Shown one piece after another: positions 1 through 64,000 of a stretch of DNA of 64,000 bases. How positions within the stretch are numbered: the first letter of the stretch is position 1; each line of letters opens with the position of its first letter. The stretch lies in contig NC_066581.1 in the NCBI RefSeq assembly GCF_024323335.1, forward strand, positions 180,165,330-180,229,329, read 5' to 3'. This DNA comes from Lathyrus oleraceus (taxonomy: Eukaryota; Streptophyta; Magnoliopsida; Fabales; Fabaceae). The notes beneath the pieces were generated by a model, which was not told the DNA's origin, ran no database searches, and saw only the letters and a list, made by a program, of their open reading frames with translations. The translations under genes and the position numbers were made by a program.

Positions 1-1401
1 TGTGCCATTAGGGGAGAGCCTGACATCCTTGATATTTCTCGTGCTCTTTATTTGAGCCCGGAGGCGACCAAAGGGGGTTTGAAGGAGAATGGAAAGTTAC
101 CCGGTTTTCATTTGAGTTTCTTGGAAGCTAAAGCCAAGGAACATGCTGTTGTGGGTAATTGGAAGACCGTCTGTGCCCTGATTGCTGTGAGCATTTATGG
201 GACCATCCTGTTTCCTAATCAGTAGAGCTTTGTGGACCATAATGCCATCAGATTGTTCATACAGAGGAATCCCATTCCTACTCTGATGGGAGATGTCTAC
301 TACTCGGTCCATAACAGGAACGAGAAGCGGCGTGGTGGACTGATCCGATGTTGTGCTCAGCTGCTGTACATATGGTTCATGGGGTATTTGCCTTTTCGAG
401 GTGCTTTTGCTTCCCTTGATCCTACGGTCAAGTGGTCGGTCAGGTTGATGGGTTTGCGGGCCGCTGATATAGCTTGGACTCATAACGGTATGGCTGGACG
501 GGATTTCATATGCAGTTGTGGGAGTCTTCCCAATGTGCCTCTTATAGGAGTTCAGGGTTGCATCAATTACAACCCGGTGCTTCTTAGGAGACAGATGGGA
601 TTTGCTATAGAGGGTCCTCCTCTCGGGCGAGAGATTCAGGAGTCTTTCTACTTCCCAATTGAGGGCAATCAGGCCAAGTTGAGGCAAGTGTTGGATGAGT
701 GGCACAACATTCAGAGAAAGGGCAAGGTTCCTCATGGCAAGGTTAACAGCCGGTCTTTTCCTCCATTTGATGATTGGCTTCGGAAGAGGATTGAGTTCAC
801 ACATCTACCATTTCCGGGAGGTGATCCTTGGTGTCCTATGATTGAGGGTCCGCGTTCTTCTGTCAGTATGGAAGAATTCCTCGAGATGAAGAGAGCCAGA
901 GATCAGTTGCAAGCGGAGAAAACTGAGTTGGAGATGAGTGTTGCTCGGATTCAGATGGCTAATCAGGAGATCAGAGTGAGGATGGAAGATCAGGATAAGC
1001 GACATGCCATGGAAGAAAAGCGCTTTGAGATGAATACTTCCTACTATGGGAAGATCAGCCAAGCCTTAGCGTCATCCACAAGGGAGCACGACATCACTAA
1101 AGAGAAGCTAGCCAGAGCCTCAAAGGTCATTGAAGATGAGAAGAGGAGGCAAATCATCGTGAGAGATCAGAGAGATGCCAGAGCCAGAGTCCTTGCTGCG
1201 GAATGGGAAGCGGAGAAAGCGAAGATCATCGCCGAGAGAGATCATTACATTGCTGAGAGAGATCATTACTTCAGGTAGATGAAGATTCACCAGAAGGAGG
1301 TGGGGAGATTGCAGCAGGAGAACACCGAGCTCAGGTTCGCCGCAGAGTTTGCTAGGATGGTTGGTGATGAAGGGCCTTCCGTGGGACCTTCATCAGGCTA
1401 G
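1..1401 (+). pseudogene. Ogre ORF1 (upstream-of-gag protein), partial and interrupted
   Basis: Reading frame 1 is open from base 1 except for TAG stops at 223-225 and 1276-1278, and it ends at the TAG of 1399-1401. The product matches ORF1 of copy 2 (34904-36543) in the same position, including a shared GxINYNPVL block (about 556-582 here). The C-terminal third (about 868-1390) is rich in Glu, Lys and Arg and looks like a long coiled coil. Proteins of this type are annotated in legumes as DUF7745 or plant-mobile-domain-like; that name is from memory. ORF1 is characteristic of Ogre and its role is unknown. The N-terminus is missing because the window starts inside the gene. Confidence 0.85.
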
Positions 1402-1923
1402 ACCTTTCTCATTTGTGTGGATTACCGTCAGGCTTGTTGACGGAATTCACTTGCTTGTATTTCCTTTCTGATTCTGGAGGATTGTATTTGATTTGTATCA
1501 GCTTTGATGTATGACTATGGCGCTTATTGTGCACTTGTGATATGCATGATTGTTTTCATTCAGTGATCGATCTTCAAGCTTTATTTGCTTTCCTATATGC
1601 ACTCACACAGCACACACATGGTTGGGTGGTATTTTGCTAAATCATATATCTCTGATCTGTATGATGAACTCAAAAGATGAATGTCAGAATATTGCCGCCG
1701 GATTATTATATGTCTCGATGAAACCAGGATCGAGAGATAAAGTGTCCCTCATGTGGATATACACTGCATTCATGCATGATCATAATAACTTGCTTTTATT
1801 TTGCAGGTATCGGTTCTAACGTGCTTGATTGTTACAGGAATCATTGCTCGTGCTCGTAGAGTTGTACCTTTGCACTCAACCCGTCCTCACAGATACTTCA
1901 CTAGACGCAACACTCCAAGGCTG
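1402..1923 (+). other. Non-coding spacer between ORF1 and gag, copy 1
   Basis: No credible gene is seen here. There are two polypyrimidine-AG sites resembling splice acceptors (ttattttgcag ending at 1806 and a gattgttacag near 1838). The frame leading into gag is open from about 1801, before the first ATG at 1924. The equivalent spacer of copy 2 also has an open frame before its ATG and a tttaggcag site, so gag expression by splicing is possible but unproven. Confidence 0.4.
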
Positions 1924-4900
1924 ATGGATCTCCCAAATACAGACGTTCTCGAGCTGAAAGAGAAAATGAACGAGTTGATCAACATCATGCAAGGTTTTGC
2001 AGTTGGTCAGAAAGCACTGGCTGATAAAGTTGAGAAGCTCGAGCGGGCTTCAGCTGCCAACAGCGGTATCAATCTGGATGGTGTCTCCAACCAGGGGCTT
2101 GGTGGTTCTAGGGAAGGCGGAAAGAGGACGACTGTGGGTGTAGTAAATAATGTTGGTGGTTTTGGTGCTGCCACGGGTGGTCAACCTGGTCCGATGGGTA
2201 ATAATATGAAGGATAGTTTGTTCCCTCCCTTCTTTGGGATTGATGATGATAGAGAGGAAGACCGAGAAGCTGATCAGTTCTCTATGCACAATGAGCCGTT
2301 TGGGCAGTACGGTATCCAACCTCCGAACAAGGAGATCCAATTGCTGGCAGAAAAAATCAGAGCTCTCGAAAGCTATGCCACTGCCGGGGTTGTCAACATG
2401 TCAAACACGGGGCTGGTTGAGGGGATTGTGATCCCACAGAAGTTCAAAGCGCCCGCATTTGATAAATATAATGGGAGTTCCTGCCCGGAAACTCACCTTC
2501 AGGCTTTCGTCCGCAAGATCTCTGCATACACGATGGATCAGAAGCTTTGGATGTACTTCTTCCAGGACAGTCTGTCCGGAGGATCCTTGGAATGGTACAC
2601 CAAGCTGAAGTCTTCTGACATCAAGAGTTGGTAGGATCTTGGTGATGCTTTCTTTAAACAGTATCAATTCAACGCTGACATGGCTCCTAGTCGAACCAAG
2701 CTACAGGGTATATCTCAGAAGTCGAGTGAAGGGTTTAAAGAATATGCTCAAAGGTGGAGGGAGTTGGCTGCCAGAGGCAACCTCCACTGGTGGACAGAGA
2801 GATGTCTGATTTGTTCATGGGTACCCTGCAGGGGGAATTTGCTGAGAGAATGGTCGGTTGTCCAGTGACTAACTTTGCTGATATAGTCGTGGCTGGTGAA
2901 AGGATAGAGAGTTAGCTGAAGCTCGGAAAAATACAGGGTGGTAATGCTTCGTCGTCAGGATCGAAGAAGCCCTTTGGAAACGGCCAGAGGAAGAAGGAGG
3001 GTGATACAAGTGCTGTGTACACTCAGAGAGGACAAAGTAGGGATCGTTACTTCCAGCACACTGCTGCGGTAACTATTCCTGCAGATAATCAGCCTGTACA
3101 ACAGCAACAACAACAACCGCAACAACAAAGACAACCATTTCAGTAGAGGCCACAAAGGGCTGGATATCAGGTCAGGGGGAGAATGAATGATCGGCAGTTT
3201 GATAGGCCGCCTGTGACTTATTCATTCCTGTTGAAAAAGCTGAAAGATCTAGGGTTGGTACAGCTGAGAACTCTGGCACCTTTGAGACCTGATCAGAGGC
3301 CGGCCAGTTTCGATGAGAATGCTAAGTGTGAATTTCACTCAGGTGCTCCTGGGCATAATGTAGAGGACTGCAAAGCTTTTAAGCATGTAGTCCAAGACCT
3401 GGTGGATTCAAAAGCTATCAACTTTGCTTCTTCCCCAAATGTGAATGCTAATCCCATGCCCGCGCATGGTCAAAGGGGGGTGAATGCTATCTCTGAGGAG
3501 AACAGAATCGGGTTGTTGAATGTTGATCAATTGAAGACTCCTTTGGTTGAGATCAAATGGCAGTTGTTGTTGAATGGGGTCTATCCGGGCTGTGATGATG
3601 GTTGTGCTGCGTGCACTGTTGCCCCTGATGGGTGCGTACTGTTGAAGGAAATTGTCCAGAGACTGATGGACGAAGGGAGTATTAAGTTTGAGAAGGTGGA
3701 TATGGGGAAGGAGGATGTCTCCACCATAACGATTTACTTCGACCCGGTTGATTTGTCAACTCTGGCTGAGGCGGCTCCAGTTACTATCACGGTACCTGGA
3801 CCGATTCCTTATGACAAAGATGATGCCGTGCCGTGGCATTATGGTGGGGAGGTATATTGTAATGGAGAGAAAGTAGAGGACCAAGCTGCTAGTGAAACCA
3901 CCGTTTCAAAGGTGGATAATGCCGGACCTAGTGGTTTCACTCGCAGTGGAAGACTGTTTGCACCTGATGCCTTGAGGGTGGAGAGGGAGAAAAAGAAAAG
4001 AAAGAAAAGGCCGAGGCTTTAGCCAGGGCAAAAGGAAAACAAGCGGTAATCAATGAAGGTACTCCCGTGGTGACACCGGCACCTGGTGGGCCGGAGAGAG
4101 AACTTGATGACGAAGCAGAAGAATTCCTAAGAATTATCAAGAAGTCTGAGTACAAACTCGTTGACCATCTGCAGCAGACTCCGTCTAAAATTTCGATCTT
4201 GTCATTGTTGCTAAGCTCTGAGGGGCATAGAGAGGCTTTGCTGAAAATTCTGAAGAAAGCCTATGTTCCTCAAGAGATAACGATCAACCAGTTGGAGACG
4301 GTGGTGTCTAATGTTCATGCTAGCCATGGGCTGGGTTTCACCGATATGGATCTGACTGTAGATGAGAGGAATCATAACAGGGCTTTACACATTGCAATGG
4401 AATGTAAAGGGGTTATGCTTTCACACGTGCTGGTTGATACCGGCTCCTCTTTGAATGTGTTGCCGAAGAAAGCCTTGGCAAAGCTGAACTGTGAAGGATT
4501 GATCCTGACGCCCACTGATCTGATAGTGAGGGCCTTCGACGGTTCAAAGCGGGCGGTGTTCGGAGAGGTTGAGCTTCCGGTGAAGATAGGCCCTGAGGTG
4601 TTTAAGTCTGTTTTCTACGTCATGGATATTCAGCCGGCATACAATTGCCTGTTGGGTCGCCCATGGATTCATGCTGCTGGGGCAGTGACTTCGACTTTGC
4701 ACCAGAAGCTGAAATATATCTGGGATGGACAGGTCGTTACCGTCTGTGGAGAAGAGGATATCTTTGTTAGCCACCTTTCATCATTCAAGTACGTGGAGAT
4801 GGACGGTGAAATATGGGAGATGCCGAGTCAAGCATTTGAAACCGTTAAGGTGGAGAATGCTCTTTTTGCTAAAGAAGAGGAGAAACCGTCCATTTCTTCA

Positions 4901-5218
4901 TATAAGCAGGCCGCTGAGGTGGTGAAGAATGGAAAAGCTCCGGGTTGGGGGAAGATGATGGACATCTCCGCCAAGAAAGACCGCTTTGGGTTGGGTTATC
5001 GGCCGGACAGAGGCTCGTTTGGACAAGGCAGAGGATGTCGTACGTCAGTCACGTTCACCAGTGCTGGAATGCTGGATCCATATCACATCTGTATGGTGGA
5101 TGATAAAGTTGACAGTGATTGTGAAATTGACCGATGGATAAAGCCGTGCGCACCAGGGATGGAAGTCCAGAACTGGAAGGCTGAAAAGATCATCACGGTC
5201 ACTCTGCTCGAAGAGTAA
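1924..5218 (+). pseudogene. gag-pro: Ogre gag-protease (copy 1), disrupted by stops and frameshifts
   Basis: Gag starts at the ATG at 1924, aligned with the ATG of copy 2 at 36933. A retrotransposon-gag domain lies around 2440-2900 (KYNGSSCPETHLQAF and WMYFFQDSLSG motifs). A Gln-rich stretch and an unusual CX2HX5HX4C knuckle (3327-3371) follow. The aspartic protease has VDTGSSLNVLP near 4430-4465. Lesions are TAG at 2632-2634, a one-base loss near 2776, TAG at 2913-2915, TAG at 3144-3146, and a frameshift in an A-rich run near 3985-4010. The protease part (4067-5218) is open. The final TAA (5216-5218) overlaps a probable splice donor, so it is a real stop only in unspliced RNA. Confidence 0.9.
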
Positions 5219-5492
5219 TATTTTTCTTGTTTTTCAATTTTATTTGCATGAAAGCCATACGTTTTGCCCGAAACGTAATGGTTCATTGTAAGGGCCACCT
5301 CATGTTTCATTTTGCAAAATTTGCATCATAAATAAATGGATGTTTTTCAATTAAAAGCGGTGTTCCCTATTTTTTGTTTATTTTTGCAGTTTAAAAATAA
5401 AAACAAAAATAAAAATGGCAATGTTTTCATTTTTCTTTTTCAATTTGTCTCGCTCCGGTTCTAAAGCAATGCATGAATCAACATTCATGCAG
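5215..5492 (+). other. Ogre pro-RT intron, copy 1 (278 bp)
   Basis: The GTAATA donor at 5215 overlaps the protease stop codon and the acceptor is CATGCAG ending at 5492. Removing these 278 bases keeps the frame open from protease into the RT ORF. Copy 2 has the same arrangement (40247-40491) with a different length and largely diverged interior. A spliced intron at this position is established for Ogre elements; the exact borders here are inferred from frame and from comparing the two copies. The interior is T-rich, as plant introns usually are. Confidence 0.85.
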
Positions 5493-8400
5493 ATGCGATC
5501 TCTCTCCGGACCTCATTGATAACAATCCTGTTACACCCTCATATGACTTCGACAATCTGATCTATCAAGTCGAAGAAGAAGGCGAAGAAGATTGTGAACT
5601 GCCAGGGGAATTAGCCAGGTTGTTGAAACAAGAGGAGAAGGTGAATCAGCCGCACGAGGAGCAAGTTGAAATTGTGAATCTGGGTACCGATGAGGTCAAG
5701 AAAGAAGTGAAAATCAGGGCTGCTTTGGAGGAAAGTGTCAAGAGCAGAATGGTAGCATTGTTGAAAAAGTATGTCGACATCTTTGCCTGGTCTTATCAAG
5801 ATATGCCAGGGTTAGATACTGATATCGTTGTGCACAAGCTACCGTTGAGAGCAGATTGTCCTCCAGTGAAGCAGAAGTTGCGCAGAACTCGGCCTGAGAT
5901 GGCGATGAAAATTAAAGAGGAGGTGCAGAAGCAGTGGGATGCTGGTTTCCTTGCTGTCACTAATTATCCGCCTTGGGTCCCGAACATTGTGTCCGTGCCG
6001 AAGAAAGATGGGAAAGTAAGAATGTGTGTTGATTACCGGGATCTGAACAGAGCTAGTCCGAAGGATGATTTTCCATTACCTCACATCGATGTGTTGGTAG
6101 ATAATACAACTCAATTCTCGGTGTTTTCCTTCATGGATGGCTTTTCTGGCTATAATCAAATCAAAATGTCGCCAGATGATATGGAGAAAACAACGTTCAT
6201 CACACCATGGGGCACCTTTTGCTACAAGGTGATGCCATTCGGTCTCAAGAACGCCGGTGCTACTTATCAGAGAGCCATGGTGACTTTGTTTCATGATATG
6301 ATTCATCATGAAATCGAATGCTATGTTGATGACATGATAGCAAAGTCCCAGACAGAAGAGGGGCATTTGGTAGATTTGGCCAAGTTGTTCGACCGGCTGA
6401 GACAGTTTAGACTGAGGTTGAATCCGAACAAGTGCACTTTCGGAGTGCGGTCCGGTAAATTGCTGGGGTTCATTGTAAGCGAGAAAGGAATCGAGGTTGA
6501 TCCTGCTAAAGTAAAAGCAATAAGAGAAATGCCTGAACCAAGGACGGAGAAGGAGGTTTGTGGTTTCTTAGGTAGATTGAACTACATTTCACGGTTCATA
6601 TCTCATCTAACAGCCACGTGTGAACCAATATTCAAGTTATTGAGAAAAGATCAAACGGTCAGGTGGAATAATGATTGCCAAGCGGCATTTGAAAAAATAA
6701 AAGAATATTTGCAGGAGCCTCCGATTCTGATGCCTCCTGTGGAGGGACGACCGTTAATTCTGTACTTGACGGTCCTCGAGGGGTCTATGGCATGTGTATT
6801 GGGGCAGCATGACGAGTCTGGTCGAAAAGAGCATGCCATATACTACCTTAGCAAAAAGTTTACCGACTGTGAAACAAGATATTCACTGCTCGAGAAAACT
6901 TGTTGTGCTTTGGTCTGGGCTGCTCGCCGACTAAGACAGTATATGCTGGTTCATACCACTTTATTGATTTCCAAGATGGATCCAATCAAGTACATTTTTG
7001 AGAAGGCAGCATTGACCGGACGGGTTGCGAGGTGGCAAATGATTTTGACTGAATATGATATCCAGTATACCTCTCAGAAGGCAATCAAGGGGAGTGTATT
7101 GTCTAATTACCTCGCCCAACAACCCATTGAGGATTATCAACCGATGAAGTTTGAATTCCCTGATGAGGACATCATGTTTCTCAAATCAAAAGATTGTGAG
7201 GAACCGATCCCGGAGGAGGGGCCTGACCCTGAATCCGAATGGATTCTGATGTTTGATGGGGCCGTTAACGTGAATGGTAGCGGTGTTGGTGCTGTTTTGG
7301 TTACGCCGAAAGGATCCCACATTCCTTTTGCTGCCCGGCTAACATTTGAGTGCACCAACAACGTGGCTGAATACGAAGCTTGTATCCTGGGGATTGAAGA
7401 GGCGATTGATTTGAGGATCAAGAACCTTGTTATATATGGAGATTCAGCTCTGGTTGTAAATCAGGTTAACGGGAAATGGTATACGCATCAATCTCATTTA
7501 GTTCCATACCGGGATTATACGAGGAGATTGTTGACGTTTTTCACCAAGGTGAAGATGCATCATGTGCCTAGAGAAGAGAATCCTTTGGCAGATGCTTTGG
7601 CTACTCTGGCCGCCTTGATCAAGGTGCAGTGGTGGAATCAGTTCCCCAGTGTTGAGGTGGGACGTCTGGATAGACCGGCCTATGTGTTCGTTGTTGATAC
7701 AACGCCTGATGATGAAAAGCCATGGTATTACGATATCAAGCGCTATCTAGAAACTCAAGAGTATCCTGAGGGAGCATCTAAAAAGGACCGAAAGACTCTG
7801 CGGAGGTTGGCCATGGTGTTCTACTTGAATAAGGATGGGGTTTTGTACAAGAGAAATTTCGATTGGGTCTTGCTCAGATGTGTTGATGACAAAGAAGCAA
7901 GCCAATTGATGAAAGAGGTTCACGAGGGATCGTTCGGTACACATGCCAGTGGGAATGCAATGGTGAAGAAGCTGCTGAGAGCAGGTTATTATTGGATGAC
8001 AATGGAGGCCCAATGTTTCAATTTCGTCCGGAAGTGTCATAAATGCCAGATTTATGCTGACAAGGTGCACGTGCCTCCAAATCCATTGAGTTTGATGTCG
8101 TCCCCGTGGCCGTTTGCTATGTGGGGTATTGATATGATTGGGAAGATTGAGCCTACGGCTTCGAATGGGCATCGGTTCATATTAGTGGCTATTGATTACT
8201 TCACCAAGTGGGTGGAAGCAGCCTCTTATACGAACGTGACAAAGCAGGTCGTTGCCAGATTTCTCAAGCGAGACATCATTTGCAGATATGGGGTTCCCGA
8301 GAGAATCATTACTGATAATGGTTCTAATTTGAACAATAAGATGATGGCAGAACTGTGCCGGGAATTCAAGATTGAGCATCACAATTCTTCTCCCTATCGT

Positions 8401-8973
8401 CCGAAGATGAATGGGACGGTTGAGGCAGCCAATAAGAATATTAAGAAGATTGTGCAGAAGATGGTTGTGACCTATAAAGACTGGCATGAGATGTTGCCGT
8501 TTGCATTGCATGGGTATCGAACTTCAGTGCGTACTTCTACTGGGGCAACGCCTTTCTCGTTGGTATATGGAATGGAAGCTGTGCTACCGGTTGAGGTTCA
8601 GATTCTCTCTTTGAGAGTCCTGATGGACGTGAAGTTGCAAGAGGCGGAATGGGTAAGGACTCGATACGAAGAGTTGAGCCTGGTTGAGGAAAAGAGGCTG
8701 TCAGCCATTTGTCATGGGCAGTTGTACCAGCAGCTGATGAAGCGTGCTTTTGACCGAAAGGTACGACCTCGTGTGTATCACGTAGGTGATATGGTGCTGA
8801 AAAGGATCCTTCCTCCTCAAAACGATCGTAGGGGAAAATGGACACCTAATTATGAAGGTCCATTCGTGGTCAAGAAGGTTTTCTCTGGCGGAGCCTTGTT
8901 GCTGACGACCATGGATGGCGAAGATTTTCCATCCCCTGTGAATGCGGATGCAGTTAAAAAATACTTCGTATAA
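5493..8973 (+). CDS. pol: Ogre pol: reverse transcriptase, dual RNase H, integrase (intact)
   Basis: The frame is uninterrupted from the intron acceptor to TAA at 8971-8973 (an ATG-led frame begins at 5473 inside the intron). RT shows FMDGFSGYNQIKM and the catalytic YVDD at 6322-6333. A Ty3-type RNase H follows (about 6760-6960) but lacks the expected first Asp (LYLTVLEGSMA). A second RNase H starts with FDGAVNVNG (Asp codon 7255-7257) and has AEYEA, YGDSALV and ADALA, the archaeal-type domain of the Tat lineage. Integrase has an HHCC finger (about 7920-8055) and a D,D35E triad at 8131, 8314 and 8422. Function is copying RNA into DNA and inserting it in the genome. This is the only fully open pol in the window. 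Confidence 0.95.
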
Positions 8974-9191
8974 AGAGACCCGCTGGACGAAAAGAATAAA
9001 ATAGTCCAGGCAAAAATGGGCATCCTGGCGAACCAAAAAAACAGAAAGAAAAGGTTCGGGCAAAAATTAGGGATAAAATGAAAAAACTGTACACCCGGCA
9101 AGTCGAAAACCTGAAAAGGCGGCTTGGGCAAAAAAGGGTATCCCGGTGGACTAAAAACCCGAAAGGGAGGTCCAGGCAAAAGAGGGATTGA
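8974..9191 (+). repeat. Conserved post-pol GGCAAAAA/GGG-ATCC block, copy 1
   Basis: Four imperfect units follow the pol stop, each built around a (C/G)GGCAAAAA run, then GGG(C/T)ATCCYGGYG, then an A-rich stretch. Nearly the same block follows pol in copy 2 (43920-44131), and a weaker version is kept in the coding-poor resident element (53158-53330). It is non-coding here. Conservation across three elements suggests a cis-acting role, but none is proven. Confidence 0.7.
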
Positions 9192-10039
9192 AACGAACAA
9201 CTGCGTCTAGCATGATCGTTTGCGCTTTGATTAAGGCATCATGGATAATACCCGGTAGGGATCAATCAGAAACGTCTTGTTCAGAAGGCAGAAAGCACGG
9301 AGAGTCTGAGGACATAGGGGGTGTAACCGAGTTGGAACTCGATGAGATCACGGTTTCACATTGCCATTAGGATAGATTTTTCCTTTTGTGCGCAATTATC
9401 TCTTTTTAGGAATTGCTTCCTTTGTATTGCTCAATTTGAGCCACCTTTTTTCAATCAATAAAATGCATATTCAGTCAAATAATTTTGTTTTTGTTTTTCA
9501 TTACCGCTTTGATTGCAAAAACATCCAATTATTTTTGATAAAGAATCTTGCATTTTAAGACATACAGGTCCCTTCCAATACATGTTTATAAGATTGAAAG
9601 CTTGAAATATTATTCGGAAGGTTGAGTGACCCAAGTGTTGAAATTTTGACACGCCTGGGACACGGTTTTATCTAACGATCTCTTTTGCAGGTACTGTTAG
9701 ATATTTTCACTCACTTGCAGGTTGTGATGTGGAAGCTTTGACAAAACAATCCCCTTGGAGTCCAATCAGGGACGAATGAATAGAAGAATGGTGAAAAGAC
9801 GGCGAAAGACGTACGAGGATCCTGGATTTTAATCAAGAAGACTCTTCAAAGTCTGAAGATTGAAAAGTCTGTGTAAATCCCAGGAGTTCGCTCTTCGTCG
9901 AGTACGGAGCGGTCGAGGAATACAAGGTGATGAATCAGAAAAGTCCAGACGAGTCTGGGAGTTCTCAAAATTGGAAAGTTGACAATGGATTTGGATGATG
10001 AATGCCAAGGATCGACGAGTCGACGGGTGTTCAGTACCA
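9192..10039 (+). other. 3' UTR of copy 1, no gene seen
   Basis: This is unique-looking sequence between the post-pol block and the CCCCAGC repeats. The only feature noted is a TCAATCAATAAAATGCAT stretch around 9453-9470. It has a counterpart (TCAATCAATAAAAAG) near 44393 in copy 2 and contains an AATAAA-type polyadenylation-like signal. Nothing else is supported. Confidence 0.5.
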
Positions 10040-10880
10040 GACTTTTCTCATCTCCCCAAGCAGGGTCAGGATGACTAATTCCCCAGAAGATTCAAGGTTT
10101 GTGGCTTCCCTAGCGGGGTCGGGATGGTTATCTCCCCAGCAGGTTTGGGATCGGCATTTCCTCAGCAGCCATGCCTGAAGGTTGCTATTTCACAGTGGAG
10201 GTATCTGTGGGTGGTGGTTTCCCCAAGCAGAGTCGGGATTATTGTATCCCCAGCAAGTCAAAAACAGTTGTTCCCCACAGAGTGCGTTGGTGGATCTCAC
10301 CCCAGCGAGGTCCCCAAGCGGCTCGGGTACAGAGGAGGCTATTCCCCAGCAAGGGTTGCCTTTTCCCAGCAGCAGTGCTATTCCCCAGCAGGGTGGAGGT
10401 CGGAGCGCTGGCAAGTTCCTCAGCAGAGTGTCTCGAGCTCCCTAGAAGAGTCCCTTGAGGGGGATACCTTTTATACATTCATCATGTAGATAAGCATAGC
10501 ATATTGCATAATAAATCGCGTAGCATTTCCCTGATTATGGAGCATTACGCTGAAAAAGTCATGCATCATTATCGCAAGCATGAGCTAGTCTCAGACCGTG
10601 GTTACCGTTTGAGAGGTGGTTTTTCCCGAAGGTGAAGGTGTTACTCCGAGGAGTTTAGCATCATGATTTTGAATCGAAGGTATTCCCCAGTAGTGCGATA
10701 TTGGAGGAAGAGTTTCTGTCGAGCAGAGATGGGAATGTTCATCAGAAAGTTTCGGGGTTCAACAAGAGCAAAAAAGTAAAACAAGAAAGAGATAATCCCC
10801 AGCTAAATGCAAAGTGTTCGTTGGCTAGGGTTGAATAGAGAATAGCCGGTTCATGGCTTGATTTCCCCAGCATGGGTCGT
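10040..10880 (+). repeat. Cluster of CCCCAGCAGAGTCG-like motifs (anti-PBS repeats), copy 1
   Basis: About 16 degenerate copies of a TTCCCCAGCAGRGTCGGGAT-like motif lie here by eye. Clear examples are at 10221-10236 (CCCCAAGCAGAGTCGG), 10108-10124 (CCCTAGCGGGGTCGGGA), 10133-10150 and about 10418-10432. The core is the reverse complement of the Ogre primer-binding site (TGGCGACTCTGCTGGGGAC, seen in copy 2 at 34045-34063). Spacing is irregular, about 25-50 bases, and the sequence between motifs is not conserved, so this is not a simple tandem array. Confidence 0.75.
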
Positions 10881-10966
10881 GGGCACGCGTGCCGACTCAT
10901 TTATCACTGTTTTGTTGTCTCTGCCGATGCTGACGGGCAAGATGAGTTCCCGGTGTTCAGACCGAG

Positions 10967-11480
10967 GTGGTATTCAGACTAGTTTCCGATTTCCAGATCG
11001 AAGAAGTTCTCGACAATCAGGATGAAGAACTTGAAGCGGCTCAAGCCAGTTCCGATTTCCAGATCGAAGAAGTTTCCGACTATCAGGTTGAAGTACTTAT
11101 GGCATCCAGGCCAATCTTCCGGTGTCCAGACCGAGGGGGGTATTCAGACCGAAGCGGCACTCAGACCAAGTTACCGATTTTCAGATCGAAGAAGCTTCCG
11201 AAGTTCAGATCGACGCAGCTTGTGGCATCCAGGCCAATCTTCCGGTGTCCAGACCGAGGCGGGTATTCAGACCGAAGCGGCACTCATGCCAATTTTCCGA
11301 TTCTCAGGTCGAAGAAGCTTCTGAAGTTCAGATCGACGCAGCTTGTGGCGTTCAGGCCAATCTTCCGGTGCCCAGACCAAGGCGGGTATTCAGACTGATG
11401 CGGCTCTCAGGCCAGTTTCTGATTTTCAGATTGAAGAAGCTTCCGAAGTTCAGATCGATGCAGCTTGCGGCAGTCAGACC
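10967..11480 (+). repeat. Tandem array, 123-bp unit (copy 1 3' UTR)
   Basis: Unit starts (CATCCAGGCC or variant) fall at 11103, 11226, 11349 and about 11471, giving a 123-bp period. Two shorter related units of about 67 bp precede them (from 10981 and 11048). Because 123 is divisible by three, long reading frames stay open in several frames; they are not taken as genes. From 11475 to about 11700 the array breaks into short CAGACCGAAGTGGTGTT-like repeats. Variable 3' UTR tandem repeats are known in pea Ogre and are a proposed source of satellites. Confidence 0.85.
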
Positions 11481-11876
11481 GAAGTGGTGTTCAGACCGAA
11501 TCGGTGGTTAGACCGAAGTGGTGTTCAGACCAAAGTGGTGTTCAGGCCAATTCCCCGGTATTCAGACCAATATCGATACTCTCATATTGTGATGTTCAGT
11601 ATTCAGACTGACGGGTGGTGTTCAGGCCATGGTTATTCCTGTGTTACCATTTATTTTGGTATCCAGACCAGTATTCCTGTTCGGTATTCAGGCCGATCTT
11701 TCTCCGTACCAGACGGATTTTTCTTTCAAGATTGTTTCTTTGACCGGTTCTGGCAGGTGTTGTTAATTATTTCCCATCAGAGTGCAAATTGTTCGTCTGT
11801 TCTTGGTATTCAATCACTCTTCACCCTGATCATCTGAAAGCCGAGGTTATTCATATCGACAAGTTCACAGTGGATT
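11481..11876 (+). other. 3' UTR tail of copy 1
   Basis: Degenerate short repeats of the CAGACCGAAGTGG type continue to about 11700. A further CCCATCAGAGTGCAAATTG motif (about 11773-11791) then stands roughly 100 bases before the PPT, matching CCCCGCAGAGTGCAAATTTC at the same place in copy 2 (about 46833). No gene is seen. Confidence 0.5.
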
Positions 11877-11889
11877 GAATAGGGGCAGC
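11877..11889 (+). other. Polypurine tract, copy 1
   Basis: GAATAGGGGCAGC lies directly before the LTR start TGTAACACC. The same purine block precedes the 3' LTR of copy 2. It would prime plus-strand DNA synthesis. Confidence 0.85.
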
Positions 11890-13136
11890 TGTAACACCTC
11901 AAAATTTGCCCTCCTCTCTTGGGACTAGCTTAGCATATTGCATTTCATTTTTTAGGACATTAGTCATTGCATCTTTGCATATCATGTGGCTACATTGAAC
12001 AAGTCATCCTCCTAAGTCTTGCTCAGAATATAAAGAGGTCAAAAGATATTCAAGCCTGAGGGTCTCATTGGATTGATCACTAATCATCTGAGGGTTTGTG
12101 TTTCAAATTAGGGTTTCTTGGTTCCTCAAGGAGATTGATCATTATCTTGGTTGAAATGGTACATCATCATCATCATGGTTTTATCATCACCAAGAGGTTC
12201 ATTATGCTTGATCAGATGCCTTGGGATTAGGGTTTTGACCTTTGGTCAACCCTAATCAGTTGAATTGTGCCAATCAGGGCTTGTCAAGGAGATGAGGTCT
12301 TCATTGAGATGGGGGATCATCATGTGGTTTCATTGAGCTTGTGGAGGCTAGGGTTTCATTTTGGAGCCATTTCATCGGGAGATTGAGGCTCAAGCTCAAC
12401 AATCAAGCTGAAATTCATCTATCAGCTGAAAAGTCAACCACAAGTCAACTTATGGATTTGGAGGTGGGAGAGGGTTATAAATACTTCATTCATGTCCAAA
12501 CAAGTCTCATTTGACATTTCAAAAACCAACATTGAAGGATTTGAGGTCAGATGAAAACTTTCCAAAAATAGTAAGTGACCTGTAATTTCAAACTGCCAAA
12601 AATGAAAAGGTTTTCTCCTCAGGATTACATGTCCAATAATGCTTCAAATGAAATTTTGTCCAACATGAAAGTTGAAGATCTTGCTCTCGCCTTTCCAAAA
12701 AGTCTAAGAACATCCATTTATCATTTGTGGTTGGCAAGATATGATCAAATCATTGCCAATGGATTTTGAACTTCAAGCTAGCATAACTTTCACACCAAAT
12801 GGCCAAATCATGTGGTTCTTTTTGGGACGTTTCACTCTTGATCTCTACTATCATAATCATGCATCACATTTCATCAATTCTCATCACAAAAATATTGCAT
12901 TTTTTACTTGAATTTTGGAGGGAAAGTATCAATTTGAAAAATGTGCATTATTTTCAGTTCCAATCAATTGCCTTTGCCTCCAAACAGATTTTTAAGCTTG
13001 TTACAAGTGAAACTCGGTACTGTTCATGCCATGCACATGCAATGAGGGTGATTTTGCCAATTTGTCCAAATACTTGGTTTTCACAAATTTTTCATTACCA
13101 ATTGATTAATCATGATTAAGTCTGGTTAATTAGAGG

Positions 13137-13144
13137 TATATAAG
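13137..13144 (+). promoter_or_regulatory. TATA box in LTR of copy 1
   Basis: TATATAAG lies about 1.25 kb into the LTR in an AT-rich setting, about 45 bases before an AACCCTAACC stretch. Its position corresponds to the TATA motif in the copy 2 LTR (30704), about 1.0 kb from that LTR start. Inferred LTR promoter. Confidence 0.55.
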
Positions 13145-15229
13145 TGGAATCATAATAGAAAAACCCTAACCACAATTCATTTTTTCAGATCTAAATTTTT
13201 TGCTCTCAACTTTTCTCAATTTTTTCTCTCATTTCCTTCAAGCAATTTGCATGGTTCTTGCTCTGTTCATCATCAAGCATCATTACTGAGCAACATTCAA
13301 GCAAGATTCAACTGAAATTCGTGCAAATTAAAGCTCCTCAAAGCAATAACATCAACAATGGTGAAGTCTTGAAACTGTGGAATCGTGCGTAGCTGAGCTT
13401 CGATCTTCCTTCTAAACATCTCCATAAGCATTGTAGAAGATTCTCCAAGCATCACAAGGCCTATTTCCAGCTGAATCCGCTTCTGTTGCTACAAGAGGTC
13501 ACAAACTAATTCTCATAATCTTGCTTTTTCTTATGTTAATGTTATAGATCCTTGATTGCTGAGTTGATTGAGCTTTGAATCGTGTTAAACCATGCCAAAA
13601 TGAGAGAGAACGGTTGATTTGAAGTTTGACGGATGATTTTTGTTTTGATCGATTCATGCTTGATGTAGTGTTTTTGGATGTGTTAGTTGTTGATTCTTGT
13701 TGCCTAATGTTAGATCTACATGATGCAATGCACGATTTGCGTTTCTGGAACCTTTCAATTTTTCTGGAAAAATTATGGATGAAGATCATGAAGATCTTCA
13801 TGTGTTCTTGATCACTGGAAATTTCCTGCGGATTTACCCGTGACCTTCATAGCGTTTGCCACGTCTTTTCCTGCGGATCCATATGCTTTTCCTGCAGATT
13901 CACGTTGCCCAGCATGCATGCATGCGCCTAGGGCTTGGCTGAAACGACCTCGTTTTGGTCTTGGCGCCTTGGACATTTGAATGCGTGGCGTGTTCGATCC
14001 TGGCCTCCAGCATTTTCATTTTAGCTTTTGCATTTTATTTCACTTATGCATTCACATGTTCATATGCTTCATTCATCATTTTTATTTTTTCCTCCTCATT
14101 AAAAAATCCATAACTCCAAAAATAATGATCCAATTCACATGAGAGTTTTTATGCAATGTTCCTTGTGATGTCTTCTATTTTATGTTGATTTTTCCAGATT
14201 TTGTGCTCGGTTGGATTTTTAAATTGCCTACGGTTTGTTCATGCTTATGCCTTCTTGCACCTTGCTTGCTATTTTGGTTGTGAAATGATGATGGTTAATC
14301 CAAGGAAGCTGAAAATTTACATGTGTAATTTAGACACTTTGATTGATCTTTTGGCTTTGATTTTGAAATTTTTGCATTGCTGGATGTTGAGATATGATGT
14401 GGTTAATATAGGTGTGACAATGTGTGTCACACCATTTCTTGTCCAACTTGCTGATTTTATTTACCATGCCATTCAATTGCTAAATGATCTGAATTTTTGC
14501 ATGATGCTACTTCTGGATGTTAGGTTTGGCCATGATTTTTCATAGAATTCTTGGATCCATTTCCTTTTTGTTTGAGATTTTCTTTGCTGGTTGGTCATAA
14601 TTGGACTTTTGTTGAGTGTTGAACTTTCATGATTTGTGAAATTCTTATGCCTTATCATATGAGCTTGAAATTTTGTACATTGATTCTTAACATGTTGAAG
14701 TGTGTCTTGGCTTTGGTTTGAATCATTTATCTTATGTCATTTCTGTTTTAGGATTGCCTTAAGTTGATGCACCATTTGTGGTCTTGTTTGAGCTTGTTTA
14801 TGCTTACCTTGACTTGTTGATTTTAATTGACATGCTTCTACTTATCCAAATGCCATGATTCTTGGTGTGATGATCATGTAATGAGTGCTGTTTTGCCATG
14901 ATTTTTCTTGGGAATTATTGAATTATTTTTGAGTTAGTTTGGATTGATTCATTCTGTTTGGTCCAATGAGCTTTGAACTTGCATGCTTTGCACTATTTGT
15001 TTTGTGAAATGAAATTGGTGTATGATATGAACATGAGACCACTTGGATGTTATTCTTGATTGATTGAACTTGATTATTACCAATTTTCATGTTCTGTTTT
15101 GAATTATTTCTCCCTCTTTGACCCTAGGCCTAGTCCTAGTGGTTAGTGCTTATGCTTGAGTTGTGTTTTCAGGACAAGAAGCATATGGCCTTGAGGAGTT
15201 TGATTCATTTCACTACGCCAAAAAGGTTT

Positions 15230-15590
15230 TTTAACAGCGCATCTTAGACAGTGCTTTTAAAAGAAAGCGCTGTCTAAGGTTAAAATAAAAATAAAACACG
15301 GAAAATGTTCTAAAAAAATAATGAAAGCGCTGTCTAAGGGGGGGTCTTAGACAGCGCTTTTAGAAAGCGCTGTCTAAGACCCCCCCTTAGACAGCGCTTT
15401 TAGAAAGCGCTTTTAAATATAGACCTTAGTCAGCGCTTTTGAGAAAGCGCGGTTTAAAGTCTTTCAATTAAAAAAAAAATTAAAACCAAAAGCGCTGTCT
15501 AAGGTGGGGGTTTAGAAAGCGCTTTTGGAAAGCGCTGTCTAAGGCATATCTTAGAAAGCGCTTTCCACAAAAGCGCTGTCTAAGGTCTAA
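15230..15590. repeat. Left subterminal repeats of the CACTA element
   Basis: At least eight copies of AGCGCTGTCTAAGG or its complement TTAGACAGCGCTTT occur in both orientations, several joined by runs of G or C as short inverted repeats. They mirror those at 18620-18895. Confidence 0.9.
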
Positions 15591-15599
15591 TTAAAATTA

Positions 15600-16006
15600 A
15601 ATTTCAGACTTCTATTTTCGTTCTCAGTTCTTTTTGTTTTCCCTCCTGCGATTAAACCCCTCCAGCGAACCCTAACAGCGAACGAGAATACATTGTAATC
15701 ATTCGGTTTCAATACCAGAAAGTGTTTGAAGAATCGGTTTCAGAACGTCATTTCTACTGCGGTATGTTCTTCATTTCTGCATTTTTAACTCATTCAATTC
15801 GAATAAACTGATTCTATTTCATTTCTTTCTTTTCTGTTCAAAGCTTGAATTAGGTTTCCAATCGTCCCCGATTTGGTTCTGCTTCTCGTTTCGTGATCGA
15901 TCGACGACTGTGGTTTAGGTTTAGGGTATAGATTCCACCATGTCAGATTCCGATTCTTCCTCTTATGGCGGCGAATACAAAAACCTCAAACAAATTAGTC
16001 GCGAGA
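15600..16006 (+). pseudogene. Captured 5' end of a KEULE/Sec1-family gene
   Basis: A 5' UTR-like exon (about 15600-15762) ends at a GTATGT donor. A second exon has the ATG at 15940 and encodes MSDSDSSSYGGEYKN followed by about 7 residues, up to a GTAAGT donor at 16007. This closely resembles the N-terminus of the plant Sec1/Munc18 protein KEULE, a SNARE-binding protein in cytokinesis and secretion; the match is from memory. Only this first coding exon was found and the rest of the gene is absent. It is best read as a fragment captured by the CACTA element, possibly with its promoter region. Confidence 0.75.
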
Positions 16007-17230
16007 GTAAGTTCTTTTTCCTTTTGTTGGTATGATTGTTGAACTTGTTCCGTTTATTTCTTCTCTTAATTTTTTTGTTGCTTCCGGTTGTAAGCGAATG
16101 CTATACAGTGTATGCTCATGGTTTGATTTTGAGTTCGGCATTATTAACTTCACTTTGCTCTTCACACATTGGTTCTGGTTTTACTGAACACTAGTATAAT
16201 TTGTGTTTTGGTGCTTGTAATTTTTATTTGGTTTCGGAGTTTTATTAGTTAAACTAGAAGATATGTGAAAATCTGAGTCATGCTAGTGTCTCAAAACGTG
16301 AGCCGTTCCGACAGCAGTGGCTCCGGCCTGGCTCTCTGTAATGCTAAACCACGGATTTGATTGCTAATTAAGCAGAAAATTTTAAGTTATGCCGATTAGA
16401 ATCTTCTAACATAGTCCAGGATCAGAGTTTGCAATATTTAGTGTCCTCCCTTTTCTAGTTCAGGATGATTTTTTCTTCTTCTCTGTTACACTAATGAATA
16501 TTCTCTTCGCCAATTCTGCAAGTAATATTTGGTTAGTTCTAGTTGTGGATACCATGTTCTGCCATATTGAATGGAGAAGTTATCTGAGGATATATTGCAA
16601 TAGACATGTTTCAGAAATAGACAATGTGTTAGAGTAATGTGTCTTGTTATAACACTTCTTTGATGATGTTAAATATAGGAACCATTTGCAGATGGTATGT
16701 TTAAGGAGTTTTCCATCTCTTTGAAACTCCAAAATTTTTGACACCTTATTGGCTGTATGTTCTGAATTCCTTTTGCTTGACTCCGTAACTTGCCCATATT
16801 CCTCTCTGTAATTAGAATTTGGACTAAAGACTTCTTTGTGATGCACACCTAGAAGCAAAGTTCTGGTTCCCAACAGTATTGCCCACTTTCTTTATTCCTG
16901 CTAGTCTACTTTGAAAGTCCTTGCTCCCCATGTAAATTTTTTCATTTAAACTTCACAACTAAATATGTTCAATTGAATCAACAACAACAACAACAACCAA
17001 GTCTTATCCCACTAAAGTGGGGTCGCCTACATGGATCAAATTACGCCATAATGTTCTATCAATGACCATGTTTCTATTTGATCAATGTCATAGAGATTCA
17101 ACAAAGCTTTACGCTAACTGTCGACTGCCTATCTCAACACTCTTCTTTTATCCGGACTTGAGACCGCTATGCATAACAAAAGCTAACATAGACAAGATTA
17201 GTATTAAACATGACAAGAAGACGGCCACAC
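16007..17230 (+). other. CACTA interior: intron-like sequence and an unrecognised minus-strand fragment
   Basis: The start looks like the intron after the KEULE-like exon. On the minus strand, about 16873-16580, an open stretch encodes GTRTLLLGVHHKEVFSPN and about 75 further residues with a protein-like composition; it may be another captured exon but the family was not recognised. At about 16975-17040 a CAACAACAACAACAACCAAG / TCTTATCCCACTAAAGTGGG segment resembles a short repeat common in many plant genomes. No complete gene is present. Confidence 0.4.
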
Positions 17231-17464
17231 AATGGATTAGAGAAACTCATGAAAAGAAAGAAACTTGATGCCGTGATAACACCTTTTTCATCCTTTAGTA
17301 GTATACTCGCTATTGGAGGTTATCCTGGAGTGATTGTTCCAGCAGGATATGAAAAGGGTATATCATTTGGAATTTACTTTGGAGGTTTGAAAGATTTAGA
17401 GCCAAAGTTGATTGAAATTGCTTATTCATTTGAGCAAGCAGCCCTTCCAAAATTAGACGTTTGA
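17231..17464 (+). pseudogene. Captured C-terminal fragment of an amidase gene
   Basis: The frame encodes KLMKRKKLDAVITPFSS, then LAIGGYPGVIVPAGY and FGIYFGGLKDLEPKLIEIAY, and stops with TGA at 17462-17464. These motifs match the C-terminus of plant amidase-signature proteins (GatA-like amidases), where the GGYPxxxVPAGY segment lines the fold. The catalytic Ser-Ser-Lys region is absent, so this piece cannot be an active enzyme. It is a second host-derived fragment inside the CACTA element. Confidence 0.8.
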
Positions 17465-17722
17465 AGTAGTAATGCTTTACGGCTAAAAATTAAAATAAAA
17501 GGTGGAACTTTGACAGAATACTGGAGTGAGTTTTGTATGACTAATAATGTGTTTTTTTATAAGAAAAATATGTAATTTAAATAAGATTTTTTTGTTGTTG
17601 ATAATTTAGGCTTTCTTACTGTTGATAAATGGTTTAAACTCAATATTATTTTATGAATATTGTAATTCATCTATTATAATTATTTTCCAAGTTACCATCT
17701 AATATTTGCCTAATCATTACAG

Positions 17723-18375
17723 TGGACATTGGTTGTTGCTCGCAATCAATCCTATCCGAGAAATTGTGTATTATCTTGACTCGTTAGGAAATGATTGGAC
17801 AACATACCCGGATATGAAGGTCCTAATTGACACGTAAGTGAGAATGTTCAAATTTTTTCTTAGTTTATGTGAATTGTTCTAATTGCTTCATTTTTATTTT
17901 ATTAGCGTCCTACAAGCTTTTCGGGCCCAACGAGATATCCAAACCTCAAGGAGGGGCGCCAACTCCATTACATGGATTAAAGTGGCGGTATATTTTTAAT
18001 TACCACATTTTTTATTATATTAGTGATGACACGTGATAAAACTTAGGATTTATAATCCATATTTTTTTTTCATATGTAGTGTCCTCAACAACGTAATCAA
18101 ATAAATTGCGGGTATTTCATGTTGAGGTTTATGCGGGATACTCTTGCTTTGGGCCGATTAAAGATTCCCACCGATGTATGTATTTCTAACTTATGAGTTA
18201 TTTTTATATTTACACATATCTCATATAATTAAATAGTTGGAATTAATTCAAAATATGTTATATTATTATGTAGTACTTTGATGAATTCAAGTGTGCATTT
18301 TATACAAAGGATCAAGTGGACGAAATCAAAGAGGAGTGGTGTCAATTCATGATAAAGCTCAATGTTTGTTCATAA
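17723..18375 (+). pseudogene. Ulp1-like (C48) cysteine protease fragment, four exons
   Basis: Four exons with GT-AG borders are inferred: 17723-17833, 17906-17987, 18080-18175 and 18274-18375 (TAA at 18373-18375). They give a continuous C-terminal Ulp1 peptidase domain: GHWLLLAINP with the catalytic His (17727-17729), VYYLDSL with the Asp, CPQQRNQINCGYFMLRFM with the Gln and nucleophile Cys, and a final helix. Ulp1/SENP enzymes process SUMO, and Ulp1-like domains are often carried by plant CACTA and Mutator elements. The N-terminal part of a full protein was not found, although an upstream exon such as the captured KEULE start could in principle be spliced to it. All catalytic residues are kept. 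Confidence 0.8.
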
Positions 18376-18619
18376 ATTTGTGTAATTAATGTGTACATTT
18401 GTAGTATATGTTATGACTTGTAAATGTGTACATAAATTTGTATATATTTTGATACATTTAAGGCAAAATTGGTTTGAATTGGTATATATATATATTTGTT
18501 AGCCAAAAATTGGTAGAAAAAAGGCCAAAATGGCATATATAAAATGTGATAATTGTCTGTCAAAATCTGGTTGAAAACAGGTAGAAATTCTGGTTTATAA
18601 ACCTGGAAAAAATGTGGTT
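18376..18619 (+). other. CACTA interior, no gene
   Basis: AT-rich sequence between the Ulp1 stop and the right subterminal repeats, containing loosely repeated GGCAAAATTGG / GCCAAAATGG phrases. It is likely 3' UTR of the Ulp1-like transcript. Confidence 0.4.
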
Positions 18620-18895
18620 TAAAACAAAAGCGCTGTCTAAGGGGGGGGCTTAGACAGCGCTTTTTGAAAAGCGCTGTCTAAGGTATACCTAAAAAAATTA
18701 AAATAGGAGGGTCTTAGAAAGCGCTTTTGGCCAAAGCGCTGTCTAAGGGGGGGGGGGGGGGGGGGGGGGGGGGGCTTAGACAGCGCTTTTAAGATTTAAA
18801 AAAGCGCTGTCTAAACCTTTAGCAGCGGAGGTTTAGACAGCGCTTTAAAGCGCTGTCTAAGGCTAAAAAAAGCGCTGTCTAAGGTCTTGTTTGTT
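18620..18895. repeat. Right subterminal repeats of the CACTA element
   Basis: Multiple TTAGACAGCGCTTT / AAGCGCTGTCTAAGG copies occur in both orientations, partner to the left cluster. The G runs between motif pairs include the 28-base G run at 18747-18774. Confidence 0.9.
18747..18774 (+). repeat. Poly-G run of 28 bases
   Basis: An uninterrupted G28 lies between CTGTCTAA and CTTAGACAGC in the right CACTA subterminal region. Sister motif pairs carry only about 5-9 G, so this one is expanded or is an assembly or base-calling problem. Confidence 0.9.
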
Positions 18896-19974
18896 GTAGT
18901 GTTTGCTCATTTGGATTGATATTTGGTTGATGTTGGCTAACATTGATTGGTTTTGTAGGTTGCTTTAGCTCCTTTGAGTTGAGCTTGTGCTTTGCTTGAT
19001 GCATTGCTTGTGTATAGTTAACTGTTGACTTGTAACTGTCTGTTTGACTGTTTGAGTTGTGTACTGATTGTGTTGGATTGTTTTCAGGTACCTTAGTTGC
19101 TATAGTTCCTTTGTGAACTTGCTTTTGCTTTGCTTGGTTGCTTAACCAATTTGAGGTAGAATTTCTCTTCTTCATGTAGTCTGGAAGACCTGACCTGTTA
19201 CTTGGCCAGACACCTGTCTGAAGTCCTCCTTAAGAGGCAATGCTTATGAATGTTTATCTTTGTGCCAAGCAGGAAAAGACCTTTGATAAGGAAATTGGTA
19301 GATAAAAGAGATGTGTAGTCCATCTCCTACTATTCAGTGTGTCATCCCTCTGCTCACATTACATGTTGATGCATTGTGGATACTAACCCAAGATCTGTTG
19401 AGTCAGTCATAAGTGTAGAAGGGTTCCCACTTTCTGAACCCACACTTTCATCTGTTTAAAAGCTCTCCCTGACCAGGGATAAGAGCTATGAGGCACACCC
19501 CTCATCTCCATTTCATCTGGCTTCACCCTAACTCTCAATGTTAGGGTTAAGAGCTAACATTACCCGATTCCAGTTGGCTTGTGTTTCACAGCCTAACCTT
19601 TGTGTGAGCCCACTTTGTTTGTATATAGTGCGTGCTATTTGATGTGATAGATTGCTTTGCCTGTGTTTAAGATAGCTTGCTGCCTGAGCAAGATAGATAG
19701 AAAACCTTAACATAGGGCCATGATGCATGACAACTTCTAGGCTCGAGTTATAGTCTCCCTAGCGGTTAGTGTCTCCCCTTTGTATCTGGTTAGGCTAGTC
19801 CTTCTCCCCTGTTCAGGGGAACTACGTTGCCCTGATCCTCATGCCAGATGAGGTACGTAGGCAGGAGGTCGTACGAGACCTCTCCGGGCACCCTTTTTCT
19901 TTTGTGTGTGTTTGCTTGACAGTTGCTAGGCTCGAGTGCCAGACTCCTTAGTAACTTGTTGTTTGTCAACCTTC

Positions 19975-20145
19975 TTGTGTGTGTTAGGAGATGGATGTAA
20001 GCCCAGCGATTGGCAGTACGTATCCTTTTGTTGTGTGCTTGGAGTCCGATATAAGTCCAGCAATTGGCGTTTCGTTTCCAATGTGGGTTTGTTTGGTTCT
20101 GAGTCCGATGTAAGTCCAGCGATTGGCATTCGGTTTCCATGTTTG
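19975..20145 (+). repeat. LTR-internal repeats (GAGTCCGATGTAAGTCCAGC type), copy 1
   Basis: Three imperfect units with a shared GTAAGTCCAGCGATTGGC core, about 60 bases apart. The same units occur four times in each LTR of copy 2 (33413-33650 and 50678-50915). Confidence 0.75.
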
Positions 20146-20551
20146 CCTGTTTGCGTGTGTTTTGTTTGGCGTGCGTGAGCCGAACTACGGTAGCTCTGAT
20201 TCTCATTCCAGATGAGATACGTAGGCATAGGATGCGATGTCCTAGCGAGCCCGTTCCTCTCTTCCCCCACCTGTGTTGTTTCCAGTGTGTGTGTGATGTT
20301 TGTGAGCAGTTTTAGCAACCTTTTCCTATCTTTTTGAGCGTGGATCCCGTCGAGTACGACGGATGCGTAGGGGTGCTAATACCTTCCCTTCGCATAACCG
20401 ACTCCCGATCCCATCTCTCTTTGGTCGCGAGACCATGTCTTTTCCAGGTTTACTTCGAGCGTTTCCTTTCCCTCTTCGGGATAAATAACGCACGGTGGCG
20501 GCTCTGTGTTGTTTTGTTTTAGCCCGCCGGTTGTTTTTCGCGGATGCGACA

Positions 20552-22340
20552 AGTAGTAAACCTATTTTTTAAGAAATAAGACTCGTAAGCTTAGTTGAAA
20601 AGTGATTTTGATTCGGAAAGTTTACCTAAGGAGCTTCCTAATTTTAAATCTATCAACGCGTCCGAAAACAGTTTCAAAAATCATTTTTTCTGAAAGTGAT
20701 AAAAATTCCTAGTTAACTAAGCCAGGGTGCTTTCTCACTTCTTGAGTAGTTAAAATTAACCAAGTTTGTTTCAGAAAACTCGAATTAAAAATCAAAACAG
20801 CCCCTAAAGCATTTCTACAGATGTAATATGTGAAACATCTCTTTAACCGCGACCATTACATTCTAACCTCTGAAAGATTTAGCCAGACATGGTAATACAA
20901 ACAAATACAACGATATTGAACATGATAAAAAGAAGTTTAGAATGTAAGGCGTGAAGAACAGGTAAAACGTGTAAAACAATTAAAACGAGTAATAAAGATA
21001 ATGGCGAGAAAATTAAATAAAGTAAAGACAATGACAAGGAACTAAATAAAGTAAAGCATGACAAGGAATTAAATAAAGTAAATCATGACAAGGAATTAAA
21101 TAAAGTAAAGCATGGCAAGTAAAATAAAAAGGCAAGCAGAGGCTTTAAATCTGGTACAAGGAAGTAAATAAACCTTTGACTTTGAAAATAAAGATGACGG
21201 CAAAATCAAAGTGCTCCAACTCAATTATACTAAGGTGCGATAACCCCTCGATGTGACGGATTACCGCTTTTACAGATGATATTATAGTCTTAGTGTTGTA
21301 AACTAAGTTGGATGATTTGGAAGTGAACTAGAACGACCTATTTATAGAGGAACTCAACAACATGCAAAGACCAGGATGCCCTTCAACTTCTCTTTAGTGG
21401 AAATGTGGAATTCGAAGGTGGCGCCCGCCACCCCTCCATGGCGCCCTCCATGTGAGTAAATGGGGAAGGTCATGGGATCGTGGCAGTTTCCTCCTGGTTG
21501 AGGATTGATGTGTCATGGCTTCTCCTATAGCGACCGCCATGCAGAACGCCACAAGTACAATATTTGCCGAAAACCCTAATTTTTTGGTCTTTTTGCTTCG
21601 TTTCTTCTAAAAAGGTCCTGAAAGAGCTAAATACCTGAAAACAACACAAAAGAGAGCATAACACAAGCAGAATGATAATAAAGACCTAATAAACATGTGT
21701 AATCCGAGTTAAATACGCGGTGTTTTTCAGTCGATCAGCATGCTAAAAAAGATATTACTATTAATTTTTAGGAAAGTTAGTAAGATTAGTAATTAGGATA
21801 ATATATCTTATTTATTAAAAAAATTAATTAATTAGGGGTAGTATTTACTTAATAAAAGTATAAATTGATGAAATTATAGAGGTTTTAATATTATTAATAT
21901 AATTAAGTCTCATTAACATAAGTATTATCGTTCCATTCTATTTCAACTAAATATAGTGGTCCAATTAGTAGAAAAACACTTGTAAGAAATCTCAATGGAG
22001 AGGTCATGTGTTAATCGCACATTTCCAATATTTTTGTGCATTTTTCCCTTTTTATGTGTTTTAATTATAAAAATCACAAAAAACTCAAAAATTGTATTTT
22101 TTATCATTTTTTAAATTTACTTTCGTATTTTTAATTTATATCTTTTTTAAAAAAAAAAATTTCTTTCTTTTTTTGCATTTTACTCACAAAAATAGTCAAA
22201 AGTGTCCAGATTCAATATATTTTCTCAAATTTTTCAGATCTAATTTTTAATTGGTTGTGCTTTATCACAATTAATTTTTTTCTACTTATAGTGACCTAAT
22301 TTTTCCTATAAATAAGACTCATTTTCTCATTATTTTGGGG
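20552..22340. other. Unassigned sequence with a minus-strand TATA motif
   Basis: No recognisable gene or element border. Direct repeats of AATAAAGTAAAGCATGACAAGGA occur around 21040-21110. On the minus strand CTATAAATAG (21338-21347) in a GC-richer context looks like an LTR promoter, so part of an old element in minus orientation is possible. The right part becomes strongly AT-rich. Confidence 0.35.
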
Positions 22341-22352
22341 GACAATAATTAA

Positions 22353-22705
22353 ACACTAATTAGAAAGAATTTCACACATTGTCTTTTTTACAGAGTCTCA
22401 AACCTTTTTTAGAGTCTTAATTTTTTATTTTAAATAAATTGTTTTCTCTCTCGTTTGTTCTTTTATTTTACCCAAGTCATATGATGATTTCTGATGGCTA
22501 TCTATTTTTCTTGTAACTATTTGATCAATTATTTTAAAAACAATTATACACCAATTAGAGGGAGTTTCACCCAGAGTTTTTTTAATAGAGTTTTACAAAG
22601 TACCAAACCTTTTTTAGAGTCTTAATTTTTTTTCTTTTAAATAAATTGTTTTCTCTCTCATTTGTTATTTTATTTTATCCAAGTCATATGATAATTTCTG
22701 ATGAC
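22353..22705. repeat. Direct duplication, offset 205 bp
   Basis: Two imperfect copies of about 150 bp share AGAGTCTTAATTTTTT, AAATAAATTGTTTTCTCTCT and AAGTCATATGAT. Equivalent points are 22411 and 22616. A third, weaker echo (CCACATGATGATTATCTGATGG) lies near 22820. No coding. Confidence 0.7.
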
Positions 22706-23116
22706 TCTTTCTTTTTATTTTTTCTTGTAAAATTTAATTGATTAGACACTCTTGCTGAGAATTGCAAAGTCACAATTTTTCCTATTAAAATTGTTTTCTA
22801 CTTTTTTTATTTTTCCAAACCACATGATGATTATCTGATGGTTTTTTTATTTTCTTTTTTAACTGTAATTATATATTTTTTTACTAATAAGTTACTAATA
22901 ATTTTTACTAATCATTTATCTTAGTGTAAATAACACTAATTAATCATAATTTCTCATAAAATTACAATCTCAACACTTACAGAGGTGATAATCTTGATAC
23001 TCCATTTTTATTATTAATTATAATTTAATATTACATTTTAATATTCCATTTGTCACTAAAAAAATGCGATTATTTTTAAGATCTTATTCAAAAAATATAC
23101 AATTTCGTAGTTGTTG

Positions 23117-23211
<95 letters not shown>

Positions 23212-24559
23212 TAAAAAGTGAGGCTTTTGTTAGCTTTATCTACAATTATAAATTAGTCATTTATCTACCAATTGATAATTGACTCAGAAAATTGGACAAA
23301 TTCTTTTTTTATGTTAATTGAAGGTACACAGACACATATTGATTCAATTCTTTTAGGAATTTTTATTAGGATTATTTAAAGTACTATCATATATGAATAA
23401 CCTTCATAATCTAAATTTTAATATGAATTTAAGTCTAATTCATCTTGTTAAATGATTTCCATTAATAAAATACTATTTTATTTATTTATACATGACATAC
23501 TATATGAACTTATAGTATACTGTAAATTGAAAAAAAAAACAATACAATCTTTTCATTGAAATAGAACAACATTAACACAACAATAACCTATAAAAAATTG
23601 TTTCAATAAAATAACAACAAATTCAAAACAAAATTCTGATTTCAATTCTATAAATCATGCTTTCACTGTAAATATAAAACATAACCATACACTAAAAAAA
23701 AACTAATTCAAAATCTGAATCAAAAAGTAAAACAACATCACAAAAACAGTTAAAGGAACGAGGAAAAAGAAACTGAAAACGAAATCATCGGAGGACCACC
23801 GCCATCTCATCGGACATCCTTGTAGTAAGTTCTTTATTTATTTTATTTTATTTATTGAAGTTATTAGTAATTAGGGTTTACTTGGTGTGGATTTTTGGAT
23901 CCTAATTTATCTATTGCTAATCCAACCCCTTCTTTTAAGTCCAATTGCTAGTTCTGATTAAAATACACCCTCGTTTATTTTAATTAATTAATGACTTAAT
24001 TAACTAATTAATTTAGGAAGTTATTTATTTAATGTTAGGATTAATTCTTTTAAAATAATTAGTTTTTTCTCTAAATTTCTAACTTCATGATTTAATTTAA
24101 TTTATGATTTAATCTATTTCTTTGTGGTTTTGGGATTGTTATGATTAATTATTTATACTAGTCATATTTAATTAATTAGGGATAATTAAATCGAGGAATA
24201 TGGGATAAAATTAGAGTTTTAAGGAATAGAAGTCAGGGATAAAATAGGGATAAGGGATATATATTAAATTACATCTTATTTAATTTATTTTTTTAATCAA
24301 ATTAAATTTTTACAATTGAATAAGGGATACAAATATGGGATACAACATGGGATAAATGTCTAGGATTTTCAAGGAATAAAATCAGAGATAAAATCGGGAT
24401 AAGGGTTATATCTAATATTCTAAAATTTATTTTCTTAAAATAAATTAAATATTATCTTCACAAACGATCAAGGGATAAAATCAAATTCAACACACTTCAC
24501 ACTATAAGTCCTATACTCTGGAGTATTGAGGCGTTTTAAAAATCAATCATTTCTCCACC
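22706..24559. other. AT-rich sequence without recognised genes
   Basis: It contains the (AT)n run listed separately and repeated GGGATAAAAT / AAGGGATA phrases between about 24180 and 24490. A GC-richer patch (about 23755-23820, GGAGGACCACCGCCATCTCA) is followed by TTAGGGTTT-like text and resembles an LTR leader. Nothing firm can be assigned. Confidence 0.35.
23119..23206. repeat. (AT)44 microsatellite
   Basis: Uninterrupted AT dinucleotides for 88 bases. An apparent Ile-Tyr-repeat reading frame across it is an artefact. Confidence 0.97.
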
Positions 24560-24945
24560 CCCGATGCATGAGAGTTTTCAAAGGATAAAAATGAATAAAA
24601 CAAACAATTATTTTCTACAAGGACTACGGTACTCTGATCCCAAGCCTAAGGCAAAGGAACGTAGGCATAGAGTTGTAAACTCTAGCGAATACGACAATAA
24701 AAAATCATTTTGGTCTCCCGTATGTTTTAATAAAATATTTTCTCCGTAAATATAACAAATAATTAAACAATTAATCTATATCAAGTAAACATCTCAAATA
24801 GATACTAACCCTAGAATTAGAGGAGGATCACATTGAGTACAATGGAGGTAAGGGTGCCTAACACCTTCCCTTTACTTAACCGACTCCCAAACCTAGTCTC
24901 TTACCCTTAATTATTAGGTTTTCTCATTATTTCTCTGCTCCTTAG
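24560..24945 (+). repeat. Remnant of an older LTR 3' part
   Basis: The text around 24620-24700 (GTAGGCATAG, CTCTAGCGAATACGA) and 24820-24900 (GAGTACAATGGAGGTAAGGG, TAACACCTTCCCTTTACTTA, ACCGACTCCC) mirrors the conserved 3' half of the Ogre LTRs here (for example 33700-33905). It is diverged and is cut by the start of the resident element at 24946. Confidence 0.55.
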
Positions 24946-26461
24946 TGTAAGACCCCAATTTTGACCCTAAGATCCCTCATGCAATTTCATCATATGCATT
25001 AGCATTGGGATCATACCTTGGCATCTTTCTTACCCCTCTTTCATTGGGTTTGATTTGGGAGAGATTACCAAGCACTATGTGATTGTATCGTACTTGTATC
25101 TTATCATTTTACTAACCAAAATACCAAAAATATGTCTTTGTATTTGCCTAACTCTTTTGTAGGTAGGGCATGATCTCCATTGATTTATCAAGTTCATCTC
25201 TAGGGTTTGAGACCCTCATGACAAAGAGCACAACCATGAATGGATCGTGGAATGCTTATGAGCATCATGTATGAGTTCTATTGATTCCTACATGTTATAT
25301 TGATCAAGTTTTCTTCAAGAGTTTGAGGGTGATTTGCTTGGGAAACCCTAGTTTGACTATGTATCTTGAGTAACTTCTACAATAAGCTATCTTACCAATT
25401 GATCAAATTTATCAAGGGACACTTCAAAATTTATCATCTTATGCATATATGATCTACCATGAGCCAGGACAGTCCAAAGAATTGAAGGTTAGCAAGTTGG
25501 TTGATGGTGGTTGGCCAGATGAATTCATCTGATCAAAACTGGATCTCCCTATACCCTATCTTCTACACGTTTCCCCATATGAAAATTATTCGAAGAGAAA
25601 AGTTACTCTAAATTACATTCCAAACAACTTCCATGTTGAGACCTAGAGCTAGTTTTTCTTGGAAAATTATTTTCTATGTTGAAACATTATAGGTCATTTT
25701 GTTTAAACCCTAATTTGAAAGTCAACATCCCAAGGCCAAAACTTGCTCAATTTTTATGAGATGAAAGATTTCAAAGTTGTAAAATCAAATTCAAGATGTC
25801 TACTTCAACTTTGATGTTTGGAGTGAAAGCAAATTCAACTTTTATAAGCATGTGATATGAGGTTACATTATAGGTCATTTTTGACCTATACCATTGAACA
25901 AATGATTTTTCCAAACTTCAAAAATGCATAACTCTATCATTCCAAATCCAAATGACATGAAATTTGGGACCCTTTTGAAGTTATTTGAAAGAGATACAAC
26001 TTTGAGGAAGACACTTTTCTCATTTGAAGCTCACATAAAAAGTTAAGCAAGGTGGAATATTGAGATATATGGCTTGACACTTAGAAATTTTTTCAACATG
26101 TTGAAATTTCCAAACTTCCACCTTAAAATTCATCATGATACAAGCTTCAAATGGAAAAGTCTGCAACATGAAAGTTGTTCCTCTTAATCTAACCTTTCAA
26201 AAAAAACCAAGTTCATGCATTTTGGATGAGATTTGAATGGGATGCATATGGCTTGAACATTGCACCATCATTTGGCAAAAATCAAACTTCAAGCTTCCAT
26301 GTACAATTGTCTAGCACTCCAATTTGATTTCAAACTTGTTCACACTCAATTATGGATCAAATGGAATGATCTCATGGGCCTGTACATGCCCATGCACACA
26401 TGCATCACTCATTGCCAATTTTGGAAACTCAATTGTAAGGTGCAAATATCATGTGATTCAA

Positions 26462-26471
26462 CTATAAATAG
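26462..26471 (+). promoter_or_regulatory. TATA box in resident LTR
   Basis: CTATAAATAG followed by AGCACCC and a GC-richer stretch, about 1.5 kb into the LTR. Inferred LTR promoter. Confidence 0.55.
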
Positions 26472-29400
26472 AGCACCCTATGCTGAGAATTAAAGACTCC
26501 TTCGCGCCAGCTTTGATCCGAAACACTAAACCCTTCCATTTGAGAGGATAATCCTGAGAATTTCCTTTGGAAATTGAGTTTGAATCTCACTGTTTTGAGA
26601 TTCAAAACTCTAGGGATCCAAGACCTTTTGTGCATTCTAATCTACTTCTGCAAGCATCCTGAGCAAGATGAAGCACGAGCCAAAGCAAGAACAAGTGAAT
26701 CCAGACCTGCATTGAGGGTATTTTACAGAAAATTTCATCTCTTTGATTCTCTCTCAATTTTATTCAATTCTCTTGGATCTTTGGTTGTCTGAAGTCTTAA
26801 ACATGTAGGCAAGAAGATTGAGTTGCTTAGAGGTCAAATCGAAACAACTCAGTTGACACACCTCAAAATTCAACTCCTCATATCTTTTTAGACATTTGGA
26901 GTTAGTTGAAATTGAGGTCATATTCATGCTCTACACCATTTTTTATTTCAGATCATGTCCTCCTTTTTTATTTTCTTGATGGTGATGAGTGAACCAGTCC
27001 GGCCAGGGTCACCGGAGAAGATGACCGGCCTTTGAACTTCGGCGATGCGTTGGAAGTGTTCAGAGCCATTGATCTGTTTTAAATTATTTTAATCCCACGC
27101 GTTGGCTCTGATTACCATCCCTCTGGCGCATTGACTTAAGTCCATGATGGAAAGCGCGCTGAGGACCACTTAATCTGCCACCTCAATTAATGAGGGAGAT
27201 CAAGTGGTCCACATTTTTTTGCTATTTTCTGATTTTTTTTTATGCCTTTTATTTTCATTAAGTCATATTAATTTTAATATTGATCCAAAAAATATGAGAG
27301 TTTCACCAAAATTTTTAAAATAATTTCCTCTTTCATATTCTGAATTAAAATTAATTTTTTGGATCATTATTAATATTTTTCATGATTTAATTGGTTTTTT
27401 GATTATTTTTAATTGTTTAAAAATACTTTTAAGTCTTTAAAAATTCTGAAATTTTTTCTCCAAGGTCCTTTGACCTTGTTTGACCTATGAAAAAATCTCA
27501 TGGCCATTTATTTTGTGTTTTGATGAGGTTTTAGGAATTTGACAAACCATATTTAATTTAAATGCCTTATTTTAGTATTTTTTTAATTTGAATAAATGCT
27601 AAATAATTTTGTTGACCAATTGTGATGACTTGTTTGAGTTTTACTCTTGTTGTTGGGCCTTGGTCAAGGTTGATTTGAGTTTGTCAAGTTAATATAATTG
27701 GATTTAGGGGATGGATGGAATGTACATTCCATCTCTCAAAATGAATGGATGATATTAATTTGGTAAAAGTCCTCCTTTGACCAATTTGAGTTTTGATCCA
27801 TTCCCTTCCCTCTTCATCTCATTTCCCTTCTTTATGCATCCATCTCATTTGGCCTATGATATCTCAAAGTCCCAAAGCTAGTTGATTGAGAAATTAACAT
27901 GAGTATGGATGAGATTAGGCCACCTCTTTTGCATATTCCTTTTGTGTGTGGTATGTTTCATGAGCATAGTCCATTATATTATGTCTCAAACATGCATTAA
28001 CACCAAAATTCTGTTGCCCGACCTCAAATAGTTGTGACTTCTACATAAGTCCAATTATGATTGCTTAACATAGCGCTAAATTTGTGACACAAAAGGTGTA
28101 GCATTCTAGTTAGTGAGATTGTAAGTCTCCCCTCTTTCATGGTATTGTGTGGAAACTTAGCCTTTTTTCCTTCCTTTGGAAGATGTCTTAACTCAAAGAT
28201 CCATGCTTGTGATAAGTGGGTTGAGTGTTCTCCAAAGAATGTCTTAAAATGAAAAGCAAAAGCAAAACAATACTAACTTCTAACTCATTAACAACTAACT
28301 TTTTATTTCAAGCCATTTACTTTAATGTCATTTAATTCTAGCCTTTATTCATTTTCCATTGTTCATATCATTCTAATTGTTTATGTTAATGCAATTTTCA
28401 CTTTGTCCACTTGGACCATATTGTGTGATATATCTTGTTTGTGTATACTTTGCTTGTTTGTATGGTCTTTGACCATTAATGTATATAATAACAACAAAAA
28501 CCCTAAAAACTTTGTGTGGACTGTTGGCGTGATCTTGGAAAAATGGACTTAGAACTTAGGCAACATTCCTATGTTAAAGGACTTAGCCAATGCCAACTTT
28601 CTGTGAAACCAAGTGCTTGTAGTTTGAACTTCATCTGATACATCATTCAAGATCCCTTTGAGTTCATCTCCAACATGATCATTGTGTAGCTGTTACTTTG
28701 AACCTGTGACTTGTGGAATCCATACGTTACATGGGCTAATCTGAAGAAGATCATGGAATGGCTTAAGCTTGGATGTGGCTATCTTGATTTGATGCCTTGC
28801 TCTTCAAGATAATATAATTGTGCATTTGTGTGTTGCTTGATTCTAAATGTCCAAGGGAATTCTGGGTTTCTATTGACATTCTTGTCTATTGGATTGCTAC
28901 CCATTTGGTCAGATCTTTTCAACTCTTAACTTTTAATTTTGTGCATAGGATTAGTCCCTTCATCTTCTCCCAATTTCTTTAATTTCAAAGTCTCTCCCTC
29001 CCTTTTCAAAATCTTCTTTGATTGAACTTATTTTGTTCTAAACTTTGACCATTTTGCAAAAAGATAGAAACTTTGACCTTATGCCATTGCATTCTCAAAC
29101 TTCTTTTCTTAAATCAAACTTGTAAATAAACGTAACCATACTTGACTTAAACTTTCAGAAAAGCCAAAAAGAACTAACTCATTCAAACCATTTTAGGCCT
29201 TGGCGCCTTTCAAACTTAAATTTTGGTAAAATCAAGGCATCCATTTTGAAATTTGTATCACGAACTACGAGGTTTTGATCCCTCATTTTTATGTTGGTAC
29301 GTAGGCACAAGTCCGAAGGTCTTGTCAAACACGAAAATATAATTAATGAATTCTTTTCTCATCCCCCATTCTATTTGTTTGTAAACATCATTTTTATACC

Positions 29401-29702
29401 AAATACATATGGACACAAAAAGGGATCCCTAGGAGTACCTAGGACATTTTGGATGCTAACACCTTCCCTCTGTGTAACCAACCCCCTTACCTGTAATCTC
29501 TGACATTTTATTAGTTTTGATTTGAAAACTTCTTACTCTTGGGTTTTGTTCGTACTTTTTCCCTTTTCCCTTGGAAATAATAAAAGCGCGGTGACAACTC
29601 TTGTTATTTGATCTCTAGCTTACCCATAGCTTGATGATCATGAATTTACCGCTACACTTAGGAACAAATAAAAGATGGTGACGACTCTTTAATTTTCCAG
29701 CC

Positions 29703-29707
29703 GCATC
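29703..29707 (+). repeat. Target-site duplication GCATC, left copy
   Basis: GCATC directly before the TGTAGCACC start of Ogre copy 2; its twin is at 51308-51312, directly after the 3' LTR. Joining the two flanks at one GCATC restores a normal LTR-end, two-base spacer and primer-site arrangement of the resident. Confidence 0.92.
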
Positions 29708-30703
29708 TGTAGCACCTCAAATTTGCACCCCCATTTGTACATTCATTTCATTTTTAGGTCATTAACATTGCATTAACATTGCATAGCACATTGCATCTTA
29801 TCAGTCAAAACTGGTATCCAGAGGATTCATTTGTGCAAGAAGAGCAAGGGTTTTCCATGAGATAAAGGCCCTATGGGTGTTCCAATGAGCTTATGTGAAC
29901 CCAAGGTTTATTTTGAAGCAATTTAATCAAGTGCTAGAGGCTCAAAGTCCACAGTGCAGTTTCAGGTCATCTAGGGCCCATAAAAGTCAACTGCAAGTCA
30001 ACTAAGGGCTAGGAGGTGGAGAAATGGTCTGAGACACTTCATTCATGTCCCAAAGAGGTTTATTCAACATGTCAAACTCATGCCTTGAAGATTTTGAAGC
30101 CAGATCAAAAGTTTCCCAAAATGGAAAGTGACCTGTAATTTCAAGTTTCCAAAAATGGCAAGTTTTTGGACCAACTTCAACTTGACTTTCCAACATCAAG
30201 GAAGCTTCAAATGAAATTTTGTCCAACATGAAAGTTGAAGATCTTTCTCTCCCATTTCCAAAAAGTCCAAGATCATGAGCATCTCATGCATGGTTGAGGA
30301 GATATGATCAAATCATTGCCAAGTGTGCATGGATTTTCCAAAGGCCATAACTTTTGACTCATAACTCTAAAATGAGTGGCTCTTTTTGCATATTTCTTCT
30401 CATGACATGAACTTTCCAAAACATTCATCACTTTGCATGAAAATTCATCATATGATCATATGCATATTCATGCTTATTTTGGAGGGAAAATGTTAATTTT
30501 GAAATTGGTGCATCATGGGAACAAATCACCATTGCCATTGTGTTAATTGGAAGTTTTTAAGTGAAATTGATCAGCCATATAGCACTGTTCACGTGAGATT
30601 GCTCCATGCACCACCAATTTTCCAAATTTGCCAATACACCTTATTTTTCACTTAATCTCCACTAAACATGATTAATTTTGATAAAGAGTGGATTAACACA
30701 GAG

Positions 30704-30711
30704 TATATATA
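30704..30711 (+). promoter_or_regulatory. TATA box of Ogre copy 2 LTR
   Basis: TATATATA in GAGTATATATACATAATCC; the twin in the 3' LTR is near 47938. Inferred LTR promoter. Confidence 0.6.
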
Positions 30712-33412
30712 CATAATCCTAACAGAATTGTGGAGGTTTTTGCTGATTCTAGATCCAAATTCTCTTTCCCTCCAATTTTTTCTCTCAACCAAAATTCAAA
30801 TTTCTTCCAGATATCCTTCAATTTTCTTCCATATTCTTGTTCTTTGGTGTTGATTTAGTATAGATCAAGCCTTGAATCATCAAATTTGGACCAGAATTGT
30901 GTGGTGCAAGCTCAAGAACATAGCAATGGCAATTCAGATTTAAGCAAGATCTAAGCAGTTCAAAGCCTCAAGTTTTTCATCAAACTTCATAACAAGTGAT
31001 TAGGAGTGGATTTGCACGATTGCCAGGCCTTGAAACTGCAGATTCCAGAAGTTGATCTTCAAGAGGTCATATTTTCGATCATCTTAATTCTCTGTTTTAT
31101 GTGTATGATAGTGTAGATCTTATCATGATGGTTAATCTGAGCTAAATTTCGTGTGATTTGGTGTACTAATGACTGAGATATGCTTGATGGAAGTTTTGTG
31201 CACCAAAATGTTTTTGCTCGATTTGAATTTGTTATGATGAATTAGAATGAATTGATGTTGGATTCGTGTTCCTTGTAGCATAAGCTTTCATTTGGTGTAA
31301 TTGTTTTGAAATTCTGGATTTTTTTTGTGTGAGTACACTGTTCACTCACCGTCTTCACGAAGAAGACGGTGTTTTCCACCGTACATGGCTGAGCGCTCCA
31401 CCGTCTGGTTAGGGCTGACATGTCCACCACATATGCGCGCCGTTGGCCTTTTGGTTGGATGATATTTCGCTGACTCGTCCACGCGTTCGTTTGACCGTGA
31501 CTCAGCTTTGCCAACGCATTAATAGAACGACCGCGTTTTGGCTTGTACTGAGTTCGAGTCCTGCTTCCAGCAATTGCCATTTCTTCATTTCTTTTCATTT
31601 TTTTTTGTTTTGCAATTTTTATTTCATTTTATACATGATCTTTGAAAAATCATATCAATTTGAAAATAAGTCCAATTCACCTCCAATTTTTTTTCACATG
31701 ATTACATGGATGTCTAGAATTTTTTGATGTTGATTTTAGAATTTTATCATTTTTGGAAATCATATTGTGTTGAATTGATTGAACATGTATGCATTTGGAC
31801 CTTGCCTCATTCATCCTATTGTAAAATGCTCATACATGATCCAAATGCCATGAAATTTGCATGATGATTGTTAACATGTTGATGGATTTGTGTGATTTTA
31901 TTTGGCATTTTTTGCTATTGTCTTCACTGTTTGGGACACATGTACTTTAGGTGTGACAATTTGTGTCACACAATTGGATGGTTGGCTTATGCATTTTCAT
32001 TTCCATATCAATTGAACTTTGATGATGCTTATTTTTGGTATGATGATTGTGTTTGATGTGTTGATTGCTCATGATTTTTTCCAGAACTATTTGAGTCATT
32101 TCTGTTTTAATATGGAATTTTGATTCTTGATGATCAATTGCATGCTTTGAAATTGCCTTGGCCTCCTCATGCTCATGAAATGACTTTGCTTAATGCTTTT
32201 GATTTGGTCCTTTTTAGGACATGTTCATGATAGAGTAAATGTGATTCATGTTGAGTTTTAGCTTCTGTTTTTACTTTTTGCCCCACCTTTGACCCTAGCC
32301 TTTGAGCTAGTGGTTTGTTCTCATCTTTTGGACTTTGTGTTTCAGGTTTCAAGCAATTAGCCACATTGGTTGATTTGATCTCATCACTTGAGATACAAGT
32401 TATTTTGGGTTGACTAACATTGCTGTTTTGTAGGTCTTGTGGATGATGAATTAATTTAGTTTGCTTGCATCTTATGCCTGGCATTGATGTTGTCTGATGA
32501 TTGGTTGTCTCACTGTTGGATTTTCTGATTGTTTTGTCTGAATACTATACTGATTGTTTGGATGTTTACACAGGTACTTTAGCCGCTTTAACTCATCGTT
32601 TGAGTTTCTTTACTTTGCTTGTGGTTGGCATACCACTTAGGTAACTTCCTATTCTCCATGTAGTCTGGAAGACCTGTCATGTTATGTTGGCAGACACCTG
32701 TCTGAAGCCCTCCTTAAGAGGCAATGTTTGTGCTTGTTTATCTTTGTGCCTTGTACATTCAAAGACCTCCTAAGTGAAGAGGCATTGGCAGATAGAAGGG
32801 ATGTGCAATCCATCCCCTGCTATTCAGTTGAGTCTTTCATCTTGCTCGCACTACGTGCGGATGCATTTTGAATAAACACCCACGATCCTTGTACATAGAG
32901 TCGGTCATGTGGAGTAGAGTTCCTCATTCTGGACTCCCACACTTTCAAGGAATGGAGTAGAGTTCCTCATTTTCCATTTCATCTGCTTCACCCTAACTCT
33001 CAATGTTAGGGTTAAGAGCTCAAAACACCCCTTCCAGTTGGCTTGTTTGTCGAGGTTGATATGACCCCTTGACTAAAGCCCAGCCTTGTATGAGCCACTT
33101 GTTAGCATATAGTGTATGTGCTTGCTCTCTTGTGCTTGTGTTTGCTTATTTGCTGTTTAGGCTAGCTTGCTTCCTGTGCAAGTTAGGATTAGAGACCTCA
33201 ACTTAGGGATCGTATGCATGACAACTTCTAGGCTCGAGTCGTAGTCTCCCTAGTAGCTTGTTATCTCCCTAGTCTCTGGTTAGGATAGAAGTTCTTTCCC
33301 TGTTAAGGGGAACTACGTCGCCCTGATCCTCATACCAGATGAGGTACGTAGGCAGGAGATGAGCTGATCTCTCTGGGCGCCCTTTTTCTTTTTCAACCCC
33401 TTCTTGTTTGTG

Positions 33413-33650
33413 CGGAGTCTGACGTAAGTCCAACGATTGGCAGTCGGTTTCCTGTGTGTGTTTGTTTGTCCGGAGTCTGACATAAGTCCAGCGATTGGCA
33501 GTCGGTTTCCCGTCTTGTGTGCGTTTGCCTATTTGGAGTCTGACGTAAGTCCAGCGATTGGCAGTTGGTTTCCTGTGTGTGGTTGTTTGTTCGGAGTCTG
33601 TCGTAAGTCCAACGATTGGCAGTCGGTTTCCTGTCAGCGTTTTGTTTGGC
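33413..33650 (+). repeat. LTR-internal tandem repeats, four units of 58-63 bp
   Basis: The GAGTCTGACGTAAGTCCARC phrase recurs at 33415, 33473, 33536 and 33594, each followed by GATTGGCAGTYGGTTTCC. The same array lies at about 50678-50915 in the 3' LTR. Confidence 0.85.
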
Positions 33651-34044
33651 GTGCGTTAGTCGAGCTACGAGTGCTCTGATTCTTCTTTGGTTAGAGAAGA
33701 TACGTATGCATAGGATGCTATATCCTAGCGAGCACATTCCCCGCATCCCTTCTCCCGTCTTCTTCCATATGTGTTTGATTCCAGTCTTATGCAGTGTTTG
33801 AGCAGTCTTTTTAGCAACCTTTCTTCTATTCTTTCTGAGCGTGGATCCCATCGAGTACGATGGATGCGTAGGGGTGCTAATACCTTCCCTTTGCATAACC
33901 GACTCCTGATCCTATCAATCTCTGGTCGCGAGACCATTCCTTTCCAGGTTTACTTCGAGCGTTTCCTTTCCCTCCTTTGGGATAAATAACGCACGGTGGC
34001 GGCTTTGTGTCTTTTCCCGCCGGTTTTTCGCGTAATGCGACAGT

Positions 34045-34063
34045 TGGCGACTCTGCTGGGGAC
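34045..34063 (+). other. Primer-binding site of Ogre copy 2 (tRNA-Arg type)
   Basis: TGGCGACTCTGCTGGGGAC starts two bases after the LTR end. Its complement ends in CCA and fits the 3' end of plant tRNA-Arg, the primer reported for Ogre; the tRNA sequence is from memory. Confidence 0.88.
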
Positions 34064-34903
34064 ATTAGAGAAGTTGACCTCTTGCTGGTCCATCTTCCTT
34101 AAGCGAGTCAATCCTAGCGCTCTTTAGGATAGTGTTGGTTGCTTTTACTGCTTTATTTATTGCATTTTATGATTATTATGTTGTATATATGTGCATTATG
34201 TGTTTGCATGCATCATATTATCATTGTGCTGGTTGTGTATCTGTTTCTCTGTTGGGTGGGGAGTTACAAGAGGTAAAAGGCCCAATACCCAGGCTATGAC
34301 TGAACTTTAGGACACCTAGGAATAGAGTGATTCATGGGAAGCGGGTGGTATGACGCCACTTAGCGAAACATGATATCACGAGCAGTTCAGATCCTGATGG
34401 GGTATTATCGTTACATACATCTGGTGTGTACATGATGATATTCTTGAAAGGGTTGTTTATCCTGCGTTTTTCTTGACCTTACCCTGGCCTAGATGACACC
34501 CGTGAGTGGGGCGGGTGTGCATCATTTTACAGGTACTGTTGGTGACTTGATCTGTTGGTGACCGTGTCCTGTTGGTGACTCTTGGTCCTGTTGGTGACTT
34601 GGCTCTTGTTGTATGGGTTCCAGATGACCGTGGGTTCCAGATGACTTTGGGTTCCAGATGACTTTGATCTGTGGTTTCCGGTTCCGAGTTCATGCCGAAG
34701 CTCTGATCCCGTGCCTTGTGATACACAGCCAACCAGTCATAGTTGCATCATTTGCATCATAGCATGTTTATTTTCAAAAAAAAATAATGCAATGAAAAAA
34801 TAAAATAAAAAAAGAAATGAAAAAGGAAATGAAAAAGAAAAAGCTAATCTGCTCATGCATATCATTTCTCAGGTTCATTCAGGAGTCTGTTCACTGTGAG
34901 AAG
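34064..34903 (+). other. Ogre copy 2 untranslated leader with short repeats
   Basis: No gene. At about 34530-34605 CTGTTGGTGAC occurs four times, and at about 34615-34670 GGGTTCCAGATGAC occurs three times (first with GTATG before it). An A-rich stretch (34770-34845) precedes ORF1. Such leader repeats could shape RNA structure or packaging, but no function is shown. Confidence 0.6.
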
Positions 34904-36543
34904 ATGGCAACCATTCCAAAGTTGAAGAGGAAGACTTGCACCTACAGTTTTCACCGTGAGCCGTTGACATCTCTGGTAGAGTTGAGCAATCTTGTGACCG
35001 GTTGTAATCAGAAGGCGTTTGATGATCAGTATGGGGATATTCTGGCACTGTTGAAGATGGTGGTTGACCCAGTACCTCTGCAGACTCTCCTACAGTTCTA
35101 TGACCCAGAGCTCCGTTGCTTCACCTTTCAGGATTATCAGTTAGCTCCCACTCTTGAAGAGTATTCCATCCTGATGAATGTCCCTATTAGATATCAGGTG
35201 CCCTTCTTGGATGTGCCAAAGGAGGTGGATTTCAGGGTTGTTGCTAAAGCTCTCCATTTGAGTATCAAGGAGGTGAGTGATAATTGGAAATCAAGTGGTG
35301 ATGTTGTGGGTTTGCCTTTGAAGTTCTTGGTGAGGATGGCTAAAGAAGAAGCAAAGAAAGGAAGTTGGGAAGCTTTCAATGCTCAGTTAGCTGTCATGAT
35401 CTATGGAGTCGTGTTGTTCCCTAGCATGCCTAATTTTGTGGACCTTGCAGCGATTGTTATTTTCATTGGAGGAAACCCGGTTCCTACCTTGTTAGCTGAC
35501 ACTTATTATGCTATACACAGCAGGCATGGTAAGGGTGGAGCTATCAGGTGTTGTCTCCCTTTGCTACTCAGATGGTTCTTGTCCTTTCTACCAACCAGCG
35601 GACCTTTTGTGGATACTCAGAACACTCACAAGTGGACTCAGAGGATTATGTCTCTCACATCCTATGATATTAGGTGGCAAGCTTATAGGCTCAATGTGTG
35701 CAATGTCATTATGAATTGTGGAGGGTTTCGTAATGTTCCACTCGTAGGAACTAAGGGTTACATCAATTACAACCCGGTTCTTTCTCTCCGTCAGTTAGGG
35801 TTTGTCATGAATGAAAGACCACTAGATGCTCAGAAAACTGAGAGTGTGTACTTCGAGAAGCGGAGTGACCCAGTTAGATTGGAGCAAGTGGGAAAGGGTT
35901 GGGAGAATATTGGCGTGAAGGATGGATCTGTTTTGGGGAAGAAGTTTGCCATTGCTATGCCTGCATGCATTGAGTGGGTCAAGGAGAGAGTTGAGACCTT
36001 GTTGTTACCCTATGATAGGATGGAACCATTGCAAGAGCAACCGCCTTTGATCCTTTCTGAGAATGTGTCTGCTGAATATTACAAACAAGCCTTAATGGAG
36101 AATCGTCGGTTGAAAGAGAAGGAACAAGAGATCCAGATGGAGCTTTACAAAGCCAAAGCTGATAAGTTGAGTTTGGCTCACAAACTCAAAGGAGTGCAAG
36201 GTGAGAATGCTAGCAGATTGAAGAGCAAGAAGAGGTCTTATGAGGAGATAGAGATAATGCTGAATGAAGAACACCATGAACGTTTGAGGTTGCGAAAAGA
36301 GGAAACCAATTACCAAAATAAGATACGGGACTTGGAAAAGCAGCTTAGGGATAAAGATGTTCAGTTGAGAAGGAAGTGGACCTAAGACATGCATCAGAGA
36401 GCCAGCTAAGAGAAGAAGTGAGAGGACTCAAGGAGCAACTGAAGGAGAAGCTCACTCCTTTACCTGAGTGTTCAGAGTGTGACCTGTTGATAGACCAGTG
36501 TCAGTATCTGAAGAGTCTCATTCCTGGAGGACGACTTTCTTAG
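34904..36543 (+). pseudogene. Ogre ORF1 (copy 2), one frameshift near the end
   Basis: It starts at ATG 34904 (MATIPKLKRKTCTYSFH); the frame is open further upstream but through low-complexity Lys codons. The product has a globular region (to about 36030) with GGNPVPTLLADTYYAIH and GYINYNPVLSLRQLGF, then a long Glu/Lys-rich coiled coil. A one-base loss near 36372 ends the frame at 36383-36385. The shifted frame continues with coiled-coil sequence and a CSECDLLIDQCQ segment to TAG at 36541-36543. Similar to ORF1 of copy 1 and to proteins labelled DUF7745 (from memory). The function of this Ogre-specific protein is unknown. Confidence 0.85.
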
Positions 36544-36932
36544 ATTGTATCTGTTGTTTATGTTGAGGATCACCTCCAGGATTGTTGGATGGGATTCCTT
36601 GTTGTACTCTAATCTTTGCTTGAACTGGCTTTGTAAGATCTTTGTTGCTCATGTCTATAGATGAGATTGTTGATGTTTCACCTTGTGCTCATCATCCTGT
36701 GTAGTTTGCTTCTTTGTTGTTTATATTGCAGGTTGCCATTTTTCAAAAGATGAATTAGGCTCTTGAATGCCTGAGAAATGAACATATCATATGCATCATA
36801 CGCATCATACACATATCATTCTTGCATTACAGGTGTTCTTGAACAAGACTTCTCACTCTGGTTCCTGTTTTAGGCAGGATTGCTGATTGTCGTCCGCACC
36901 GCTACGCTACAAGAGTGAATCAACAGAGAAGT
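36544..36932 (+). other. Spacer between ORF1 and gag, copy 2
   Basis: No separate gene. The gag frame is open back to about 36875, upstream of the first ATG (36933), and there are acceptor-like sites (CATTACAG near 36830 and TTTTAGGCAG near 36882). Copy 1 has the same RPHRY-encoding lead-in to gag, so translation may begin upstream or after splicing. Confidence 0.4.
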
Positions 36933-39900
36933 ATGGATCAAGTTCAAGCTGAGTTGGCAGAGATGAGGGCTAACATGGCCCAGTTTATGACCATGATGCA
37001 AGGGGTCGTTGAAGGGCAAGAGGAGTTGCGTGCCTTAGCCCAGAGACAGGAAGCCGTGATTCCACCGGTCAACCGTGCTTCACCAGAGGGGGTCCCTGTT
37101 AATGAAGTTGTGTCTGCTACTATTTCCGTCAACAACTATGTTGTGGGTGATGAGTTGAGGGGTATCAGAATTAATGGACAACCTATTGCTGCTGAAACTG
37201 CTAATGTTAGAGCAACCCGTGCTCCGGTTCGCCATCCTGCTCCGTTGGTAGACAGACAGGAAGACATGTTTACTCTCCTCAGTGAGGATGATGAATTTGT
37301 GAGAACTGAAGAGAGGGATAGGAAGGTTGATGCTCTAGCTGAGAAGATCAGAGCCATGGAGTGTCAGAACTCTTTGGGTTTCGATGTAACCAATATGGGA
37401 TTGGTTGATGGGCTGAGAATTCCTTACAAATTCAAGGCGCCATCCTTTGACAAATATAATGGCACTTCTTGTCCTCGCACCCATGTGCAGGCTTACTACA
37501 GAAAGATCTCCGCATATACAGATGATGAGAAGATGTGGATGTACTTTTTCCAGGATAGCTTGTCTGGAGCTTCCTTGGACTGGTACATGGAGTTGAAGAG
37601 AGAGTCTGTTAGAAGCTGGAAAGACTTGGGTGAAGCCTTCTTGAGGCAGTATAAACACAACATGGATATGGCTCAGAGCAGAACCCAACTGCAAAGCTTG
37701 TTTCAGAAATCTGGTGAAAGTTTCAAGGAGTACGCCCAGAGGTGGCGTGAGCTAGCCGCAAGAGTGCAACCTCCTATGTTGGAGAGAGAGCTGACGGATA
37801 TGTTTATTGGGACCCTACAGGGGGTGTTTATGGACCGTATGGGAAGTTGCCCGTTCAGTAGCTTTTCTGATGTGGTTATATGCGGAGAGAGGACTGAGAG
37901 TCTCATTAAAGCGGGAAAGATTCAGGATTCTGGTTCCTCGTCTTCGAGTTCTAAAAAGCCATTTTCTGGAGCATCCCGAAGGAGGGAGGGTGAGACTAAT
38001 GATGTGCACAGTCGGAGGAATACAAATAGAGGACAGTATCGTCAGGTTGCCGCTGTGACCATCCCAACTCAACCTCAGCAACAACAACAGAGAGCTCCAC
38101 AACAACAACAACAACAACAACAACGCCAGTTTCAGCCTAGGCAGAGAATGCCGGGTCGACGTTTCGACCCGCTGCCAATGACATATGCTGAGTTGCTCCC
38201 TGAATTGCTCAGGTTGGGGTTTGTTGAACTGCGTACTATGGATCCTTTGACAAAGATACCTGCTGGGTATGATGCCAACGTCCGTTGTGACTTCCATTCC
38301 GGTGCACCGGGGCACCATATTGAGAACTGTCGGGCTTTTCATCATAAGGTCCAGGATTTGATTGATGCCAAAACAATCAACTTTGCTCCTGTTCCGAATG
38401 TTGTGAACAACCCTATGCCTCAACATGGTGGGCCCAGGGTGAATAATGTGGAAGATGAGGAGGCTCTGGATTTGGTGGTCAGTATTGATGAGGTTCAGAC
38501 TTCGTTACTGGTGGTAGAAGAGCGTCTGCTGAAAGGGGGAGTGTTCCCGGGCTGTGAAGAGAGTTGCTTAGACTATGATGATTCAGAGAATGGTTGTGAA
38601 AAGCTGAGGAGAGGTATCCAGGGTCTGATTGATGAAGGTTACCTGCAGTTTAGTCGGGCTGTGAAAGATCGTGGGGTGGTATCAACTGTCACCATTTATT
38701 TCAAACCGTCCGAGGGTCCTGGACGTGCTCCGAGAATTGTTAGTGCACCCGTGACTATCGGTACCCCTGTAACTATATCTGCTCCAGTAACTGTTGGTGC
38801 TCCTACCATTATTGTTGCTTTTGATAGAAGCCCTGTTGAGAACAGTAGAGCAGTTCCTTGGAGGTATGACAATGCTTACCGTAACAACAGAAGGCCAGAA
38901 AGTCAGCCAAGGCCAGTGAATTAAGCTCCCGTGACAATTGGTGTGCCAAATAGAACTCCAGTAACTGTGGGTCCAGTTGTGGACAATGTGGGAGGACCTG
39001 GAGGGTTTACTAGAAGCGGTCGTCTGTTTGCACCGCAGACTTTGAGAGATAACAACGCTGAGGCTCTTGCCAAAGCAAAGGGAAAGCAAGCTGTGGTTGA
39101 GGAAGAACCTGTACAGAAGGAGGCGCCTGAGGGTTCATTTGAGAAGGATGTGGAGGAGTTCATGAAGATCATTAAGAAAAGTGATTATAAGATCGTGGAC
39201 CAGCTGAACCAAACTCCGTCCAAAATCTCTATCCTTTCTCTGTTGTTGTGTTCTGAGGCACACCGTAACGCCTTGCTGAAAATGTTGAATCTGGCTTACG
39301 TGCCTCAAGAGATTTCTGTCAACCAGTTGGAGGGTGTTATTGCGAATGTGAGCACACGGCATGGTTTGGGGTTCACAGACCTGAATTTGACACCTGAAGG
39401 TCGTAATCACAACAAAGCCCTGCATATTACCATGGAGTGCAAAGGCGCAATGTTGTCACATGTGTTGGTCGATACTGGCTCGTCTTTGAATGTGTTGCCT
39501 AAGAAGATTTTGAGTAAGATTGATGTTGAAGGGGTTGTCCTCACTCCGAGTGATCTCATCGTCCGTGCTTTCGATGGATCCAAGCGGTCTGTTTTTGGCG
39601 AAGTCACATTGCCCGTGAAGATTGGCCTGGAGGTGTTTGACATTGTCTTCTATGTGATGGATATTCAACCAGCATATAGTTGTTTATTGGGGCGTCCCTG
39701 GATACATGGGGCTGGAGCCGTGTCGTCAACTCTCCATCAGAAGCTAAAGTATGTATGGAATGGTCAGGTTGTGACTGTGTGCGGCGAGGAGGACATTCTT
39801 GTGAGTCATCTATCCTCTTTCAAGTATGTGGAGATGGATGGCGAGATTCATGAAACTCTGTGCCAGGCTTTTGAGACCATTGACATTGAGAGGGTGGCTT

Positions 39901-40250
39901 TTGTGGAGCAGAAGAAACCAGGTGTTTCAATTGCGTCCTACAAGCAAGCTGTGGAGGTTGTTAAATCTGGTAATGCAGAAGGCTGGGGCAAGATGGTTGA
40001 CATGCCCGTCAAAGAGGACAAATTCGGTATTGGCTACCAACCTCTTCAGTCAGAGCAGGGTGTGCAGAAAGGGCCGAGTACCTTCACCAGCGCTGGATTG
40101 ATGAATCATGGTGACGTCTTTGCAGCCGGTAGTGAAGACGGGGACAGTGATTATGAGGTGGACACCTGGGTGCGCCCGTGTGCTCCCGGGGAGATGGTGA
40201 ATAATTGGACAGCCGAAGAAATAGTCCAAGTTATTCTTCAGACAGAGTAA
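36933..40250 (+). pseudogene. gag-pro: Ogre gag-protease (copy 2), single premature stop
   Basis: One reading frame from ATG 36933 to TAA 40248-40250, broken only by TAA at 38922-38924. Gag has a short N-terminal heptad-like region, the retrotransposon-gag core (KYNGTSCPRTHVQAYY, WMYFFQDSLSGASLDWY), a Ser-rich segment and a poly-Gln stretch (about 38075-38130). Then comes a CX2HX5HX4C knuckle (38286-38330). The protease carries LVDTGSSLNVLP (near 39468-39500) and LLGRPWIH. Gag forms the particle; the protease cuts the polyprotein. The terminal TAA overlaps the intron donor at 40247, as in copy 1. Confidence 0.92.
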
Positions 40251-40491
40251 TTTTCTTTTGTTTTTCATTTTGCACAAACCCTACGCTCTGCCCGGGGCGT
40301 AGTGGTCATTGTAGGGCCTCATCATGTTTTCAATGATTATCATTAATAAAGGACGTTTTGCAAACAAGTTTGTGCTCACTGTCTTTCTGTTTTTGTTTTT
40401 GTTTTTCAAAACAATAAAAATGGCAATTTTTTTTTTGTTTTTTTGTGACTTTCTTGGACTCTTTTTCTAAAATAAAGCATTAAACATGCAG
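40247..40491 (+). other. Ogre pro-RT intron, copy 2 (245 bp)
   Basis: GTAATT donor at 40247 and CATGCAG acceptor ending at 40491. Removing it keeps the frame open into RT. The equivalent intron of copy 1 is 278 bp. Donor and acceptor hexamers are conserved between the copies while most of the interior has diverged. Confidence 0.85.
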
Positions 40492-43400
40492 AATCGATCT
40501 CGCGGACTCCACTAAAAACAGTTCTGTTATGGCTCAGTACGATTTCGATAATCCCATTTACCAAGCTGAAGAGGAGAGTGAGGAAGATTGTGAACTCCCT
40601 AAAGAATTGGTTAGATTATTGAAGCAGGAGGAAAGGGTCATCCAACCTCATCAGGAAGAGTTGGAGATTATTAACCTTGGTACTGAGGACGCCAGGAGAG
40701 AGATCAAGATCGGGGCTGCTTTGAAGGAATCTGTCAAGAGAGGGCTAACTGAGATGCTGAGAGAATATGTGGAGATATTTGCATGGTCGTATCAAGATAT
40801 GCCGGGGTTGGATACAGATATTGTGGTGCACAGGCTACCTCTCAGAGAAGATTGTCCTTCGGTAAAGCAGAAGCTGCGCAGAACTAGTCCTGATATGGCT
40901 GTCAAGATCAAAGAGGAGGTTCAGAAGCAGTTGGATGCGGGTTTTCTGGCAGTTACCAATTATCCCCCGTGGGTGGCCAACATCGTACCCGTGCCTAAGA
41001 AGGATGGTAAAGTCAGGATGTGTGTCGATTACCGGGATTTAAATAGAGCCAGTCCGAAAGATGACTTCCCATTACCTCACATTGATGTATTGGTTGATAA
41101 CACTGCTCAATCCTCGGTTTTCTCTTTCATGGATGGATTCTCTGGCTATAATCAGATCAAGATGGCGCCAGAAGACATGGAAAAGACGACATTCATTACA
41201 CCTTGGGGCACGTTCTGCTATAAGGTGATGCCATTTGGGCTGAAGAATGCCGGTGCTACCTATCAGAGGGCTATGACGACTCTCTTTCATGACATGATGC
41301 ACAGAGAGATTGAAGTGTACGTGGATGATATGATTGCGAAGTCTCAGACAGAAGAGGAGCACCTGGTAAACCTGCAGAAGTTGTTTGAAAGGCTGAGAAA
41401 GTTCAAACTGAGGCTGAATCCAAACAAGTGTACGTTTGGGGTGAGATCCGGAAAGCTGTTGGGTTTCATTGTCAGTGAGAAAGGGATTAAGGTTGATCCA
41501 GCGAAAGTAAAAGCTATTCAATAAATGCCTGAACCGAGAACTGAAAAGCAGGTTCGTGGGTTTTTAGGGAGATTAAACTACATTGCACGGTTCGTATCTC
41601 ACCTAACTGCCAAGTGTGAACCGATTTTCAAATTGCTAAGAAAAGATCAAGCAATCAGGTGGAACAATGACTATCAAAAAGCTTTTGATAAGATAAAAGA
41701 GTATTTGCAGAAACCTCCAATCCTTATACCTCCAGTTCTTGGGAGGCCTCTGATAATGTACCTTTCAGTGACTGGGAACTCGATGGGGTGTGTATTGGGA
41801 CATCATGACGAGTCTGGTCGAAAAGAGCACGCTATATACTACCTTAGCAAAAAGTTTACTGACTGTGAAATAAGATATTCACAGCTCGAGAAAACTTGTT
41901 GTGCTTTGGCCTGGGCTGCTCGCCGACTGAGACAGTATATGTTGAACCATACTACTTTGTTGATTTGTAAGATGGATCCAGTAAAGTACATCTTTGAAAA
42001 GCCGGCTCTCACCAGACGTGTGGCTCGTTGGCAGATGATCTTGACTAAGTATGATATCCAGTATACGTCGCAGAAGGCCATCAAGGGTAGTATTCTGTCA
42101 GACTACCTTGCCGAGCAACCGATTGATGATTATCAGTCGATGATGTTTGAATTCCCCGATGAAGACATCATGTATCTAAAGATGAAAGATTGTGAAGAGC
42201 CTCTTGCTGAGGAAGGACCGGATCCTGATGACAAGTGGACATTGATGTTTGATGGGGCAGTTAATGTGAATGGCAACAGTGTTGGGGCAGTACTCATTAA
42301 CCCCAAAGGTGCACACTTACCTTTTTCTGCCAGATTGACTTTTGAAGTAACCAACAACGAGGCTGAGTACGAGGCTTGTATCATGGGGATTGAAGAAGCC
42401 ATCGATCTAAGGATCAAAACTCTGAACATCTACGGAGATTCCGCTCTAGTGATTAACCAAGTCAATGGAGATTGGAATACTCACCAGCCGCATTTGATTC
42501 CTTATCGAGATTACACCAGAAGGATCTTGACTTTCTTCAAGACAGTAAAGTTGTATCATGTACCCCGAGATGAAAATCAGATGGCTGATGCCTTGGCCAC
42601 TTTATCTTCTATGATTAAAGTCCATTGGTGGAATCATGTCCCACATGTTGCCGTGAATCAACTCGAGAGGCCTGCATATGTGTTTGCAGCCGAGTCTGTA
42701 GTTGATGAGAAGCCGTGGTACTATGATATCAAGAATTTCCTCAAGAGTCAGGAGTATCCTGAAGGAGCGTCAAAGAATGACAAGAAAACCCTGAGAAGGC
42801 TAGCTGGAAGCTTTTATTTGAATCAGGATGATGTGTTGTACAAGAGGAACTTCGACATGGTTCTGCTCAGATGCGTGGATAGACACGAAGCAGACATGTT
42901 GATGCAGGAAGTGCACGAGGGGTCTTTCGGTACCCATGCTGGTGGTCATGCAATGGCCAAGAAATTGTTGAGAGCCGGCTATTACTGGATAACCCTGGAA
43001 TCCGATTGTTTCAAATACGCTCGGAAGTGCCATAAATGTCAGATCTATGCACATAAAGTGCATGTACCACCGAATCCTCTGAATGTTATGAATTCTCCTT
43101 GGCCATTCGCGATGTGGGGCATCGATATGATTGGGAAGATTGAACCTACTGCTTCTAATGGGAATCGCTTCATCCTGGTTGCGATTGATTACTTCACCAA
43201 ATGGGTAGAAGCAGCTTCCTATGCTAATGTTACCAATCCTGGTTGAGAGGATCATTACTGACAATGGTTCGAATCTCAATAACAAGATGATGAAAGAGCT
43301 TTGCAAGGATTTCAAGATTGAACATCACAATTCTTCTCCTTACAGACCAAAGATGAATGGTGCTGTAGAGGCGGCAAACAAGAACATTAAGAAGATTGTG

Positions 43401-43919
43401 CAGAAGATGGTCGTGACGTAAAAGGATTGGCATGAGATGCTGCCTTTCGCTTTGCATGGGTACCGTACCTCAGTACGTACGTCGACCGGGGCAACCCCTT
43501 ACTCCCTTGTGTATGGTATGGAAGCAGTCCTACCTGTTGAAGTGGAGATTCCTTCTCTGAGAGTCTTGCTGGATGTTAAGCTAGACGAAGCTGAGTGGAT
43601 TCGAACAAGGTTTAATGAGTTGAGCCTTATCGAAGAGAGGCAGTTAGCAGCTGTGTGCCATGGGCAACTGTATCAGAGAAGGATGAAGAAGGCCTTTGAT
43701 CAGAAAGTGCGTCCTCGAAGCTATCAGACAGGTGATTTGGTTTTGAAGAGGATCCTTCCTCCCGGTACAGATAACAGGGGCAAATGGACTCCGAATTATG
43801 AAGGTCCATATGTTGTTAAGAAGGTCTTCTCCGGTGGAGCCTTGATGCTTACAACTATGGATGGTGAATATTTTCCGTCCCTTGTGAACTCAGATGTAGT
43901 CAAAAAATACTTCGCATAA
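40492..43919 (+). pseudogene. pol: Ogre pol (copy 2): RT, dual RNase H, integrase with three lesions
   Basis: Homologous along its length to the intact pol of copy 1. RT has FMDGFSGYNQIKM and YVDD; the second RNase H has FDGAVNVNG and AEYEACI; integrase has an HHCC finger and the first Asp (GIDMIG, near 43124). Lesions are TAA at 41522-41524 between RT and RNase H, a net 47-bp deletion at about 43232-43242, which shifts the frame just before the second integrase Asp, and TAA at 43419-43421. The last 160 codons (43437-43919) are open to the normal end. It cannot make full-length enzyme. Confidence 0.93.
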
Positions 43920-44131
43920 ATTGACCCGCTGGACAAAAAGAATAAAAAGGTCCAGGCAAAAAAGGGCATCCCGGTGAACCAAGAAAAAAGAAAAGGTTCG
44001 GGCAAAAGTTAGAGATAAAGAATGAAAAGAATATGTACACCCGGTAAGTCGAAAACCCGCAAGGGCGGCTTAGGCAAAAATGGGTATCCCGGTGGATTGA
44101 AAACCCGAAAGGGCGATCCAGGCAAAAGAGG
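43920..44131 (+). repeat. Conserved post-pol block, copy 2
   Basis: Same order of GGCAAAAA and GGGCATCCCGGTG units as at 8974-9191, beginning GACCCGCTGGACAAAAAGAA just after the pol stop. Confidence 0.7.
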
Positions 44132-44716
44132 GTTTAAAGCGAAGACTACAGTCCGAGTTATCTGTACTTCATCGCGCTTCATCATCTACCATATCGAAGG
44201 ATATGATCGGTCCAATCATTCTTCTCAGAAAGCAAGGAATGTGGGTGAAATTGAGGATCTGTGAGTCATAACAGAATTGGAAAATAGTGGATGCCGTGTT
44301 CACATTGCCATTAGGGTAGATTTTCCTTTTGTGCGCAATTACCTCTTTCTAGGAATTGCTTCCTGATGTATTCGCCTTTATAGGCCCATTTTCAATCAAT
44401 AAAAAGTCGTTATTCAGTTAAATTGCTCTCTTGTTTTTATTTTACTATTTCGTTTGCAAAAACGTCCGAATTTTTGATAAACATTGCATCTAAAAACATT
44501 AAGGCTATACAATAACGTGCGGAAAGATAAAACATTTGAAAATCATTTTGAATATTGAGTATGCTTGGGTGTATCTTGTCCGCACAATCCCCTGGGACAT
44601 GTATGTCTGGCTGTTTTGCAGGTTATATCTTTGATTGTTGGCTAGAGCAGATAAGCCACGATTTGTTCAGAGGTGTTTCAACACTGTCCGGTGGTGTGAG
44701 AAGTTGGGTTGTCCAA
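44132..44716 (+). other. 3' UTR of copy 2, no gene seen
   Basis: Matches 9192-10039 of copy 1 in part, including GCGCAATTACCTCTTTCTAGGAA-like text near 44333 and the TCAATCAATAAA motif near 44393. No coding potential supported. Confidence 0.5.
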
Positions 44717-45740
44717 GACAAGTTTATAACTGGTCTCCCCAGCAAGTCCGAGATCAGTGTTGCCTCGGCAGTCAGGCCTGGAGTTGATTGCAATCCCCAG
44801 CGGGTTGAGGATGTTTGTATTCCCCAGCAGGTCTGCAGGTGACCTTTTCCCCAGCAGGTCTGAAGACTGTTAGTCCCCACTGAGTCTGAAGGTTGCTATT
44901 CCCTCAGCAGAGATGTCTGTGGGTAGCTTGTTCCTTAACAATCGGGTCTGAAGTATTGTAATCCCCAACAAGGTTATGAGCGCCTTTCCCCAGCAGTGGT
45001 GTGACTGTTTTCCCCAGCAAGTCTGAAGTGGGTAATCTCCCCAGCGGAGGTTTGTATTGATGGTTTTCCCCAACGAAGTCCCCAAGCGGATCAGGTTCGG
45101 TGAAAATTATCCCTAGTAGAGTTAATCCTGCCCGTGGGTTGGCAGTTATCCCCAGCGGAGGTAAGCATTGGTTGTTTCCCCTAGCGGAGTCCCCAAGTGG
45201 CTTGGAATCAGCAAAAGTTGTCCCCGGTGGGACTTATCCTTTCTCCAGCAGCAATGCTATTCCCCAGCACGTTTGAGAGGTTGGTGTGTTCCCTAGATAG
45301 AGACTCCCCAGTTGACTTGGTTTCTCTGCCGTCCCCAAAGTATTAGATCAACAAAGCACCCCCAGCAGTGCGTCTCCCCACAGAGTTGAAAGATTAGATC
45401 AGAAGTATGTGCTCAGCAGAGTGACCAGTTCTCCCCAGCGGGAGTTTTCTTCATTTTGCATCTTGCATGTAGTAATCATTGCATCCTCAAATAGCGTAGC
45501 ATTTCCATTCAATATGGAGCATTACGCCATGGAAATTCAAACATATGCATACATATGTTAAACCGGTTGGCAGTTATTCCCAGCAGAGGTGGATCATTTT
45601 TCAACATCTGAACGTCACCTTTGCAGCAGTTCCTCCTGACAGTGTTCAAGATTGATAATCCCCCAGAGAGGTTTATTTCCTCACCCGTCAGTGAAAGGAA
45701 AGCTTGACTCCCCAGAGTAGTCCCCGGCAAGTGTCTGGCC
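44717..45740 (+). repeat. Cluster of CCCCAGCAGAGTCG-like motifs (anti-PBS repeats), copy 2
   Basis: About 25 degenerate copies by eye. Good examples are 44821-44834, 44847-44860, 45068-45095 (a CCCCAACGAAGT copy followed directly by CCCCAAGCGGATC), 45175-45205 (CCCCTAGCGGAGTCCCC), 45151-45165 and 45360-45395. Outliers continue at 46389-46406 (CCCCAGTAGAGTCGTCGG) and about 46833-46850. The core is complementary to the primer site at 34045-34063. Some copies read AGCGGAG, closer to my recollection of plant tRNA-Arg 3' ends than to the element's own primer site. Confidence 0.78.
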
Positions 45741-46012
45741 TTGTCTTGACGTATGTAGGTGTCATCCTTGCGATACCAGTGGGTGTCGTGATTGATCCCC
45801 GTGTGGGTCTTGTTATTTGGTGTCTGTAGACATCATATTTTGATGTCCGTAACACCAGCCTCTCTTCTCCCATTCATCCGTTGATGTCTGGTTGAGTCCT
45901 TCCTATTCGTCCGTTGGCTTCTAGTCGTGGTTTCTTTCTCCCATTCATCCGTTGATGTCTGGTAGAGTTTTTTCCCATTCGTCCGTTGACGTCTGGTCGT
46001 GTATCTTTTTTC
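45741..46012 (+). repeat. Short degenerate repeats before the 84-bp array
   Basis: CCCATTCATCCGTTGATGTCTGG-like units recur at about 45868, 45903, 45940 and 45974 with GTC(C/T)GG endings. They share CCRTTGAYGTCTGGT with the 84-bp unit and look like its shorter precursors. Confidence 0.65.
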
Positions 46013-46380
46013 CAGTCATCGGTAGGTGTCTGGTCGTTCCTTTTTTGGTGACGGTAAACACCATCTTTCGGTGTCGGTAAACATCGAGTTTCATCCCAGT
46101 CATCGGTAGGTGTCTGGTCGTTCCTTTTTTGGTGACGGTAAACACCATCTTTCGGTGTCGGTAAACATCGAGTTTCATCCCAGTCATCGGTAGGTGTCTG
46201 GTCGTTCCTTTTTTGGTGATGGTAAACACCATCTTTCGGTGTCGGTAAACATCGAGTTTCATCCCAGTCATCGGTAAATGTCTGGTCATTCCTTTTTTGG
46301 TGACGCTAAACACCATCTTTCGGTGTCGGTAAACATAAAGTTCCTTCCCAGTCATCGGTAAATGTCTGGTCATGTATCTT
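46013..46380 (+). repeat. Tandem array, 84-bp unit x about 4.4 (copy 2 3' UTR)
   Basis: Units start with CAGTCATCGGTA at 46013, 46097, 46181, 46265 and 46349, an exact 84-bp period. Each holds GGTAAACACCATCTTTCGG and GTCGGTAAACAT. 84 bp equals 28 codons, so a long minus-strand frame stays open; it is not taken as a gene. Confidence 0.95.
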
Positions 46381-46433
46381 TTCAAAATCCCCAGTAGAGT
46401 CGTCGGTAAACGTCTTGTCTGGTTCCAGTTAAA

Positions 46434-46819
46434 TATCAAGTCGACTATTCAAGCCGCCATCGGTAAATGGCCTCGCTTTCCTTGATATCAGTGTATATCA
46501 AGTCGACTGTTCAAGCCGCCATCGGTAAATGGCCTCGCTTTCCTTGATATCAATGTATATCAAGTCGACTGTTCAAGCCGCCATCGGTAAATGGCCTCGC
46601 TTTCCTTGATATTAGTGTATATCAAGTCGACTATTCAAGCCTCCATCGGTAAATGGTCTCGCTTTCCTTGATATCAGTGTATATCAAGTCGACTATTCAA
46701 GCCGCCATCGGTAAATAGCCTTGCTTTCCTTGATATCAGTGTATATCAAGTCGACTATTCAAGCCGCCATCGGTAAATGGCCCCGCTTTCCTTGATATCA
46801 GTGTATATCAAGTCGACTG
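46434..46819 (+). repeat. Tandem array, 62-bp unit x about 6.2 (copy 2 3' UTR)
   Basis: TATCAAGTCGAC recurs at 46434, 46496, 46558, 46620, 46682, 46744 and 46806, an exact 62-bp period. Units hold a GCCAT-CGGTAA-ATGGC stem-loop and a TTGATATCAGTGTATATCAA near-palindrome across the unit border. The ATCGGTAAATG core is shared with the neighbouring 84-bp array. Confidence 0.95.
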
Positions 46820-46934
46820 TTTCTTTGGTTATTCCCCGCAGAGTGCAAATTTCTACGGTTCTTTGGTATTCAATCCCTGTGTACCTCGAAAGTCTGACAG
46901 CCGTTGCATTCATCCGCTCGGGTACCCAGTTGAT

Positions 46935-46948
46935 GGAATAGGGGCAGC
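46935..46948 (+). other. Polypurine tract, copy 2
   Basis: GGAATAGGGGCAGC directly before the 3' LTR start TGTAGCACC; same as in copy 1. Confidence 0.87.
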
Positions 46949-49900
46949 TGTAGCACCTCAAATTTGCACCCTCCATTTGTACATTCATTTAATTTTTAGG
47001 TCATTAACATTGCATTAACATTGCATAGCACATTGCATCTTATCAGTCAAAACTGGTATCCAGAGGATTCATCTGTGCAAGAAGAGCAAGGGTTTTCCAT
47101 GAGATAAAGGCCATATGGGTGTTCCAATGAGCTTATGTGAACCTAAGGTTTATTTTGAAGCAATTTAATCAAGTGCTAGAGGCTCAAAGTCCATAGTGCA
47201 GTTTCAAGTCATCTGGGACACTTACTGCAAGTCAACTAAGGGTTAGGAGGTGGAGAAATGGTCTGAGACACTTCATTCATGTCCCAAAGAGGTTTATTTA
47301 ACATGTCAAACTCATGCCTTGAAGATTTTGAAGCCAGATCAAAAGTTTCCCAAAATGGAAAGTGACCTGTAATTTCAAGTTTCCAAAAATGGCAAGTTTT
47401 TGGACCAACTTCAACTTGACTTTCCAACATCAAGGAAGCTTCAAATGAAATTTTGTCCAACATGAAAGTTGAAGATCTTTCTCTTCCATTTCCAAAAAGT
47501 CCAAGATCATGAGCATCTCATGCATGGTTGAGGAGATATGATCAAATCATTGCCAAGTGTGCATGGAACTTCCAAAGGCCATAACTTTTGACTCATAACT
47601 CTAAAATGAGTGGCTCTTTTTGCATATTTCTTCTCATGACATGAACTTTCCAAAACATTCATCACTTTGCATGAAAATTCATCATATGATCATATGCATA
47701 TTCATGCTTATTTTGGAGGGAAAATGCTAATTTTGAAATTGGTGCATCATGGGAACAAATCACCATTGCCATTGTGTTAATTGGAAGTTTTTAAGTGAAA
47801 TTGATCAGCCATATAGCACTGTTCACGTGAGATTGCTCCATGCACCACCAATTTTCCAAATTTGCCAATACACCTTATTTTTCACTTAATCTCCACTAAA
47901 CATGATTAATTTTGATAAAGAGTGGATTAACACAGAGTATATATACATAATCCTAACAGAATTGTGGAGGTTTTTGCTCATTCTAGATCCAAATTCTCTT
48001 TCCCTCCAATTTTTTCTCTCAACCAAAATTCAAATTTCTTCCACATAGCCTTCAATTTTCTTCCATATTCTTGTTCTTTGGTGTTGATTTAGTATAGATC
48101 AAGCCTTGAATCATCAAATTTGGACCAGAATTGTGTGGTGCAAGCTCAAGAACATAGCAATGGCAATTCAGATTTAAGCAAGATCTAAGCAGTTCAAAAC
48201 CTCAAGTTCTTCATCAAACTTCATAACAAGTGATTAGGAGTGGATTTGCACGATTGCCAGGCCTTGAAACTGCAGATTCCAGAAGTTGATCTTCAAGAGG
48301 TCATATTTTCGATCATCTTAATTCTCTGTTTTATGTGTATGATAGTGTAGATCTTATTATGATGGTTAATCTGAGCTAAATTTCGTGTGGTTTAGTGTAC
48401 TAATGACTGAGATATGCTTGATGGAAGTTTTGTGCACCAAAATGTTTTTGCTCGATTTGAATTTGTTATGATGAATTAGAATGAATTGATGTTGGATTCG
48501 TGTTCCTTGTAGCATAAGCTTTCATTTGGCGTAATTGTTTTGAAATTTTGGAAATTTTTTTGTGTGAGTACACTGTTCACTCATCGTCTTCACGAAGAAG
48601 ACGGTGTTTTCCACCGTACACGGCTGAGCGCTCCACCGTCTGGTTAGGGCTGACATGTCTGCCACATATGCGCGCCGTTGGCCTTTTGGTTGGATGATAT
48701 TTCGCTGACTCGTCCACGCGTTCGTTTGACCGTGACTCAGATTTGCCAACGCATTAATAGAACGACCGCGTTTTGGCTTGTACTGAGTTCGAGTCCTGCT
48801 TCCAGCAATTGCCATTTCTTCATTTCTTCTCATTTTTTTTTGTTTTGCAATTTTTATTTCATTTTATACATGATCTTTGAAAAATCATATCAATTTGAAA
48901 ATAAGTCCAATTCACCTCCAATTTTTTTTCACATGATCACATGGATGTCTAGAATTTTTTGATGTTGATTTTAGAATTTTATCATTTTTGGAAATCATAT
49001 TGTGTTGAATTGATTGAACATGTATGCATTTGGACCTTGCCTCATTCATCCTATGGTAAAATGCTCATACATGATCCAAATGCCATGAAATTTTGCATGA
49101 TGATTGTTAACATGTTGACGGATTTGTGTGATTTTATTTGGCATTTTTTCTATTGTCTTCACTGTTTGGGACACATGTACTTTAGGTGTGACAATTTGTG
49201 TCACACAATTGGATGGTTGGCTTATGCATTTTCATTTCCATATCAATTGAACTTTGATGATGCTGATTTTTGATATGATGATTGTGTTTGATGTGTTGAT
49301 TGCTCATGATTTTTTCCAGAATTGTTTGAGTCATTTCTGTTTTAATATGGAATTTTGATTCTTGATGATCAATTGCATGCTTTGAAATTGCCTTGGCCTC
49401 CTCATGCTCATGAAATGACTTTGCATAATGCTTTTGATTTGGTCCTTTTTAGGACATGTTCATGATAGAGTAAATGTGATTCATGTTGAGTTTTAGCTTC
49501 TGTTTTGACTTTTTGCCCCCCCTTTGACCCTAGCCTTTGAGCTAGTGGTTTGTTCTCATCTTTTGGACTTTGTGTTTCAGGTTTCAAGCAATTAGCCACA
49601 TTGGTTGATTTGATCTCATCACTTGAGATACAAGTTATTTTGGGTTGACTAACATTGCTGTTTTGTAGGTCTTGTGGATGATGAATTAATTTAGTTTGCT
49701 TGCATCTTATGCCTGGCATTGATGTTGTCTGATGATTGGTTGTCTCACTGTTGGATTTTCTGATTGTTTTGTCTGAATACTATACTGATTGTTTGGATGT
49801 TTACACAAGTACTTTAGCCGCTTTAACTCATCGTTTGAGTTGCTTTATTTTGCTTGTGGTTGGCATACCACTTAGGTAACTTCCTATTCTCCATGTAGTC

Positions 49901-51307
49901 TGGAAGACCTGTCATGTTATGTTGGCAGGCACCTGTCTGAAGCCCTCCTTAAGAGGCAATGTTTGTGCTTGTTTATCTTTGTGCCTTGTACATTCAAAGA
50001 CCTCCTAAGTGAAGAGGCATTGGCAGATAGAAGGGATGTGCAATCCATCCCCTGCTATTCAGTTGAGTCTTTTATCTTGCTCGCACTACGTGTTGATGCA
50101 TTTTGAATAAACACCCACGATCCTTGTACATAGAGTCGGTCATGTGGAGTAGAGTTCCTCATTCTGGACTCCCACACTTTCATTGATTCCAGCTCTCCCA
50201 GGCCAAGGATAAGAGCTATGAGGTCTGATCCTCATTTCCCATTTCATTTGCTTCACCCTAACTCTCAATGTTAGGGTTAAGAGCTCAAAACACCCCTTCC
50301 AGTTGGCTTGTTTGTCGAGGTTGATATGACCCCTTGACTAAAGCCCAGCCTTGTATGAGCCACTTGTTAGCATATAGTGTGTGTGCTTGCTCTCTTGTGC
50401 TTGTGTTTTCTTATTTGTTGTTTAGGCTAGCTTGCTTCCTGTGCAAGTTAGGGTTAGAGACCTGAACTTAGGGATCGTGTTCATGACAACTTCTAGGCTC
50501 GAGTCGTAGTCTCCCTAGTAGCTTGTTATCTCCCTAGTCTCTGGTTAGGATAGAAGTTCTTTCCCTGTTAAGGGGAACTACGTCGCCCTGATCCTCATAC
50601 CAGATGAGGTACGTAGGCAAGAGATGAGCTGATCTCTCCGGGCGCCCTTTTTCTTTTTCAACCCCTTCTTGTTTGTGCGGAGTCTGACGTAAGTCCAACG
50701 ATTGGCAGTCGGTTTCCTGTGTGTGTTTGTTTGTCCGGAGTCTGACATAAGTCCAGCGATTGGCAGTCGGTTTCCCGTCTTGTGTGCGTTTTCCTGTTTG
50801 GAGTCTGACGTAAGTCCAGCGATTGGCAGTTGGTTTCCTGTGTGTGGTTGTTTGTTCGGAGTCTGACGTAAGTCCAACGATTGGCAGTCGGTTTCCTGTC
50901 AGCGTTTTGTTTGGCATGCGTTAGTCGAGCTACGAGTGCTCTGATTCTTCTTTGGTTAGAGAAGATACGTATGCATAGGATGCTATATCCTAGCGAGCAC
51001 ATTCCCCGCATCCATTCTCCCGTCTTCTTCCATATGTGTTTGATTCCAGTCTTATGCAGTGTTTGAGCAGTCTTTTTAGCAACCTTTCTTCTATTCTTTC
51101 TGAGCGTGGATCCCATCGAGTACGATGGATGCGTAGGGGTGCTAATACCTTCCCTTCGCATAACCGACTCCCGATCCTATCAATCTCTGGTCGCGAGACC
51201 ATTCCTTTCCAAGTTTACTTCGAGCGTTTCCTTTCCCTCCTTTGGGATAAATAATGCACAGTGGCGGCTCTGTGTCTTTTCCCGCCGGTTTTTCGCGTAA
51301 TGCGACA
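46949..51307 (+). repeat. 3' LTR of Ogre copy 2
   Basis: 4359 bp, TGTAGCACC to ATGCGACA, nearly identical to the 5' LTR. Around 50180-50240 it keeps the segment (TTGATTCCAGCTCTCCCAGG and on) lost from the 5' LTR; copy 1 has a related segment there, so this version is ancestral. Confidence 0.95.
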
Positions 51308-51312
51308 GCATC
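51308..51312 (+). repeat. Target-site duplication GCATC, right copy
   Basis: Twin of 29703-29707, followed by A (last base of the resident LTR), AC and the resident primer site. Confidence 0.92.
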
Positions 51313-51315
51313 AAC

Positions 51316-51334
51316 TGGCGACTCTGTTGGGGAC
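51316..51334 (+). other. Primer-binding site of the resident element
   Basis: TGGCGACTCTGTTGGGGAC, one base different from the Ogre copy 2 site (C to T at position 12), two bases after the restored LTR end. Confidence 0.85.
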
Positions 51335-54300
51335 TTCTTATACTTTCCCTAGAGAGAGCCCCTCCTAACCTTTAATTTTTAGGGTTATGTGTTTTTTGTT
51401 TGCTTGTTTATTTTTTGTTTATTTATTTGCTTATTATTTTTTATATTTTCTAAGTCTTTCATATATATTTTTATTATATATTTCATTATCTTGTCATCAT
51501 GTGGAAGGGATTGTGATATGTGTGAAGCCTAAACCCAGACTTGAGGGAAAAGTGATAAGTTTAAGTAAGGGGGTCGTCCTGTCTTGGCCGCTGGGGTTCC
51601 TACCCTATGGGGTCTTTGATGATGATTCTGCCTAGATGAGATCAATTCAAAGGTTTATCATGAGTTGACAAGCACTTCTTCATGATAAAACATTGAATTC
51701 AGTCCATGATTCCAGGGACCTCTTCTAAAACTCCTTCAACTCATGGTGACCTTATGTTATCAGCCCGTAAGGGTCGCTACTAAGGTCTCGCCTAGATGAG
51801 AGCTATGCCGAAGGATTATCGTAGGAAGATTTACTCCTTCTCATGGTAAACCAAGAGTATAATCCATGACTCTAGAGCTATCATCTTACCAAAAACTTTA
51901 TATCCTACAAGAAAAGGGATTGGGTAGTCCAAACTTAGAAATGACTTGTCATAAGAAGACCACCTTAGCTAGGTCATGCTTGCATATTACATTACTTATC
52001 CTTAAACCCATATATGGGTTCCATTACCTCTCATTATCCCTATATGTAGGGAACCTTCCTAAATAAGGCTTCCCCATGCACGTCATTATCCTAAACCCGT
52101 AAGAGTTTCCTTTTATTTGTTACTATCATAATGTTACACTTGCATTGCATCTAAAAAAACATTTAGCATACCTTAAAAAAATACTTTTTTTGCATACCCC
52201 ATGCATTTCATGCATTTGCATGCATACACATACATTTGCATATCCTTTCCGTTTTCTCCCTTATCTAACTGTCAAGAGCTAAGAGGTTTCCCGATACTCA
52301 TAAGAAAACTCAAAGGATATCTCAAGAAACTATGGAGGAACTCAAGAGGGGAAAGTACCATTGAAGAGATAATAGTCACCCGGTGTGAATACAAATTCCA
52401 AGACCTGATCGACGACAAGCCGTTAACTCTTGAAAAAGGAGTCTCATTGGTGAATATTCACCCCTTATCTTTATAAGTGGGAGAACAGAAAAAAACATCC
52501 CCTAAAGACAGTGGATCAATATAGAAGCTCATCCCTGGGATCAATAGACTTCATCAGTTCCAGTTGTAATTTCTTTTTCGATAAGTGTTTTTTGTACTAA
52601 AAGTTGTACTGTTTGGGAAATAATTTTAATAAAATGAACATGCATGTTTTTGAAATCAATCCATTCGTTTACACTCTCTTTCTTATGCCATCATGAAAAT
52701 AAAAATAAAAACCAATCAAACCTTTTATTTTCACTTTTCACCTATTTTAACAAACTTAGGAGGAGAATGATGTAAATAAAATAATCAAATTTACTGACGT
52801 ATGCTTTTAATAGTAAGACCTGGCTGATGATGTATGACATTATTTCGTTTCTCTAAACACTAGAGAAATAAGGAGATAACTCGTAGTCAACCCCCTCGAG
52901 CCAGAAGTCGATGTTTCTTTTTTCTATTAATAAAAAACCCTTACTCTTAACCATGAGTATGGTAGTTCTTCAATTAAGTCAATGGTGCATTCTAATATCA
53001 AGAGAATTATCACACGGATAAGAGGCTCAAGCACATCTTCTTCCTTGCACACATCATTCAATATCAAGGAAGCAATGAAGATAAAGCTCATAATAGCTAA
53101 CCTGGCAGTCACATCTTTCGAAACCAAAAGAAAATATCGCAAGAGTTGTTTTACAAAAAAGGGTCCGCTAAGTAAAAAAAACCCTGAAAATTTGACTTAG
53201 GCAAATGTTAGGGCATCATGTTTTAAAAAGAGTCTGCTAAGTCAAAAAACTAAGACTTAGACAAAAGTTAGGGCATCCTGATGGACCACGAATTCTAAAG
53301 AATTGGTCTGTGCAAAATAGGGATTAAAAAGAAAAGAAAAATAAAAAACTGGAAACAAGCTTGTAAACAAAAGTAGTTGACTGCCACCTTCGTCAAGTGC
53401 TTAAACCATTGTATCTCTTTCATCACCATGACTGCCAAAGTTCTCTGGCAGACTGAAAGCATTTGTTGAGTTAATTGAATTTAGGAATGGAGAACATCAA
53501 GGAGAAGGGGTGGGATAAAATTAAAATTTGAGCCTTATATCTTTTGTTTCATAAACTGTGAACCAGGCCTCGTTATAACATTTAAAAGTCCTAATTGAAG
53601 CTAGGTTCACTATGAAAGCATACTCAATTTTTTTTGCAATAAACTGACTTCAAATGTTTGTTAAATCAATGATAACAATCTTATTTTATCACATTTTCAC
53701 ATTTTCATTTGTGCCAACCTCGTGGCCAGATATCATCTGTATACACCATATATGTTTTCCATAACAGTATTCGATTTCAAAGACATGCATGAGCATGGCG
53801 TTAGAAATACTTTTCAAAGAGAACATATTTATCACAAATTAATACTTAGAACCAAGGAAATATCAACAATGGTTTGATCAGGGGCATACCACTTCGAGAC
53901 ATTGTTGACTAGGGGCAAGTCACCTAAGGATCCTTCTAGTTAGGGGTAAATCCTTATAATTATGGACAGATCATCAGAAGATCCTACCAACTAGAGGCAA
54001 AGCATCTGAATATTTGACCCACCTATGTTGAATCATCTATGTGACCCTGATGATAATGGGCAAACCTCTCAAGAGCTCATACTAGGGTAGGCCACCTCAG
54101 GAGCATAGTGGAGCCAACCACTCGAGAAGTCGGTTAGTCAAGGGTATACTTTTCAAAAGTTCAGATACTATGGAAATTCATATGAAGGTCACATCGTAAC
54201 ATTGTGGAACCCAAGTCTTTTTTTCATGCAACTCTTCCAGACCCTAGTGACATGGGGAAAATCATTCTAAAAATTGGCCATACACCAATTAATCAGGGGT

Positions 54301-54370
54301 ATACCTTGCAAGATTCATATACTAGGGGTAGTCCTTATCAAGGTCATATCACAACATGGCATGATCCAAG
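51335..54370 (+). other. Internal region of the resident element, no gag-pol found
   Basis: A pair of about 160-bp imperfect repeats starts GCCTAGATGAGA at 51630 and 51790. A 92-codon frame ending at 52476 (KLKGYLKKLWRNSRGEST and on) has no recognised motif. 52560-52745 resembles Ogre intron or UTR text (AATAAA runs). 53158-53330 is a diverged post-pol block. From about 53880 to 54370 phrases of the type CTAGGGGCAA / GTTAGGGGTAAATC recur every 50-60 bases, with a longer repeat pair at about 54160 and 54311. No RT, integrase, protease or gag motif is visible. Confidence 0.6.
53158..53330 (+). repeat. Diverged post-pol block in the resident element
   Basis: GGGTCCGCTAAG, then GACTTAGGCAAATGTTAGGG, GCATCATG, AGTCTGCTAAG, and GGGCATCCTGATGGACC follow the same order as the post-pol blocks of Ogre copies 1 and 2. 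Confidence 0.55.
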
Positions 54371-55444
54371 TGAAGGTGAGAAAAACAAGAAAGGGGGGTT
54401 TGAATTGTTTTGGAAAATAAGCGCTTTTTCAAAATGAAAATCACACAAGGAATTTATACTGGTTCGCTTATAACACAAAGCTACTCCAGTCCACCCGGCC
54501 AAGGTGATTTCGCCTTCAACAAGGACTTAATCCACTAATCTTGAAAGATTGATTACAAACAACGTCTAAGAGAAAGATCTCTTAGTCCTCTCAAGTATAC
54601 AGACTGTGCAAAGTCACTTGAGGAAATAAAACAAAGATAAAGACTTATGTAATCTAGAGTGCTTCTAAGATAAGCAAATATTACAACAGTAAGAACAAAG
54701 TGTTTCACGTTCTAAGCAAAAGCTTCGTGAAGATTGAGAGAATAAAACGTGTTTTTGTGTGTTGATGTTTCAATATGTTCTTCTTGTTCTCTCAATGTTG
54801 ATTGCAGTCCTTTATATAGGAGTGAAGTAGTCGTTGAAGTTTATGGATTATAATTTGAATTAATGCCATAACTTATATAGCTTCTTGCCCAGACAACTTT
54901 CTCTCCTTGAATGACTACTTTCCAAATATAGTTCCTTTTTATTTGAATTTGGAGTTAACGTCTCTTTCTGTATTAGGAAATCCATTTCCATACCTTTATT
55001 TTGAAGTTAACGTTACTCTTCCTTTATTTAGCAAATCCATGATCAGAGTCTTCATGTTTCTGAGAATCTTGTAATCTTGCTATCTTACTTCTGATGTTGA
55101 TCTCTTTTGAGTTCTGATGGTTTCTTCAGATAGCGCTGAGAGCTTCTGGAGTTTGACATACCGTTGTTCAGAGTCAGAACTTCTAGAGCGTACTTCTTGT
55201 TCAGATGCTTCTGATATTTTGCTGTTTTGCTCAGAGTTAGACTTTCTTGAACGTGTTTCTACTTCAGATGCTCCTGGTCTTTTGATAATTTGTATCTGAT
55301 ATGATTCTGTATCTGATGATTTCTTCCTTCTTTCCTTAGAACCCTACACACTTAGAAACTTTTTGTTAGGGTGTCATTTTTGGTTTCATCCTTTGTTATC
55401 ATCAAAATCATGGAATCTGTTGTAGAACAATTTTTGTTCTTACA
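54371..55444 (-). repeat. 3' LTR of the copia element (1074 bp)
   Basis: On the minus strand it runs TGTAAGAACAAAAATTG to CTCACCTTCA. The plus-strand left part is the same as 63554-64000 except one base (A at about 54772, G in the other copy). A TATATAAA promoter motif is at 54811-54818 on the minus strand. Confidence 0.95.
54811..54818 (-). promoter_or_regulatory. TATA box of the copia LTR
   Basis: TATATAAA on the minus strand inside CTCCTATATAAAGGACTGC; the same motif is at the window end (about 63993-64000) in the other LTR. Confidence 0.65.
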
Positions 55445-55865
55445 ATCTCCCCCTTTTTGATGATGATAAAACAAACTTAATTAGCAGATGAAACATAAAC
55501 AATATCAGCTCAGATAGACAAGAGCTCCCCCTGAGATAGGCTAGGGAGTTCAGAAGTTCTTACCAGAGCTTCCAAGCAATGAGGTTTCTTGATACCTTCT
55601 GCAATTTCTTAAGTCTAGTGTTAGATAAATTTATTTTTTAAAAAAATATGTTGCAGAGTGCGTAAGGTATTTAGACAGTATTTTCATCAGAGCTATTAAT
55701 GACTTCTCCCCCTTTTTGTCAGAATCAAAAAGACAGCAAAAAAAAAAAAATTCAAGAGAAAAACATTGTATTCAGATAAAAAGGCAACAGAGACAAGGTC
55801 AAAAAGAACAAGTAAACATTAGAAACAAAGAAAGCAAAACAACAAGCAAACAAAATCCTAAGTGC
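55445..55865 (-). other. Copia 3' region with repeated polypurine tracts
   Basis: Minus-strand purine blocks of the AAAAAGGGGGAGA type lie next to the LTR (55446-55458) and again at 55703-55718, with shorter CAGGGGGAG forms at 55525-55535 and, inside the ORF, 56028-56038. The LTR-adjacent one is the functional candidate. Multiple polypurine tracts near the 3' LTR are a known Sirevirus trait. No gene is seen here. Confidence 0.8.
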
Positions 55866-58222
55866 CTAGGGGTTGGGAGGCGGAGGCATTCTCTGAAGCA
55901 ATTGAGCTAGCATGTTCTGAATGTTGTCGTTGACAGTGTCTTGTTTATCCATTCTGGCACGGAGTTCCTTCTGATCTTTCTTCAGTTTTTCCAGCGTCTG
56001 GATAACCATAGGAACAACAGATGAGGACTCCCCCTGAGTCAGAGCCTGCTGTGCTTCAGCAGCGGCCTTTGCTTCAGCTTCAGCAGCAACCTGTGCTTCA
56101 GCTTCGGCAGCAACCTGTGCTTCAGCTTCGGCAGCAGCAGCAGAATCGGCCAGAGCTTTAGCTTCAGCTTCCTTTGCCCTTAGGATTTCAGCTTCCCTTG
56201 CTCTTTCTTCCTCCAGCCTTCTGGCTTCCTCTTCAGCTTCTCTAGCAAGTCTCTCCTGTAGTCTTGCCTCAGCATCTCTGATGTAGCCATTTTTGACTTG
56301 CTCAGAGATGTTCTTCAGTTTAAAAGCCTCAGAGGTCATCCAGCCAATGACTCTGTTCCAGTGTGTCCTTACAGAATCAGGATCATCACTGACTTCAGAG
56401 TTAATGGTCAGAGACTTGACCTTTTGTACTGAAGCCCCTGCGACCAGCATTATGGCTTCCTCAAGGGTAGGTACGGAAAGGTTAGATTCAGAGGTTTGAG
56501 GTGAAGAGGTTGGAGGGCTGAGGTTTAATGTTAGAGGTTCAGGTTCAGCTTCAGGTTCAGGTTCAGCTGAGGTGTTTGGAGGGGTGATATCAGAGGTGTG
56601 TAGGTCAGAGGGTTGAGCTTCAGAAGGTTGGTCTTCAGAAGGGATGTTGGTTGTTTGTTCTGGGGGAGGTGAAGTTACTTCAGATTGTGTTGGTTGTTGT
56701 GAAGCGAGGTTTTGAGCCTGAATTTGAGCTAGAGTTGGAGAGTTAGGGTCAGAGTATTCTGGGTCAGAGGAGAGGATAAGGTATGGAGGTGATTCTGGGT
56801 CTGAAGATGATGAAGAGGAAGTGGTTTGGTTCATTTCTTCAGCTTCAGATAGAGGTAGTGATGTATGGGCAAGATTAACTTTGGGTAGAGGTTGTGAGGT
56901 TCTGGTTGTAGAAGGTGGGGTTTCAGAGGATGTGTATATAGGTGGTGTTGGGAGAGGATTAGAAGAGGAAGCCACAAGAGGTTCAGAGGGAATAGAGGGA
57001 GCAGACGTACCAGTAGTTACTTGCAGAGGCGCTGGAGATCTGGTTCCAGAAGTTTCTCCTAGCCTTGCTCTCTTTGCCTTTGAAGACTTCTTTGAAGAGG
57101 GACCTCTTTTGAACCTGACAAAATCTTCTTCTGAATCTAGACAGTCATCCAGTCTGAAGTCGGAGATGTCGACTCCTTCATCCTTCAGACGCTGCATATA
57201 GAAGAGGATAGCGTCTCTGGGTTCATTCTTATAGAACCTTGCAAGACCATGGGGCAGCTTCCTCTGATCTTTCAAGGCGTCCCAGGAGGTGTCCATCGTG
57301 GGTCTGACTTGAATCTTCTTCAAGATTCCCATGCTCTTGAGATTTCTGGCGTTCAGAGGCCTTCCAGTATCTATTGCCAGATCTTCCATAAGCTTGTTCT
57401 TCTCCAGATGATCTACAAACCCATTTTCGATGAAGACATCAGACAGAAGTCTTCCCAGGGGGATGTAGGTTCTGGGTTTCATGTTGTTTCTTGTCTCCCT
57501 TACAGAGTCTCTGAGATATCTGAAGAGTAGTGCAGGAAGGCAGAGCTTCAAACCCTTGTGAATGCAATACAGAATGCACTTCTGATCTGTATTGATGTAG
57601 TCAGAGGAGTTTGATGCTGGGCGATGATGAATGGTTCCCAGAATGATCTTGAGCCATACTCTGAGGTTCTGATGAAGTTCTTTGTTCTTTGAAGGATTGC
57701 CTTCAGTGTTGAGTTTGAAAATGGTTGGATTTATTTCCTGAGCAACGCGCCTTGACCTAGGGTTGATGTTGTAAATCCTTATTCCTCCATCTTTCTCCAT
57801 GTTCAATAAAGAAGCAATTGACTTTTCAGTAATCACTATCTTTACCCCAATACGAAGGAGACGATGAAATGGTCATCAGCGTAAGCAAATCTCCAGAATT
57901 CTTTGATGAGATTTGGGTAAACAGGACCATAAAGCCTTTGAAAGTAGTTTTCCCACCCTTGTTGACGGAGTTCTTCAGTAAGATCTACTCCATTTCTCCT
58001 CATGTTGTCGAAGTCCACCAGTGTTTCACATAACACTTCCAGTCCCTCAAAGGGGGTTGCTAGGTTGATATGAGGTTGACGATCAAGAACATGGGGTTCC
58101 TTGTACACTGGAGTAATGGAAACGCCCGTAACTGTTGGAGTGGAAATGCTTGAACTTTGGGCAGTGGTGTTGGATTCCATTTGTTGAGAAAAGTTGAAAA
58201 CTTGTTGTTGTTGAGCATCCAT
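55866..58222 (-). pseudogene. Env-position extra ORF with plant-transposon-protein-like domain (one frameshift)
   Basis: Starts at minus-strand ATG 58222 (MDAQQQQVFNFSQQ) and ends at 55866. A one-base loss in a G run near 57846 splits it into 126 codons and about 658 codons; protein similarity runs straight through. The N-terminal half (EGLEVLCETLVDFDN, LIKEFWRFAYADDHF, LLFRYLRDSVRE) resembles the putative plant transposon protein domain (Transposase_32 type; from memory). The middle is Ser/Thr/Pro/Glu-rich and low in order. The C-terminus has Ala-Glu repeats (EAQVAAEAEAQVAAEAEAKA) predicted as coiled coil, and a KDQKELRARMDKQDTVND tail. It holds the place of the env-like ORF of SIRE elements, but no signal peptide or clear membrane segment is visible. 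Role unknown. Confidence 0.75.
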
Positions 58223-58701
58223 AGTTGAAGAAGAAGAAAATGAAGATGAAGAGTTTGTAGAAATGCTTCAGAGAGGGTTTGAGAGTGAGTGAGGGTGATA
58301 AGTGTGTGAAATGTGAGAGGAGTGTTTAAATACCCTAAACGAAAACACATGCAAAACGACACACAATTCAGCGTTGGCACAAAACACAAGTTAGCACGCT
58401 TGGGGAAAAAATGATTAAGGCTCATTAATGAATGTCTAATCCCAACAGTATGCACACTGCTCGAGGAGATCTTAAAACGTTTGCCCTTTGATTTTTCTTC
58501 TGGACAGCTGTCTAGAAGTTCTAGGGTTAGACGCTAAGTGCTCCACATGTTTTGATGTATCTGATCTTCAGGAATACCAAAGGATTGGTTCCTGGAGATT
58601 TCTAACTCAGATATCTTCTTAACTGGTAGAAGTATCAGAGTCAGAGGCAGAAGCACATTTGTTTATGTTAGAGTCTCATTTTACATCTTCAGAGCCACAC
58701 T
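58223..58701 (-). other. Spacer between copia pol and the extra ORF
   Basis: No supported gene. The part before the extra ORF (58223-58330) would be its leader; short frames here are shadows. Confidence 0.5.
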
Positions 58702-61700
58702 TCATTCGGGGCAATTTTGAATGTTCAGATTTTCTAAGATGAAAAGAAATCTATCTTCAGCTAGAGGCTTAGTAAAGATATCTGCCCATTGATGATCTGT
58801 ATCAATGAACTTCAATGTTACTATCCCTTTCTGAACATAGTCTCTGATAAAATGATGTTTTATTTCAATGTGTTTAGCTCTGGAATGTAAAATGGGATTT
58901 TTACTTAGACAAATGGCAGCAGTATTATCACAGAAGATGGGAGTGTTACTCTCGAAGATTTGCAGATCTTCTAACTGATTCTTCATCCAGAGCATCTGAG
59001 TTGTGCACAGTGATGCTGAGATATATTCTGCTTCTGCAGTAGATAGAGCAATAGTTGACTATCTCTTGCTAGCCCAGGATATCAGATTGTTTCCCAGAAG
59101 CTGGCAATTTCCAGATGTGCTTTTTCGTTCTAATCTATCTCCTGCATAATCTGCATCACAGTAACCCGAAAGTCTATACTCTGATGTTTTCTCATACATC
59201 ATGCCCAGGTTAGGAGTTCCTTTCAGATACTTGAGAATTCTCTTAATTGCTGTTAAATGAGATTCTCTAGGATCTGATTGGAATCTGGCACAGAGACAGA
59301 CACTAAAGAGAATATCAGGACGAGTAGCAATCAGATAGAGAAGAGAGCCTATCATACCTCGATAGAGCTTCTGACAAACCTTTTTGCTCACTTCTTCCTT
59401 TTCAAGAATGCACGTCGGATGCATGGGAGTTTTTGCAGAGTTGCAGTCAGCCATATCAAATTTATTTAGACCATCTTTAATGTATTTGCTTTGATGAACG
59501 TATGTAACTTCTGAAGTTTGGTTAATTTGAATTCCCAGAAAGAACTTTAGTTCTTGCATTAAGCTCATTTCAAATTCTTCCTGCATTAACTCAGAGAATT
59601 CTTGACAAACAGAGGCGTTAACTGAACCAAAAATAATATCATCAACGTATATCTGGCATATCATGAGATCATTGTTAAGGTTCTTACAGAAGAGTGTGGA
59701 GTCAACTTTCCCTCTGATAAAATTGTGTTCCAGAAGAAAATTGCTTAAACGTTCATACCAAGCTCTGGGAGCTTGTTTAAGTCCATATAAAGATTTTTTA
59801 AGTTTAAAAACATGTTCTGGAAATTTTGGATTTTCAAAACCTGGAGGTTGGTTGACATACACTTCTTCTGAAATATAACCATTAAGGAATGCACTCTTGA
59901 CATCCATTTGATATAATTTGATAGAGTGGTTAATAGCAAAAGATACCAGAAGACGAATAGATTCTAACCTTGCGACTGGAGCAAAGGTTTCATTATAGTC
60001 AATACCTTCTTGTTGACTATAACCTTGAGCTACCAGTCGAGCTTTATTTCTGACGACTTCTCCTTTCTCATTCAGCTTGTTTCTGAATACCCATCTGGTT
60101 CCAATAACGTGAGTGCCTCTGGGCTTTGGAACAAGATCCCAGACATCATTCTTAGTGAATTGATCTAATTCTTCTTGCATGGCTGAAACCCAGTCGTTAT
60201 CTTGAAGTGCTGCATCACAGGACGTAGGCTCAATCAGAGTCACTAGTCCCAGAGGAGTATCTTCAGAGGTCCTGAAGGTAGATCTGGTTCTGACAGGTTC
60301 GTCCTTGTTTCCCAGAATCAAATCTTCAGATACGTTGATACGACTTTTAACTTTCTTTGGGATTTCTGGGGATTTAATTTCTTCAGAGTTCTGAGTGACA
60401 GTTGCTTCTGGAGTTTTATCAGATCCAGCAAGAGTGATTTCTAAATCTGCAAAATTTTCAACTAGCTTTGACTTTTCAGGGTCAAGCTTATCATCAAATC
60501 TGACATGAATTGATTCTTCCACAATTTTGGTTTCTGTGTTGTATACTCTGTAGCCTTTAGAGCTAACTGAGTATCCTAACATAATACCTTTCTGTGCTTT
60601 GGAATCGAACTTGTTCAGATGTTCTTTAGTGTTTAAGATAAAGCAAGAACATCCAAAAGGATGAAAATATGAAATGTTTGGTTTTCTTCCTTTACACAGT
60701 TCATAGGGAGTCTTTTCCAGAATAGGTCTTATAGAGATTCTATTCTGAATGTACCAGCTGTATTTACAGCTTCTGCCCAAAAGTGCTTTGCCACATTAGT
60801 TTCATTGATCATGGTTCTGGCCATTTCTTGGAGTGTCCTATTCTTCCTCTCTACAACTCCATTTTGTTGTGGAGTTATAGGACAGGAGAAATCATGGGAT
60901 ATTCCATTAGAGTCAAATAATTCCTCAAAATCTTTGTTTTCAAATTCCCCACCATGATCACTTCTGACTCTAATAATTTTAGAGTCAAATTCTTTTTGCA
61001 CTTTGGAGCAGAAACTAGTGAATACAGAGTGAGACTCACTCTTGTGATTTAGGAATTTCACCCATGTCCAGCGGCTATAATCATCAACAATGACTAGTCC
61101 ATACTTCTTTCCATTGACTGATGCTGTTTTCACAGGACCAAATAAGTCAATGTGGAGAAGTTCCAGAGGCTTAGAGGTAGAAACAACATTTTTCTTTTTG
61201 AAAGACGTTTTTGAAAATTTTCCTTTCTGACATGCCTCACATAGAGCATCTGAAGTAAACTTTAGTTTAGGTAGGCCTCTGACTAACTCGAGTTTATTTA
61301 GCTGAGAAAGTTTCCTCATGCTAATGTGGCCCAAGCGTCTATGCCATACCCATTGCTCTTTATGAACCGACATCAGACATTTAACATTTTGTTCTTTTAA
61401 ATCAGAAAGATTAATTTTATAAATGTTGTTTTTCCTCTTGCCTGTGAAAAGGACAGAGCCATCGTTCTGATTAATGGCTTTACATGTTTTTTGATTAAAG
61501 ATTACATCATAACCGTTATCACTTAATTGACTTATGGATAACAAGTTATGCATTAATCCTTCTACGTAAAGGACATCAGATATAGAGGGAAGAGCACCAT
61601 TACCAATAGTTCCGGAGCCTCTGATCCTTCCTTTCTGATCTCCTCCGAAGCCTACAAACCCAGCATCTTTAAGTTCCAGACTTTGGAACATAGACTTTCT

Positions 61701-61787
61701 TCCCGTCATGTGTCGCGAGCATCCAGAGTCCAGGTACCATGACTGGTGTCTGAACTTTGCTGCATAGGATATCTGCAACATAAACAA
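58702..61787 (-). pseudogene. pol: Copia pol: protease, integrase, RT, RNase H (frameshift and stop)
   Basis: The protease has WYLDSGCSRHMTG. Integrase has HRRLGHISMRKL and CEACQKGK of the zinc finger and the DDE residues in LLHIDLFGPVK, VRSDHGGEFEN and PQQNGVVERKNRT. RT has QMDVKSAFLNGYISEEVY and YVDDIIFG; RNase H has DADYAGD, STAEAEY and FCDNTAA. Lesions are a one-base loss near 60752 between integrase and RT (frame 60729-61787 to frame 59059-60780) and TAG at 59056-59058 inside RNase H, where a Gln is expected. The frame then stays open to 58702. All enzyme motifs are well preserved, which fits recent disabling. Confidence 0.93.
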
Positions 61788-63471
61788 TCTTATCTTTCGG
61801 TACCCAGAATCTCTTGGGTCCTTTCTGATTAGTTTTCCCAGAGTTTCTTATAACTTTGGGTTTTCTAGCATTTTCAAATTTTTGTTCTTGTGTGTGTGTA
61901 TAGTGATACGAAAATGGAGATTTAAGTTGGTCACTAGTAGAAGTTTTATCTTCCTTAGGATCATACCCAATTCCCTTTTTATTGTTCTGACTGACTCCAT
62001 AAATCATGGATGCCATAATACTCCTACCTATTCCATTTTTCAGAAATTCTTGAAAGGCTTCTTCGTATTCATAAATTAATTTATTTGAAGTTTGTGGTGC
62101 TTGAGACAACGCTTCTTCTAATTCTAAGCTTTTTCTTTTTGCTCCATCTCTTTCTAATGTTAAGGATCTGATTGTATCTTCCCGCGCTAGAATTGTCATC
62201 TCAAGCTTGCCACATTCTTCAAATTTTTCTTTAAGACAACCTTTTATGTTTTTAAGCTTTTGTTTTAATTTCTGATATGAGCTAAGAGTTTCTGACAAGC
62301 ATGATTCTAGATCAGATCGAGAGAGTTCAGAAAATACCTCTTCAGATTCTTCATCTGAGCTGCTCCTGGATGTGGTAGCCATAAGTGCCACGTTGGCCTG
62401 TTCATCAGAGTCAGATTCTGATGACCCAGATTCACTATCATCCCAGGTAGCCATTAATCCTTTCTTTGTCCTGAAGGTATTTTTCTTGAAGCTTTCTTTT
62501 CTAGAATTGTCTTTCTTTAGCTTGGGGCATTCATTCCTGTAGTGACCTGTTTCTTTACATTCATAACAAGTAATATCTTTGTTAGTTTTACCTTTTGAGG
62601 TTGATTCTGATCGATCCCCTCTGGGTCTTGGTCTTCTGAAGTTGTTGTTCCTCGTTTTCCAGAGTTGTTTAACTCTTCTGGTCAGGAGGGACAATTCTTC
62701 TTCATCATCAGAATCTTCTGGTTCAGAGTCATCAGTATGTTCAGTTTCTGCCTGGAGAGCTTTGGTTCTGTCAGGTTTGCGTCTTTCATATCTGGACTTT
62801 AATGCTACGGACTTGCTCCTTTTCTGAGGCTCATCTTCCTCTAGTTCTATCTCATGGCTTCTGAGGGAACTGACAAGTTCTTCAAGACTGATATTGTTCA
62901 GATCCTTTGACAGCTTCAGAGCAGTAACCATGGGTCTCCATTTCTTTGGCAGACTTCTGACTATCTTTTTGACGTGGTCTGCAGTTGTGTTTCCTTTGTC
63001 TAGAACCTTGAGACCTGCAATCAGAGTTTGAAATCTAGAGAACATTGCCTCTATGGCTTCATCATCTTCCATTTTGAAAGCTTCATATTTCTGGATAAGC
63101 GCCAGAGCCTTTGTCTCTTTGACCTGAGAGTTTCCTTCATGAGTCATCCTTAGAGAGTCTAGTATGTCTTTTGCTGTTTCTCTGTTGGTGATCTTTTCAT
63201 ACTCGTTGTAAGATATAGCATTGAGGAGTATGGTTCTGGCCTTGTGATGATTTTTGAAAACTCGCTTCTGATCATCTGACATCTTACTTCTGGGAACTTC
63301 AGCTCCATCCTCTGTGACAGGAGGTTTGTATCCATCTGTGACAATGTCCCAGAGATCAGCATCATAGCCTAGAAAGAAACTTTCAATTCTATCTTTCTAG
63401 TAATCGAATTTCTCTCCATCAAAGACAGGAGGCTTAGCATTGTAACTATCCTTTTCATTTGTGTGGGCCAT
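61669..63471 (-). pseudogene. gag: Copia gag with early premature stop
   Basis: The natural start is minus-strand ATG 63471 (MAHTNEKDSYNAKPPVFDG); codon 25 (63397-63399) is TAG where Trp is expected, then the frame is open to 61669. A UBN2-type gag domain spans roughly residues 25-230, and a CCHC knuckle (CYECKETGHYRNEC, near 62545-62585) and an Asp/Ser/Glu-rich coiled-coil region follow. The first ATG after the stop is at 63282. The 3' end overlaps the pol frame by 119 bases in a different frame, so pol needs a frame change here: either programmed or a lesion. Confidence 0.88.
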
Positions 63472-63534
63472 AGTTTTTCTCGTTCTGGATCTCTCTACAC
63501 TGTTAAGTGTTTGATTAGAAAATCAATAACAGAG

Positions 63535-63551
63535 CCGTAGCTCTGATACCA
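63535..63551 (-). other. Primer-binding site of the copia element (initiator tRNA-Met)
   Basis: On the minus strand TGGTATCAGAGCTACGG begins two bases after the LTR end. TGGTATCAGAGC is the standard plant initiator-Met primer site for Ty1/copia. Confidence 0.93.
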
Positions 63552-63553
63552 AT

Positions 63554-64000
63554 TGAAGGTGAGAAAAACAAGAAAGGGGGGTTTGAATTGTTTTGGAAAA
63601 TAAGCGCTTTTTCAAAATGAAAATCACACAAGGAATTTATACTGGTTCGCTTATAACACAAAGCTACTCCAGTCCACCCGGCCAAGGTGATTTCGCCTTC
63701 AACAAGGACTTAATCCACTAATCTTGAAAGATTGATTACAAACAACGTCTAAGAGAAAGATCTCTTAGTCCTCTCAAGTATACAGACTGTGCAAAGTCAC
63801 TTGAGGAAATAAAACAAAGATAAAGACTTATGTAATCTAGAGTGCTTCTAAGATAAGCAAATATTACAACAGTAAGAACAAAGTGTTTCACGTTCTAAGC
63901 AAAAGCTTCGTGAAGATTGAGAGAATAAAACGTGTTTTTGTGTGTTGATGTTTCAGTATGTTCTTCTTGTTCTCTCAATGTTGATTGCAGTCCTTTATAT
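63554..64000 (-). repeat. 5' LTR of the copia element, partial (447 of about 1074 bp)
   Basis: Begins TGAAGGTGAG on the plus strand and runs to the window end, collinear with 54371-54817 with one substitution. Confidence 0.96.

What the first reader, a model, noticed from the sequence alone, without database searches (positions are those of the whole stretch)
10040..46850. Ogre 3' UTRs contain dozens of motifs complementary to the element's own primer-binding site
Copy 2 has the primer site TGGCGACTCTGCTGGGGAC (34045-34063). Its reverse complement is GTCCCCAGCAGAGTCGCCA, the expected tRNA-Arg 3' end. The 3' UTRs of copy 2 (44717-45740, plus 46389-46406 and about 46833) and of copy 1 (10040-10880, plus about 11773) hold roughly 25 and 16 degenerate copies of this sense-strand motif. 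Examples are CCCCAAGCAGAGTCGG at 10221-10236 and CCCCAGTAGAGTCGTCGG at 46389-46406. Several read AGCGGAG, nearer my recollection of tRNA-Arg than the element's own site. The RNA thus carries one PBS at the 5' end and many tRNA-3'-end mimics at the 3' end. Possible roles are long-range pairing that circularises the RNA or masks the PBS, or priming decoys. The motif could also be an accident of repeat growth from one captured primer sequence.
Basis: partly seen in the sequence, partly recalled or inferred. Interest (0 to 1): 0.87.

Follow-up and report, generated by a model that had tools for sequence, protein, structure and literature searches.

The report
Ogre 3' repeats mirror primer site
Giant plant retrotransposons of the Ogre type carry, just after their genes, arrays of short repeats that look like the tail of the host tRNA they use to start copying themselves, and so could pair with their own primer site; what the repeats do is not yet shown.

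Summary
Copy 2's PBS is at 34045-34062. Both 3' UTRs hold sense repeats, often 25-32 nt apart, with core TCCCCAGC(A/G): the reverse complement of the PBS and the same sequence as a plant tRNA-Arg tail. PBS windows rank first of 20,410 element windows for complementarity to both arrays (tied once) and first of 5,029 by duplex energy. From the host genome I took the first 10 listed PBS copies, 20 kb each. Eight of 10 stretches hold a same-strand array; in six, gene order suits one element with the PBS. In 10 elements with an Ogre pol end, 114 core sites lie within 3 kb, against 2 on the opposite strand, including a family whose arrays align with no other. Six elements with other PBS types had no array. 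The CCA end is not kept, so priming decoys are unlikely. Best reading: a reversible 5'-3' RNA clamp on the PBS, loosely like Ty1 CYC5:CYC3. The mechanism is inferred, and a tRNA-capture relic remains possible. Covariation with an unrelated PBS was not tested. A U5 match I noticed is not general.

The parts
34045..34062 (+). Primer-binding site of Ogre copy 2 (18 nt, tRNA-Arg type), 2 nt after the 5' LTR
   Evidence: exact match; context
44717..45740 (+). Copy 2 array of PBS-complementary repeats (core TCCCCAGC), 3' UTR
10040..10880 (+). Copy 1 array of PBS-complementary repeats, 3' UTR
46389..46406 (+). Outlying copy 2 site CCCCAGTAGAGTCGTCGG
46832..46846 (+). Last unit of copy 2, about 0.1 kb before the PPT; aligns with 11771-11785
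11771..11785 (+). Last unit of copy 1
29708..34042 (+). 5' LTR of copy 2 (TG..CA), target duplication GCATC at 29703-29707 and 51308-51312
46949..51307 (+). 3' LTR of copy 2
34817..43919 (+). ORF pieces of copy 2: ORF1 (DUF7745), gag, RT, RNase H, second RNase H-like domain (RVT_3), integrase zinc domain; the last piece (43437-43919) has no Pfam match
5473..8973 (+). pol ORF of copy 1 (RT, RNase H, RVT_3, integrase); the array starts about 1.1 kb after it
11890..20552 (+). 3' LTR of copy 1, with insertion
51316..51334 (+). PBS of a third, interrupted element (TGGCGACTCTGTTGGGGAC); its 3' UTR outside the window (L015:1738-2456) has the same kind of motif, more often TCCCCAA
10518..10550 (+). 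3' UTR hairpin ending GGAGCATTACGC, copy 1 (shared with copy 2, not part of the claimed mechanism)
45494..45527 (+). Same hairpin, copy 2; GCATTACGC is also the complement of the LTR end at 34030-34038

Best explanation
Ogre elements keep, in the 3' UTR starting 0.66-1.1 kb after pol, an array of degenerate repeats (8-19 close core sites per element examined). Their core TCCCCAGC(A/G)G(A/G)GT is the reverse complement of the 3' two-thirds of the element's own PBS. Shown: the arrays, their strand, place, core, specificity and recurrence in several LTR families of one genome. Inferred: in the genomic RNA these sites pair one at a time, weakly and interchangeably, with the PBS. That would bring the 5' and 3' ends together and cover the PBS until the primer tRNA, which pairs more strongly and could nucleate at the uncovered 5' TGGC, displaces the clamp. 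The effect would be RNA cyclisation for initiation and first-strand transfer, and perhaps shielding of the PBS from tRNA-Arg 3' fragments. The sequence may first have come from copying of the packaged tRNA tail.
For: PBS windows rank 1 of 20,410 (tied once) and 1 of 5,029 by duplex energy for both window arrays. Of 19,148 8-mers, those with at least 3 reverse complements in both 3' UTRs are three PBS words and a further copy of one of them at 38260. Sampled stretches: six of 10 have at most 1 of 1000 composition-matched permutations reaching their count of sites with 13 or more of 18 matches, and two more have 3 and 6. In 10 elements with an Ogre pol end: 114 same-strand core sites against 2 opposite and 7 for the reversed word, with the unselected extension matching the PBS complement in all 10 (p <= 0.025). 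Family A arrays have no blastn match to any other group, nor X (L028) or L026 to copies 1/2 (28 of 45 pairs without a hit), while A and X pol is about 72% identical to copy 1. 0 of 6 elements with other PBS types have an array. Array sites pair at -17 to -32 kcal/mol, the tRNA tail at -39. Core sites are locally more open than GC-matched windows (p = 0.0002 and 0.009). Transitions that keep G-U pairing outweigh those that break it (ts:tv 110:58 against 96:94, p = 0.005).
Against: PBS complement and tRNA tail are the same sequence, so most tests cannot separate pairing with the PBS from mimicry of the tRNA. In five aligned blocks of copies 1 and 2 the core is not clearly more conserved than the rest (73 of 89 against 164 of 218). 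Pairing rarely extends to PBS base 19 (G at -1 in 4 of 106 sites). A rank test with all 18-mers of the AT-rich 20-kb stretches was weak (PBS rank 29-3012 of 4,996 at 13 or more matches), and at 12 or more matches the strand contrast of the Arg tail is small (93:62). Cores are not more open than all windows (p = 0.30 and 0.47), and the PBS itself is not predicted open. L034 has no array, L024 none for its own element, and in L026 and L036 the array seems to belong to another Ogre than the PBS at the start. Arrays of groups B, C and L026/L028 are linked by partial homology. No Ogre with an unrelated PBS was examined.
Confidence: 0.45

Rival explanations
1. Relic: reverse transcriptase once copied the tail of the packaged primer tRNA into the 3' UTR, stopping at the methylated A58 (recalled; it would fit the edge of the match at T59), and the piece then spread by repeat growth without any function.
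For: The match starts at the first base after A58; position -1 follows neither tRNA nor PBS. Ogre 3' UTR repeats are hypervariable and were proposed to arise by abnormal strand transfers (PMC7004042, passages). Core not clearly more conserved than the rest in aligned blocks.
Against: Family A keeps the core with strict strand bias although its arrays align with no other group. Within runs of consecutive units of copies 1 and 2 the core is alike and the spacers are not (one poor unit was placed by hand). No full 18-mer copy among 247 sites (best 16 of 18), so no sign of fresh capture.
Confidence: 0.27
2. tRNA bridge as in Ty3: array cores equal the 3' strand of the tRNA T-stem and capture the T-stem 5' strand set free when the tRNA tail anneals to the PBS, tying the 3' UTR to the primed 5' end.
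For: Conservation is concentrated on the T-arm part of the tail; in Ty3, tRNA annealed to both RNA ends is proposed to cyclise it (PMC4974528, passages).
Against: About 5 bp by my reckoning from a recalled tRNA T-stem; bases T0, C1 and C7, outside that stem, are also kept (the core was the selection word there).
Confidence: 0.12
3. The core is a binding site for Gag/nucleocapsid or a host protein that recognises tRNA-Arg-like tails, for packaging or localisation.
For: Multiple spaced sites, more open than GC-matched windows.
Against: Does not by itself explain identity with the complement of the PBS; the wobble-tolerant substitution pattern suggests base pairing, though weakly.
Confidence: 0.11
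4. Chance similarity, or a general habit of LTR elements.
For: Some window is always first in a rank test; a secondary array also has a window with 12 hits. Two copia controls have 2 own-PBS sites at 13 or more matches (22 and 23 of 1000 permutations reach this).
Against: Same result in unselected stretches; no array in six elements with other PBS types; three other tRNA tails show 1-5 sites at 14 or more matches on either strand against 22 for Arg (two of the 22 are reverse-lying PBSs).
Confidence: 0.03

Closest known systems
Hypervariable 3' UTR minisatellites of Ogre/Tat elements (pea, Lathyrus, soybean Gmr9/GmOgre)
   Same: Tandem arrays between pol and 3' LTR; soybean repeat A is 26 bp, a common spacing here (PMC3305785, two of three parts of the text read; PMC7004042, passages)
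   Different: The soybean paper calls their function unknown; in what I read no link to the PBS is made. The soybean repeat sequences are in a supplement I could not open, so they were not compared
Ty1 CYC5:CYC3 cyclisation
   Same: Direct complementarity between the 5' and 3' ends of genomic RNA, required for efficient initiation (PMC4974528, passages)
   Different: One site pair, downstream of the PBS, in Ty1; here many degenerate sites that target the PBS itself
[quoted passage not shown]
   Same: 3' UTR takes part in primer interaction and proposed cyclisation (PMC4974528 and PMC11381356, passages)
   Different: In Ty3 the 3' UTR segments belong to the tRNA-binding PBS; here they are the same sense as the tRNA
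3'-tRNA fragments aimed at the PBS
   Same: A plant small RNA with this sequence is listed (cti-miR5072, PMC3844856, passage), and 3'-tRFs target PBSs (PMC7472051, passages)
   Different: Host small RNAs in trans; here the sequence lies in the element's own RNA

Membership tests
Ogre lineage (Ty3/gypsy, Tat) | Extra ORF before gag | tested here: met
   DUF7745 ORF1 at 34817 and 232; ORF1 in GmOgre from the figure legend of PMC3305785
Ogre lineage (Ty3/gypsy, Tat) | Second, archaeal-type RNase H | tested here: met
   RVT_3 after RT-RNase H in both copies; the Tat criterion is from PMC6317226, passages
Ogre lineage (Ty3/gypsy, Tat) | tRNA-Arg PBS (recalled for Ogre; PMC6317226 passages list tRNA-Arg among non-chromoviruses) | tested here: met
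   with iPBS 2395 and miR5072 as tail evidence; no tRNA gene of the host was read
Ogre lineage (Ty3/gypsy, Tat) | Intron between protease and RT (recalled) | not tested
   no transcript data
Ty1-type CYC pairing | 5'-3' complementary sequences in the genomic RNA | tested here: met
   by sequence and predicted energy only
Ty1-type CYC pairing | Compensatory mutants restore function | not testable with these tools
   no bench data; one natural one-base variant is suggestive only
Ty3 bipartite PBS | 3' UTR complementary to primer tRNA arms | tested here: inconclusive
   array is same-sense as the tRNA tail; T-stem pairing possible but short, tRNA body only recalled
Priming decoy | CCA-end match so that the tRNA 3' end pairs | tested here: not met
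   2 of 30 window sites keep CCA; positions 15-17 near background over 114 sites

The most novel reading that the evidence does not exclude
The long-unexplained minisatellites between pol and the 3' LTR of Ogre elements are multivalent PBS clamps: many interchangeable copies of the primer-tRNA tail in cis, held under selection to cyclise the giant genomic RNA and to cover the PBS against premature priming and tRNA-fragment silencing. The repeats would then be a replication organ rather than junk, and would change with the PBS.
Probability: 0.4. Interest if true: 0.86.

Novelty: new variant of a known kind. Interest (0 to 1): 0.72.

Why it matters
Ogre elements make up a large share of some plant genomes (45% in Lathyrus sativus, PMC7004042, passages), and their 3' UTR repeats seed many satellite DNAs there; how those repeats arise and what they do is open in the papers I saw. 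A primer-site mirror ties the repeats to reverse transcription, gives a direct test (does the core follow the PBS?), and suggests how very long genomic RNAs might bring their ends together.

Tried and rejected
U5 complement: GCATTACGC in both window 3' UTRs is the exact complement of the LTR end beside the PBS (4 of the 15 9-mers complementary to both 3' UTRs lie at 34030-34062). It forms a local hairpin, is not matched by copy 1's LTR end, and is missing in 6 of 10 elements, so I do not claim it as part of the mechanism.

Coding repeat: spacings vary (24, 25, 26, 27, 29 and more), so no frame is kept. Priming decoy: rejected. First EM motif search drifted; replaced. Global alignment of the arrays failed beyond some blocks; local blocks used, of which five went into the conservation count and the hairpin block and one conflicting block were left out. 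Rank test on whole 20-kb stretches was swamped by AT-rich words. For 40-nt windows the best PBS-containing window also ranks 1 of 2,512 for both arrays, but others rank 3 to 183. Relatives in viral contigs: one hit by pattern, in a contig with dense ORFs and no array, taken as chance, none by protein. Prokaryote contigs gave three RT-encoding loci without a usable 3' UTR. Left out of the controls: one further tRNA-Asp-like site (L031) with about 200 nt downstream. Whether the tRNA-Asp-like sites used lie at LTR ends was not checked. Literature: six searches over open PMC papers showed, in listings, no report of this complementarity; Macas 2009 and Laten 2009 were seen only as references and not read.
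Full report
What is there. The window holds two Ogre-type LTR retrotransposons on the + strand. Copy 1 enters from the left (pol ORF 5473-8973, 3' LTR from 11890). Copy 2 has both LTRs (5' LTR 29708-34042, PBS 34045-34062, ORF1 with DUF7745, gag, RT, RNase H, a second RNase H-like domain, integrase zinc domain, 3' LTR 46949-51307, target duplication GCATC). RT pieces of the two are 91% identical over 167 residues; pol DNA is 72.7% identical. The window lies in a 3.8-Gb genome with 66,923 copies of the PBS 19-mer at up to one mismatch, against none for the reversed word.

The observation. Each 3' UTR has an array of degenerate sense repeats, 21 and 26 sites by an iterated matrix; 19 of 45 spacings are 25-32 nt. 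The most frequent 7-mers are TCCCCAG, then TTCCCCA and CCCCAGC in copy 1, and TCCCCAG and CCCCAGC in copy 2. The core TCCCCAGC is the complement of PBS bases 11-18. With 29 sites chosen on the core alone, the following ten positions still match the PBS complement (121 of 290 against 74 expected from shuffled extensions, p = 0.00035). By counting, PBS windows rank 1 of 20,410 element windows for both arrays, tied with one at 40427 for copy 1. By duplex energy the PBS 18-mer ranks 1 of 5,029 windows, taken every 4 nt, for both. Of 19,148 8-mers, the ones with at least three reverse complements in both 3' UTRs are three PBS words and one copy of such a word at 38260. Controls are in the observation check.

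Which primer. The tail of a plant tRNA-Arg appears as iPBS primer 2395, TCCCCAGCGGAGTCGCCA (PMC9245474, one passage), and as a safflower small RNA, CGTTCCCCAGCAGAGTCGCCA, listed as miR5072 (PMC3844856, passages). That both come from tRNA-Arg is from recall; the papers' passages do not say it. The second ends in the complement of copy 2's PBS. Its T where a tRNA has methylated A58 would fit a misread base; this is my inference. No tRNA gene of the host was read.

Beyond the window. Of the 100 listed PBS places I took the first 10, without choice, with 20 kb downstream of each. Against 1000 permutations of the PBS complement, six of 10 have at most one permutation reaching their number of sites with 13 or more matches (L020, L026, L028, L030, L032, L036), two have 6 and 3 (L018, L022; 67 and 49 for density per kb), and two are negative (L024, L034). 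Eight of the places have LTR ends in view, of at least four kinds. tblastn shows Ogre pol at about 72% identity in L018, L022 and L028 and 82% in L036, while ORF1 is 39-42% identical in L018, L022, L024 and L028 (and in a reverse-lying copy in L020; one further L024 piece 27%) and 81-86% in L036.

Whose array. In L018, L020, L022, L028, L030 and L032 the order PBS, gag (with or without ORF1), pol pieces, array suits one element, though L028 holds nested insertions and in L030 pol is only 37-49% identical. In L036 the array follows the Ogre whose PBS lies at 6,417 of the stretch, not the one at its start. In L026 it follows a pol remnant far from the starting PBS and is 86% identical over 520 nt to that of L028. 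In L024 the starting element is interrupted by a reverse-lying Ogre, which has its own array. L034 has only distant pol and no array.

Position and strand. In 10 elements with an Ogre pol end (seven of the sampled stretches, the nested one in L024, copies 1 and 2; pol end at 69% identity or more in the sampled ones), core sites with at most one mismatch number 8-19 per element within 3 kb (1.6 kb for L028), 114 in all. There are 2 on the opposite strand and 7 for the reversed word, and the first site is 657-1106 nt after pol. The extension matches the PBS complement in each of the 10 (p from below 0.001 to 0.025). With TCCCCAAC also allowed as core the count is 145 against 12. These are not 10 independent cases: L018 and L022 are 95% identical, L026 and L028 share sequence, and groups B and C are linked by partial homology. 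But family A arrays (L018, L022) find no blastn match in any other group, and L026 and L028 find none in copies 1 and 2; 28 of 45 pairs have none.

Specificity. Three elements with tRNA-Asp-like PBS and three copia elements with initiator-Met PBS, found in the DNA already held, have neither own-PBS arrays nor Arg arrays (0 of 6). Two of the copia elements have 2 own-PBS sites at 13 or more matches (p about 0.02), not clustered. These six are other lineages, so this shows specificity, not covariation. Three other tRNA tails give 1-5 sites at 14 or more matches on either strand of the 10 stretches; the Arg tail gives 22 on the PBS strand (two of them reverse-lying PBSs) and 5 opposite. At 12 or more matches the contrast is small (Arg 93:62; others 60:69, 73:62, 25:23).

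A natural PBS variant. The window's third element has PBS TGGCGACTCTGTTGGGGAC (51316). It is interrupted by copy 2, by a solo LTR and by a copia element. Its 3' UTR in L015 has eight sites, none on the opposite strand, with A at the matching position in 5, G in 2 and T in 1, against 41 A, 102 G and 2 T elsewhere (A:G, p = 0.028). This goes the way pairing predicts, but it is one element, and the neighbouring tandem copy has yet another PBS.

Why pairing. (a) Core conserved, CCA end not, which fits contact with the 3' part of the PBS and speaks against priming. (b) Array sites bind the PBS at -17 to -32 kcal/mol and the tRNA tail at -39, so the primer could displace them. (c) Cores are more open than GC-matched windows (p = 0.0002 and 0.009) though not than all windows (0.30 and 0.47); the PBS region itself is not predicted open. 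(d) In positions 0-12, transitions that keep G-U pairing are 110:58 over transversions, those that break it 96:94 (p = 0.005; 272:248 against 224:284, p = 0.009, with looser sites). Sites are related, so these p values are optimistic. (e) Within consecutive units of copies 1 and 2 the core is alike (pairwise identity 0.58-1.0) and most other positions are not (units are aligned on the core).

Against. Aligned blocks of copies 1 and 2 show the core 82% identical (73 of 89) and the rest 75% (164 of 218), not a clear difference. G at -1, which would lengthen pairing, is rare (0 of 29 in the window; 4 of 106 in the ten elements less the nested one). The whole-stretch rank test was poor. PBS complement and tRNA tail cannot be told apart by sequence. 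No Ogre with an unrelated PBS was seen.

Known relatives. Ogre and Tat 3' UTR tandem repeats are well known, with function and origin open (PMC3305785, two of three parts; PMC7004042, passages; PMC11963269, discussion and half of one results section). Ty1 cyclises by CYC5:CYC3, and Ty3 has a PBS split between both ends (PMC4974528, passages; PMC11381356, passages). The present feature resembles the first in logic but is multivalent and aims at the PBS itself. Six literature searches showed no report of it in their listings.

Verdict. Observation confirmed and extended to several Ogre families of one genome; function inferred, with a tRNA-tail relic as the main rival.

Noticed in passing
window 24946-29656: Solo LTR of another family (TGTAAGACCCC.., target duplication CTTAG) inside a third element's LTR; copy 2 sits about 50 bases further on, at GCATC.
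   Followed up: partly
window 54362-64000 and L015:1-627: Copia element on the minus strand (initiator-Met-type PBS, LTRs 99% identical over 457 nt) inserted in the third element.
   Followed up: partly
L002 (Streptomyces clavifer contig BMWJ01000029.1): A 4.7-kb contig in a bacterial assembly encodes an Ogre-like RT, 62% identical; probably plant contamination.
   Followed up: no
window 10518-10550, 45494-45527; L020, L036: 3' UTR hairpin ending GGAGCATTACGC; its GCATTACG word is in 4 of 10 elements, with a diverged form near L015:1617; role unknown.
   Followed up: partly
window 11050-11545 and 45865-46818: Second tandem arrays (123/17 bp in copy 1; 34/71/84/62 bp in copy 2) have different units and show no PBS link.
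   Followed up: partly
PMC3844856: Plant 'miR5072' looks like a tRNA-Arg 3' fragment (CCA end) rather than a miRNA.
   Followed up: no
window 10484-10530, 45457-45500 against LTR starts 11890, 46949: Parts of the 3' UTR (TTGCATAGCA-like words) resemble the start of the LTR by eye.
   Followed up: no
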